Of a DNA stretch of 64,000 nt, positions 1 through 64,000 are shown one piece after another. Below the pieces are notes generated by a model. The model was not told where the DNA came from. It was given only the letters and a program-made list of their open reading frames with translations, and ran no database searches. Position numbers and translations under genes: made by a program. Numbering within the stretch: the first letter of the stretch is position 1; the number at the start of each line of letters is the position of its first letter. The stretch is taken from contig JAKZZE010000026.1 of the NCBI GenBank assembly GCA_024220505.1, forward strand, positions 124,001 through 188,000, read 5' to 3'. This stretch comes from Rhizopus arrhizus (Eukaryota; Mucoromycota; Mucoromycetes; Mucorales; Rhizopodaceae).

Positions 1-3000
1 GTATATTATTCACTAGTAATACGTTCCTTATAATATGTTAATGTGTACAGTGGTTCCATCGTTACTTGGATAATTTTTTGAAAAAGGTGGTTGGACTTTA
101 AATAAAACTCGATTACTTCTCTGATAGTAGTTTGAGCCAAAGAAAGAAAATAGAATGGCTCACTTTTTTTGAAAACAAGTTGGTCAAAAAAAAAAAGAAA
201 AAAAAATTCATTTGGTCACCCTGTTCAGATACTTTTGGTCATGTACAGTTGGTCAAGTATAGTGGAGGCCTAGCAATGTAACTAAATAAGTCATTTATTT
301 CAGCGATTGCCAAATTGATTTACAGAATGCTGAATGAACTTATGAAGAAGCTCTACAGGTACTCTGTCAATGTTCAAGACAATAACAAATTAATTTTACC
401 AGGGAGCTATTGAATACTTTTCCAAGTGAAAGTATTTTTTGTACATGCTTCAGATATGTTGGGTATTACGTACACTAATACATGATAGAAATCAAGTGTA
501 ATAATTGCTTGTTCTGAGTAGGCAAGACAGTTTATATGTTGAAGAAGGTCCTGCCTACGAGCTGTGATTTGAGGGAGCCCTTGATATGGAGGCCAAATTC
601 TATAACAAGTTGGAGCAGCACCTAAAAAGCTCTTAATTTTTATTGAAAGATGAGTTTAAACAGCAGTCTAGATTTATAACCCAATCAAAATAATCATCTC
701 TCTCGATAGTGTCTCTTGAAAGATAATTTGAATGCTGTACACGAGTTTGAGAGTGAGTACAAGAAGATACAGAACAATACAGATTTACCTCGATTCCGTT
801 GGAGAATCTTTTAACCAAGTAAAACCAAGCATCTTGAAGCTTGTTGAGTAGAAAGACAAAGTAAGAATGCATCGCTTAGGGCCATTCTATACCTGAATAT
901 CACTCAAAATAAATATACCTCTTTTTCGATACAACTTTTATGATCCGATTCATAAAAATAGCGATGATCAAACATTTACTATCGTTTGCTTTTTAAGATA
1001 ATAGCCTACATTAAAGATGATGTTGACGATTTGATAAAAGCCCACTCATCATATTCAGTTCTGAAGAACAACTTTTTAATTGAAAGAGAGTTATCTGTCC
1101 TCTTGTGATCTTTCCAAGGTAGTGAAAACCAAATAAGTCTGAAGCTATAAAGCTTTTTAGATAGAAGAAAGATGTCTTTATTAAATGTGTTCTTTGTGTA
1201 TATTTATATATTCTGATTTAAGTGGATGATCATAATGTCTTTGTTTTGATATGCATAATAATCGAAACTTTTTTTTGGCTTGGGATCGATGATTTAAAGG
1301 TTCACTTGCGCATTCTAGTCAACAAAGGAACAGGGCCGAAAAATATCTCAATCTCCTGTGTACAGGCCAAATAGCTGAAGTAGATTTTTTTGACGTCCTT
1401 AAAAGTTGCTGAAATCCATGCTTTTCATGATAGAGATATCAATCGCTTGTCAATTCTTAAAATTGGCAAGATAGTGATTGCTAATGGTCTCAAAGATTTT
1501 TATAGTAACAACATTTTTAAACAAAAAATTTGCAGCTATGTAATGCTGTCTGTAACTCGAAATACCATATCCAACAAACAGTAGTCATTGAAAATATTAT
1601 ATAGCTTTTTATTTGCTAGAGTAAAAGTAAAATTTTCCAGTAAATTCAAATAAGCATATATTAACTTCAAAACATCTTCGTTTAAACACAAAATATTGGA
1701 CATAATAGATGAGAGATGTAAAGACGATATCAAAGCTCTCTTTCAAATTTATACTATGTCGCTCTAATGGCTACAATTCTATATAAGCAAAGTGATACAG
1801 ACAGCTTTAAGGAGTAAACTATCAAATGTACTGAAAAAACACTGATATTGCCTCTGAATATATATAATTATATGAAAGTATGACATGCATTTTTTAAACA
1901 ATAGGTCAACGTTTGAACCATTCACAGTTCTTTGTAGAAGCTTGTTTAAATGTTTGTTGTTATACTATAAACATGTATTTCATATACCATCCAAAAAAAA
2001 AAATATTTTGAATTTCGTGTCATGACGGTTGGTCCTTGAAAAAGAAAAATCAACTTGGTTACAAAGTAATTATCACCCTCATTTTACAGTAGTTACCTAT
2101 GGCTAAGAGTCTTGAGCATCAGATGCACAGAACTTAAATGTTAAAATAGGTGAAAATACTTTTTGTTTGTAGTACGGCATTTGGGATGGGAAAAAACTAA
2201 AACGAGTTGAAAAACAATAATTTTAGGTAAGAACTAAACCTCCCTAAAAAGTAATAAGCAATCGATGGCAAGCCATACCACTATATAAGTAAAACAAACA
2301 CACACATGGATCAAGATGATATTTTTTTAAAAAAGTTTATTCTATTTGTAGTATTCATATGTACTTTTCTTAGCTTCTCGAAATGAAAACATTTCAATGC
2401 TAACAGGATTTACCAACGTGAAGGTGAAAGTACGACAAATCCCAAAAAAAAAGAGTTCTTTTGGTTGCTCCCTCCGTGAATCCCCCAACTAACAGCGCCT
2501 GTCCCTTCTATGAGTTAAGGCCGTGCTAATTGTTCGTAAGCGTCAACGAACTAGGGTAGATTAAAGGCTTACACCAAAGAATCTCTTCCCCCAGATCCTT
2601 CATTGAGAAAAAAGGCTTCGTGCTTAGTCTATTTATATTTTAAACTACGCAAATAATTTTTGCCAACTGCCATCACTTTTTTTTTGTATGATTTTATTCT
2701 AGTGCTGCCTCCAGACGAGCACTGTTACAACATAGAGAAAATTACAACAATGAAAAAATAATTATCAAGATGTTGAATTGTAATATTTCTACATTTCTTG
2801 ACGATGTAAACTTTCATTGTGAATTCGTCGAAGTGGCACTGTGGCTCTTGTTGTTTCATTTAGCCAAAAAGGCGTGTCTTCAAAAATACATTTCCAGTGT
2901 AATCTCCATAAACTCAAAACCCACAAGCAATTACATGAAAGGTGTCAAGTTTCCAATGCGACAATGTTTTGATTGATATTTGAAATGGTCGATTTGTTTG

Positions 3001-3001
3001 A
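1..3001. other. AT-rich gene-free stretch
   Basis: I see no supportable gene here. The stretch is AT-rich, with homopolymers and only short ORFs in all frames. At 320-640 the plus strand gives weak protein-like pieces (for example YEEALQ, then after a possible 44-nt intron GAIEYFSK, later EEGPAYEL and ALDMEAKFYNKLEQ) interrupted by several stops, so a very old dead gene is possible but not identifiable. The first ~45 bases resemble, at roughly 75-80% by eye, the reverse complement of 6957-7000 in the left arm of the large inverted repeat. Confidence 0.4.
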
Positions 3002-3400
3002 TCAAAAGATAGTAGCGAAGGTTGAACAAGGAACCGTTTGCGCCAATGTTTCCCATATAGGTCGTTTAATTGGGCAGGACCACAAAAAGTGTTCATATGT
3101 TTCAATTGTGCCACGCATCATGTATCCTTCATCAGCGATATGTTTAGGCATAATTTTATGCAGACGAGAGTGTATAGGAAGATTTGAATGATAAAGCCTC
3201 CATAGAATGGTTCGTGCCGGATGAGGATTCGAGGTGTGCCAAAATTTGTTTGAAGATTTGCTAGCTCTAGGGTACGTGGATGGGAGGCTATTTAAAGGAA
3301 GTATGTCGAGGTTTCGGAGCCACTTAGTGGATAACTTTTCAACTGATGTGCCATCTAGTAGAGACGAGCTGAATAGAGAGGCAAACCGAGGCGCAGGATG
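3002..3400 (-). pseudogene. 3' end of a LINE reverse-transcriptase ORF (relic)
   Basis: On the minus strand a frame stays open for about 130 codons and ends in TGA at 3002-3004. Its product has the layout of the region C-terminal to LINE reverse transcriptases: an ILWRLYHSNLPIHSRLHKIMP segment, then ETYEHFLWSCP, then IWETLAQ. This matches the zinc-binding 'zf-RVT' tail, in which a first Cys pair precedes a His and a Cys. Here the first pair reads Tyr...Arg instead of Cys...Cys while the His and last Cys remain, so the finger is dead. No EN or RT domain lies upstream, as expected for a 5'-truncated copy or a decayed insertion. Assignment to a LINE is fairly secure; the subfamily is not. Confidence 0.6.
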
Positions 3401-3444
3401 CTGAAAGCCAAAAAAAGATATAAATACTCAAAGAACACAGTTGG

Positions 3445-4401
3445 GTGAAAGCTAAAAATCTACTTTATTATCTATCAGACTCTTTGGAAAGAATTTATGT
3501 GGATAACAACGACATTAAAGAAGCATTTGAATTGACTATTCATGTACATTCAAAATCGTGCATTGTACAAGTTATTTCTCAGTTCCTCAAAGATTATCGA
3601 AACCTCCTAATAATTTTTCTTATTCTATGCTTGCACGAAACTCTTGTACATGTAGATTGACTGTGCAAGAAAATTTAAAGAAACGATCGCCAGAGGAGCA
3701 ATACACAAATCCAGTTGTACAAAGACTTCGATCGCCTTCACCTGTACGAGATTTTTTTGATCAAGAATTACGGTCACTTCTTCTGCACAAAAAACAGATT
3801 GAAGTATGCGATACTTTCACCCAAAGACTTTTTGCCAAATATCATATTTAAAAAATTCCCACAGCCTTCTCAAGAATATCAAGTCATTATTGATCATCAG
3901 CCCTTCGACAAGAATATGGTGATCAACAAGCAGACAATTGATGTTGCGATTGAGAAGTTGAAAGCATTTTTAATTCATTCCTTCATAGTCAGCCAACAAA
4001 ATAATTGGATATTCATCACGCAAGTCGAAATATATTATAAAGACAAAGATATAGATGATGTTGCAACTATCAGTAAACTGGATCAATATATTGATAATCT
4101 TTACCATTAACTTGGAGAATTTTTAAGAGGGCAAAGCAGCATGGTATGAATTACGCTTCGTCTTTGGTAAATTTGAAATAATTGCAACAGGTGGTCTCTA
4201 CAACCACATAAAGGATGATAAACTGGACGTGTTTCTTGGTGTTGCTGCACCTTCCCTAATGGCTTTTGACGACAGATTCATTTTGTTTTCACCCGTCCAA
4301 GCAGCAAATACTGAACTATGCCCAAGGATGCTTAAGAATTACAAAAAGAAAGCAAGTTTGAACCCTTGGTGCATCAAGTCATCATTTTTTTTTGCAGCCT
4401 G
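3445..4401 (+). pseudogene. decayed gene of unknown function, cut at the inverted-repeat edge
   Basis: Plausible protein sequence continues across all three plus-strand frames, broken by frameshifts and stops. First comes a stretch around LLYYLSDSLERIYVDNN (3460-3560), then SPVRDFFDQELRSLLLHKK (3735-3800), then about 90 codons ending IDNLYH-stop at 4110. Finally a clean run of about 80 codons begins near 4139 with AAWYELRFVFGKFEIIATGG and reaches LNPWCIK at the arm edge (4372). After entering the arm this frame stops at 4399-4401. I do not recognise the family. The last segment is the best preserved and would be the one to search with. It could be part of one gene with the ORF just inside the arm (4402-4809), but that is guesswork. 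Confidence 0.35.
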
Positions 4402-4809
4402 AATTCCTGTACTCCTGTACCGCTTGAATTATTTGAGACAGAAGCGCTTGGATATGTATCCATATGCTCAAAGCTTCTGAGCTTGGCATTATTTGAACCA
4501 CTTTCATCCAATGATGTACAAAGTTTGATAGATATGCTATCTCAGATGAAGTATTGGACTGACCTTGGATTTGAAGATAATGTTGGGAATGAGCAAGTCA
4601 TGGTTAAGCTCAGGGAAATGAAAGACAAGAAGAATACCAAAGACAGAAAGCTATCAGTGGCTAAACGGTTGTTAATTGAGTTGCTTATTGATTTCAATTA
4701 CGATCAGCCAATAAGCCAAAATACTTTACTGACCTTGTACATTGGTATTATACACCCAAGAGTTAAAAGTATCAATAAGCAAAGAGTAAAAAATATGTTG
4801 AAGTTGTAA
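4402..4809 (+). CDS. unidentified C-terminal exon-like ORF (left-arm copy)
   Basis: A frame of about 135 codons, open from about 4366 and ending TAA at 4807-4809, follows a polypyrimidine-AG sequence resembling a 3' splice site (4384-4398), so it looks like a last exon. The product contains LGYVSICSKLL, SLIDMLSQMKYWTDLGFEDN, VAKRLLIELLIDFNYDQP and ends VKNMLKL. I do not recognise it. The mirrored copy in the right arm also stays open although about 12 bases differ near its start. Most of these changes alter the protein (Thr/Ile, Phe/Leu, Ser/Asn, Ala/Thr, Ser/His, Met/Ile), which argues against strong selection. No upstream exon can be assigned. Confidence 0.35.
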   Translation, partial: NSCTPVPLELFETEALGYVSICSKLLSLALFEPLSSNDVQSLIDMLSQMKYWTDLGFEDNVGNEQVMVKLREMKDKKNTKDRKLSVAKRLLIELLIDFNYDQPISQNTLLTLYIGIIHPRVKSINKQRVKNMLKL

Positions 4810-5334
4810 ATAAACTATATCCTATCCTTTATTTTGAAACCAGAGAAGAACTGTTTTTGCAGAAAATAAACTTGATTGTTTTTATTACAGTAAAAATGTA
4901 CAGAGTTTATATAGTTTTACAATAGCTGAATTACTAAGAATTTAATTAATAGAGTATTATATATTGGTACTTGAAGTGTCCAATAAATCAGAATATGTTG
5001 AATATTCGTCATGATCTGCCGATCTATTTAGCCAATACTTAATAGTCATACATGTTTAATTGGATAGGGATATACATTTTTATGCATAATTGGCTCAATC
5101 GGTTCTTTTAAAATCTATTAAGGACTAAGAAGAGGTCAACAGACCGCACATAGTATCAGTTTCAGGCTGTAGCACTATCGGAAGACATTTTATTAGAGGA
5201 AATGGTATTCTGTATTGAAGTTCTTTTGCTCGCATCCATATTTATAATGAATCATTCTTTCGACGAAGATTTAGAATAAGTTGTGATCTTTTCTTTAGAA
5301 TTTTAGAAGGGGTAAAAGGCGGTAGTGTATTTTT
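4810..5334. other. AT-rich non-coding stretch in left arm
   Basis: No coding signal or recognisable element. The sequence is AT-rich and unique within the window apart from its mirror at about 32832-33356. It lies between the unidentified C-terminal ORF and the Harbinger transposase relic, and may include the former 5' region of that element. Confidence 0.4.
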
Positions 5335-6403
5335 ATGCAAAGACACAACCGTTCAGGCCGAATTGGCCCTTCCAGCTTACAAAAGGTTTCTATAGCTATT
5401 CGTCTGTTAGCCTGTCGCAAATCTTCTGGTTCATTTGATAAATACTTCCGGTTTGCTACAACTACGTCAAGAGAGTGTTTAAAGCGTTTCTGCAAGGCTG
5501 CTATTAACGTATATAGTGTTAGATATGAGACGAACAAATCAGCAAGATGTTAACAGATTATACGAACTTGCTGAAGAACAAGGTTTTCTGGTATGCTTGG
5601 CTCACTTGATTGCCTACATCGGGAATGGAAGAACCACCCTACAGCCTGGCATGTCATGTCCAAATGTAAGCACGATAAGCCAATTGTAATACTTGAAGCA
5701 GTTGCTTCTTCTGATCTCTGGGTTTGACACACTTTTTTTGGGCTCCCTGGGCCATTAAATGATGTCAACGTTTTACAACGTTCGCCTCTTTTTGCTAAAA
5801 TGGCTGAAGGTAACGACCCATCAACGAGTTTTACTGTCAATGGGCATAAGTACGAAAGAGACTATTATCTTTTTGATGATACATACCCAAGAGACGCAAC
5901 ATTTGTTCAAATAATCCACGAGTTACAGACACGATAGGAGAATGTAAAAAAATTGCAGAATTGTGAAATCTACTTTTAATATTGATAATATACTTAAAAA
6001 TTTTTATAATCATTTAGTAAGAAGTAAGAAGGCTACTGAAAAAATGTTGAGCGTGTATTTGTGGTTTTACAATCAATGTTTGACATAGCTACGCAACCTT
6101 TTCGCTTTCGGAAGATCTCAGATATGCACAGAGTTACGAAAACCTGTACCATATTGCAAAACATGATCATTGAAAACCAAAGGCCGGGTGATATTGACGA
6201 AATTCTCCTTTGGGAGCGAGAACATCAAGGCTTATTATTTGTTCCTACAGAATCACAAAGACTACAAGAATAACAATAACCAGTAAGCCTTGATGAGTTT
6301 ATTAGTAATCATAACAAATTTACGAACCAACAGGCTCATTTTGATCTGCGAACGGATCTAGTGGAGAGTCTTTGGAGGAGAAACGGAGACGCTTTATCAA
6401 GCT
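5335..6403 (+). pseudogene. PIF/Harbinger (DDE_Tnp_4) transposase relic, left-arm copy
   Basis: Three broken frames together give a PIF/Harbinger-type transposase. The N-terminal part has SSLQKVSIAIRLLACRKSSG and FRFATTTSRECLKRF (5390-5500). The catalytic part has GMLGSLDCLHREWKNHPTAW, then PIVILEAVASSDLWV, FFGLPGPLNDVNVLQRSPLF and FTVNGHKYERDYYL (5590-5880). The C-terminal part has VERVFVVLQS, MHRVTKTCTILQNMIIENQR and, after a stop, QQAHFDLRTDLVESLWRRNG (6040-6400). The three acidic catalytic residues expected for this family (Asp in SLDC, Asp in LNDVN, Glu in VERVF) are all present, but at least two frameshifts and several stops make it non-functional. The identical damage is carried by the right arm, so the element died before the arms were last made identical. 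Confidence 0.75.
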
Positions 6404-6502
6404 AATGTTTCTTTTTCTTCTGTACATACTTTAACTTACTGTCATCACATTCAAACCAAATAGAATAGACAAAATTGAAGATGAATGCCGTCGACATGTT
6501 TG

Positions 6503-6701
6503 TATTCATTATACGCATACAGACACCTTTTATTCTCATAATCCGAGCTTTTCTATTTTCTCTCTCTCTCTTTCGTCAATGTAAAGCAATATTCAGTTGA
6601 TAATCAATAAAATTCAGTTTATGAATTACTCTTTTTAGTAAAGTATTCCTTGCTTGCATAAATGAGAAAGTAAATAAAGGAAGAATACGGTTCGGAGTAA
6701 A

Positions 6702-6744
<43 letters not shown>
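6503..6744 (+). repeat. SINE-like unit A with 40-nt poly(A), left arm
   Basis: A block of about 200 bp starting TATTCATTATACGCATACAG and ending GGTTCGGAGTAAAAGC followed by 40 A is repeated, in direct orientation, at 12384-12592 with few differences. Both copies end in an A-rich tail, of different length, which is the usual mark of retroposition. It encodes nothing. I see no clear tRNA-like A and B boxes, so it could be a SINE, a LINE 3'-end fragment or a retroposed transcript. Confidence 0.6.
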
Positions 6745-6746
<2 letters not shown>

Positions 6747-7071
6747 AAGACCATAATGAGAGTCATAAAAAAAAAGAAATTGGGGATCTTTTAAAAAAGG
6801 ATAGAACTTACTTTAGTCTATTCAGTAAGGCAGTTATGCTTTATTGTGTATAGTTTAATATAAGGCATTTTTACAGTTCCATGATTTTCAGCTTTACATG
6901 TCCCCTCTCACGAACAATAGTTTAATATTTAGCTTGTCCTTTTCTATAACTATGTATTAACAGGTTATAAGGAATACATCACTAGTGAATAACCTAATAA
7001 GTTGCCTATAAATGAAAAAATATAAAAGTTCATATATAAGAATAGATTGTTTTGAATAATATGTGAGTATT

Positions 7072-7104
<33 letters not shown>

Positions 7105-10100
7105 TCCATGTATTTAGCAGAATTTGAATTTATTGATCCTTTTGTAAGTGTGTTAAAAATAGAGCCTTAATTAGTCGGCATGCCTTTTTAAGATTTGCAT
7201 GAATGAATTTTTATTCCCAGTAGAAAAGAGAGAGAAAAAGAAAGAGAGAGAGAGAGAGAAAAGCATCCTTACCTAAAGAAATATAAAATCTTCCCTTCTT
7301 ATTCAAAGCTAGTATATATAGAGAGCTCTCTTTACAACTCTTTGTATTTATTTTATTCTTTAAGCTTTAAAAGAGGGTGTTTCAAAATAATAACGCCCAT
7401 CTTATGTGGCACAAGATAGGCAATAGCCTTATGAGGAAAAAAAAAAGAAATATAAATAAAGACAGAAATACTCTTGTTTTTCATTTTCTTTCATTCTTTA
7501 CTCTTTGGTTCACTTCATACAAATCATAACTTCTGGTCTATCAATGGATAACACTGCCCTTAAAGCCTCTTTGGTCAGGTACTCTTTAAACTGTAGCTTA
7601 ATATCTCAGGTTGATGTATTCTTTTAACACATGGTCTTTATAGAATAAAAACTATCATCTACAACGCGTTCTCTGCTTCTTGTGTTGCTATTCTAATAAC
7701 TATACTTGGTCAAGTAGTCTCTTCAATGGCCTATCTATCTCGTCAAACAAAATCCTACACATTCTTTACCTATTTATTTCCTATCTGGTTTGCTTCTAGG
7801 CTCCGCTGGTCCCTGTCCAACACTTGATGGCCCTGTCTAGACCCTATCTAGACCCTAGCTTATCCCTATATTGGACCCTGTCTATGTCTTTATCCTCTTT
7901 GGCTTTCTGTTCCTTTTTTCCTTTTTTCTCAAACAAAAGTTTTTGCTATATACATCGTCCATGTGATTGTGCACATCAGAAGCTTGACTCGTCTCCTAAT
8001 AGTGGTTACATGTTGGGAGAGCAGGATCGTAACCAAACCCCAAGTAGGTGTGTAAGCACTTGTTTGTCCCCGTAGAGTCGCGAGTCGGGTAGTATAATCA
8101 GCGGCATCAAGCTTCGTCGTTCCCGTACAAAGGTTGATAGTAGAGTAACATCTGCTATTGGCTGAGCCACAAGTCGGGCGGTATAAATCGTGGCAAATGT
8201 ATCTTTCATAGATGTGTATAGTAAATTCAGATGTTTGAGAATAAGCAAGTCTTATGAATCATAATGTAATCATCTTCAAGCCAATTGTCTTTAAACTGTC
8301 TCTTTCCAAATTAATCGTCTTCGAATCTATTATCTTTAAAATAACTCTTTATAAATGACAATAAACATGCAAAGCTTATAAGCATTAATACATATACTCT
8401 TTATCAGATACCATAAATGACTTTGAGGCATAAAAAGATATAATAATTAAAGAGAAGCTTTATCAAAGAGAATACAATCCTGTTTGTGATATTAATTGGC
8501 TTGCTTAGTTGGGTTACAATCATTCAAAGGAGAGGATAAAAATAAATAAACGCAGAGGCGTTGTTTCATCCTCTTTATTAAGACTAAGAGGAAGAGCTTC
8601 TTAACCAAAACAAGGTCATCATAGATGGAAATCAAATATAGACTTATTTATCAAAATATGTCTCTAACAAGATCAGATACATCATTGAGCACAGTCCAAA
8701 GCATAGAGCCATTCATTTGTGCCTGCTAAGTTTGATATAGCATCTGTTAGTTTGCTCTCTATAATTGCTTTTCAAGTATTCAGATTCAAGGTTTTATTTA
8801 TTGAAAGGTGACTGAGGCTTTACTCTATGAAGCACAAGGTGCCTAGCTAGAACAGCATAAATTTTACAGAATAATTAAAGTGGAGAAATAAAAAAAAGTA
8901 GGGGAGCAAAAAGAACCGTTTTTTCTTTTACAGAAAAAAAGAGACCATACAAGGGAAACCATTGTCTTAAAGAGCTGAGGATAAACAGAGTAAAGAGAGG
9001 ACCGGAGGTTTACATCTTATGAGAAGCTGATTGAGATTGAAGATTTCAGCTTGTCGAGTAATAATCGTCCAGAAGTATTCGCTGCTTCATTACAAAAGTC
9101 GTAGTTGAGATGACAGGCACAGTCCATATCCAAAAGAATAGAACAAATAACTGACCATCAGAAAGACAAACACTCAGCAAAGTGAGATGAGAATCAAGGA
9201 CGAATAACTTTTGGCAATTGATTAACATTATAATCTAACGGATTAAACCTTGAGCCTGGAGAGATTTGCGTATAGGAAGCAATATCAATGCATTCTCGCA
9301 GAACCACGGAACAAAGAGAAGGACGGTAGGGCAACCAATCCCCACACACAAGTGTAGACACCTAATTTGATCTGAATTAAGCATGGGGGGGGAGTTAGGA
9401 TGGCGATCAATGCCAAGTTATATTCGACATGCAGACAAGGATACAAGTAATTTTGAAGTACTCAACTTTTTGTGTAAAAGCTGCCCACAAAGAAGGAGTA
9501 CAGACAATTTTATTTGTTTGGTTGTAGTAATGTAATCCAGCCGACCAGAGGTTGAGATGAAGATACCATGCAAAGAGAGGTTATTCTATGTTGTATCAAT
9601 ACGAGTCAAGAGAGGCCAGCGAGAACTCTCTGTCTTTGGAGGATTTTTCAAAATGTTTTTCAGTATCAAATGGGGGTTTTCTACGTAAATGCTCTTGCAG
9701 GGGCTATACTAGTTAATAATACAATTGAAGTTTATGGACGTACAAGGACGATCAACTCTCATTACGAAAGATTTAGCATGTAGAAGAATATGCTTTAGCC
9801 AAGCTCTTTATCACTAAGCAATGCTAAATATAAAAATGCTTGTTTTACAAATTTAATAAATACAGATGATGTAAAACTGATAGTGGACGCTAAAGTGTTT
9901 AATGGCTTGGCTATATTGAACACAAGAGTTGATAAAGAGCCCTCATTTGGAAGAAGGATTGACAATTCCAAACTTTGTACTCAACAGAGTAGATACCGAT
10001 CTGATTGAAATATACATTAAAGAAACAACATGGAATGATGCAACAATTTTGGTAGAAGACGAATCAGCAATAGAAATTGATTCAACATTATCTTATATAG

Positions 10101-12383
10101 CTTAGTTATGGAGGAAGTTTTAGCGATACAATAATCTTATGATGCAATCTTACACAACATGGATGTAATTCAACTTTGATATACAAGCTGGCAAATATTT
10201 CAATAGAAGAATACTTCAATCGAAGAATAGCCTTAAAGCTATTCCAAGACATTGCTATTGAAGTTATAAGATATAAGAAAGCAGCCATGATTGAAGGAAA
10301 GGGACTATGAAATCTTATTGTAAAATGTAAGGATAAGACGATCATGGGAAGTATACTTGATTTGTTTGACGAATCAAAACAAATTGAGATAATTGAAGAC
10401 AAAGGATCGAATTAGAAATTATGTAAACTTGGAGTTATTCCAAATTATTATCTAGCAACAGTGAACAATAATTTGACAAAATCGATATCAATTTCCATTA
10501 AAAGTACATAAGTTTAGTTAATTACAAATGCTGTACTTTACAATGGTAGTGAGACAGGTGTATTCGTTAGATTTCTATATATATATATATATATATATAT
10601 TGTTTTTATATTATTGACATTTTTAGCACGAGTACTTTCCATCTCAATTCCTCTTCTCCTTTGCCATCGCTCGTACATTGTTCCAAATAAACCTTCCTTC
10701 CTGTCTCTGCCTCAAGTCATGATGTCCCATCAACTATGACTATTAGTCATGATCTGCTTTCTATCCAGCGCTCTCATTGGATGTTCGTATTTGATAACAT
10801 TCCTATTCGCACATCCATCATCCTCTTGATTTTCGAAAGATTACCATGCAATCACGTCAAGAAAGCCTCATACAAAATGACTATTCTCATATTGCACTTT
10901 TCTACTGATCGTTGGATTAGCTTCCGCTCGAACTTTTATGTTTTATTCAAATTGTCTTTACAACGTTTCCACATTTACAATAAACGAATATAGAGAAGCG
11001 GAAAATAAAGATAAGTAACAGTTTGATATGAAAACACTGTAAATCCAGTAGACATAAACACAATGCAAATCCTTCATTCAATCATTCAGCAATCTATTTA
11101 TGAAGTGTGGTGTATCTAGTTGCAAGGCTAGTCTTTATAGCGTCTTTTATATATGGTATAAACTAATGTAGCTTAAATACCTATAGATATTCTCCTTTTC
11201 CATCAGCTTGTGTTACTTATTTACCTTTCAATCCACATATCCCTTTACTGACTTTTATAATGCAATACAATAAAGACAAACACTTGCCTCTCTTTTATAC
11301 CATCAGTAAGCATTGTATACACATTTCCTTTTATCCCTCATCCTGTTATTCCAAGTATTGGCGCTGTAACCATCATATTTCCTTTTTTGCACATATTATT
11401 CATCCAGTGTGGTTGAGTCAAATTATCTAGTTTTTCATAGCTATTGCTAACCTTTTCTATACTTTTTTCTTTTTCTTTTCTTAGGCGAAATGAACATAGG
11501 TAGTTGGAACTATGGATTGAATACTAAAGAGTACAGGTGGTTTATTTGGTATTACAGACTAGGATAAGATAAAAGCCATGATAAGTTTGGTAACGATGTT
11601 AAAGTCGCTTAGCTCTTGTTCTCTTACTTTTTGTTTTCTTTCTTCTTCTACTACTACTACTATTTTTCCATCACTTACTGAAGTTGTTGGTTCTAAGTAT
11701 GCTTAGTTCAAATGATGGTTAACTAAATAGGAACTTTATTTTTTGGGGGGGGAGTAAACTGATTAACAGTAATAAAAGTTGTATTCCTTTATAGTAGTTA
11801 GTATCTACTCTAGTATCTTCTCTATTTATATCTCCCCTCCCTTCCCCCTCCCTCTCTCCTTTTTTTTTTACAACACTATAATACTATCAGTGCGTCCTTG
11901 AGCTAAACAAGCGAAAAATAGAAATAGCTTTGAATGCTTTTTCAACTCCGTTCTTTTTTTCTTTCCACATGTACTACCCTAGGCACAGAAGACCTGACAA
12001 CTAATTGGTTCTGAGCTGATTAATTTAACATTACTGGTTGGTCGGATCAGTCTCGAATGAGCGGTTCCAGTAGATCAGAACATAATGAAGAGTATGCTAA
12101 AGTATGAAACTTGAATATCAAAAAATTAAACATAGAAGAAGACAATGAAATAGTGAATTAAGATACAATTCTTAGAACACTTGATATTGAGCTATAGCTC
12201 TTTAGAATAACTGAATATGTTGTGATTTAGGTAGCTTCTAATCGTTGCAGATGATGTTTGCAACAGCTAATACAACCCATTATTCTGAGAAGGAGGAGCA
12301 TTTCATTATTGTTCGTTGCTAGTCAATAGTAAAGGCCATTGATCCGTGTACAGATGTTAACCTATTGCATTTTTTAGATATGC
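6745..12383. other. non-coding interior of left arm with microsatellites
   Basis: No gene can be supported over these 5.6 kb. Visible features are a (GA)n tract at about 7075-7101, a second GA-rich tract at 7226-7260, an (AT)n tract at 10578-10600, a run of 8 G at 9386-9394, and a slightly GC-richer stretch at 8000-8200. In that stretch a short imperfect repeat (AGTCGGGTAGTATAATC and AGTCGGGCGGTATAAATC) occurs at about 8083 and 8170. The patch where the two arms differ most inside the repeat lies at 8250-8460. Short ORFs (60-98 codons) show no protein-family character I recognise. Confidence 0.5.
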
Positions 12384-12592
12384 TATTCATTATACGCATA
12401 CAGACACCTTTTATTCTCATAATCCGAGCTTTTCTATTTTCTCTCTCTCTCCCCTCAATATAAAGCAATATTAAGTTGATAATCAATAAAATTCAGTTTA
12501 TGAATTACTCTTTTTAGTAAAGTATTCCTTGCTTGCATAAATGAGAAAGTAAATAAAGGAAGAATACGGTTCGGAGTAAAAACAAAAAAAAA
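12384..12592 (+). repeat. SINE-like unit B, left arm
   Basis: Second direct copy of the ~200-bp block found at 6503-6744. It starts at the same base (TATTCATTATACGC) and ends at the same point (GGAGTAAAAAC), followed by a short A tail. The copies differ at a few positions, for example around the CT-rich tract (CTCTCCCCTCAATATAAAGC here, CTCTTTCGTCAATGTAAAGC in unit A) and in tail length. Because only the unit and not its flanks is shared, it moved or was duplicated as a discrete element. Confidence 0.6.
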
Positions 12593-13422
12593 CAAGATTG
12601 TTTACTGACTAAAAACAGAAGCATGTAAAGAACTTGACCATCTCTCGCTTTGAGTTCAATTCATTTTATTCTGATTCGCAAGCGTTTTCCTTTCATGATA
12701 AGGTAGTGATTTATAAGTCAACTTATGTTAAACATCTTTTCCCCTTTTCTTATTGAAAAAACATAGATAGCAAAATGGAAATAAAAAAAAGTGGTTTGTG
12801 TGACACTAGTACAATTTTCATGCAAAAGAAAGAAAGAAAAAAAGATTTCCTTTTCAGCCCACAATCTTTGTAACAAATGTTCTAATTTACGTTCCATTTT
12901 TTTATTTTTTTTTATTTTTGACCATCATACTTCACAACCAAATCAACCCTACATTGTTAGATACTTTGACTTCTGCTATATTTTGTTTCTAGGCACGAAA
13001 TAACCCGTGCGTATAGTGATTGGTTCTTATACTTTACTGAGTTGTTATGTGTGGAATAAGTGAAACGGTAGCTTAGTAAAAATAAATATAAAAAAGTCAT
13101 TCTATTCTCATCTTTTTGCTTTGTTTATATTTGACGCACAAATAAAAAATGTGATTCGACTTGGTATTTTGTGTGTGAGTGCATGTGAGAGAGAGAGAAA
13201 GAGAGAATCAAATTATATATACTACGAACAATAAATATAGTGAACATTGAAAACGATTTGGATATGCCTTGAGTGAAGAATGTAATAAAGCTCCTTTCTT
13301 TAACGCGTTTCTTTTTTGTTTTATTTTTTCTTTCAAGTCTTATCTTTAATTAGGATAGTATTTCATATGAAGAGAAAAAAAAGTCAATCAAGAGTTTATT
13401 TACTCCTTAATTTCATGTGTGC

Positions 13423-13456
<34 letters not shown>

Positions 13457-13834
13457 TTCCAAGTAAATAAACAAAAGTAACCAAGGAATTTGAAGATAAG
13501 AAATTTAAGCTATAAAAAGTCATTTCCATTTTTCTATTTCTTTTCTTTTTTTTTTTTTTTCCTCCCTATCAAAGAAGAAAAGAAAAAACAAAGAAAAATA
13601 ATAATGGTTCTGGTCGGGTGCACTGGTTATGGCTCTTTTCTGTTCCATGGTCTTTTGGGTATGGCTCCTGGGTGGTCTCTTTTGTGTTTTTTTTTAAGCC
13701 ATTTTTTTTTCAGGTTTTTCGCCTGCAACAAGACCAGGTTGGGATCAAATGTACTTTTACCTTCGCGTGGTTGATCCTGTTAATCAAAGTCTAAAAAGCT
13801 TTGAGAACCAAAAAAAGTACGATTCTCTCTTTGT
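12593..13834. other. AT-rich non-coding stretch with poly(A) and poly(T) runs
   Basis: No gene. Contains a GA-rich microsatellite (13187-13206), a 26-nt A run at about 13428-13453, a 15-nt T run at about 13546-13560, and a mildly GC-richer piece at 13600-13800. The 94-codon frame across that piece (LVGCTGYGSFLFHGLLGMAP region) is dominated by homopolymer-derived Phe and Lys runs and is not a convincing gene. Confidence 0.45.
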
Positions 13835-14142
13835 TCTCATGGCTTTCTGGTGTATATAACTTTAAGGGACGTAATCTCTTTATAAGGTTTATGGCTATTT
13901 TTTATCTACATTATGTCTCATACTAGATTGATAGGGGGTGTTGGTGGCAAGGATGATGTTTTCCTCATGAAATTTGGATATATGTTCCTATGGCTCTCTG
14001 GTGTATATAACTTTAAGGGACGTAATCTCTTTATAAGGTTTATGGCTATTTTCTATCTACATTATGTCTCATACTAGATTGATAGGGGGTGTTGGTGGCA
14101 AGAATGACGCGTTTCTCATGAAATTTGGATATTTGTTCTTCA
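13835..14142 (+). repeat. two-copy tandem repeat, 151-bp period (left arm)
   Basis: Two adjacent copies of a 151-bp unit start at 13841 (GGCTTTCTGGTGTATATAAC) and 13992 (GGCTCTCTGGTGTATATAAC), each containing AGGGACGTAATCTCTTTAT, GATAGGGGGTGTTGGTGGCA and ATGAAATTTGGATAT. A third unit begins after TTTGTTCTT but is lost at once. The copies differ at a handful of bases. No coding function is apparent; the mirror lies at 24025-24332. Confidence 0.85.
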
Positions 14143-16288
14143 AGGTAAATATTTATTCCCCCCCCCCTTTTTTTTTTTTTTTTTTTCCTTTTTTCCTTTT
14201 TAAATAAAAGCATATTTTGCTCAAATATCTATTATAATAAATAAAAATAATCTTTTTTTGAAACATTATGTTTATTTCTTTATTATTATTACTTTAAATA
14301 CAATAATATGCAATAAATAAATACGTCTATATTGTAACTTGTTCATTCATAAAAGTAAGAAAAATGAACACTGCCTAAAAGGAAATCAAGAGATAAAGAA
14401 GACCATCTAATGTCCTTTATGTCTTATTACACAAGAGAAAGCATATGAGTCTATATTGAAGGATAACCTTTTTAGTGATATAGAACATGTACTCCTCTCT
14501 TTCTCACAGTTGTGTATATATATACATAAACCTAGACATGCTACACAAGAACTAGATCCAATATACTAATAGATAAAGGCTTATTTACGAATATACAAAC
14601 TTACTTGCATCAGTCAATAGGAATGTTGTGTATTATGAACATTTAACAGCTAATTGCGATCATACATTAGTTGTAAATTAGCTAGGCTGATGTTAAAAGA
14701 ATTCATATATAATAGAGATATCATCACCTATCATGCTGATAATAAGGTGAGCTATCTATACATAAGCTTAGTTGGATATAAACGCAGCTTATATAGGTCT
14801 TTGTATTTGTATTGAAGTAAGCAAACTTTTATTCTTCTTTGTTCTATTCATATTTCATCATCTGTTTGTTTTGTAAAGAAAAATAAAAATAGCAACGATA
14901 CATCATATAAACATGATCACCATAAAAGGGGTTATGATAAAATATAGTGTTAAGTAATAAAAAGGATATAGTCAGATGAAGCTAATATGTATACCTTTTG
15001 TTAATAGAGATCATCATTTTTCTTTTTCTTTTTCCTATCATCTTACTATGAGTTCAGAATAGGCTCTCTAATCAAATCTTGAAACAAGTATTCTCATGTC
15101 CCCATCCTTTCATATATGATCGTTTCTGATAAAATACTAGCAAAGGATCCAATGCTTGATCTGCAGTATCCATAATATCCGTAGTAGGCCTAACAGGTAT
15201 GCAGTCAACCCACACTAATAATAGCCTTAGATTTATTTAATCAGCTTTCTTACAAAAACAATTTAATGCATATATCGTATACATGGAAAATTACCTGTGA
15301 AGTGATGAATAAATGGGTCCAGCTACACTATAGAGAAGATGATAAATTGTGCGTTGATTACTAGACAATAGATTTGGCTTTGCCCTACTTTTGAAACCTT
15401 GGATGTGTCATTGGGTAACTAGCTTTCATTGAATCCTCTATTCAACGATCTTTACCATCTTGTTGATCCTTTTTCTTTTTTTGTTGACCATACCTAGTTT
15501 ACAACCATGGTCCCTATATCTCCTAATATAAGCCTGATCTTAGGATATTACTCTTAAATAGACAGAGATTATCTTGAGCTGCTTTCCGCTCTATCAGTAT
15601 AGTCTACATCCTATCTAGCATATAGTAAATCTGTAGTTTCCTCTTATCCATCAAAGTAAGCTATCACACAGTGTTATCTTGGACCTTCTTTTGTACTAAT
15701 CAAGGTGATGGTGTAGTAAATAGTCATAAACTGATATATACGCTGATTATGATTATATCATCTTACAAGTTGTTTCCTTTTTGCTCCATTAATTTATTGA
15801 CTTGATAATGTTTACTGAATCTGTTGATTAGCAAAAGGATAAATAAAAAAATCTAACTTACAATGATTATAAATCCTATATTGACAGATTTATTGATGTT
15901 TATAAGAAATATAAAAGAGAAAAGAGAAAAGAGAAAGAAAAAGAACAAAAGAAGCAAACAGAAAGAACAAGGAACAATGAAATACGATCGACAACAATGC
16001 GACTGCTGTGTGACTTTGATTTCACTTTCCGCATTTTATGTGGTGGTTTGTGTCACTGAGAGAGCCTTTTGTGATGAGGAAGCCTTTTCTTTTCTTTTTT
16101 TTTTTATTCTTTGCATATCCTTTATACTTTCCATCTCAAATCAGCTTTAATGTTTGCTATACACAGGCATTTTACTGGTAACTTGAGACCTTGTGGACAA
16201 AACAAGTACCAAGAGATGCTAGAGTTATAATAAATTGCTATCATGGAGGATAGACTCTCACTTATTGTAGCTCAGCATCACATGCTTA
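14143..16288. other. AT-rich inner end of left arm, partly a dispersed repeat
   Basis: No gene. A run of C then T at 14159-14186 is followed by AT-rich DNA. The part from about 15364 to 16035 recurs, diverged, in the same orientation at 35746-36420, so it belongs to a repeat family that exists outside the palindrome. The 95-codon frame at 15863-16150 is driven by an AAAGAGAAAAGAG-type purine tract and is not credible as a gene. Confidence 0.5.
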
Positions 16289-16343
16289 GGTTAATAATAA
16301 AAGCAAAGAAAGATTGAAATAAAATGATATAAAAAAAAACTTC
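16289..16343. other. short AT-rich joint between left arm and LINE
   Basis: These 55 bases (many A, few C or G) separate the last base shared by the two arms (16288) from the 3' break of the LINE relic near 16344. They match neither arm nor LINE protein sequence, and may be filler DNA from rearrangement or the eroded tail of the LINE. Confidence 0.4.
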
Positions 16344-17439
16344 AGGAATGCAGCACCTCCTAACATGTTATTGTTGGCGCATCAACAGTATTATCAAGAA
16401 TATCGCATTTGTTAGAGTTCCATCTATAACCGAGTGTAAGATTATGCTCTTCACATATTTGTAAAAGATCAGTCATCTGTTATTTATTCGCGATGAGACA
16501 ACATCGTCAGCATATAGTTGGCAATTCATCAAATGGACCAATTGTAACGGGGAAAATCATCGGTCAAAGGTTGAGGGCGAAGTATTTGCGGTAATTGATT
16601 GAAATAGATGAAGTACAATAGAGACAAAAATGTGGAACCTTGGAGAGCTCCAGTGGATGGTTGAAATCGATAAAAGGTAGCGTTCTAGAAGAGAATCTTA
16701 ATTTGTACATCATTGAAAAGATTTTGTAAAAGGCTAATAAGTGGTGTGGTAGCAATAGGCTGCAAAGCACACCAGATGCCACAGTGATTAACTGTATCGT
16801 AAGCGGATTTAATGTAAAGGAAAGCAAGAACAAAGGAAATATGGTGATGCTGTCAAAGAATGTTACAAGTCTCAGCCAAACACAGTGCTTGATTAGATGT
16901 TCCTCGAGCTTCACGGAAACCATCTTGAGGTAGATCTAAGCTAAGGCTTTGAATTGAGATGAAAGAATGAAGATAGCGTTCGAGAAGCTTCCGAAACCCA
17001 GATGTTAAGCTGAGAGGTCTGTAGGATTATCGTATGCACTTTTGTTTTGTAAATGCGAACAACTTGAACAATTCGTAAGTTGCTTGATGTATATGAGAAT
17101 TTCCAACAAAGACAAAAAAAAAAAAAATAAAGAATAGGTGCAAGCTGATCCTGAAGTAGCTATAGCATCTCTTGACGGATACGATCAACATTATGCATTT
17201 TTTGGAGGCATATGTATATGTGAGTCTCAGATCATTTCAAATGTAATAGGATAAGAAACATCATCAAAAGAAGCGGAATATTGGTCAGGAAACGTAGATG
17301 TTAAAACAGACAGTAGAATGTTAGATAACTCTATGGAGATACTCTTATAGCGGGAAACTGTATCAGAATCTTTAAGTTTACTCAAGTTCCACAGAAGCTG
17401 TGGTGGAGAAAGCTCAGATACAGATGGCAAAGTCATTTG

Positions 17440-17478
<39 letters not shown>

Positions 17479-19257
17479 CGCCACAACCTTACGATTAGAG
17501 TCCATGGATAAGTCGTCTCTGATAGTTAACTGTAGCGAGTCTAGGTCAGTAGGTGATGGCGCTACCACCATTGTGTATAATTGAGGTAAGTCTTCCATAA
17601 GCCAAATATTGATTCCAAAGGGTTATATCTTGTGAATAGATCCAATCTTGCAAGATATCATCACAGTGGTTAAAGCATGAACCCCCGGTAAATACACCCA
17701 CTCTTGCATTAAAATCGCCACAAAATACAGTTGATGGTGTATTAGGGAAAGTTTGAGAAAGAAGCTCCAATATTTATTGAACTGAAGTGTGATCCAAGGA
17801 CGGTGAGAAGTAGAGACAGTGAATGAGGTTTTTTGATATTGTAAATGAAAGGGTATACTTAGCTAGTAAAGGGTGGTCATGAACAACATGATGAACTGGA
17901 TAGAGACAGGAGGAGTTAACTAATATGGTGATTCCAAGGCTTCCGTAAAGTCGAGAAGAGCTGCCGTGTTGGTCATAGGTATGGGGAGTTGTCGTCAAGA
18001 AATAGGGTATCGGTGAGGATTGAATAATCAAGTTTCTGTTATTAATAGTACAATGGAGGGTTGAGAGATAGTTTGTTTAGGTAAAACAGGCAACGTTAAA
18101 TAAGGAAATGGAAACAATTAACGCTATTGATTAGTGGAACTGTCAGAGGGGTTCTCTTATAAAACGTCCGCGTCTTCATCTGTGCAAAAAGGCGCTGTAA
18201 GATTATTATGCTGCCGAAACGAGATTATATCATTAAGGTATGGCTTTTTTATCCAGAATTTAATGTAAAAGTATCTTTCCACAGTGTGCTTGACTGGAGA
18301 ACGAATAAAAGTGAGATCCCCTTCTATTCGATCGCAGTGGCACCTAAATACATGACTGTTATGTTCCTCCGTGGCACAGTTATTGTACTTTAGATCCTTG
18401 AGGATTGATCCATCACACGGGCCAAAGTTTTCTCTGATCTGCACTTTTAACTTTTGAAAATGCTTATTTAGTTCGGGTGCAGAGCTGTTGTATACTAAAA
18501 TGGTTACTCTATTGCGAGTCGGATAGTAGATGTTCAGGATACGATTGTTGTTTATTTCAAGTTTACGGAGGCGGCTGGGTAATTATCCAATTGGTACTCG
18601 TACCTTGATTGAAATTTAAATAGATTGGAAGTCCTAGTTCTCGAAAGATGGTTGCGATAGGCAAGCAGCGGTTTCTTGTCGTTGGATATGACATTGCTCA
18701 CATTTTCCGTCACAGATTGCTTAATTCTGTTTAAGCGATCAGTATCTCCCCAAGGAGAAAGTGGTTGAGAAATATTCAAAAGTAGAAGTTACTGGTTATC
18801 GTAATCATCGGCTGTAGAAGTTTCATTAGTTTTTTGAGCGAGGTGGGTATGTAACTGCTCAATTTCATCCCTTGCTTGTTGTAGCTCAGCTTTCGTTTGC
18901 TGCAATTTTTCTGGAGGCGATTAATGAATGCTAACAGCTGGGTATTACCAACTGAAATAACTGCTGTACCAAGGTTGGTGTCTGGGTTTGTGATAAAAGG
19001 GCTAGAAACTTCCATAGCACTAGGATCTTCTTCAAAAGGTGAGTTTGTAATTGTTTTAATAAAGTCGATCATTGCGTTTGAGCTAAACGTTTTAGAAAAA
19101 TATTTGCAAATAAAACCTGGTTGAGGGGGAGTTGTGGTGCCATTGTTGTCATTGAATAAGATTGTGTCAGATTGACCACAATTAAAGCATGCAAGCTGAC
19201 GACGGATTGTCAAGAATCGCGCATTCAAACGTTGTATTTATTCCGACGAAAGTAGTG
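16344..19257 (-). pseudogene. L1-like LINE relic in the palindrome spacer (ORF1, endonuclease, RT)
   Basis: Read on the minus strand. From 19228 down, ORF1 has a zinc-ribbon-like CFNCGQ...GFICKYF pair (last Cys replaced by Phe), followed by an Asn/Pro/Thr-rich part and pieces to about 18157. From 18031 to 17546 comes an AP-endonuclease-like region (SSSRLYGSLGITILV, then STVFCGDFNARVG). From 17600 to 16344 there is a linker and a reverse transcriptase with KSAYDTVNHCGIWCALQP, a P(S)TGALQGSTF-like block, and the catalytic YADD (codons at 16503-16514). Stops and frameshifts occur throughout and a 38-nt A run sits at 17440-17477. It resembles the Grem-LINE1 type described from Mucor centromeres, but the subfamily is my inference. 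The 3' third (thumb, zinc tail, poly(A)) is missing. Confidence 0.7.
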
Positions 19258-21880
19258 TTTTCGACGATTTACCTCCCTTGAAAGGTGCGATATTGGTGGT
19301 TTGTTTAATATTTAACTTTAGGTTTGTAATACTTCTGATGTAATTAATAGATGATGTTTTAGTAAATCGCTTTCCAAAGAAGATACATTTTACGCAAAAT
19401 AGAGAAAAGCCCATGATGGATAATTACATTATAACTCAAGATCAATACAATAAACTAGATACCAACGACTGTATTGCCGTATTTTCCTTATTAAATACTT
19501 AAATATCGTGAGGGATTACTCAAGGTCTTCATGTTATATAGTCATCACTACATACAAACAACTTTAGTGATTTACATTGTATAACTTCGGTTCCTCAATT
19601 ATCAATTTATAAAATAAGACATAATTTGTATTTAATGGGCCTTCTCTCTTGTTTTCACTCACTAAAGAGGTTCAAGAGACTTATTGATTATCAAGTTTCC
19701 TTTTCTATTTTATTTTCACTTTTAGTTGACTACAAATTACACGCCAATATCACATTAATAATTGATTTTCCTTCAGTTTTTTTTTTGGGAAGAATTTGCC
19801 AGTTCTTTGCGAACAATAGGTTAAATCAAGTAATGGTGAAAGCATATAGAAATATCAGCCTTTGCATTTATAAATCTGCCCATATCCAGAACTTACTAAA
19901 TGCAGCGATGACCTATGCAAGAGATGTTAAAAAGAATTTGAAAAACCTACCAAGCAATCACAATTTAAATATAAATACAGATATCACAGCAGATACAGTT
20001 TGGTAAGAGAAAACATAATTACACTTTGACTAATGTCAATCCAAACATACGTATTCCCCAAGCTTTTTTTTTATCCAGGGCAAAACTATGAAAGAATTTC
20101 TCAAAGAAAAATACAGAATACATGGTAATTTAGCTAAAATAAAAACAGCTGTTCAAAACCCAATTGATGAAGTGAAAGATGACTCACAGGACACCAATAC
20201 TGGTATATAAGACCTCTGATAAAACCCATCTGATCCCTCGATCATCACTGATAACAACACACCTGAAGATTATTCGCCTGATTTCTATCGACGCTTATTC
20301 GACATTCGAGCCCCAAGTAATAACGATCGTTTTGTTGTGGAACATATTGACATTTCCAAACAGTTTTACGATTTTTAAGTGCGTGTCATTGATCACTCAA
20401 TGTCTGAAAAATTGGAGATAGAGTCTCATGTACACTACCTTCTGTAATATGAGTCTCCATCCTGTTACATCTTGCCTTTGCTTACAAGAAACTTTCTTTC
20501 ATATTCGATAGGTCATTGTCATTCATTTTATTGCTCAAGAAAAACAGAAGCCACCCAAACACGATCAACTCTTTACCATACGAATCCTTGAACAAAATAT
20601 CCGAAAACGACACCAATTATGGCACATGAACCAAAGTTTTCAAATAAGCTCATGATGAGGAGCTGATGGAATTATCATAGATAAAGATACGAAATGTCAG
20701 TGCAATACCAGTCAATCATTCACTGCTCTTCTTCCTCTGTTAGAGTTTATACGATGAATCTATGAATCATGTGGAGGCGTTTTCATCTGTTATTTTAATG
20801 ATAAGAGTGAGTTCGGATCAATTGGATAGCAAGGCAACGTTTTTTGTTTCTCAAATGTAAGGCTTTTAGAAGCTCATCTGAACAGCATATTTTGCAAGAA
20901 TCTAATCTCTTAGCATTGACTCGACTAGTTTCCAGTCCTTTTCTATGGAAACCGTTATGAATCCCCTCAATAAAGTAGAATTCATCACTAGATATCCGTT
21001 TCTAATAGTGACTAGCTAAAATGCGGCATCCGAACAAAATACTCCTACACACAAAAAAAAAGAGGTATACAGGCTATTTGGAATGAAATGCAATTAACAG
21101 TAATAGAAAATAAAAGTTGCGTTCTTTTCCAAATAATACTAGTAATATACCACATCCCGATTTCCGAGGGAATGATCAAATGTATCTAGATAGCCTTGAA
21201 CAATCATTTGCAACTAAATTTGTCCATGATGCTATGCAAGTTGAGGTTACAAGCAGTCATCAAGTTATTTTCGCGCAATTCAAACTGGGATGCAGCTCCT
21301 CCACAGTCATAGAAAGCTTAGTGACAACTCTGGAAGTACAATATATAAATGTTTCCAAAATTATTAAAGAGCTTTTTCTTCCACGTATTTAATTAAAGAT
21401 ACTGTTATATGTCTGAAATTGACCACACTTGAGATTATATGAAATCATTATGAAGATACCAGATTGACTATGGTCAATCTCTTCCCATAAGCAGATAATT
21501 ACTTATGATGTACATTATATTGGCCGAGCATCTCAACAGATAGTTTCATATTGTGTAATCAACCTGCATTACTTCTCCAAAGAGTCATAATCTATGTTTC
21601 ATACATTATGACATGCATGTTCTTTATTCATATACAGTGCTGTATTTGTAAGACTTGACAAGTTGATTATTACCCAGAGCTCGATTTAAACCTTTTAAGG
21701 CAATGAGCATTTTTGTGAATGCTGTGCTTGAACATTATCCTATAGTTTGATATACTTTGACCACCAAGTATAAAAAGAGACAAGCTATATCTCTGTTTTT
21801 AGAGAAAGAGACCATGAAATGTGAATGTATCTCTCTAATAATTATCGCTTCCTTATCAGTACTATCAAGACTCTGGATTG
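19258..21880. pseudogene. decayed coding sequence in the spacer, unidentified
   Basis: Plus-strand frames between 19626 and 21390 look like remnants of a protein gene: AYRNISLCIYKSAHIQNLLN and YARDVKKNLKNLPSNH (19840-19960), KTMKEFLKEKYRIHGNLAK (20085-20140), DNNTPEDYSPDFYRRLFDIR (20250-20310), and DFRGNDQMYLDSLEQSFATK (21160-21220). Frameshifts and stops separate them. The mixture is reminiscent of proteins carried by Mucoromycota transposons, but I cannot name the family and may be wrong. The edges (19258-19620, 21400-21880) are AT-rich and hold nothing recognisable. Confidence 0.3.
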
Positions 21881-22133
21881 TAAGCATGTGATGCTGAGCT
21901 ACAATAAGTGAGAGTCTATCCTCCATGATAGCAATTTATTATAACTCTAGCATCTCTTGGTACTTGTTTTGTCCACAAGGTCTCAAGTTACCAGTAAAAT
22001 GCCTGTGTATAGCAAACATTAAAGCTGATTTGAGATGGAAAGTATAAAGGATATGCAAAGAATAAAAAAAAAAGAAAAGAAAAGGCTTCCTCATCACAAA
22101 AGGCTCTCTCAGTGACACAAACCACCACATAAA

Positions 22134-22805
22134 ATGCGGAAAGTGAAATCAAAGTCACACAGCAGTCGCATTGTTGTCGATCGTATTTCATTGTTCCTTG
22201 TTCTTTCTGTTTGCTTCTTTTGTTCTTTTTCTTTCTCTTTTCTCTTTTCTCTTTTATATTTCTTATAAACATCAATAAATCTGTCAATATAGGATTTATA
22301 ATCATTGTAAGTTAGATTTTTTTATTTATCCTTTTGCTAATCAACAGATTCAGTAAACATTATCAAGTCAATAAATTAATGGAGCAAAAAGGAAACAACT
22401 TGTAAGATGATATAATCATAATCAGCGTATATATCAGTTTATGACTATTTACTACACCATCACCTTGATTAGTACAAAAGAAGGTCCAAGATAACACTGT
22501 GTGATAGCTTACTTTGATGGATAAGAGGAAACTACAGATTTACTATATGCTAGATAGGATGTAGACTATACTGATAGAGCGGAAAGCAGCTCAAGATAAT
22601 CTCTGTCTATTTAAGAGTAATATCCTAAGATCAGGCTTATATTAGGAGATATAGGGACCATGGTTGTAAACTAGGTATGGTCAACAAAAAAAGAAAAAGG
22701 ATCAACAAGATGGTAAAGATCGTTGAATAGAGGATTCAATGAAAGCTAGTTACCCAATGACACATCCAAGGTTTCAAAAGTAGGGCAAAGCCAAATCTAT
22801 TGTCT
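22134..22805 (-). repeat. mirror of the dispersed repeat in the right arm
   Basis: This is the right-arm counterpart of 15364-16035. A third, diverged copy lies at 35746-36420 in the opposite orientation to this one. The surrounding 21881-24024 is otherwise AT-rich with no gene; the open frame at 21988-22305 is the purine-tract frame already rejected in the left arm. Confidence 0.7.
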
Positions 22806-24024
22806 AGTAATCAACGCACAATTTATCATCTTCTCTATAGTGTAGCTGGACCCATTTATTCATCACTTCACAGGTAATTTTCCATGTATACGATATATGC
22901 ATTAAATTGTTTTTGTAAGAAAGCTGATTAAATAAATCTAAGGCTATTATTAGTGTGGGTTGACTGCATACCTGTTAGGCCTACTACGGATATTATGGAT
23001 ACTGCAGATCAAGCATTGGATCCTTTGCTAGTATTTTATCAGAAACGATCATATATGAAAGGATGGGGACATGAGAATACTTGTTTCAAGATTTGATTAG
23101 AGAGCCTATTCTGAACTCATAGTAAGATGATAGGAAAAAGAAAAAGAAAAATGATGATCTCTATTAACAAAAGGTATACATATTAGCTTCATCTGACTAT
23201 ATCCTTTTTATTACTTAACACTATATTTTATCATAACCCCTTTTATGGTGATCATGTTTATATGATGTATCGTTGCTATTTTTATTTTTCTTTACAAAAC
23301 AAACAGATGATGAAATATGAATAGAACAAAGAAGAATAAAAGTTTGCTTACTTCAATACAAATACAAAGACCTATATAAGCTGCGTTTATATCCAACTAA
23401 GCTTATGTATAGATAGCTCACCTTATTATCAGCATGATAGGTGATGATATCTCTATTATATATGAATTCTTTTAACATCAGCCTAGCTAATTTACAACTA
23501 ATGTATGATCGCAATTAGCTGTTAAATGTTCATAATACACAACATTCCTATTGACTGATGCAAGTAAGTTTGTATATTCGTAAATAAGCCTTTATCTATT
23601 AGTATATTGGATCTAGTTCTTGTGTAGCATGTCTAGGTTTATGTATATATATACACAACTGTGAGAAAGAGAGGAGTACATGTTCTATATCACTAAAAAG
23701 GTTATCCTTCAATATAGACTCATATGCTTTCTCTTGTGTAATAAGACATAAAGGACATTAGATGGTCTTCTTTATCTCTTGATTTCCTTTTAGGCAGTGT
23801 TCATTTTTCTTACTTTTATGAATGAACAAGTTACAATATAGACGTATTTATTTATTGCATATTATTGTATTTAAAGTAATAATAATAAAGAAATAAACAT
23901 AATGTTTCAAAAAAAGATTATTTTTATTTATTATAATAGATATTTGAGCAAAATATGCTTTTATTTAAAAAGGAAAAAAGGAAAAAAAAAAAAAAAAAAA
24001 AGGGGGGGGGGAATAAATATTTAC

Positions 24025-24332
24025 CTTGAAGAACAAATATCCAAATTTCATGAGAAACGCGTCATTCTTGCCACCAACACCCCCTATCAATCTAGTATGA
24101 GACATAATGTAGATAGAAAATAGCCATAAACCTTATAAAGAGATTACGTCCCTTAAAGTTATATACACCAGAGAGCCATAGGAACATATATCCAAATTTC
24201 ATGAGGAAAACATCATCCTTGCCACCAACACCCCCTATCAATCTAGTATGAGACATAATGTAGATAAAAATAGCCATAAACCTTATAAAGAGATTACGTC
24301 CCTTAAAGTTATATACACCAGAAAGCCATGAG
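24025..24332 (-). repeat. two-copy tandem repeat, 151-bp period (right arm)
   Basis: Mirror image of the tandem duplication at 13835-14142, with the same two copies and the same internal differences between copies. The duplication therefore predates the last event that equalised the arms. Confidence 0.85.
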
Positions 24333-24710
24333 AACAAAGAGAGAATCGTACTTTTTTTGGTTCTCAAAGCTTTTTAGACTTTGATTAACAGGATCAACCA
24401 CGCGAAGGTAAAAGTACATTTGATCCCAACCTGGTCTTGTTGCAGGCGAAAAACCTGAAAAAAAAATGGCTTAAAAAAAACACAAAAGAGACCACCCAGG
24501 AGCCATACCCAAAAGACCATGGAACAGAAAAGAGCCATAACCAGTGCACCCGACCAGAACCATTATTATTTTTCTTTGTTTTTTCTTTTCTTCTTTGATA
24601 GGGAGGAAAAAAAAAAAAAAAGAAAAGAAATAGAAAAATGGAAATGACTTTTTATAGCTTAAATTTCTTATCTTCAAATTCCTTGGTTACTTTTGTTTAT
24701 TTACTTGGAA

Positions 24711-24744
<34 letters not shown>

Positions 24745-25574
24745 GCACACATGAAATTAAGGAGTAAATAAACTCTTGATTGACTTTTTTTTCTCTTCAT
24801 ATGAAATACTATCCTAATTAAAGATAAGACTTGAAAGAAAAAATAAAACAAAAAAGAAACGCGTTAAAGAAAGGAGCTTTATTACATTCTTCACTCAAGG
24901 CATATCCAAATCGTTTTCAATGTTCACTATATTTATTGTTCGTAGTATATATAATTTGATTCTCTCTTTCTCTCTCTCTCACATGCACTCACACACAAAA
25001 TACCAAGTCGAATCACATTTTTTATTTGTGCGTCAAATATAAACAAAGCAAAAAGATGAGAATAGAATGACTTTTTTATATTTATTTTTACTAAGCTACC
25101 GTTTCACTTATTCCACACATAACAACTCAGTAAAGTATAAGAACCAATCACTATACGCACGGGTTATTTCGTGCCTAGAAACAAAATATAGCAGAAGTCA
25201 AAGTATCTAACAATGTAGGGTTGATTTGGTTGTGAAGTATGATGGTCAAAAATAAAAAAAAATAAAAAAATGGAACGTAAATTAGAACATTTGTTACAAA
25301 GATTGTGGGCTGAAAAGGAAATCTTTTTTTCTTTCTTTCTTTTGCATGAAAATTGTACTAGTGTCACACAAACCACTTTTTTTTTATTTCCATTTTGCTA
25401 TCTATGTTTTTTCAATAAGAAAAGGGGAAAAGATGTTTAACATAAGTTGACTTATAAATCACTACCTTATCATGAAAGGAAAACGCTTGCGAATCAGAAT
25501 AAAATGAATTGAACTCAAAGCGAGAGATGGTCAAGTTCTTTACATGCTTCTGTTTTTAGTCAGTAAACAATCTT

Positions 25575-25783
25575 GTTTTTTTTTTGTTTTTACTCCGAAC
25601 CGTATTCTTCCTTTATTTACTTTCTCATTTATGCAAGCAAGGAATACTTTACTAAAAAGAGTAATTCATAAACTGAATTTTATTGATTATCAACTTAATA
25701 TTGCTTTATATTGAGGGGAGAGAGAGAGAAAATAGAAAAGCTCGGATTATGAGAATAAAAGGTGTCTGTATGCGTATAATGAA
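25575..25783 (-). repeat. SINE-like unit B, right arm
   Basis: Mirror of 12384-12592; the A tail is read here as T at the low-coordinate end. Between this unit and 31422 the arm (25784-31421) is the non-coding interior already described for the left arm, with its (TA)n tract at 27569-27590 and (CT)n tract at about 31066-31093. I see no gene in it. Confidence 0.6.
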
Positions 25784-28700
25784 TAGCATATCTAAAAAAT
25801 GCAATAGGTTAACATCTGTACACGGATCAATGGCCTTTACTATTGACTAGCAACGAACAATAATGAAATGCTCCTCCTTCTCAGAATAATGGGTTGTATT
25901 AGCTGTTGCAAACATCATCTGCAACGATTAGAAGCTACCTAAATCACAACATATTCAGTTATTCTAAAGAGCTATAGCTCAATATCAAGTGTTCTAAGAA
26001 TTGTATCTTAATTCACTATTTCATTGTCTTCTTCTATGTTTAATTTTTTGATATTCAAGTTTCATACTTTAGCATACTCTTCATTATGTTCTGATCTACT
26101 GGAACCGCTCATTCGAGACTGATCCGACCAACCAGTAATGTTAAATTAATCAGCTCAGAACCAATTAGTTGTCAGGTCTTCTGTGCCTAGGGTAGTACAT
26201 GTGGAAAGAAAAAAAGAACGGAGTTGAAAAAGCATTCAAAGCTATTTCTATTTTTCGCTTGTTTAGCTCAAGGACGCACTGATAGTATTATAGTGTTGTA
26301 AAAAAAAAAGGAGAGAGGGAGGGGGAAGGGAGGGGAGATATAAATAGAGAAGATACTAGAGTAGATACTAACTACTATAAAGGAATACAACTTTTATTAC
26401 TGTTAATCAGTTTACTCCCCCCCCAAAAAATAAAGTTCCTATTTAGTTAACCATCATTTGAACTAAGCATACTTAGAACCAACAACTTCAGTAAGTGATG
26501 GAAAAATAGTAGTAGTAGTAGAAGAAGAAAGAAAACAAAAAGTAAGAGAACAAGAGCTAAGCGACTTTAACATCGTTACCAAACTTATCATGGCTTTTAT
26601 CTTATCCTAGTCTGTAATACCAAATAAACCACCTGTACTCTTTAGTATTCAATCCATAGTTCCAACTACCTATGTTCATTTCGCCTAAGAAAAGAAAAAG
26701 AAAAAAGTATAGAAAAGGTTAGCAATAGCTATGAAAAACTAGATAATTTGACTCAACCACACTGGATGAATAATATGTGCAAAAAAGGAAATATGATGGT
26801 TACAGCGCCAATACTTGGAATAACAGGATGAGGGATAAAAGGAAATGTGTATACAATGCTTACTGATGGTATAAAAGAGAGGCAAGTGTTTGTCTTTATT
26901 GTATTGCATTATAAAAGTCAGTAAAGGGATATGTGGATTGAAAGGTAAATAAGTAACACAAGCTGATGGAAAAGGAGAATATCTATAGGTATTTAAGCTA
27001 CATTAGTTTATACCATATATAAAAGACGCTATAAAGACTAGCCTTGCAACTAGATACACCACACTTCATAAATAGATTGCTGAATGATTGAATGAAGGAT
27101 TTGCATTGTGTTTATGTCTACTGGATTTACAGTGTTTTCATATCAAACTGTTACTTATCTTTATTTTCCGCTTCTCTATATTCGTTTATTGTAAATGTGG
27201 AAACGTTGTAAAGACAATTTGAATAAAACATAAAAGTTCGAGCGGAAGCTAATCCAACGATCAGTAGAAAAGTGCAATATGAGAATAGTCATTTTGTATG
27301 AGGCTTTCTTGACGTGATTGCATGGTAATCTTTCGAAAATCAAGAGGATGATGGATGTGCGAATAGGAATGTTATCAAATACGAACATCCAATGAGAGCG
27401 CTGGATAGAAAGCAGATCATGACTAATAGTCATAGTTGATGGGACATCATGACTTGAGGCAGAGACAGGAAGGAAGGTTTATTTGGAACAATGTACGAGC
27501 GATGGCAAAGGAGAAGAGGAATTGAGATGGAAAGTACTCGTGCTAAAAATGTCAATAATATAAAAACAATATATATATATATATATATATAGAAATCTAA
27601 CGAATACACCTGTCTCACTACCATTGTAAAGTACAGCATTTGTAATTAACTAAACTTATGTACTTTTAATGGAAATTGATATCGATTTTGTCAAATTATT
27701 GTTCACTGTTGCTAGATAATAATTTGGAATAACTCCAAGTTTACATAATTTCTAATTCGATCCTTTGTCTTCAATTATCTCAATTTGTTTTGATTCGTCA
27801 AACAAATCAAGTATACTTCCCATGATCGTCTTATCCTTACATTTTACAATAAGATTTCATAGTCCCTTTCCTTCAATCATGGCTGCTTTCTTATATCTTA
27901 TAACTTCAATAGCAATGTCTTGGAATAGCTTTAAGGCTATTCTTCGATTGAAGTATTCTTCTATTGAAATATTTGCCAGCTTGTATATCAAAGTTGAATT
28001 ACATCCATGTTGTGTAAGATTGCATCATAAGATTATTGTATCGCTAAAACTTCCTCCATAACTAAGCTATATAAGATAATGTTGAATCAATTTCTATTGC
28101 TGATTCGTCTTCTACCAAAATTGTTGCATCATTCCATGTTGTTTCTTTAATGTATATTTCAATCAGATCGGTATCTACTCTGTTGAGTACAAAGTTTGGA
28201 ATTGTCAATCCTTCTTCCAAATGAGGGCTCTTTATCAACTCTTGTGTTCAATATAGCCAAGCCATTAAACACTTTAGCGTCCACTATCAGTTTTACATCA
28301 TCTGTATTTATTAAATTTGTAAAACAAGCATTTTTATATTTAGCATTGCTTAGTGATAAAGAGCTTGGCTAAAGCATATTCTTCTACATGCTAAATCTTT
28401 CGTAATGAGAGTTGATCGTCCTTGTACGTCCATAAACTTCAATTGTATTATTAACTAGTATAGCCCCTGCAAGAGCATTTACGTAGAAAACCCCCATTTG
28501 ATACTGAAAAACATTTTGAAAAATCCTCCAAAGACAGAGAGTTCTCGCTGGCCTCTCTTGACTCGTATTGATACAACATAGAATAACCTCTCTTTGCATG
28601 GTATCTTCATCTCAACCTCTGGTCGGCTGGATTACATTACTACAACCAAACAAATAAAATTGTCTGTACTCCTTCTTTGTGGGCAGCTTTTACACAAAAA

Positions 28701-31062
28701 GTTGAGTACTTCAAAATTACTTGTATCCTTGTCTGCATGTCGAATATAACTTGGCATTGATCGCCATCCTAACTCCCCCCCCATGCTTAATTCAGATCAA
28801 ATTAGGTGTCTACACTTGTGTGTGGGGATTGGTTGCCCTACCGTCCTTCTCTTTGTTCCGTGGTTCTGCGAGAATGCATTGATATTGCTTCCTATACGCA
28901 AATCTCTCCAGGCTCAAGGTTTAATCCGTTAGATTATAATGTTAATCAATTGCCAAAAGTTATTCGTCCTTGATTCTCATCTCACTTTGCTGAGTGTTTG
29001 TCTTTCTGATGGTCAGTTATTTGTTCTATTCTTTTGGATATGGACTGTGCCTGTCATCTCAACTACGACTTTTGTAATGAAGCAGCGAATACTTCTGGAC
29101 GATTATTACTCGACAAGCTGAAATCTTCAATCTCAATCAGCTTCTCATAAGATGTAAACCTCCGGTCCTCTCTTTACTCTGTTTATCCTCAGCTCTTTAA
29201 GACAATGGTTTCCCTTGTATGGTCTCTTTTTTTCTGTAAAAGAAAAAACGGTTCTTTTTGCTCCCCTACTTTTTTTTATTTCTCCACTTTAATTATTCTG
29301 TAAAATTTATGCTGTTCTAGCTAGGCACCTTGTGCTTCATAGAGTAAAGCCTCAGTCACCTTTCAATAAATAAAACCTTGAATCTGAATACTTGAAAAGC
29401 AATTATAGAGAGCAAACTAACAGATGCTATATCAAACTTAGCAGGCACAAATGAATGGCTCTATGCTTTGGACTGTGCTCAATGATGTATCTGATCTTGT
29501 TAGAGACATATTTTGATAAATAAGTCTATATTTGATTTCCATCTATGATGACCTTGTTTTGGTTAAGAAGCTCTTCCTCTTAGTCTTAATAAAGAGGATG
29601 AAACAACGCCTCTGCGTTTATTTATTTTTATCCTCTCCTTTGAATGATTGTAACCCAACTAAGCAAGCCAATTAATATCACAAACAGGATTGTATTCTCT
29701 TTGATAAAGCTTCCCTTTAATTATTATATCTTTTTATGCCTCAAATTCATTTATGATATCTGATAAAGAGTATATGTGTTAATGCTTATAAGCTTTGCAT
29801 GTTTATTGTCATTTATAAAGAGTTATTTTAAAGATAATAGATTCGAAGACGATTAATTTAGAAAGAGGTAGTTTAAAGACGATTGGCTTGAAGATGATTA
29901 CATTACGATTCGTAAGACTTGCTTATTCTCAAACATCTGAATTTACTATACACATCTATGAAAGATACATTTGCCACGATTTATACCGCCCGACTTGTGG
30001 CTCAGCCAATAGCAGATGTTACTCTACTATCAACCTTTGTACGGGAACGACGAAGCTTGATGCCGCTGATTATACTACCCGACTCGCGACTCTACGGGGA
30101 CAAACAAGTGCTTACACACCTACTTGGGGTTTGGTTACGATCCTGCTCTCCCAACATGTAACCACTATTAGGAGACGAGTCAAGCTTCTGATGTGCACAA
30201 TCACATGGACGATGTATATAGCAAAAACTTTTGTTTGAGAAAAAAGGAAAAAAGGAACAGAAAGCCAAAGAGGATAAAGACATAGACAGGGTCCAATATA
30301 GGGATAAGCTAGGGTCTAGATAGGGTCTAGACAGGGCCATCAAGTGTTGGACAGGGACCAGCGGAGCCTAGAAGCAAACCAGATAGGAAATAAATAGGTA
30401 AAGAATGTGTAGGATTTTGTTTGACGAGATAGATAGGCCATTGAAGAGACTACTTGACCAAGTATAGTTATTAGAATAGCAACACAAGAAGCAGAGAACG
30501 CGTTGTAGATGATAGTTTTTATTCTATAAAGACCATGTGTTAAAAGAATACATCAACCTGAGATATTAAGCTACAGTTTAAAGAGTACCTGACCAAAGAG
30601 GCTTTAAGGGCAGTGTTATCCATTGATAGACCAGAAGTTATGATTTGTATGAAGTGAACCAAAGAGTAAAGAATGAAAGAAAATGAAAAACAAGAGTATT
30701 TCTGTCTTTATTTATATTTCTTTTTTTTTTCCTCATAAGGCTATTGCCTATCTTGTGCCACATAAGATGGGCGTTATTATTTTGAAACACCCTCTTTTAA
30801 AGCTTAAAGAATAAAATAAATACAAAGAGTTGTAAAGAGAGCTCTCTATATATACTAGCTTTGAATAAGAAGGGAAGATTTTATATTTCTTTAGGTAAGG
30901 ATGCTTTTCTCTCTCTCTCTCTCTTTCTTTTTCTCTCTCTTTTCTACTGGGAATAAAAATTCATTCATGCAAATCTTAAAAAGGCATGCCGACTAATTAA
31001 GGCTCTATTTTTAACACACTTACAAAAGGATCAATAAATTCAAATTCTGCTAAATACATGGA

Positions 31063-31095
<33 letters not shown>

Positions 31096-31420
31096 AATAC
31101 TCACATATTATTCAAAACAATCTATTCTTATATATGAACTTTTATATTTTTTCATTTATAGGCAACTTATTAGGTTATTCACTAGTGATGTATTCCTTAT
31201 AACCTGTTAATACATAGTTATAGAAAAGGACAAGCTAAATATTAAACTATTGTTCGTGAGAGGGGACATGTAAAGCTGAAAATCATGGAACTGTAAAAAT
31301 GCCTTATATTAAACTATACACAATAAAGCATAACTGCCTTACTGAATAGACTAAAGTAAGTTCTATCCTTTTTTAAAAGATCCCCAATTTCTTTTTTTTT
31401 ATGACTCTCATTATGGTCTT

Positions 31421-31421
<1 letters not shown>

Positions 31422-31464
<43 letters not shown>

Positions 31465-31663
31465 TTTACTCCGAACCGTATTCTTCCTTTATTTACTTTC
31501 TCATTTATGCAAGCAAGGAATACTTTACTAAAAAGAGTAATTCATAAACTGAATTTTATTGATTATCAACTGAATATTGCTTTACATTGACGAAAGAGAG
31601 AGAGAGAAAATAGAAAAGCTCGGATTATGAGAATAAAAGGTGTCTGTATGCGTATAATGAATA
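31422..31663 (-). repeat. SINE-like unit A with ~39-nt poly(A), right arm
   Basis: Mirror of 6503-6744. The tail is 39 T on this strand against 40 A in the left arm, one of the few indels between the arms, as expected for a homopolymer. Confidence 0.6.
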
Positions 31664-31762
31664 CAAACATGTCGACGGCATTCATCTTCAATTTTGTCTA
31701 TTCTATTTGGTTTGAATGTGATGACAGTAAGTTAAAGTATGTACAGAAGAAAAAGAAACATT

Positions 31763-32831
31763 AGCTTGATAAAGCGTCTCCGTTTCTCCTCCAAAGACTC
31801 TCCACTAGATCCGTTCGCAGATCAAAATGAGCCTGTTGGTTCGTAAATTTGTTATGATTACTAATAAACTCATCAAGGCTTACTGGTTATTGTTATTCTT
31901 GTAGTCTTTGTGATTCTGTAGGAACAAATAATAAGCCTTGATGTTCTCGCTCCCAAAGGAGAATTTCGTCAATATCACCCGGCCTTTGGTTTTCAATGAT
32001 CATGTTTTGCAATATGGTACAGGTTTTCGTAACTCTGTGCATATCTGAGATCTTCCGAAAGCGAAAAGGTTGCGTAGCTATGTCAAACATTGATTGTAAA
32101 ACCACAAATACACGCTCAACATTTTTTCAGTAGCCTTCTTACTTCTTACTAAATGATTATAAAAATTTTTAAGTATATTATCAATATTAAAAGTAGATTT
32201 CACAATTCTGCAATTTTTTTACATTCTCCTATCGTGTCTGTAACTCGTGGATTATTTGAACAAATGTTGCGTCTCTTGGGTATGTATCATCAAAAAGATA
32301 ATAGTCTCTTTCGTACTTATGCCCATTGACAGTAAAACTCGTTGATGGGTCGTTACCTTCAGCCATTTTAGCAAAAAGAGGCGAACGTTGTAAAACGTTG
32401 ACATCATTTAATGGCCCAGGGAGCCCAAAAAAAGTGTGTCAAACCCAGAGATCAGAAGAAGCAACTGCTTCAAGTATTACAATTGGCTTATCGTGCTTAC
32501 ATTTGGACATGACATGCCAGGCTGTAGGGTGGTTCTTCCATTCCCGATGTAGGCAATCAAGTGAGCCAAGCATACCAGAAAACCTTGTTCTTCAGCAAGT
32601 TCGTATAATCTGTTAACATCTTGCTGATTTGTTCGTCTCATATCTAACACTATATACGTTAATAGCAGCCTTGCAGAAACGCTTTAAACACTCTCTTGAC
32701 GTAGTTGTAGCAAACCGGAAGTATTTATCAAATGAACCAGAAGATTTGCGACAGGCTAACAGACGAATAGCTATAGAAACCTTTTGTAAGCTGGAAGGGC
32801 CAATTCGGCCTGAACGGTTGTGTCTTTGCAT
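31763..32831 (-). pseudogene. PIF/Harbinger transposase relic, right-arm copy
   Basis: Mirror of 5335-6403 with the same frameshifts and stops. Minus-strand pieces run SSLQKVSIAIRLL, then GMLGSLDCLHREWKN, FFGLPGPLNDVN and VERVFVVLQS, followed by MHRVTKTCTILQNMIIEN, so both catalytic Asp and the Glu are visible in broken frames. No terminal inverted repeats of the original element could be placed around it. Sharing of every lesion with the left copy means the two are not independent insertions. Confidence 0.75.
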
Positions 32832-33356
32832 AAAAATACACTACCGCCTTTTACCCCTTCTAAAATTCTAAAGAAAAGATCACAACTTATTCTAAATCTT
32901 CGTCGAAAGAATGATTCATTATAAATATGGATGCGAGCAAAAGAACTTCAATACAGAATACCATTTCCTCTAATAAAATGTCTTCCGATAGTGCTACAGC
33001 CTGAAACTGATACTATGTGCGGTCTGTTGACCTCTTCTTAGTCCTTAATAGATTTTAAAAGAACCGATTGAGCCAATTATGCATAAAAATGTATATCCCT
33101 ATCCAATTAAACATGTATGACTATTAAGTATTGGCTAAATAGATCGGCAGATCATGACGAATATTCAACATATTCTGATTTATTGGACACTTCAAGTACC
33201 AATATATAATACTCTATTAATTAAATTCTTAGTAATTCAGCTATTGTAAAACTATATAAACTCTGTACATTTTTACTGTAATAAAAACAATCAAGTTTAT
33301 TTTCTGCAAAAACAGTTCTTCTCTGGTTTCAAAATAAAGGATAGGATATAGTTTAT

Positions 33357-33776
33357 TTACAACTTCAACATATTTTTTACTCTTTGCTTATTGATACTTT
33401 TAACTCTTGGGTGTATAATACCAATGTACAAGGTCAGTAAAGTATTTTGGCTTATTGGCTGATCGTAATTGAAATCAATAAGCAACTCAATTAACAACCG
33501 TTTAGCCACTGATAGCTTTCTGTCTTTGGTATTCTTCTTGTCTTTCATTTCCCTGAGCTTAACCATGACTTGCTCATTCCCAACATTATCTTCAAATCCA
33601 AGATCAGTCCAATATTTCATCTGAGATAATATATCTATCAAACTTTGTACATCATTGTGTGAAAGTGGTTCAAATAATGTCAAATTCAGAAGCTTTGAGC
33701 ATATGGATACATATCCAAGCGCTTCTATCTCCAATAATTCAAGCGGTACAGGAATACAGGAATTCAGGCTGCAAAA
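33357..33776 (-). CDS. unidentified C-terminal exon-like ORF (right-arm copy)
   Basis: Mirror of the ORF at 4402-4809, again open to its TAA (33357-33359) and preceded by a polypyrimidine-AG sequence. Compared with the left copy it reads SCIPVPLELLEIEALGYV, then CSKLLNLTLFEPLSHNDV and LIDILSQMKYWTDL. Upstream on the minus strand, beyond the arm edge, lies a different and unrelated dead gene, so one or both flanking contexts were created by rearrangement. Function unknown. Confidence 0.35.
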   Translation of the reverse strand, partial: FCSLNSCIPVPLELLEIEALGYVSICSKLLNLTLFEPLSHNDVQSLIDILSQMKYWTDLGFEDNVGNEQVMVKLREMKDKKNTKDRKLSVAKRLLIELLIDFNYDQPISQNTLLTLYIGIIHPRVKSINKQRVKNMLKL

Positions 33777-33882
33777 AAAAATGATGACTTGATGTTACCA
33801 GTGAGGGGATATATATACGGAAGGAGTGCTTCATGCCTAAGACCGTGCTGTATTGAGAAGGAGAAGGTCATGTACTTGGGAA

Positions 33883-35520
33883 TCAATAACGCGATGCCTT
33901 GCCTCGTGACTTGTTGGTGGACTTGTCGATCTTTGAATACACTTGAGAGATGGACACAGCACAAACATGTGCATTAGAAACTACAGCAGGCTCCATACTG
34001 TGGCAATGGTACCAGAAGCTGTGGCTTACTTTTGCAAGCATGTTCAAGTTTTTCAGCGTGGCAAACGTGTGTAGATCGGTGAGCGATGGCGCCATGACTA
34101 GGGATGTAGTTTATGTCATGGTGTAGAACTGGTGCTGTTCTTTGTGCATCATGAAAAATGATAGGCAAAAGCCATTGATTAAAAACGCAATGCAGCCAGC
34201 GAGATGAGCCTGGTCAATCGCCCGTTTGCAGGCGACACCAAGCCGAACCACATCCAGGCACACAGAGTGCTTGGTTGTTGACTCATTGCCAACTTTGACC
34301 TCGCCAAAGCCAATGGAATGGCCAAGATCGTGCTGTACAAGCGTGGAGATAATGGCATCAGGGCGGATATCAGTTTCTACATCAGACTTGTCCGCCCATC
34401 GTAAAGCAACATTGCAATCTTGATCAGCAATGATCTCAGATAGCAACGCGTCATAGTAGGTTGATTGCAGCTCCACTTCTCCAATCTTGTTGCGATCGTG
34501 CAGCCGATTGCGAGGTAATTTCGTCAGTCTAGTAAAAAAAACTGTAAGAAATGTTCAATAGAAAGGATTGCTTACAAATTAGCTATTCCTTCCACTACGT
34601 TTGCCTTGCTGCCCTGCATGCTTGCCGCAACTGTCAGGAGATCTCTTTTGGCATCCCGGATAGAAATTGTTTTGGCATCGATGGCACAAATAAATTTGAC
34701 AATGGCCACGTACTCGCTGTCGCTTAGAGTAGTGTCACCAGTGTCCACGTTCATCCAGTGATCGGCCATGTGGCTACATAATGAATGAAGAGTACCAAGC
34801 CCAAAAATGCGAGTCTTCAGAGAGCTATGGTTGTTGGGGGTGAAGAAGAGGATGTCAGAGAGAGAGAACCTCTTGCATGTCGTTTTCCAGCTGAAACAAT
34901 TGCTGCGTTGCTCGTGCCTGTCACTGGTACTCGCGGAAGAGCTCAGCAATGTTTGTGTTGCTCACCAACCATGGCGTATCCAAGGCAGCATTGGTGCTGC
35001 AGTTGTGTTCATACGGAATAGTAGGTGTTTCAACGTCAGTATCGCCTCGCCCGTTGATATCATCTTGACTATTGTTATGCACCTCGTCGTCAGCAGACTG
35101 GCCAGCAGAAGATGGATCGCGGTTTGCAAAGGCAGCACTTGACGGTGTTTCTTGTACAATGATCTCATTGACAAAGTTGGAGCACGCCGAGCGTGTCTCC
35201 ACAATGGTCTTGACACGGGCTCGTTCTTTCCAAAAGCGGGTGCTTTCTATGGACGAGTTCCACTGTTTCAGGTCATTCAGCAGAGCATCTTTGGCGTCTT
35301 GATCAAAATACTCGTCAACGATTGTTCGATAGCGTGACGAGGAGTAATGGCGATCAAAAAGTCCAAACTGTAGCGTAAAGGTCTTGATATCAAGTGTCTC
35401 GACATTGTTTAAACACCACATGGCATCATTGGGCAGCTTTTTGTTCTTTTTCTTTGATGATCCAGACTCGCTCACTTCTTTTCTCTTTGGCATTTGGAAG
35501 TACGATAAAGGCGTGAGATG
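33883..35520 (-). pseudogene. dead member of a gene family I associate with Mucoromycota
   Basis: Minus-strand protein begins about 35511 with PKRKEVSESGSSKKKNKKLP (basic, nuclear-signal-like), continues through LDIKTFTLQFGLFDRHYSSS to ELFREYQ, then an in-frame TGA. It resumes QARATQQLFQLENDMQEVLS, then a frame slip in a CT repeat (about 34858-34868), then LSDILFFTPNNHSSLKTRIFG. After a probable intron near 34480-34570 it reads RPDAIISTLVQHDLGHSIGF, GEVKVGNES, DVVRLGVACKRAIDQ, an in-frame TAA near 34114, and LTDLHTFATLKNLNMLAKVS to a TGA-free end at 33883. The GEVK...DLLRL-type core and the 'TLKNL' tail recall an expanded family of unknown function in Mucoromycota; this is from memory and unverified. 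GC content is visibly higher than in the surrounding DNA. Confidence 0.5.
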
Positions 35521-35745
35521 TGGAGGTAAAGAAGAAGGAGATGTCGTCCACTTGATGCCGCATCTGTATTTGGAAGACATGACTATCATGTCTACTTTGG
35601 CCTGCAACAAATAATTCATGTATGGTACCAAGCCATATACATATGAATTCTTTTATCTCACCTAATATCTCTAAGGTATGTATCAAGTGAAGTCTATCAA
35701 CTTGGAATAGCTTGAAAAACATATACATGAATATCAAAGGATTGA
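35521..35745. promoter_or_regulatory. former 5' region of the dead gene
   Basis: Sequence between the start of the dead gene and the dispersed repeat. A continuous minus-strand frame extends upstream of the likely start codon to about 35631, but codon content changes to AT-rich and I would not include it. No defined promoter element is visible. Confidence 0.2.
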
Positions 35746-36420
35746 ATATAGATAATAGATTTGGTCTTGTTCTACATTTGAAACCTTGGGTATGTCATTG
35801 GGTAACTAGCTTCCATTGAATCCTCTATTCAACGATTTTTACCATCTTGTTGATCCTTTTCTTTTTTTGTTGACCATACCTAGTTTACAACCATGGTCCC
35901 TATATCTCCTAATATAAGCCTGATCTTAGGATATTACTCTTAAATAGACAGAGATTATCTTGAACTGCTTTCCGCTCTATCAGTATAGTCTACATGCTAC
36001 TTAGCATATAGTAAATCTGTAGTTTCCTCTTATCCATCAAAGTAAGCTATCATACAGTGTTATCTTGGATCTTCTTTTGTACTAACCAAGATGATGATGA
36101 CATATTAAATAGTAACAGGAAGATATAGTTGCTGATTATAATTATATCATCTTGCAGATTGTTTCTTTTTGCTCCATTAACTTACTAAGTCGACAATGTT
36201 TAATAGATCTGATGATGAGCAAAAAAAAAGAAAAAGAAAAAATATCTACCTTACAGTATTTATACAAACATATATAAACTATATATTGATAACTTTAGGG
36301 ATGTTTATAAGAAAGAAAAAAAAAGAAAGAACGAAAGAATAAACAAAAAAAAGTGGGAACAAAGTAACAAGGCAATAACCACTTTCTGCAATGCGGACAG
36401 TGATGCACTTGAGTCACCTT
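35746..36420 (+). repeat. third, diverged copy of arm sequence outside the palindrome
   Basis: Collinear with left-arm 15364-16035 over about 670 bp, with blocks such as GGTAACTAGCTTCCATTGAA, CCATGGTCCCTATATCTCCT and CTTTCCGCTCTATCAGTATA conserved almost unchanged, and scattered substitutions and indels elsewhere (roughly 85-90% identity by eye). It is in the same orientation as the left arm. Similarity fades after about 36420. It lies only 2 kb beyond the right arm, so it shows that this segment belongs to a local or dispersed repeat family older than the palindrome. Confidence 0.85.
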
Positions 36421-36609
36421 AATAGAAACAAAGTTGTTTGACAACAATTGATAAATTGACATCGACTGCTTTACTTTGACTGCGAGTAAAACATGCTTAG
36501 TATAAAGTAAGCAGCATATCATATTGATTAAGATATGATGATCTTGATTGATATGCAAATAAGCAGATAGTTGTATACATCTATTTGTAATATTATGGAC
36601 TCAAATGTC

Positions 36610-37138
36610 CTGCCCTACATGCTATTACCCACTTTGTCGTTGACGAAAACAATCTGGCTACTGTTGTACTCACTGAGTTCTTCCCAGCCAAAAAGGGTTG
36701 AGCTCAACTTTTGCCTTATCATGTAGCTTCCTTTCATTAAGGTGCTCTTGAATCTTAGAGTCACTACTTCTGTCTATAGGCTGAAACTATGCTTTTTTCA
36801 ACGATAAGCTGCATTCGTTCTTCACAAAGCAATGAAGTGTAGTTTTGGAAAACTTGTGTTCTTCAAACCTCTGAAGTAATTGTTCCATTAGCTGTTCTAA
36901 AACAATCGACGGATGCTTGTCAACATATTCTAAAATAACCTTTTTGCGTTTTTCATTGAGAATAAGCGGGTGACCCTTGTTTTCAAATATTATCAGAATC
37001 CTTTTCATATGGTAACACTCATCTTTGCACTGAGCGAATCTGAATCTCTAACTGCTTTGCAGCAGCTGACATACTCAAAACCTTCTCTAAAATCAGTTTG
37101 AAAACCTTTATCTTGGTCAGTGTACACTGTGTAGTCAT
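36610..37138 (-). pseudogene. Tc1/mariner-type transposase fragment
   Basis: Minus strand, starting ATG at 37136-37138: a helix-turn-helix-like N-terminus (VLSMSAAAKQLEIQIRSVQR, then TGA), then in another frame HPLILNEKRKKVILEYVDKH and LLQRFEEHKFSKTTLHCFVK to about 36787. Further remnants continue to about 36620, including IVFVNDKVGNS, which could be the eroded first catalytic block (usually a VDE-like motif; the acidic residue is displaced). No full DDE/D triad remains. The layout matches Tc1/mariner transposases common in fungi; the exact clade is not determined. Confidence 0.5.
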
Positions 37139-38229
37139 GCTTGGATTCCACTTCTATCATATGAATGTCTATATCCTTTATGTGTTATCTCGTAAGAATA
37201 AAAAAAAAAGACTATAAAATTCAACGAGACTTAAAAAGTTATCTTTTTATTTAATATTATTGTATCTGGTATTTCCTTTTCATGAAGATTCAATTAAATC
37301 CTTTTCAAGACACTTTAATTAACTATAGCCATAGATCTAGTATGAATAAATTTTAGTATGAAGATCTGTTCCTGGTTATGCAAGTGGACTGTTTGTAATT
37401 ATTTCTTAAATAGATCCATTTTTCATTTATGTCTCATTGCATCAGGAGCTATACTAAAACAACTTGTATTGAGTTAAAGGAGTGGAATAAGTTATGATCG
37501 AATAATAGAGAAAAGACTGTAATAGATCTTTGTAAGGCATTCACTACTCTGATTTCTTATAAATTAAATATGAACCATGTTTAAAGTATGTTGGCATACG
37601 ACACCTTAGCTTGGGGATATGTTTAATAAAAGACTCAGAGTTGCTCTCGCAAGGTAAATCACGCAAATGATTCCGTATGAGAGCTAATGGTTTGAAGAGC
37701 GCACACTTCCTCATCAGCAACATAGTTCTTAGGTTCAAGACAGTCATACTCATCGACAATATGGCCTTGCCCATCTTTGTAAAAAGCAGATTGCTCGTTT
37801 CAAAATATAAATTATGCGATGAAAAAAAAGACAAAAAGTAGACAAATTTATATTAGTATAGATGTTTCAAGACAGCATTTCTATGGATGTGATATCTAAT
37901 TTGTCATTATTCGCAAAAACTTTGAGAAATACAAATTTTATTTTCACTATTTTCAGAAATAAATGCCTTGTTTACTTGTCGCTTATATGTATATATTGTA
38001 TTATAAAATCCGTAAAAATGCGACTTTACTTTTTGAAAATGGTATTTAATGTTCTGCGACTTTAAAAATAACTGGATGCGACATTGATTTTGGGAAATAG
38101 TGCATCACGTATATATTTATAATTAAAGTCCGCCAATTATTATTTTTCAAATAAGCCAACCGATTTTTGACATAACGTATAATTAGAGGCACACTTTCTT
38201 TTTCTTTTCTTTTCTTTTTTTTAAAAAAA
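37139..38229. other. AT-rich boundary between repeat region and genes
   Basis: No gene supported. The 96-codon minus frame at 37544-37834 and a few shorter ORFs have no recognisable domains. The last ~200 bp (38030-38229) should hold the promoter of the downstream ERD2 gene; a pyrimidine-rich tract (38188-38220, CTTTCTTTTTCTTTTCTTTT-like) lies immediately before the start codon. This is the transition from repeat-rich to gene-dense DNA. Confidence 0.4.
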
Positions 38230-39032
38230 ATGAATTTATTTAGACTTAGTGCAGACTTGACGCACTTGATTTCTATCTTTATTTTGCTTGCAAAAATCAA
38301 AAAGTCTCGTTCATGCGTTGGTAAGGATATGAAAAGAAGATAAAATAAAAATTAACAAGTTTGAAGGTATTTCACTCAAGAGTCAAATATTATATTGTAT
38401 TGTATTCTTGACACGATATATTGATGTTGTTTATAAATATCATTCACTTTACAACACTTGCATGAAAATATTCTTTCTTGGCTCATCATTCTACACTGTT
38501 TATTTAATGACTTTCAAGTTTAAAGCTACTTACGATAAAAGCCTGGATACATTCAAAGTTGAATACTTGCTTTTATTTGCTGCTGTCTTTTCTTTATTAT
38601 TTTGTTATGATTATAAAGTCACTGAAGTAAGCAGATGGACAACATGACAACAGGTTGATATTAACACTGAATATCTTTAGATACTTTGGTCCTTCTCTAT
38701 CTGGTTAGAGTCGGTGGCTATTTTTCCACAACTGTTCATGCTTCAGCGTACAGGAGAAGCAGAGACAATCACAATTCATTATATCTTTGCCTTAGGTGCT
38801 TATCGTACACTTTATATCTTCAATTGGTGTTATCGATATTATTTTGAACCAGAATATGTAGTAGATTGGATTGCATCAGTAGCAGGTCTATTACAAACTG
38901 CTTTGTATAGCGATTTCTTTTATATTTACTACCAAAAGTAAGAAAACAGATTTCAATTATAAGCACTTTTACTCATCTATTTGTATCAGGGTTATCAAAG
39001 GTCAAAAGTTTGAATTACCAAAGGTTGTTTAA
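38230..39032 (+). CDS. ERD2: ER lumen protein-retaining receptor (KDEL receptor)
   Basis: Seven-membrane-span receptor that binds K/HDEL-type signals in the Golgi and returns escaped ER proteins via COPI vesicles. Four exons join to 216 residues: 38230-38320, 38367-38626, 38681-38937, 38990-39032. The first exon gives [20 protein letters not shown], essentially the family N-terminus, and the start is the only ATG giving it. Later blocks are [73 protein letters not shown] and a short cytosolic tail ending FELPKVV. Length fits the usual ~212 aa and all three introns (46-54 nt) are GT-AG and frame-preserving. It is the first intact gene after the repeat desert. Very confident identification. Confidence 0.95.
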
Positions 39033-39182
39033 TATAATTTTAAATAAAAGGGATAGAAACTCAATCAAACAATAAATATTATAAAATATATTACAATTGT
39101 GTACTCTATTGAAGTGATTGTATACAAAACATATAAACATGAATAACAAGACACTTTTTATACGCGTAGCTTCTATTTACAG

Positions 39183-39622
39183 TTGTTGACAAGTCCAGCA
39201 AAGAAGAAAGTATTAAAGAAAAGGAGAGAGGGAGAAGATTATTATAAATCACAGGCAAACGGTACTTGGATAACTGGTAACGCTGATAATCGTTGCGTTG
39301 TTAAGAAATTAAAGATGAGCGGACTGCCTCTGATACTGAATCAAATTACAAATGATGAAGAGCATATTTCACACCCTATGCTTTTAAACCAAAAACCACT
39401 GCGTTGTTCAATAAAAAAGTCTTTTATAGAAGGAGGGTTTTGTTCAGGTGCTGCAAGGCGTACACCATTGTAAGCGTTAAATAAAATACAATCAGTTTTT
39501 TTTTTTTTTTTTGTTATTGTAGGAAGTCACTGATATTATACCACAGGATAAATTGTTTTCCCACATTGCTTGGAAAGTACTCAAAAAGAAAGACTAGAGA
39601 AGATAGCAACAATACGATTTAG
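39183..39622 (+). CDS. doubtful small spliced ORF, unknown
   Basis: A frame of 96 codons joins, through a plausible 53-nt GT...TTGTTATTGTAG intron (39470-39522), to a further 33 codons ending TAG at 39620-39622. The product is basic (KKKVLKKRREGEDYYKSQ near the start, KYSKRKTREDSNNTI at the end) with no domain I recognise. No ATG precedes the visible frame, so the 5' exon would have to lie in 39033-39180, where I found none. Downstream (39600-39710) another frame holds a Glu/Lys/Leu-rich, coiled-coil-like LELIRLKNEIELQYIKLKV ending in TGA, which could be the tail of a transcription-factor-like gene. Treat as hypothetical or as a gene fragment. Confidence 0.25.
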
Positions 39623-40051
39623 AACTAATTCGGCTGAAGAACGAAATTGAACTGCAGTATATCAAGCTTAAAGTGAAAAAGATGAAAAAGAGACCAAAAA
39701 AGTTGCTGCCTTGAACGTATTCTTCCTACTCAAGTACGTAACAAACGGTTTGATAAGAGAAAACCTTTTATTTTAACAAGTTGTCAATGTTCTGATTTTT
39801 TGCAGTTAATCAAAAGACCAAGACGATTAAATAAAGGTATATCATGCCAGTGATCTCCTTTGTCTCTCATGTTTAGGATCATCCTTTTGGAGTCAAAGCA
39901 AGAAAAAAGTCGATGAAGGTGCTTTGGACAAAAGATGCGCCATTCATAAAAGGAACATGTCAACTGTCTTTGACTAAAATGAGTTTTGAATCATTTATAA
40001 TAAAAAAAAGGGTGTTCGTTTATTCCAAAATGAGCATGCGAATACAAAAAC

Positions 40052-40264
40052 TTAATAGATATTGGAGTTTTGTTCAATATCATTGTTATTTTCAGCATGA
40101 GACAACACACCGTTTTGAAGGACACCAGAAAGTGTTCCTTTATTAGAAGCACCATTACCAGCACCACCAGCATTTTGGTTGATTTCCTTATTTGAACCTG
40201 GGAAAGCAGAGACAGCGGCAGTAGCAACCAAGACAACGATAGCAAGAACAGAGGTAAATTTCAT
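40052..40264 (-). CDS. small secreted protein, 70 aa
   Basis: Single-exon ORF of 70 residues. The N-terminus MKFTSVLAIVVLVATAAVSA is a textbook signal peptide with small residues before a likely cleavage near Ala20-Phe21. The mature part of about 50 residues is rich in Asn and Gly (NKEINQNAGGAGNGASNKGT, then HAENNNDIEQNSNIY) and has no cysteines, so it is not a disulfide-stabilised effector. A TATA box (AGTATATAAA on the minus strand, 40307-40316) lies about 45 bp upstream of the ATG, a typical distance for a highly expressed fungal gene with a short leader. Overlapping frames in other registers are shadows. Function unknown; a short structural or cell-surface peptide is possible. Confidence 0.6.
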   Translation of the reverse strand: MKFTSVLAIVVLVATAAVSAFPGSNKEINQNAGGAGNGASNKGTLSGVLQNGVLSHAENNNDIEQNSNIY

Positions 40265-40306
40265 TTTGTAGATGTTTTTTCTTTTTCTTGGTTAAACTCT
40301 CTTTTC

Positions 40307-40316
40307 TTTATATACT
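40307..40316 (-). promoter_or_regulatory. TATA box of the small secreted protein gene
   Basis: AGTATATAAA read on the minus strand, 43-52 bp upstream of the ATG at 40264; followed by a short A-rich leader. One of the few clear core-promoter elements in the window. Confidence 0.5.
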
Positions 40317-41286
40317 TTATTTAATTCTCTCCTTTTTTTTTCTATTCAAGTTCAATCGTTCTCGACAAGTTGTAAAAATAACATCAAACGCTCCTTGACT
40401 TGTGTAAAGTAAAGGGGTGTACTCGATTCTTTGGCTACTCCTGAGGTTTCATTTATAAATATATTCTATGCAATAAGGAACCAAATGTAAGAAAGCGCTG
40501 TAAAGAAAAAAAGAATAATAATTACACTTCTGAAAAAAAGTGTTTTCAGTAACAAGAGAGCACTTGAACTTTAACTGTTTAGCTCCTTACGACAATGAAT
40601 AATAATGAAACTGCCTAATGATCTCCTTTGTGGTCATTTTTTTTTTTGTAATAAACTTTATTGCCTTTGTCTGGCTACAAATAAGGAGAAGCGTTTTATA
40701 AAGAAAGCAAATTGTACAGACTTGTGACTGAATTCACATTGACGAAGGTCTGTCATTAAAAATAGACAGAAAAAATTCTCAAAATGGTAGAAAAAGAAAA
40801 AAGAAAATCTCGATTCTGCTTCATCCAAGTACACTCAAAAGGAGACAAGAATATATGAAAATACCTTCGTATTTACTAAAAACACAATTTCACTTTTTAT
40901 TCAATCAATGTTCCTTAAAATGTGTAAATAATTACTGTTGATATGATGTAGTCAAAAATATATGCTTTATTAATCACCTTCAATCATAGAATTAATAATG
41001 ATACAACAGAATAACCCCCTTCATTACAAAAATTGCGTCACCTCTGAATTAAAAGAAATGAAAAAGGGTGATAAAGTATTTGAGAATATTTTTATACAGA
41101 CAGTTGGCATAAGGGAGATGTGAAACATTTAAGATATATCATACGTCATATGAAAGAACAATACATCTCATAAAACAAGGATAAGCTTTTTGAACAAGTC
41201 GTTTTGACAAAGAAAATGACTTATTGTCAGCGCGTTTCCATAAATCAAAACTCAGCATTTTTCTTTGTATTTTTTTTTTTTAATTG
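40317..41286. other. intergenic, divergent promoters
   Basis: About 1 kb between the secreted-protein gene (-) and CDC16 (+). AT-rich, with no ORF of interest or repeat. A T-rich run immediately precedes the CDC16 start (41268-41281). Confidence 0.4.
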
Positions 41287-43726
41287 ATGAATCCTAGATC
41301 GCGCACAACACCCATAAGGAATCCATTTCAGACACCACCTCGTCAAACGATAGCCAGTGATACTGAGTTTTCACCATATCCACTTCGATATGAGCCACAC
41401 AGTCCTTATGAAGAAGAATTGCTCACACGACACGATCAATCGAGTACATTGTCTGTAGAAGTAGAAAGACATCAGACAAGAGAAGAAAGACTCAGGATCC
41501 TTAGACAAGACGCGTTGAACTATCATTTGCCCGGAGCTGCTTGCTTCATTGGTGAAAAACTGATGGCCACAACAGGTAGAAATAAGCAAATGAACAAATT
41601 AAGTGAAATACTCAAACTAAAAAGTATAGATTAGATTCTTTAAATGATATTTATCAGATTGCACTTGTTTACTATCAAGAGCGTCAGTACGAAAGAGCAA
41701 TAGAGATCCTAAACAAAAAGCAAACCATCAACAAAAGTGTCAAGGCAAGATATTTAGCAGCTTTATGTTCTGTAGGTCAACAGCCCCACTGTTTTTCTTT
41801 TTAAAAAAAAATCTAATGACTGTATACTAGTTGGCCTTGGGCAACGCGAGGGATGTACTGGATTATCTAGGGAAAAAAAATCCATTTTCTGGAAAGAATA
41901 CAGTGGCAGGACTATCGAGTAGTTTTACGAGAGGTATGTCAATAGGACATGAAGCACACAAGCGATAACTTACAGAGGACTTGTCTAGATACTCTTCAAG
42001 AAAGTGATTCTGAGGGAAACATAAAGCTAGAATCAGTCATGTGCTATGTGAGAGGGAAAGCTTACATGTTGCTAAAGGATATTGATAATGCAAGGGAATG
42101 TTTTAAAGAGGCTTTATCGGTTGATTTGAAATGTTATGATGCACTAGAGGCACTTGTCAAATTCAATTTGATGGGTGAACAAGCAGGTAAACAGTCCATG
42201 ATAGACAGAAAGGACACACAGTCTGACGGATGTAGTAGAGTGGGAATTTGTAATGACACTGCCGTTTGATGATCACTGTGGACAAGACGCAGAATACTTT
42301 CGATATCTCTACGGCCTCAAGCTCAAAAAGGATATTCTCAGTGGTAAAAAGATGGATTCAGAAGCAGGCAATTTATCAAAAAGTTTGGATGTCCAGCAAA
42401 GTATCGCTGAGCGTTATTTTTCTGAAGGTCGGTATGAGCTCTGTCTGTCGACTTGTAAGCAGATCAAGAGTCAGGATCCTTATTTTAAAGAATCGATCCA
42501 TATGCACTTGGCCTGTTTGTATGAGCTGGACTTGAAGACAGAATTGTATGAATATGCGCAAGAGCTGGTCAACAAGTCGGGTCATGATGATGTGGCGTGG
42601 TATGCTGTGGGGTTATATTATTTGTACATCAAAAAGAATCAGGACGCTAAACGTTATTTCATGTAAGTCATGTATCGGCTTTGATGTGTGTATACTAAGT
42701 TTGTGTGTCAAGTCAAGCGATCAACAACAACCAGTTTGCACAGCACTCATGGTTGGGTTATGCGCATGCGTTTTCAGCAGAAAAAGATCATGAGCAGGCC
42801 ATTCAGGCTTACATGACTTGTATTAAACATATACCCGGGTACGTGAAACTGGATGGGTACGCAACATGAACTGACAAACAGCGATAGATCCTACATACCT
42901 TTAATGCAAATCGCCATGGAATACATGGAACTCAATAACATGGATGCTGCTTATGAATATTTCAATAGAAGCTTGGGAAAGAACAATAATGACCCATATC
43001 TGTATAACGAATTGGGTGTTTATTACTACAAGAAGGGAGCGTAAGTTATCTAAACATAGTCATCGGCAGTGACTCAATCATCTGCTGTTAGGTACATTCA
43101 AGCACGAGAACACCTGCATACAGCATTAAGACTAGCCAAGCAAAGACGATATAAAAAGACAATACTTTGGGAAAAGATGTGGTGTAATTTAGGACACGTC
43201 TATCGCCATGAGCCGTAAGGAGAACCACAGCACTGATTAACTTGTCTTGTTCAATCATCACTTTTTTAGATTGAAAAACGAAGACCGGGCATTGGCTTGT
43301 TTTGAAAACGCACTGACACAAAATCCAAATAATGCAGATGCCAGAGCTAGTATGGGCATGATTTATCAACTAAAGGGATGTACAGCCAAAGCGATTCATG
43401 CTTATCATCAAGCACTCGCTAATTCACCCAATGACTTGATGATTCAAGAATTATTAGACGTGTCACTCGAGATCAATAGTCATACATCTTACAGAGATAC
43501 GTATCCATTATTAGAAGATACGTTTGATATCTTTCAGATGGCAGATAGTTTACAACATACAACGGATGAAGTTGATATGGAACTGAACGAAGCTCACTGG
43601 GTAGGTAAAGCAGTCGTGATGACAAAAGAAAAAGACCCTGTAAGGCATATAGACGCCATGATAGAAGAAGAAAGCGTGTTGAAAGACGAAGGTGATTTAA
43701 TTGATCTGAGACAGAAATGGCTCTAA
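41287..43726 (+). CDS. CDC16: anaphase-promoting complex subunit, TPR protein CDC16/APC6
   Basis: TPR scaffold subunit of the APC/C, the ubiquitin ligase that triggers anaphase and mitotic exit. Nine exons give 671 aa: 41287-41575, 41635-41771, 41831-41933, 41989-42186, 42239-42662, 42713-42838, 42882-43040, 43092-43214, 43270-43726. Diagnostic stretches are MCYVRGKAYMLLKDIDNARE, DDVAWYAVGLYYLYIKKNQD, HSWLGYAHAFSAEKDHEQAI, NDPYLYNELGVYYYKKGAY, CNLGHVYRHEP and NPNNADARASMGMIYQLKGC, which follow the Cut9/Cdc16 repeat order rather than Cdc27. The N-terminus (to ~80) is Pro/Arg/Thr-rich and likely disordered. The exon 3-4 junction is the least certain; the acceptor at 41988 is the one that restores frame. 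The stop codon is 6 bp from the stop of the convergent phosphotransferase gene. Confidence 0.9.
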
Positions 43727-43732
43727 TTGCAT

Positions 43733-45132
43733 TTAATGTTGCTTTTGTGGCGGAATCCTTAAACACTGAATTCCTAAAAATTGACAAAAACTACCAATGA
43801 CGACCAGTGTCCATCTTGCATAGGCTATGAAAGCAAATATAAAATAACTCCACAAGTAAATATGTTCCGATTTGGCTGTAAATAAAGGTTCCCTAGGTTG
43901 AATCATAATTAGCCTATTACTTTTTTTTTTCTTGCTAAAAAAACCGTTTTGATTTTACTTGGTATTCATAAAGTGTGGTATATTTGTCAACAAGGCACCT
44001 CCAATCAAAGGAACAAGTAAGATTGTAAATGTCGGAAAACTTGATTTTGTAAGGTGAGCCAAGATCACTTTGGTTGCCATCCTGCCAAACACGATGCCTG
44101 TCGTGATGGCAAATAGAATAAAGTGGTGATGACTAAGGATGGTGGAATAAGGAGAGGTGGCCCAGAGGTAAAGACAGATGATGTAAATGGCAATAGGCAT
44201 ATTCTGAATAAGCATCGTTTTAAAAAAGGGCTGGTTTTTACTTTGGCATGCTTTATACATGGAATAAAAACTAGATGGATCGATATAAATAGGACTTTTT
44301 TGTTTGTTTGTTTATTTGACAGCTTACCAAGAAGGGACGTGGGTAAACAAGAAAAGAAAGCCTATAAACCAGATCAATGCATCTGAGCGAGAGATATTTT
44401 CTATAAAAGGTTCCTGCCAGAACTCAGGACCTACTCTGATATGTTGATCGAACAGTTCTATTTTATCAAACGTACTTACCATAAATACCCGAAATAATAA
44501 AGATGATACAAGAAAGGACAACGCCTTCGGTAGGAGCATTCACATACCCTAAATACAATATGCCCGTATGATACTCTTCGGCTGTAGAGAGATAAAATCC
44601 CAACATGGCAATACCATACAACAACACACTTGTCTTTGAATGACCTGTGCCCAAGGCGGTTGCTTGTAAAATGGCAGCAAAGGAACAGTTGAGCGCATCA
44701 CAACCATGGTCAAAGAGCTCTCCCAGAGGCGAAGATGTCTGTGTCCTCCTGGCCTGTTTACCATCCACATTATCAAAGGTTGAATAAAGCCAAAGTCCGA
44801 TGGCAAAACTAAAGTAGAGCCAGGAAGGACCTGATTGATCGCCGGTGGCCATGAGAGGAGCAAAAACAGAGGCTAAAGTGACATTGATCACCATGAATCC
44901 AAGACCTGTGAGCGTGATAAGATTGGGCCTGCTGTGTATTAAGAAAAAAAAAACAGTATTCGCGTCTGTTTCATCCAACTTACGCCATATTGATTGGAAA
45001 GAATTGAACACACCAGTTCCAATAGTGACTTAGAACATATTTTGTTGTAAATGATCGATCAACAGCACTGTATTTGTATGAATGAAGTGCATTTAATTGA
45101 TCTTGACTTAGAAATTCTGATTTTAGAAACAT
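43733..45132 (-). CDS. EPT1: ethanolamine/choline phosphotransferase (CDP-alcohol family)
   Basis: Transfers phosphoethanolamine or phosphocholine from the CDP-alcohol to diacylglycerol, the last step of the Kennedy pathway, in ER/Golgi membranes. Five exons (minus strand) give 398 aa: 45132-44984, 44931-44480, 44430-44328, 44270-43959, 43913-43733. The first exon gives ALHSYKYSAVDRSFTTKYVL then HYWNWCVQFFPINMARPNLI, typical of EPT/CPT. The CDP-OH-P active site DGKQAR...GELFDHGCD is complete, with both final Asp. Multiple hydrophobic spans follow (ILYLGYVNAPTEGVVLSCII, then GIVFGRMATKVILAHLTKS), and the last exon ends YARWTLVVIGSFCQFLGIQC. Sequence alone does not separate ethanolamine from choline preference. 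The 3' end converges on CDC16. Confidence 0.9.
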
Positions 45133-45250
45133 GGAGTGAAAAGAAAGAAGAAATCGTCTTTTTTTTTTTTTTCCCTCAAAAATAGAAAAAAAAAAAATCG
45201 CAATTTTCCTTGTCCGCTTTATCTGTCACTGCTTTCTGATGGGAACAAGG
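45133..45250. promoter_or_regulatory. upstream region of the EPT gene
   Basis: Short non-coding stretch with T-rich and A-rich runs between the EPT start and the LINE insertion. The LINE poly(A) lies only about 140 bp upstream of the EPT start codon, so the insertion probably sits in or near its promoter. Confidence 0.35.
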
Positions 45251-45268
45251 TGGTACAGTATTTTTACT

Positions 45269-45274
45269 TTTTTT

Positions 45275-45311
<37 letters not shown>

Positions 45312-46860
45312 GATGAAAATTTTAATATTAACTAAAACTCATCAAAAAGTATAAGGGTTAAGAGCGATACAAGTGTATGAAGCAGTGATTTGTCGCGAAA
45401 ATACAAAATTTATTAGAATAAAGAATTATAAGCGGATAGTTTCAATAGTTCCTTCTGGATTTGATTGAGGACAATCTCATCCAAGACAGGAGTCTGTTCA
45501 AAGAATTGTTGCCAGTGAGCTTTTCAAATGAACCGAATGACTGTAACAAAATAATCATAGATTGTAAACTTGTCATGGTAGTGTAAGATGTAATACTTGG
45601 ATAATCCAAGTGTAGATAGGTCCTCAAATATTGAGCTGCAGTTGGGATCTTTAGGATTTGACAAGTATTTCTTGAAGGCTGCGTTCCACAGGTCTTGTTT
45701 TTGAATACAAGTAAAGAGCATATGCTGTACCGTTTCTGGTAGTTTGCACAATTGGCAATAGTCGTCGTCTACCTTTGCTGGTATGATTCTATGCAGATTG
45801 GCTCGAGTGGATAATTTCTTATGAAGAAGTCTGTACCATACATTTCTAGGAATAGGATGCATAGGGCTACTGATAAAAGCTTTCCAGTTGTTGTGACTTA
45901 TGTTTGTGAGTTTGAGTTGAAGCTGAACATTGTCTTTAGTTGACGATTCTTCAATGCTGTTATATTGATATCATCATAACTCATCTGTTGAATGAATGGG
46001 TCAAAGTTGATACTTGATTCAATTGGATTGCCTTCCTTGTTAAATTCAAGATCATGCTTTTCAGCTGATAATAAAGATGCAAAATATGACTTGAAGGTAA
46101 GATTTCCAGTAAGAACGGCATTTTTGATTTTTTGTAGAAGATTGGGAGAATCACAGTGTTGTCAATTTTTGAACTGTAAACCATTTAAAAGGAAATCCCG
46201 TTCAAAGAAATGATATGTTTTTTGTGTTTGGAGAAATTTGCTAAACTTGAAGTTTTCTTGTGAGTCTTCGTCGCATCTATCTTTGAAGGGAATGAGTAGA
46301 CTAGTTTGTGCTGATATTATCAAGTCATTTTCGGTAGGAAGACGAGTACAGGAGTCCAAAGCACTAAACATAGGGACTAGTGGATGGAGGCCTTTCATGT
46401 TACCATAGGATCTGGAATGTTTGAATATCAAAGGGATGACGTGTGAGAGGGTATCGAATGAAGATTGCAGAGTAAATACCAACAACTTGTACAGGAAGTC
46501 TGGTATCCTTTGACGACAGCTTAACAGTAGTGGATTGATATATCGAAACTGGAAAACCTTTTGCTGAACTTCTACATTCAATAATGAAACACCACCTTTG
46601 TTTTTCGGCTGTTCTAAAGTTGTACGAGCAATCCTGGGAAACAGGTCGTGAGTCACGAATTGATACATAATAGAAGACACCTTGTTGTAAAAGCTTTTTG
46701 GAAGACTTGTAATTCGCAGAAAATGCCACAACTTGGAGAGTATGAGTATATTAGCAAGGTGTGCCCTGCCGTAAACGGAAAGCTGGCGCTGTGAATGAAT
46801 GTTAACCGATCGTTCAAGCTTGCTGATGGTTTCATTGCTTTTATTTACAGTCTAAAATGG
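45269..46860 (-). mobile_element. 5'-truncated L1-type LINE insertion with poly(A) tail
   Basis: Minus-strand remnant of the C-terminal half of LINE ORF2. It opens near 46850 with SKLERSVNIHSQRQLSVYGR and ANILILSKLWHFLRITSLPK, continues EQPKNKGGVSLLNVEVQQKV to ERDFLLNGLQFKN (46162), and after frameshifts ends with a zinc tail: NVWYRLLHKKLSTRANLHRI, then CQLCKLPETVQHMLFTC (45524-45862). Here the CxxC...H...C set is intact, unlike the relic at 3.0 kb. A 3' untranslated stretch leads to about 41 T at 45269-45309, i.e. the poly(A) tail on the LINE strand. Absence of EN and RT is the normal 5' truncation of target-primed reverse transcription. Target-site duplications could not be placed by eye. 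Confidence 0.8.
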
Positions 46861-47339
46861 ATAGCGTCTCTCGTGAAGAAGCATGCTGCATCTTTTATTG
46901 TAAAAATTTAATGAAGAGAATGTTAAAATCTCTATTGAAAGAGTAACACAAATGGAGGAAGCTGAAATTTGCTACAGAAGTAATTCAACTGAACCAGAGA
47001 TTGTTTGTGAAGCACGAATATTTGGTGCCCCAAGTCTATTCAACATGTATAAATCAAAAGAAGAAATTAAAAATAACAAAAATGAAAAGGGAGATATCTT
47101 GTTTTGTAAGCAAAAATAAATGCGAGAAACGAAATGATTGTTAATAACATTAAAATATAGGCAATGACACGCAAATTGTAGATTTTATAAACTATGTATT
47201 TCGACCACATATAGAATTTTCACCAGACTCTCCATACAAGTTAGACTATGTATAAGATAAAGAAATTTTAGGAGTTATTAGGCTATTTAAATGTTTTGAA
47301 TATCGAATATTATGGTAAAGCTCGTAAATGGCATCGCAA
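46861..47339. other. degenerate AT-rich sequence
   Basis: No gene. Broken plus-strand frames (for example EVIQLNQRLFVKHEYLVPQV near 46980-47040) suggest old coding sequence, possibly belonging to the same dead element as the recombinase-like fragment that follows, but nothing is identifiable. Confidence 0.3.
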
Positions 47340-47534
47340 ATAATCAAATAAACTAACTCCAGTTCTGTAGCTGATCTTTCGAAAAACATTGTAGATATAA
47401 TACCAAGACATCATGCCTACATAAACCAATTGAAAAATGATGGATATCACATTGTTGGTTATTGTAGAAAGTCCAAAACACCAAGTAGCAATCGAGCAAC
47501 TCTATTACGATTAAAGAAAATTTTATTTATCTGA
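47340..47534 (+). pseudogene. possible serine-recombinase-like fragment
   Basis: A plus-strand frame reads VADLSKNIVDIIPRHHAYIN, then QLKNDGYHIVGYCRKSKTPS and SNRATLLRLKKILFI-stop. The 'GYCRKS' block resembles the N-terminal strand of IS607-type serine recombinases (Y-x-R-x-S around the nucleophilic Ser), and similar proteins occur, to my recollection, in Mucoromycota transposons. Only about 60 codons remain and the downstream frames (to about 47690) are broken, so it is a fossil. An unrelated protein with a chance motif cannot be excluded. Confidence 0.3.
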
Positions 47535-48338
47535 GAAGTAAAATAACCCAATTGAGCACATAATAATTATTGAATAATGTGAACGACTTGAAATTATTCA
47601 ACTGTCGTCCTAATTACAAACAACGAAGCAAATAGGCGACTTTACTGATTTTAAAGTTAAAATGACTACTCTCGGTGTCAATAAATCCATACTTTTATTA
47701 TTGAATTAAAGAGTTTTCTATCAAAAATGAGTTAATACTATATCTCTTGTATTTTAAAGGTTCAGAATCAATTCTTTCGTTGCAAAGTAATATAGGTTGC
47801 ATTGGATTATTATCGTAGCAAATGTCGACATTTTCAAAACTTTCCATTCTTTTCAAAAGATTTTTCACGTTAGATTCAGTGTATTTATGGCAAAAAAAAT
47901 ACATATCGCCTGTTTTCTGGTTATATTCTTGGTCATTAGTTAGCAACTAATGTTGGCTGGAGTTGACGTTGTTAGATTAAAGAAAATTGGGAGCTCGTCT
48001 CAATTTAGTAATAAATCGTCTGAAATTAAAAACAATTTGTCCAATAAAAAAAAATTGTCTGAATTTTTTTTGGTAAACGACTGAAATTATGACTATAAAA
48101 GTCCAAAAAAAGGAGATAATCCGAAAATGTTTTGAAAAGGTCCGAAAACCAAGTAAAAATACTGTACCTTGATTTTGACTTTTTTAATTTCTCGATCTGA
48201 AAAACACTCGTGTAATTCTTTAAAAGATGGATGTTTGATTACCAGAGATTTATAGTTTATTGATCTACATGCAGTTAAGATTGCTCAAAAGTGATGGATA
48301 ATAATAAATATTTAGTTTATTTAGTGAAAAAAAAACAT
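47535..48338. other. no supported gene; one 82-codon ORF
   Basis: AT-rich DNA. A minus-strand ORF (47698-47946, beginning LTNDQEYNQKTGDMYFFC and ending SFLIENSLIQ) is open but has no recognisable domain and no neighbour context. The part next to 48338 should contain the 3' end of the acyl-CoA dehydrogenase transcript. Confidence 0.3.
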
Positions 48339-50115
48339 CTATAACTTAGACGTTGGGTTCGCCATCGCTTTACCCAATGCTTGTCTAACACCCAGATCCA
48401 ACATGATTTCTTCAGATCCGCCTGGGATTGCATACGCACGTACTTCACGATACAAACGTTCTACCTTTTCACCTTGACCTCCTCGTGTGTAGGCCAAACC
48501 TCCAAAGATCTGAGAGGCCTCTCTGGCACAATATTCAAAAGTCTGCGTGCTCTGTGCCTTGAGAAGGGCAATCGGGCCAGCCAAAAGGTTAGGTGTGGCC
48601 TTTTCGGGTAAAGTGTGAAGCTGATAAAGAACACTTTCTAGCCAAGCATGAGTAGCTTCACACTGACGAATCATGTGTCCTAACTTGTTACGAATCACAG
48701 CGTGTTCAATCAAACGTTGACCGAATGTCTTTCGCTTTAAAGAATACTAAAGAGAAATGTTTAATTTCATTCAGATTCATCCACCTTCTTTCATTACCTT
48801 CAATGCTTCTTCAATGCAAACACGAGCAAGACGATTGGCTTGCATGACAATACCCAAGCGTTCATGATTAAAGTTGTGCATAATATATTTGAAACCTTGA
48901 TTGACTTTACCAATAATATGGCTCTTTGGCACTTTGACCTATCAAGAATGAAATCAGTAAATTCTCCATCTCGATTCTTCAACCTACATCTTCAAAAGTA
49001 ATATAAGAAGTACCCGATCCCCACATGCCCTGAACATCCATAAATCTAGCATTCACACCAGGCATGGATCGTTCGACCAACAAGAGCGAGACACCGGCCA
49101 TGCCAGGTCCACCGGTACGACAGGCCACGGTATAGTAATCAGCATATCCACCTTGAGTGATCCACTTCTTTTCACCGTTCAGCAGATAATAATCACCCAT
49201 GTCTGTCGCTGTCGTCTTGAGATTAGCCACATCCGAACCGGCTGAAGGTTCAGTGACAGCCAAGGCAATGAACTTTTCACCCGCAAGACAGCCCGGGGCG
49301 ACCTTTTGCTTCAGTTCCTCTGACCCAAAGTTCAAAAGAGGAGGCAGCCCGATACCCAATCCACCCATCAGAGCCCAGATAAACCCACCCGAGCCGCAGC
49401 GAGCAATTTCGTCTACGCAGATGAATTCATGGAAAATGTCAAATTCTTCCTGTCTGAGACCAGCAGGTAAAGGGTATTTCATGTAGGCCGCATTGGCCGC
49501 CTTCTTGGCAGCACCAGAACCGATGTTCAAGATACCCAACTCGGCCGCACGACGTACGATCTCACGAGGGATCGCCTTGGCTTCACTCCAGTCGTGACAA
49601 AAGGGCATCACTTCCTTATCGACAAAGGCCCGGATTTCCTTTCGAAGTCGAATGTGAGATGCGTTGTAATAAGGGCTATCAAAGAGGGGATGAGCGATTC
49701 AAGGGGATCTCGGCCAGTGTTCACTTTACCTGTTCCAGTCTTGATACCAAGTAGGATCACCATAAGGAATACCTTCGCCAAATTTAGATTGTTCAGAATT
49801 CACAAGTGAGTGTACATCGACAGTTGCTGTGGTTTTGACAGCAGGCTGAGGTTCCACAGGTGCTGGGGTTGCTTCTGAAGCACTCTGGATGACGCCTATT
49901 TGCATCGGAAGACCTACACGTTGCATGATGGCTGGATTGTGAAACGTCTTGAATTCCTTGGATGCATCCTTTCCAGCTTTTTTCAACAATACTTTTTTTC
50001 CTCCAGGATGCTCACTGATAAACTTTGTCAAATCAAATACTTTTCCATCCACAATGATCCAAATATCATCCGCCTTATTGTGTTGGGCTACTTGTTCTAC
50101 TGTAAATGTCTTCAT
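48339..50115 (-). CDS. cytochrome b5-acyl-CoA dehydrogenase fusion
   Basis: Four exons (minus) give 540 aa: 50115-49730, 49675-48988, 48938-48798, 48746-48339. Residues 1-75 are a cytochrome b5 domain with the haem-ligand motif EHPGGKKVLLKKAGKDAS and a second His in FKTFHNPAIM. A Pro/Ala/Thr linker (about 85-115) leads to an acyl-CoA dehydrogenase: N-terminal helices, ALAVTEPSAGSDVANLKTTA (FAD/substrate loop), NGEKKWITQGGYADYYTVAC, GTSYITFEDVKVPKSHIIGK, NHERLGIVMQANRLARVCIE, and the C-terminal QIFGGLAYTRGGQGEKVERL with REVRAYAIPGGSEEIMLDLG. Such fusions are widespread in fungi; they oxidise an acyl-CoA with electrons passing through FAD and perhaps haem. Substrate length is not evident. The start is the ATG at 50115, directly before the b5 fold; an upstream in-frame start adds only a Phe-rich stretch. 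Confidence 0.9.
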
Positions 50116-51636
50116 TTTTAATGTAATAAAAAAAAAGAAAAACGTCAAAGTTTTTTTTTAAAAAAAATGAGACAAATATATTGAAAAGAATATGTCATTT
50201 GTGATGAGTAAAAAGAGGTCCTCTTATTTGATCTCCGAATATTGTGTAACTTTCATGTGAAGACGAAAATTATTTTCTGGCTAAAGAAGGCTATCCTAGT
50301 GTGACGCATGAATTGTTTATTTATTGTGAACTGTGTGCAGCAGCAGACATATTGAAGTTGATTGTTGATTAGGCATCAAATGAGAGAGAGAGAGAAAAGA
50401 GATGGGTGATAAGAGTAGAAAGGATAAGCATGGTATGAAATATGCTTACTAATAGATAACAAGACTTGATGCTCAGATTTCATTATAAAGGTATTCAATA
50501 GATGCCCATAAAAGCAAATCATCAATCAAAATGAACAGATGGCTGTATTTGTCTTGTAGGTTTTATCTTTTTTTCTTTCAATTGTATTCATGCATTTATT
50601 GTTTTAACCATTTCAACATGTCAGGCCCAAAAAAAGTAAATTTATTCCTACAATTAGAAAAAATGAGCTAATATGAAAAGGTATTATAAAACTATTCAAA
50701 TGAGTGGACTTTATGAATTTAAATCCTCTTTATTTCTTATTTCAATTGGTTGTTATAGCCACTCATGCCCTTACCTTAAGATTAGCATATAAGACTTTGC
50801 AGCAGCATAAAGAAAAAAGCGCGTGCGATGAATTTGAGAAAAAAAAAAAGAGAGAGAGAAGCGTGCACAGCTGTGTATTCAATTTAGCAAGTGCGGATCA
50901 TGATAGGTTTGCGCAGAAAAGTTTTGCGGCTCATTCTGTACTCAAGTGGATGATGAAAGAAAAGAGAACGGAAAGTCATAGACAGTCGTGGCCTGAATAG
51001 CTCATATAAATTTGGATTTAGAATCACGTGCGTCTGTAGGAAGAGTATGCTTTCCAGTGTATCCAAATGCTAGTGGCTTTCGTTTGTTTGGTAAGCTTGC
51101 TTTCGAAAATGTCTCTTGGTGGTTGCCCTAGAGATAGCTGTAACCCATAAAGCATAGGTGGGTCATCCATGTGATATAAATCATCGCTTTGCTTTCCTTT
51201 TTTTTTTTTTCTTGAAAAATTATTTCTCACGAACGAAAATGAAGGTGGGGAGAAGTATCTTATTGTGTACTCATAAAGTAGTACCAGTGACTAAAACCAT
51301 TTATAAAAAAAAAGCACAGACATAACGAACCACACAGTGATAGCATCAGAAAACAACATCAAGTTTAAATGTCTACAACTGTTTCCATCCTACTCTCTTC
51401 TGTTTCTTGTAAATCAGGATGTGGGGCGTCAAAATGATTATCCGAATTAAATGCGGGGAATGCATGATCACTTACTGTGTGTAATCCTCATTTGTCATTT
51501 AACACAGGACTTTTTTTTTTTATAACCCTTGCCCTATTTTTATTTCTCCTACCTTCCGGTTTACAATTTAGACATTTATAACTTTGTTCACTTCTTTTTC
51601 TTTCTTTCCTATTTCTTTTATTTCCCCTATCCAAAC
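50116..51636. other. intergenic region, divergent promoters, one small ORF
   Basis: Separates the acyl-CoA dehydrogenase (-) from isocitrate dehydrogenase (+). A plus-strand ORF from ATG 50713 to 51000 (95 codons, NLNPLYFLFQLVVIATHALT, then a basic Lys/Arg tail) has one predicted membrane span. An overlapping ATG at 50700 in another frame gives only about 30 codons. I give it little weight. The last ~150 bp before 51637 are T-rich with CT tracts, as common upstream of highly expressed fungal genes. Confidence 0.4.
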
Positions 51637-53078
51637 ATGTCCAAGATCGTTGTAAAGAACCCCGTAGTTGACCTTGATGGTGATGAGATGACAAGGATCA
51701 TTTGGCAACTCATTAAAGATAAACTCATCTTACCTTACCTTGAACTTGATATTAAATATTTTGATCTCAGTGTTGAGAATCGTGATGCTGTAAGTGAATT
51801 TGGCTCTTCTTTTATTTTATCTCACCTTTGTATAGACAGACGATCAAGTCACTGTTGATGCTGCAGAAGCTATCAAAAAGTACAATGTGGGCATTAAATG
51901 TGCTACTATCACTCCCGATGAAGCACGTGTGGAAGGTAAATGAGAAGAATAAACCTTTATCCTTACCAAGAACTATAAAAAAATAGAATTCAAACTCAAA
52001 AAGATGTGGAAGAGTCCTAATGGTACGATCCGTAACATTCTGAACGGCACTGTCTTTCGTGAACCGATCGTTGTCAAGACAATTCCAAAGCTTGTTCCTG
52101 GCTGGACAAATCCTATTATCATCGGCAGACATGCTCATGGTGATCAAGTAAGTTCTCTTTGATTCTAGCCCTATCGCTCACCTCCTCTTCTCCTCTGTAG
52201 TACCGTGCCACCGACTTTGTTGCCCCTGGACCTGGTAAATTTGAGGTAATCTATACACCTGCTGATGGTTCAGAGCCTAGAAGGATGGAGGTCTTCAATT
52301 TTGAAAAATCAGGTGGTGTGGGTTTAGCCATGTACAACACGGATGAATCCATTCAAGGCTTTGGCCATGCTTGTTTCCGTCTTGCCCTCCAGCGAAAGAT
52401 GCCTCTTTATCTGAGTACCAAAAATACCATTCTCAAGGCCTATGATGGTCGCTTCAAGGACATCTTTGAAGAAATCTATCAAAAGGAATACAGATCCCAA
52501 TTCGAGGCAGCCGGTATCTGGTACGAACATCGTCTGATTGATGACATGGTCGCTCAGGCTCTTAAATCCAATGGTAACTTTGTGTGGGCTACCAAGAATT
52601 ATGACGGTGATGTTCAGTCAGATATCATCGCTCAAGGCTATGGTTCCTTAGGATTGATGACATCTGTTCTTTACACGCCCGATGGAAAGACAGTAGAAGC
52701 AGAGGCTGCACATGGCACGGTGACTAGACATTATAGAGAGCATCAAAAAGGTAACAAGACCTCGACCAACCCTATTGCCTCCATCTTTGCCTGGACCCGT
52801 GGTCTTGAACACCGTGCAAAGTTGGACGGGAATGCTGAACTGCTTCAGTTCTGTAAAGACTTGGAAAGGGCTTGTGTTGAAACAATCGAAGTAGACAAAC
52901 ATATGACAAAGGATTTAGCTTTGATTATTTACGGCAAAGCGTAAGTTATTAGCCATCCATCGTACTTTACTCAATTTCTTTTAATAGTATGACAACGGAA
53001 CACTATTCAACTACTGAAGTGTTCTTGCAGCAAATCGCCGATAAATTAGCTTCCATTCGTACTCGTGCTTCTCTTTAA
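51637..53078 (+). CDS. IDP: NADP-dependent isocitrate dehydrogenase
   Basis: Oxidatively decarboxylates isocitrate to 2-oxoglutarate, producing NADPH. Five exons give 414 aa: 51637-51789, 51836-51935, 51987-52147, 52201-52940, 52988-53078. The N-terminus [20 protein letters not shown] starts directly in the catalytic domain without a presequence, so the cytosolic (or peroxisomal) isoform is favoured; the C-terminal ASL is not a clear SKL signal. Family blocks include [20 protein letters not shown] (substrate-binding Ser-Asn-Arg region), [37 protein letters not shown] (metal-binding Asp) and [20 protein letters not shown] (NADP binding). All introns are 46-53 nt and frame-preserving. The stop lies 33 bp from the stop of the convergent eRF3 gene. 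Confidence 0.95.
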
Positions 53079-53111
53079 AACAAAATAAATTTTTTTTTCT
53101 AGTTTATTTAC

Positions 53112-55135
53112 TTAAACAGTGTTGGGATCCAAAACTTTGGTGATCTTTCCGATAGCAACCGTCTTGCCTTCATCACGTAAAGTGAAACGACCCAATTGAG
53201 GCAACTTGGCAAAGGTCTCGATACAGATAGGTCCAGAGGTTTCGATACGAGCAATGGCCTTTTGACCTTGCTTGACAAATTGAGGAGGTCTCTTGGATCG
53301 CTTGCCTGTCTTTTTGTCAATCAAATGTAAAAGAGCAGAGAGAGTGATCTCTTCAGAAGCAGAGTGAACGTGCAAGACGGCAGTGTAACCGGCACAGATG
53401 ATGCTCTTGTGTTCAAGAATGGCCAATTGAGCTTCAAACACAGTCGTGGTTTGTACAGGGTTCTTTTTGCTACAAAGAACAAAACCAGGACTGACTTCGT
53501 CTTCTTCGATACCCTTCAATCTCAATCTGATATTGTCACCACAAACAGCTTGTTCAATTTCTTCTTCTGTTTCATCATAAATAGCGGTAATTTCCACAGA
53601 TTGCTACAGGAAAATGAGTATGTTGTACCATGTCAATCTATGGATGTTTACCTTGTTGGGCATAACCAAAACATGAGAACCCTTCTTGACGTGACCAGAT
53701 TCAATCTTGCCTACAACAATAGTACCCATATCCTAATACATTGTTTAATCCTCTGTTTGTTCTTTGTATTATCATTACCTTGTATTTTTCAGAAATAGGA
53801 ATCATCAAAGGAGCATTGATCTTTCTATCATTTGTCTTGTAGTTATCCAAGAACTCCAAGAGTGAAGGTCCGTCATACCAAGGACAAGACTTGGTATCGC
53901 GATCTTTAATATTTGCACCTGTGAATCCTGACAAGGGCATAAAGTGAACATCTGTCTTGGGATTATAACCCGTTTGCTTCAAGAAGAGGTTCAATTTGCT
54001 GAGAATTTCATCATATCTTGCCTTATCCCACTGTACAGTAGGATCATCCATCTTGTTGACAGCAATAATCAACTTGTTAATACCTGATGTCTTGGCCAAC
54101 ATGGTGTGTTCACGGGTTTGACCACCACGTTCAAAACCTGTTTCGAATTCACCCTTACGAGCAGAAATAACCAAAACACCAATATCAGCTTGAGAAGCAC
54201 CTTGGATCATACTAGGAACAAAGTTCTTGTGGCCAGGTGCATCCAAAATAGTATAACGACGTTTGTCGGTTTCAAAGTAGGCTCGACCGGTTTCGACAGT
54301 TTTACCCTACAGTCAACAAAGAAGGTGAGCTGGGATTGAATATGCTAAGGCAAAAAAAAAAAAAAATTTACCTTGGCTCGTTCTTCAGTGTTTGTATCCA
54401 AAGCCCAAGAAAGATACCATGATTCACGTCCGGCTTCCTTGGCTTCTCTTTCATACTTTTCCAATGTACGCTTATCAACCATACCAGTTAAATAAAGAAT
54501 GTTACCACCCATAGTTGATTTACCAGCATCTAAATAATAGAATAAGCCACTTTCACAGTTGCATTTTTCTTTTTTTAAAATTCTTTACCAACGTGACCCA
54601 TAAAGACAACGTTCAAGTGCTCCTTGCCAAATAAATCGGCAGCTACTTCTTCATCAATTTCATCTTCTTCTTGAACAACAGGTTCAGCAGCTTTCTTGGG
54701 TGCTGCAGCAGCAGCAGCAGCCTTAGCTTTAGTTTTAGGAGCTTCTGTCTTTTCGGCTTTAGGGGCTTCGGCCTTGGGGGCTTCGGCCTTAGGAGCTTCG
54801 GCTTTAGGAGCTTCGGCCTTGGGAGCTTCAGTCTTGAGAGCTTCGGTCTCAGGAGCTTCAGCTTTAGGTGCTACATAAAATATTTCATTCATCAGTTGTC
54901 CATCGATCATTGCTTTTTTCTTTCTTTTTTTTTTTTTTTTTTTTACCAGGAGCAGGTGTTGATTCAGGAAGCTTAACAACCTTAGGTGCAGCAGCAGGAG
55001 CTGATTAAAAGTGTTCAATTAGTACTATTTTCTTTTATTTTTTATTTTTTTGATTTCTTTACCTGCAAAAGAGGGAACAAAAGATTTGGCACCAAAATTA
55101 GGTTTCCATTCACTAGCGCTTGGATTCAAAGACAT
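53112..55135 (-). CDS. SUP35: translation termination factor eRF3 (SUP35-like GTPase)
   Basis: GTPase that works with eRF1 to release finished peptides at stop codons. Seven exons (minus) give 555 aa: 55135-55063, 55000-54947, 54870-54589, 54529-54372, 54306-53779, 53732-53652, 53603-53112. GTPase motifs: GHVDAGKST (split by an intron), the KGKTVETG switch, DAPGHKNF, NKMDD; then two beta-barrel domains ending VLDPNTV. The N-terminal extension is short (~130 aa). It opens with SLNPSASEWKPNF, a PAM2-like motif for poly(A)-binding protein, and has a KAEAP repeat run (about residues 50-75) but no Gln/Asn-rich prion repeats. The GHVDAGKST block and the missing N-terminal targeting signal distinguish it from EF-1 alpha and HBS1; HBS1 cannot be excluded absolutely, but PAM2 favours eRF3. 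Confidence 0.9.
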
Positions 55136-55309
55136 TTTCGTTTGTTGTTCTTTTTGCTCTACAGGAAAAAAAGAAAAAAAAAAAAAAAATAGCGTCAAAA
55201 AAATTTACTAACTTTTCTGATTTAGCAATAAAGTCACGTGCTTTTCTGCAACCCAATGAATCACGTTTTTATCCCAAAAATGAACCTCTTTTCTTGATAA
55301 ATAAACCTC
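55136..55309. promoter_or_regulatory. shared bidirectional promoter of eRF3 and NOT3
   Basis: Only 174 bp separate the two divergent start codons. The interval contains an A-run (55167-55190), a palindromic CACGTG (55235-55240), which is the core recognition site of bHLH factors of the Cbf1/Pho4 type, and a second half-site (TCACG) at about 55261. No TATA box is evident for either gene, which fits housekeeping expression. Confidence 0.55.
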
Positions 55310-57154
55310 ATGTCTCAAAAGAAGTTACAGTGTAAAAAAAGGAATAAATAGAAACTGTAGTGTTTTATTAACAGCAACTTGAAGCTGAAATTGATAGATT
55401 ATTGAAAAAGGTCAGTGAAGGTGTTGACACGTTTGAGTATATATTTGCCAAAATCAACCATGCCAACAACAATAATCAAAAAGACAAATACGAGCAAGAC
55501 CTTAAAAAGGAAATTAAGAAACTTCAAAGGTTACGTGACCAAATCAAGACTTGGCTGGCCTCGAATGACATCAAGGACAAGCGTGCTTTATTAGAGAATC
55601 GAAAGCTGATTGAATCGCAAATGGAACGGTTCAAGCAGATTGAAAAGGAAATGAAGACCAAGGCTTATTCGAGAGAGGGGCTGATGCAAAAAGAACGGTT
55701 GGATCCCAAGGACAAAGAAAAGGCAGAAGCTTGTGAGTTTGTGACGAACGCGGTGGATGAACTTTCGAGGCAGATCGAAACGGTCGAGTTTGAAATTGAG
55801 CAGCTGGAGGGTGCGAGTACGAAGCGAGGCCAAAAGAAGGCTCGTGTGGAACGATTGGAGGAGATGAACCGGTTGAATGAAAGACGCAAGTTTCATATCA
55901 ATCGTTTGGAACTCGTTTTGCGTTTATTGGAAAATGACCAGTTGGAAGCAGACAGTGTGAATGATTTGAAGGATGCTATACAGTATTATGTAGAGTGTAA
56001 TCAAGAACCGGATTTTGAAGAGGATGAGGGGTTATATGATGAACTGAATTTGGAAGAAGAAGAACAGCTTTATGCTATCAGAACAACAGATGAATTTCAC
56101 AGTAAGATGATGATAGGAGACTCGATAAATTTTTAATATCAACCTATTTAGATAAATCAGATTCAGATAGCAATGAAGAAGAGACGATAACAAAGGAAGA
56201 AAGCCAGCCTGTGTCGACTGTTATTACTAATACTACTACTACTACTACTACTAATGAGACTAGTAAACCAGGTAAAGATGTCTAGAAGAGTTTTATTTTG
56301 TAATTTTAATATTTTGTTAAAGAAGAGACTGAAATTGAACCCAAAGCGGAAAACACACCCACTTCAACACATGTGCCATTGGTTGCAGCAGCAGCATCAC
56401 CACAACAACCAATAGCTCCTGCTTTATCCATCAATACAGACGCATCAGCCTCATCTTCGTCTTCACAGTCTAAACTAGTCTCAAAACCTGAAGGTAAATA
56501 TATACAAAAAGAAAAGCATTCACCTCTTCAAAACTTTATGTTAGTTGTTTCTGCTTGGGTTGAACCACCAAAAATTGTGAATAGCAGCAAAAAATCCAAA
56601 TCAAAAGAACTTGCCAAGTTACCCGCTGCTCTTGCAGATTTAGGCCTCTCATTTGAATCTGCTAAAAACAAGCACCACAATGTTCAATACACCAATCAAA
56701 TGTTAGATGCTAGTTTACAGCACGTACCTGACTTGATTGATTCCGAAATGCCTAAAATATATCAACCAAAGAACCCATTCAACACACCTGCTTATTATCC
56801 ACAGCAACCGTTAGCTATCTTTGATAATCCGGTACTGTATGAAAAATTTGATACTGACACGTTATTTTACATTTTTTATTATCAACCTGGCACATATCAA
56901 CAGTAAGCTTGTCCATTTGTACTTGTTGATGATGCTAACTTCATTTTAGGTATTTAGCAGCACGGGAGTTGAGAAAACAATCATGGCGATTTCACAAGAA
57001 ATATTCAACTTGGTTTCAACGTCATGAAGAACCCAAGGCAATTACAGAGGATTATGAGCAGGGTATTTATATTTATTTTGACTATGAAAATGCTTGGTGT
57101 CAGCGTAAAAAAACCGATTTCAGATTTGAATATCGTTATTTAGAAGACTCATAA
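55310..57154 (+). CDS. NOT3: CCR4-NOT complex subunit NOT3/NOT5
   Basis: Subunit of the main cytoplasmic deadenylase complex. Five exons give 547 aa: 55310-55331, 55385-56101, 56152-56271, 56323-56902, 56950-57154. The tiny first exon plus second reads [20 protein letters not shown], matching the family start and fixing the acceptor at 55384. Residues 1-240 form the conserved coiled-coil domain ([32 protein letters not shown] block). A Ser/Thr/Gln-rich linker, including a Thr run coded by ACT repeats at 56228-56253, leads to the NOT box near the C-terminus ([60 protein letters not shown]). A 51-nt stretch near 56494-56545 could be an in-frame intron. Confidence 0.92.
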
Positions 57155-58158
57155 ATAAAAAATGGGTTGTGTACAATTGACGTTAGCAGAGTACACATGC
57201 TTATGAACACAGCAATACCATGTGTTGAAGAAAAACAAGACCAATTCGTTGTTGGAGTATGTATGAGTTCATTTATACAGACTCATTAAAAAGAATTTTA
57301 AGTTTTGTTGATAAAACAAGAGAAAAAGCTGATAGTAAAATGGTTCAAACGATAGCAAGAATAGACACAGTAACTGAGTGTGATTTGAATTCTCTACAGA
57401 ATGGGATGGGTATTTTGGAAATAAATGATCCTAACTGAATTTTACATTATTATAGATAATGATCCCATTCACAAATTAGCTAAAATCTGAAAAGGAAATG
57501 ATTCAAAATGATTTTGAACTTACTTGTTTATCCTTTTGAATCTTACTAAAAAGTTAAATTTGGTGTAAAAGATCGTCTTTTGATGCAAGAGACGCCCTTA
57601 CTCTTGGAAATTAGAATCGCAAAGTCTTTTAAACGATAATTTTGATTAAAGAATGGAAACTACCAAATTTTACTAGTGTGTTGCTAATTAAAGCAAAAGT
57701 GCCTTCCTATTTATATCTATTTATGCGATCAATGCAGCCACTTGTTTTTAATTGGTTACAAATTGTAAATTACAAACGCCGTAAATATCCATCAATGACT
57801 GAATGACTATGGTCGTTTTCTTCGCATGACAATACATATTGAACAAGTTCTTAATCTTTACGCTGTTACTTCATCAAAAAAGAATACTAGATCTATTGAA
57901 ATCTTGTATATAATGCTCACAGACGATTTTTTATTTTATTTCCCGACACGTTCTTTGAAATGTACATTTTGTGTCACAATTATTTATTGAGATTACTATC
58001 TCTTCCTTTATAGTGACGAAAGGGATTCTTCAAGCTGTGATGATTTCGGAGTGATCAATAGTATCTATTGTTCTGAATGAGGGACATGCTGTTAAAAAGA
58101 ATGAAAAACAGATCATAGATAATTTAATAAAGCATAGAATGATATTATAATACATTTA
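57155..58158. other. intergenic, tail-to-tail space
   Basis: About 1 kb between NOT3 (+) and the Rab gene (-). AT-rich, no ORF with coding character and no repeat recognised. It must contain both 3' ends. Confidence 0.4.
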
Positions 58159-59166
<1,008 letters not shown>

Positions 59167-59829
59167 TATTATTATATTATATATTGTGTGTGTATACAAG
59201 TGTAATTCTAATTGCGGAAATGATAATAAAAAGAAAGAAAAGAACAAGAAAAAAAGAAGTGAAAAAATAGGGATTTTCCAAATTAAAATTTTAGTGTGTG
59301 TAAAGACTGTACCTTGGAAAAAAAAACAAAGCTTTTTATTATTAAAATGAAATACTAAAATGATATCATTCTACTTGAAGTAATATAAAAAAAGTGCCAT
59401 ATTTCTATAGAGGAAAATCTTTCCTTCAATTTGACCTAGATTCTTTCAAAATAGAATAATGATACAATATAGCAAGCATTGTCTGTGTCCTTGTTTACTT
59501 TATACATGCTTCTTCTTTTTCTCTAGCACAAAAAAACTATTTGATCATACTTGTATATTACAGCCAAATGCGATGGTGGCATGCTTTGAATATGTTACTT
59601 TATTAAAAAAAAGTAAACAATACTGCAACACTCGTTTCATTTTTTAGGATTAGTGCATTCTTTCCCTTCACTGTTATTGTGATCGATCTAACATTTGAAA
59701 CTGTCACACTTTACATATAAAGAGAGACAACAAACCTAGTGTGTATTACAGCATTTTTTTTTCTATACAAAGAAGGATCTTTTTTTTTGTTTTATTAAAA
59801 TCATACAATTTTTTTTCTTTATACACTTT
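59167..59829. other. intergenic, head-to-tail space
   Basis: Between the Rab start and the end of the L12 gene (both minus). AT-rich with purine tracts (59226-59268); a 62-codon plus ORF at 59459-59647 has no coding character. It contains the Rab promoter and L12 3' region. Confidence 0.35.
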
Positions 59830-60535
59830 CTATTCCAAGTTAACAGTAGCACCAACAGCTTCAAGTGCCTTTTTCAATTTCTCAGCTTCTTCTTTGGGTA
59901 CACTCTCCTTGAGTACCTTGGGAACACTTTCAACAAACTTCTTGGCTTCGACCAAGTTCAAACCTGCCAAGTTCTTTACTTCACGAATCACTTTAGCCTT
60001 TGAGGCAGCGTCTACTTTATCAATCTTGATGTTGAATTCAGTCTTTTCAGCAGGCTTTTCTTCTTCAGCAGGTGCAGCGGCAGCAGCACCATTAGAAGCA
60101 GGCATAGCAACAGGCATAGCGATATCTTGAATGTTCAAACGGGTCTATATCCATTCCAATCAATACACATTTTTCAAAGGGTAGCTCTTTTTTTTTTTTA
60201 GTACCTTCAATTGTGAAACGAGTTCAGAGGTTTGCAATAATGTTAAACCTTCAATTTGATCAACAATGGCAGAAATTTTGGGATCGACAGTAGCATTGGC
60301 GCCAGGAGTAGGAAGAGGTTGTTCGGTGGTGTACCAGCGTCTAGCACACATGGGAACTGCGCTTGACATGCTAAAATGAAATGTCAACTCATTGTTTTTA
60401 TAATTCACATATTATCATACCGAACAGTTTGTCTGGTGGCAGTAACGTTGACTAACTTGGAAGTATAACGGAGCTATTGTGTATGTAAGGTGAATAGACA
60501 TGTATAAAAAAGTTGAAGGCTTTGCTGTTTACCAT
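59830..60535 (-). CDS. MRPL12: mitochondrial ribosomal protein L12 (bL12m)
   Basis: Bacterial L7/L12-type stalk protein of the mitochondrial large ribosomal subunit, which recruits translation GTPases. Exons (minus): 60535-60533 (start codon only), 60473-60421, 60370-60205, 60144-59830; 178 aa. The N-terminus LRYTSKLVNVTATRQTVRMS with Arg and no acidic residues is a mitochondrial presequence. Then come the dimerisation helices (DPKISAIVDQIEGLTLLQTS), an Ala-rich hinge with AMPASNGAAAAAPAEE, and the globular C-terminal domain (EFNIKIDKVDAASKAKVIRE, AGLNLVEAKKFVESVPKVLK). The protein ends ALEAVGATVNLE. If the ATG-only first exon is wrong, the Met at codon ~19 (MSSAVPMCARRWYTTEQ) would still give a presequence-like start. 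Confidence 0.9.
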
Positions 60536-60934
60536 GCTGAAGGCTACTGTTGTATATAAAAAAAGGGGTTTGAAGGATTGACAAGTACGAGGCAAGGGTA
60601 AAGATTTTTTTTTAAAATCAAAAGTCACGATTTTTTTCTTTTGGGTCTCCGCGTTTTCGTCATTCGATTTGCAATCTCCGAATAATGCTTTCAATACTCA
60701 TGATCCACAGCACACTGCCCAATATAAAGCAGATACTATATTGATGCTCTGTTTAAGCATCAATTTATTTTTCTTTTCCTTATGAAATTAGTATTAACTT
60801 CATGCTAGAGTCATAAAATTGATAAAACACTAGTTACACATATATATGCTCGAAAATCAAAAAGGCGCAAGTCATGTCAATACCCCCATTTACTCGATAA
60901 TATGTACATGTAAAACGATTTTTATTTTTAATTT
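60536..60934. other. intergenic, L12 promoter
   Basis: Contains the 5' region of MRPL12 and the 3' end of the ubiquitin protease gene (both minus). AT-rich; no ORF or repeat of note. Confidence 0.35.
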
Positions 60935-63900
60935 TTAGTTTCTTTTCGCAATAGTTTCTACCAAGTCATCCACTTTATTTGCGTCCACGTACACCAAGAA
61001 ATAAGGATTCGCTGTTGATCCAGTTGTATCATGCAATATTTCAGCTTCTTTCACCTTTTGAAGCATGAGTTTAAACACAAAAAAAAAAGCATTTATATTT
61101 TACCTTTGTAACATGTGAATCATTGTATTTCCACCATTGATTTTCTTTATGATCCAGTATATAAATCCAATAATGGCCATAATTCGCCTGTCCTTGATGT
61201 ATGAATACAGCATGAAGCTTATAAGCCAACTGTTGATGATCATCATATTGTTGACGAATCTTACTCTTGATTTCCTTCATCTTTTCCGTTCCCGTTTCGA
61301 TTTTATGTTTTGTTTCTTGTGCCTCCTTCTCCACCAATCTTAAAGCTGTATCAAATTTGTCTTGATCTTCTTCAGCACATTCTACTCTGAACTCTTCAAG
61401 TACCTTATAGGTAGCTTCTAATAAATCAGGAATGGGAAGCTTACAAGTCTATCACAGAGCTAAATAGGTGAATAACAAAGTATTTATTCTTGTCTTACCT
61501 TTGACTTTTTATATTTATCCACTTGTTGTTTAAGCGATTCATATTCTTTTTTCCATTCTTTCACTTCAAGTCTTTTGTCTTTTAACTTTTCAAAGTTCTC
61601 ATCCACATAACGATCAAGATAAATTATCTTGTCAAATTGAATATAAGCATTTGATTTATATACATTTACTGTCGCACGATCAAACTGTACACGCTATACA
61701 AAAACATTTGGCATCAATTTTATCGACCAAATACATGTATGCTACTATTTATACCTGAACCAAAATTTGAAGCACCGGAGGAAATGACTTTACCGAAACC
61801 TCTCTGATTGCCTCATGTCCTCCTTGGAAATTTTCCAATTGGTTTTCAAAGAAATATTCATCCAAGCCATCATAAAGATCTTTGCCTTCTGAGGCATCCA
61901 CAATGACATGTGAAAAATCTTCTTCCATTTCTTTTTTAACCGTCTTCAATGTTGCATTATCACAATATGATATGATTTGTCTTGCCTTTCCGTAAAATAA
62001 TTGACGAATCATATCATCAATCTGCTCACCATCTTCTGTTTTGGATATTGGTTTAAGCGCTGCTTCTACAAGGTACATGACGTTGCCCATACATTCTATA
62101 TGCCTCGTTTTAATATAAATCTTTTACATGTATTTCCAGTTTTCACCTGTCACATCTTGTTGTTTACCAAACATCATGGCATCCACACTAGGTCTTTCTT
62201 TTGGTTTATTTGGCAACTTTTCTACTTCCTCTATTTGCTCTTGTTCTTTTTTCATCACTTCTTCATACGCAGGTGGTGCATCTGCTGGTGTATTTGATGA
62301 AATGGATGAATTATCACCTACTTCATATTCCATCTCCTCTGGATCCCTTAATGTCGTTGTATCTTCTTCTTGCTGTTGCTGATCCTTTTCATTTAATAAC
62401 GCCATGTAAGCTAAATCGTATTCTGGAGAAATAGCCTTCTCTGTTGTACATTGAAGACTGACAAATAGTGTTTTTAATAATTCAACGACTACCAAAGTTA
62501 AAATGAGTAAAATATGATTTTTTTTGTGTTCATGAAGAAATTTTACATTTTTTGGCACGTTTTATCTCTGATTGATCTACTTTGATGCCACCAATTTTTT
62601 TTAATTCGCTCTGTTCATCTTCAACATAAATTTCGTTATGTATCATTGTATGTCGGAAGGGTAATAGTGTAAAGTAATACTAGTATAAGCTCAAGTCAAT
62701 CACACACATCAATACACTTTGACTCCTCTTACTTGCAATAAGCTATTAAAGTAACATGTGTTTCCTATGTTGTTCAAACCGACAGGTCTATTTATATTAA
62801 TATCATTAGCGTTCATTCCTCTATCTCTTTTTGTTGTATACTCACCCTGATAAGGCAGGAGAAGTAAGCATATGTGGTGGCACTTGAAAGACATGAGCAA
62901 ACACAATATATCATTATATACACTTTTTTTTACCTCCCATAATTTGTTGAATTGTTTCCAAGCTAGTCAAGGATGTGATTCCTTTCTCAGCTTTCAAAAA
63001 CTCAATCAACTCCATACTGTTTCTTGCAATGGCGATCGCCTTCAATTTATCTTGGTGCATATTCTTTTCTGCTGGCTCGTCTGACATCTTGACCTGATAC
63101 AATCCAATCAACAATCTGTCGTCTATATTGTCCTCTTGTGATATATTGAAATACGCATAGGCATCCCCAATATCGTTATATCCTAATTTACCCATGCTTT
63201 TTTCACATACAACTAATGTCTGAAGTACTTCTGATTGTGTAATGTTAGCAATTCTTGTTAAATAATCTACAGCTTCACGTATATCCAGCAAATTTTCTTT
63301 GTCAGTTAGTGTTGAGTATGTCCAGGAGACCAGTTGATCACTTGCACCGTAGCAAAGTCCAAAATAACGGTAGGCTTGAGCGAGGTATTCATTTGTGACC
63401 GAGACTGAGTTTTCCAAACTGGACACGATACCAAACACAGAGCTCACACTGGCCAAAGTGACCTTGATCTCTTTTTCCATAGTGGATATGGGTACAGCTG
63501 CTACTCCAATTTCAGAACGAAGACCATCTAGCATCAAGATCAACTCTTCCTTGATATGGTTTAATCGTGCCTCTGAAACTATATCGGGTATTAAATATTC
63601 ATTTTCCAACTTGAAACCAACTACTTGCAATATGTCCAAACTACACACAGAAAGAAAATCAGCTTTCTCTTTCTTTTTATCATGTCGCTCCAATTACCTT
63701 TCCTTTGTGTTGCCAATTTTTGCCAAGAAATTGGGGTTATTTGTATTGATATTTCTTCTAGTTCCAGATAATAAGTCTTGTACATAAATCAAGATGGTCG
63801 ACAACGTACTTGCCATTGTTGGACTGGATTCCTTCTGCTGTGTACTCTGAGCAAAGGATCTCCCTTTAGGTCGCGTAGTTTCGAGTTGTTTAATGAGTTG

Positions 63901-64000
63901 AAATGGTATGAGAGGTGCCCGGTATTCTACACGTAATTGGTATTGACAACCGCAGCATTCATAGGCTGTCTTGGTCGCATGATAATGGTGGCAAGGATAT
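60935..64000 (-). CDS. UBP2: ubiquitin-specific protease, UBP2 type (5' end outside window)
   Basis: Cysteine protease removing ubiquitin. Nine exons are visible (minus): >64000-63698, 63640-62934, 62824-62733, 62679-62547, 62488-62147, 62095-61755, 61693-61499, 61448-61104, 61054-60935; about 859 codons, start missing. After a Cys/His-containing N-terminal part (ECCGCQYQLRVEYRAPL) and a helical middle, the USP fold begins with PVGLNNIGNTCYFNSLLQ (catalytic Cys). QQDVTECMGNV follows (joined across an intron), and FIHQGQANYGHYWIYI...WWKYNDSHV supplies His and Asn/Asp. Between the Cys and QQDVTE boxes lies an insert with a Gln run and PPAYEEV (62230-62280). In yeast, Ubp2 opposes the Rsp5 ligase. 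The acceptor before the catalytic exon (62825) is the least certain junction. Confidence 0.88.

Follow-up and report, generated by a model that had tools for sequence, protein, structure and literature searches.

The window analyzed in this work, a stretch of Rhizopus arrhizus DNA of 64,000 nucleotides, contains a long palindrome (P1) and raises the question of what such a structure could be and how its two arms have stayed so nearly identical. Hereafter C1–C41 denote the contigs of the genome; the window lies on C19, and its position 1 corresponds to C19:124001. As the initial annotation had claimed, the left arm (P1L, 4372–16288, forward strand) and the right arm (P1R, 21881–33794, reverse strand) are reverse complements at exactly these coordinates, with mirrored positions summing to 38166–38169. 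The identity of the two arms is 99.74% across 11,920 columns of the BLAST alignment, and they are separated by a spacer of 5.6 kb (16289–21880).

The claim that no gene inside the palindrome is alive was also borne out. There is no long ORF: stop-to-stop frames that reach into the arms or the spacer measure 157 aa at most, and the matching frames represent transposon debris. In particular, Pfam revealed a fragment of a PIF/Harbinger-type transposase (Plant_tran, PF04827) at 6040–6270 (forward strand), with its mirror at 31893–32126. About 2.2 kb of LINE-like debris lies in the spacer at 17189–19394 (reverse strand), where positions 17549–17773 gave a weak Exo_endo_phos_2 (endonuclease) match under the Pfam cut-off. 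To the left of the palindrome, a LINE remnant with zf-RVT (PF13966) was detected by Pfam at 3005–3427 (reverse strand). No tRNA and no known RNA was found in the window, and at 13650–14200 the RNA search gave nothing above chance-level matches. The Pfam scan covered 30 reading frames from the C19 palindrome, its repeat cluster and their surroundings; no tyrosine-recombinase and RT genes of the DIRS type, which in DIRS-type retrotransposons lie between inverted terminal repeats (PMC3783388), were found among these 30 (longer) frames.

P1 is not unique. Related repeats run from 68 to 161 kb of C19, so that the window cuts this cluster, and the cluster also holds a second palindrome, P2. The left flank of P1 (1–4371), together with C19:122154–124000, is 96.8–98.7% homologous to the outer extension of P2 (C19:93085–99354). 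The same palindrome was revealed on C29, which begins inside the arm and has its cluster at the contig start, and a truncated version on C37, both with the arm/spacer junction of P1. P1, P2 and the C29 and C37 right arms have the identical junction, at which the inner arm ends in ...CATGCTTA; in the left arm of C29, the arm match stops and the spacer match starts at 2819/2820. The ends of the spacer (16289–17188 and 19395–21880) recur wholly or partly, at 91–97%, in P2, C29 and C37, and the LINE-like stretch forms a gap in this alignment, being missing from the otherwise homologous P2 spacer.

Comparison of the inner arms revealed no mismatches within a locus (0/818 in P1, 0/819 in P2), versus 47/818 between P1 and P2, 34/819 between P1 and C29 and 33/773 between P1 and C37; overall, 29–49 mismatches per ~770–820 bp (3.7–6.4%) separate the loci. 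The left and right arms of C29 are 100% identical (rounded) over 1494 bp, and further inverted pairs were found on C5 (no mismatches, 1 gap base in 792) and C37 (no mismatches, 10 gap bases in 801). C5 and C8 show 86% identity; the four C8 copies are 94.5–96.9% alike and are not homogenised. With respect to centromeres of the homogenised inverted repeat (HIR) type, a core between inverted repeats is present in P1, P2 and C29, and likeness within the locus exceeds that between loci at P1 and P2; the C8 copies are alike, though not homogenised.

A census of element E and unit U was made with DNA queries against the 41 contigs. The E core is located at 15485–15831 in the left arm (forward strand; wider E at ~15354–15960), its mirrored copy in P1R at 22337–22683 (reverse strand), and a third copy, belonging to a partial unit U, outside the palindrome at 35742–36352 (forward strand). 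In total, 29 copies of E (~500 bp) form one cluster per contig on 9 of the 41 contigs (C5, C8, C12, C19, C23, C25, C29, C37 and C39), a count made by contig, contigs not being chromosomes; the remaining 32, including the 3.2-Mb C1, gave no E match to the DNA query. The clusters span at most 182 kb, the distance reached by the copies on C8, and 25 of the 29 copies lie less than 50 kb from another copy, versus a mean of 1.6 and a maximum of 11 in 5000 random trials. Unit U, whose frames are all short (135 aa at most), faces inward from both sides of the cluster middle on C5, C8, C19, C23 and C37; on C19 and C23 some of the units are partial. Single E/U copies occur on C25 and C39, E alone on C12, and E-edge matches of 70–130 bp on C22, C24, C25 and C26.

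Among the 40 of 57 candidates scored, the outer-arm segment 6701–8838 (forward strand) matches C37 and C29 at 94–96%, and both arm remnants of C37 begin near 6716–6718; parts of 7163–8303 have ~68–84% relatives on C8, C23, C25, C37 and C39, and relatives of this segment also lie beyond the E clusters, at C8:477–478 kb, C8:522–523 kb and C37:2.142 Mb. Remnants of zf-RVT were found in and near the C19 cluster; zf-RVT LINEs also occur genome-wide, on at least 35 of the 41 contigs (150 of 414 candidates scored), and are not restricted to E clusters.

The E clusters of C5, C8, C19 and C37 are internal to their contigs. Arrays of ACAACC, the telomere repeat reported for R. stolonifer (PMC13111411), were revealed only on contigs without E: they end C9 and C17, lie on C20, and are also present inside C17 and C41. 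The repeat agrees with the genus Rhizopus without proving it; in a protein search, R. delemar (87%) was the closest named relative, after two other sequences at 91% and 89%. Ordinary genes are located to the right of the C19 cluster (e.g., isocitrate dehydrogenase, an EF-Tu-type GTPase and acyl-CoA dehydrogenase). ORF depletion on C19 is clear at 80–90 and 130–160 kb but not at 100–120 kb, and 190–200 kb is equally empty. C19 shows no single distinct AT-rich core; its 200-bp windows of lowest GC (0.15–0.16) fall in the arms.

Judging from these sequence data, it is fairly likely that the palindrome forms the core module in a regional centromere or pericentromere built of homogenised inverted repeats, and the repeat clusters probably mark centromeres. 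Among the candidate explanations of the initial annotation, it is the centromere or pericentromere that gained support, indirectly, from the clustering of E, from the homogenisation of most inverted pairs within their locus and from the histone genes; neither a fold-back at a LINE nor a fossil circular or hairpin replicon did, and the replicon was rejected, as no replication gene was found among the 30 frames scanned. The 21 histone matches in the genome include seven H3 genes, every one of them canonical, and no CENP-A-like H3 was found by this search, which an intron-split gene could escape. Mucor retains CENP-T, and a CENP-T_C match of 43.6 bits was detected here; the two stop codons within the matched span may perhaps reflect an intron. 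That only canonical H3 was found fits a survey of 55 Mucoromycotina in which CENP-A was reported absent from every member of the Mucorales (PMC9089191). If the clusters are centromeres, E clusters would carry the kinetochore, with the spacer as the core and the arms as pericentric repeats, and transcripts of the facing arms could feed the RNAi machinery (two Piwi-domain matches were found in the genome) and help to keep the region silent.

Several observations speak against the centromere reading. E is missing from 32 of the 41 contigs, and the C8 copies, up to 182 kb apart, are not homogenised. On C19 and on C37 there are at least two palindromes or inverted pairs, which exceeds the needs of a single simple core. 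An arm segment has relatives beyond the E clusters, and short E-edge matches are found on four contigs. Finally, zf-RVT LINEs are dispersed, unlike the pericentric Grem-LINE1s of Mucor, C19 has no distinct AT-rich core, and its ORF depletion is uneven across the cluster.

The same spread of C8 copies, contigs without E and outlying arm-segment relatives, as well as the transposon debris in the arms, the single E/U copies on C25 and C39 and the lone E on C12, would agree with an island of heterochromatic repeats that has no kinetochore function, an explanation that is less probable but deserves some weight. E/U would then be a non-autonomous mobile element with a preference for inserting beside its own copies or into silenced chromatin, nested insertion and gene conversion yielding the palindromes as by-products. 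However, a single cluster on each of nine contigs and inward-facing units around the centre on five are hard to obtain by random nesting, and the other elements of the same arms and spacer (including the 68% family) are dispersed over many contigs.

It is improbable that the palindrome arose recently, through inverted duplication or fold-back confined to P1, and owes its near-identical arms to youth. The arm identity of 99.74% and a LINE-like stretch between the arms are in favor of this, but the proposed fold-back at a LINE was not borne out, since that stretch is missing from P2 and the identical junction occurs in homologues diverged by 3.7–6.4%. The 22 substitutions between P1L and P1R are, moreover, confined to two patches, 4412–4563 with 12 and 8255–8453 with 10; the remaining differences are eight length changes of 1–2 bases. 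When 22 changes were placed randomly 20,000 times, at most 6 fell in a 200-bp window, versus the 12 and 10 observed. The first patch falls in the terminal 192 bp at the outer end of the arm (6% substitutions), which adjoin 3.7 kb without substitutions. P1L is identical to the P2 copy at 12/12 sites of the first patch and to the neighbouring copy at C19:122.2–124.0 kb at 10/10 sites of the second, and its segment 7180–8709 (1.53 kb) shows zero differences from this neighbouring copy. Such patchy differences are of the conversion type and support gene conversion. Recent fold-back was rejected, given the shared junction and the patchy differences.

The data fit one ancestral inverted duplication with recurrent gene conversion, because the junction is shared across loci and the arms are near-identical within loci versus 3.7–6.4% between them. 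An old inverted duplication would have produced the module of arm, spacer and reversed arm, which may have moved among centromere clusters via segmental duplication or ectopic exchange, and gene conversion between facing arms would now homogenise each locus separately.

An assembly artefact, i.e., a fold-back read, a false join or a duplicated haplotype, is very improbable: C29 opens within an arm, which points to assembler difficulty here, but the two outer flanks of P1 are unlike each other, as are its two spacer ends, the arm–arm substitutions are patchy, and diverged palindromes elsewhere have the same architecture. A subtelomeric or sex-locus structure is hardly credible, for although long inverted repeats occur at such loci, ordinary genes flank the C19 cluster on the right, no HMG-domain match was found among the 30 frames scanned, and ACAACC arrays lie solely on contigs without E, an argument that is weak because they occur at only some contig ends.

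The clusters bear on the way in which Mucorales, lacking CENP-A, mark their centromeres. If they are centromeres, the homogenised-inverted-repeat architecture would extend to an early-diverging, CENP-A-less lineage; no report of inverted-repeat centromeres in Mucorales was found in the titles and abstract openings among the matches listed from the open-licence literature. It may tentatively be speculated that, where a fungus lacks CENP-A, palindromic modules moving between chromosomes carry the identity of the centromere or its silent surroundings and have their symmetry kept by continual arm–arm conversion; the mirror structure itself (a dsRNA source or a looped fold) and not any one sequence would be maintained. 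If the clusters are centromeres, their positions on the nine contigs would provide coordinates for asking whether symmetry takes the place of the missing histone.

Mammalian sex chromosomes have palindromes that carry living genes and whose large arms are held near-identical by arm–arm gene conversion. The palindromes described here resemble them in their large, near-identical, converted arms and differ in that nothing but debris was recognised there. In fission yeast, a central core lies between inverted repeats, and silencing is linked to RNAi. The likeness to the regional centromeres of this yeast (PMC4741521) is one of layout, a core with flanking inverted repeats, the RNAi link being conjectural here. 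Centromeres of Mucor are gene-free, transposon-bearing regions (PMC9089191); the mosaic centromeres of M. lusitanicus and M. circinelloides are defined by a 41-bp motif together with an AT-rich core (PMC9089191, PMC10977804, PMC12925627), and the pericentric retrotransposons are Grem-LINE1s (PMC7377519). As in these two species, we deal with CENP-A-less Mucorales and with gene-poor, retrotransposon-bearing putative pericentric regions, but here the zf-RVT LINEs are dispersed, the cluster repeat is a unit without a long ORF, and homogenised inverted repeats are a feature, none being mentioned in the available portions of those Mucor descriptions. In Candida tropicalis, all seven HIR centromeres have 2–5-kb repeats, with CENP-A and kinetochore binding shown; homology is common to the chromosomes, and the repeats are on average 93% identical within a centromere and 82% between centromeres (PMC4741521). 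Unlike them, the candidate centromere of R. arrhizus has arms of up to 11.9 kb and a cluster shared by several palindromes or inverted pairs, and no CENP-A was found. Like them, it has repeats that resemble one another more closely inside a locus than across loci, with homology shared between contigs.

The genome under study comprises 50.26 Mb in 41 contigs, and the window corresponds to positions 124001–188000 of contig C19. Re-alignment of the window palindrome, P1 (left arm P1L, 4372–16288; right arm P1R, 21881–33794), showed that the coordinates proposed in the initial annotation are exact: the arms are reverse complements with 99.74% identity, separated by a spacer of 5592 bp. The 22 arm-to-arm substitutions form two patches, 12 at 4412–4563 and 10 at 8255–8453; when 22 changes were placed at random, at most six fell within 200 bp in 20,000 trials, and the observed patches were not reproduced. 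At all 12 arm differences in the outermost 192 bp P1L agrees with P2, the second palindrome of C19, and the adjoining 3.7 kb contain no substitutions, an arrangement resembling the border of a conversion tract. In the patch at 8255–8453, P1L agrees with a neighbouring copy (C19:122.2–124.0 kb) at 10 of 10 sites, and the two do not differ over 1.53 kb (7180–8709); P1R agrees with P2 at four of these sites, and at the remaining six it matches none of the copies compared. The identity of P1L to its neighbour implies that exchange also draws in third copies. We infer from these sequences that the arms were copied by gene conversion or break-induced replication.

Comparison of the innermost 819 bp of arm sequence within and between palindromes revealed no mismatches within P1 (0/818) or P2 (0/819), against 47/818 for P1 and P2, 34/819 for P1 and C29, 33/773 for P1 and C37, 49/818 for P2 and C29, 49/772 for P2 and C37, and 29/779 for C29 and C37. 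Two further inverted pairs were compared as 801-bp pieces. The pair on C5 had no mismatches in 792 bp (one gap base) and that on C37 at 2241.4/2251.3 kb none in 801 bp (10 gap bases); C5 and C8 copies are 86% identical. The tree of E, an arm element of about 500 bp (18 rows, 16 of them different), pairs P1L with P1R, P2L with P2R (support 89/83), C5a with C5b (100/98) and C37a with C37b. Several clusters contain an inverted duplication whose arms are near-identical at each locus although the loci have diverged. It should be mentioned that the four C8 copies compared are not homogenised (94.5–96.9% mutual identity), which counts against a general rule of homogenisation.

Contig C29 begins within a left arm; its stretches 1329–2819 and 8135–9628 are listed as 100% identical over 1494 bp and are 90–94% identical to P1, P2 and C37. 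On C37 the right arm lies in pieces at 2230067–2239643, together with pieces of the spacer, and the left arm lacks its inner part, its remnant (2223191–2225317) meeting spacer sequence at 2225317. P1, P2, C29 and C37 all pass from inner arm to spacer at the same base, which is most simply explained by one inverted duplication ancestral to all four.

Self-comparison of C19:1–258000 placed the repeat cluster at approximately 68 to 161 kb. The P2 arms (C19:77024–77863 and 81249–82088) are 99.88% identical around a 3.4-kb spacer. The P2 right arm with its outer extension (C19:81249–99354) matches P1L with its extension (C19:122154–140288) in inverted orientation at 94–99%. The P1 spacer equals that of P2 (95%) plus a LINE-like stretch of 2.2 kb (window 17189–19394). 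Relative to the extension-bearing arm, the P2 spacer is oriented oppositely to that of P1. This fits an inversion by crossing over between arms, but could equally be accounted for by ectopic copying of the extension.

The ORF content of C19 is low at 80–90 and 130–160 kb but not at 100–120 kb, which holds zf-RVT frames and low-complexity stretches; 190–200 kb, outside the cluster, is as ORF-poor as the former two. A 250-aa frame inside the cluster (C19:120069–120818), with C2H2/SUZ12-like zinc-finger matches, adjoins a duplicated stretch (C19:119251–120150, copy at 75030–75930). Directly right of P1, a G+C-rich stretch (0.41–0.48) contains a 243-aa open frame (window 34924–35652) with no match in Pfam. 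Further right, recognisable ordinary genes set in by about window 43 kb (TPR protein, CDP-alcohol phosphatidyltransferase, acyl-CoA dehydrogenase, isocitrate dehydrogenase, EF-Tu-type GTPase).

A census with a 541-bp query (C19:70284–70824; 29 candidates, all scored; 38 match rows merged) revealed 29 copies of E on nine of the 41 contigs (C5, 2; C8, 5; C12, 1; C19, 8; C23, 2; C25, 1; C29, 3; C37, 6; C39, 1), in a single cluster per contig, the clusters summing to 0.8% of the genome. Twenty-five copies have another copy no more than 50 kb away, against a mean of 1.6 and a maximum of 11 in 5000 random trials. Fifteen of 20 neighbouring pairs are inverted (one-sided p 0.02, the pairs not being independent). 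Short matches to the E edge occur on C22, C24, C25 and C26. E sits within a larger unit, U (2.4–2.9 kb; reference C19:70026–72865; longest frame 135 aa), present in the E clusters except that of C12, which matches the E part alone (best 40 of 88 candidates); the latter contig carries a lone inner-arm relative (C12:148865–152096, 69–88%). U faces inward from both sides of the cluster middle on C5, C8, C19, C23 and C37, partial units on C19 and C23 included, and outer units on C37, C23 and C8 are oriented otherwise. With few units a chance facing pair is not very unlikely, and this orientation is supporting evidence only.

Some other sequences within P1 are dispersed. Window 8993–9647 approximately (arm) and 19470–19770 (spacer) match families scattered across many contigs; the former, with its mirror, is 68% identical to a family of which eight copies, spread over eight contigs, score equally; this family has the look of an element active in recent times. 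Zf-RVT LINEs are likewise dispersed, occurring on at least 35 of the 41 contigs (best 150 of 414 candidates). Arm segment 7163–8303 has relatives beyond the E clusters at C8:477–478 kb, C8:522–523 kb and C37:2.142 Mb. An 82-bp stretch (13739–13820, with its right-arm mirror) recurs alone on C40, C28 and C15 (91–96%), with weaker matches at five places on C11 and on C14 and C41; ARAGORN found no tRNA in it and Rfam gave chance-level matches only.

The nearest named match of a CNOT3-like frame was Rhizopus delemar (87%); Mucor circinelloides matched at 67% and Umbelopsis at 61%. ACAACC, which R. stolonifer is reported to have as its telomere repeat (PMC13111411), forms arrays at the ends of C9 and C17, and another on C20. 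Internal ACAACC arrays lie at C17:892671–892834, 26 kb from the terminal one, and a short one on C41 at 663.4 kb. The 21 histone-fold matches included seven H3 genes, each with a canonical sequence; CENP-A is reported absent in all Mucorales and Umbelopsidales examined in one study (PMC9089191). A CENP-T_C match on C41 (43.6 bits) has two stop codons in the matched span, and the other seven matches of this search lie at or beside H3 loci. Two Piwi-domain matches were found in the genome.

Taken together, the sequences point to the palindrome clusters as putative centromeres or pericentromeres, with the spacer as candidate core. Facing arms would permit exchange inside each cluster, and nuclear clustering of chromosomes at centromeres would permit it between clusters. 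Transcripts of the facing arms could form double-stranded RNA and enter the RNAi pathway; in Mucor, pericentric LINEs are reported to give rise to small RNAs (PMC7377519). The centromeres described in Mucor combine a 41-bp motif and an AT-rich core with pericentric retrotransposons. In Candida tropicalis, homogenised inverted repeats are reported to be 93% identical within and 82% between centromeres (PMC4741521). We propose with moderate confidence that the palindromes studied here work like these repeats, a likeness of working rather than a claim of membership in their class.
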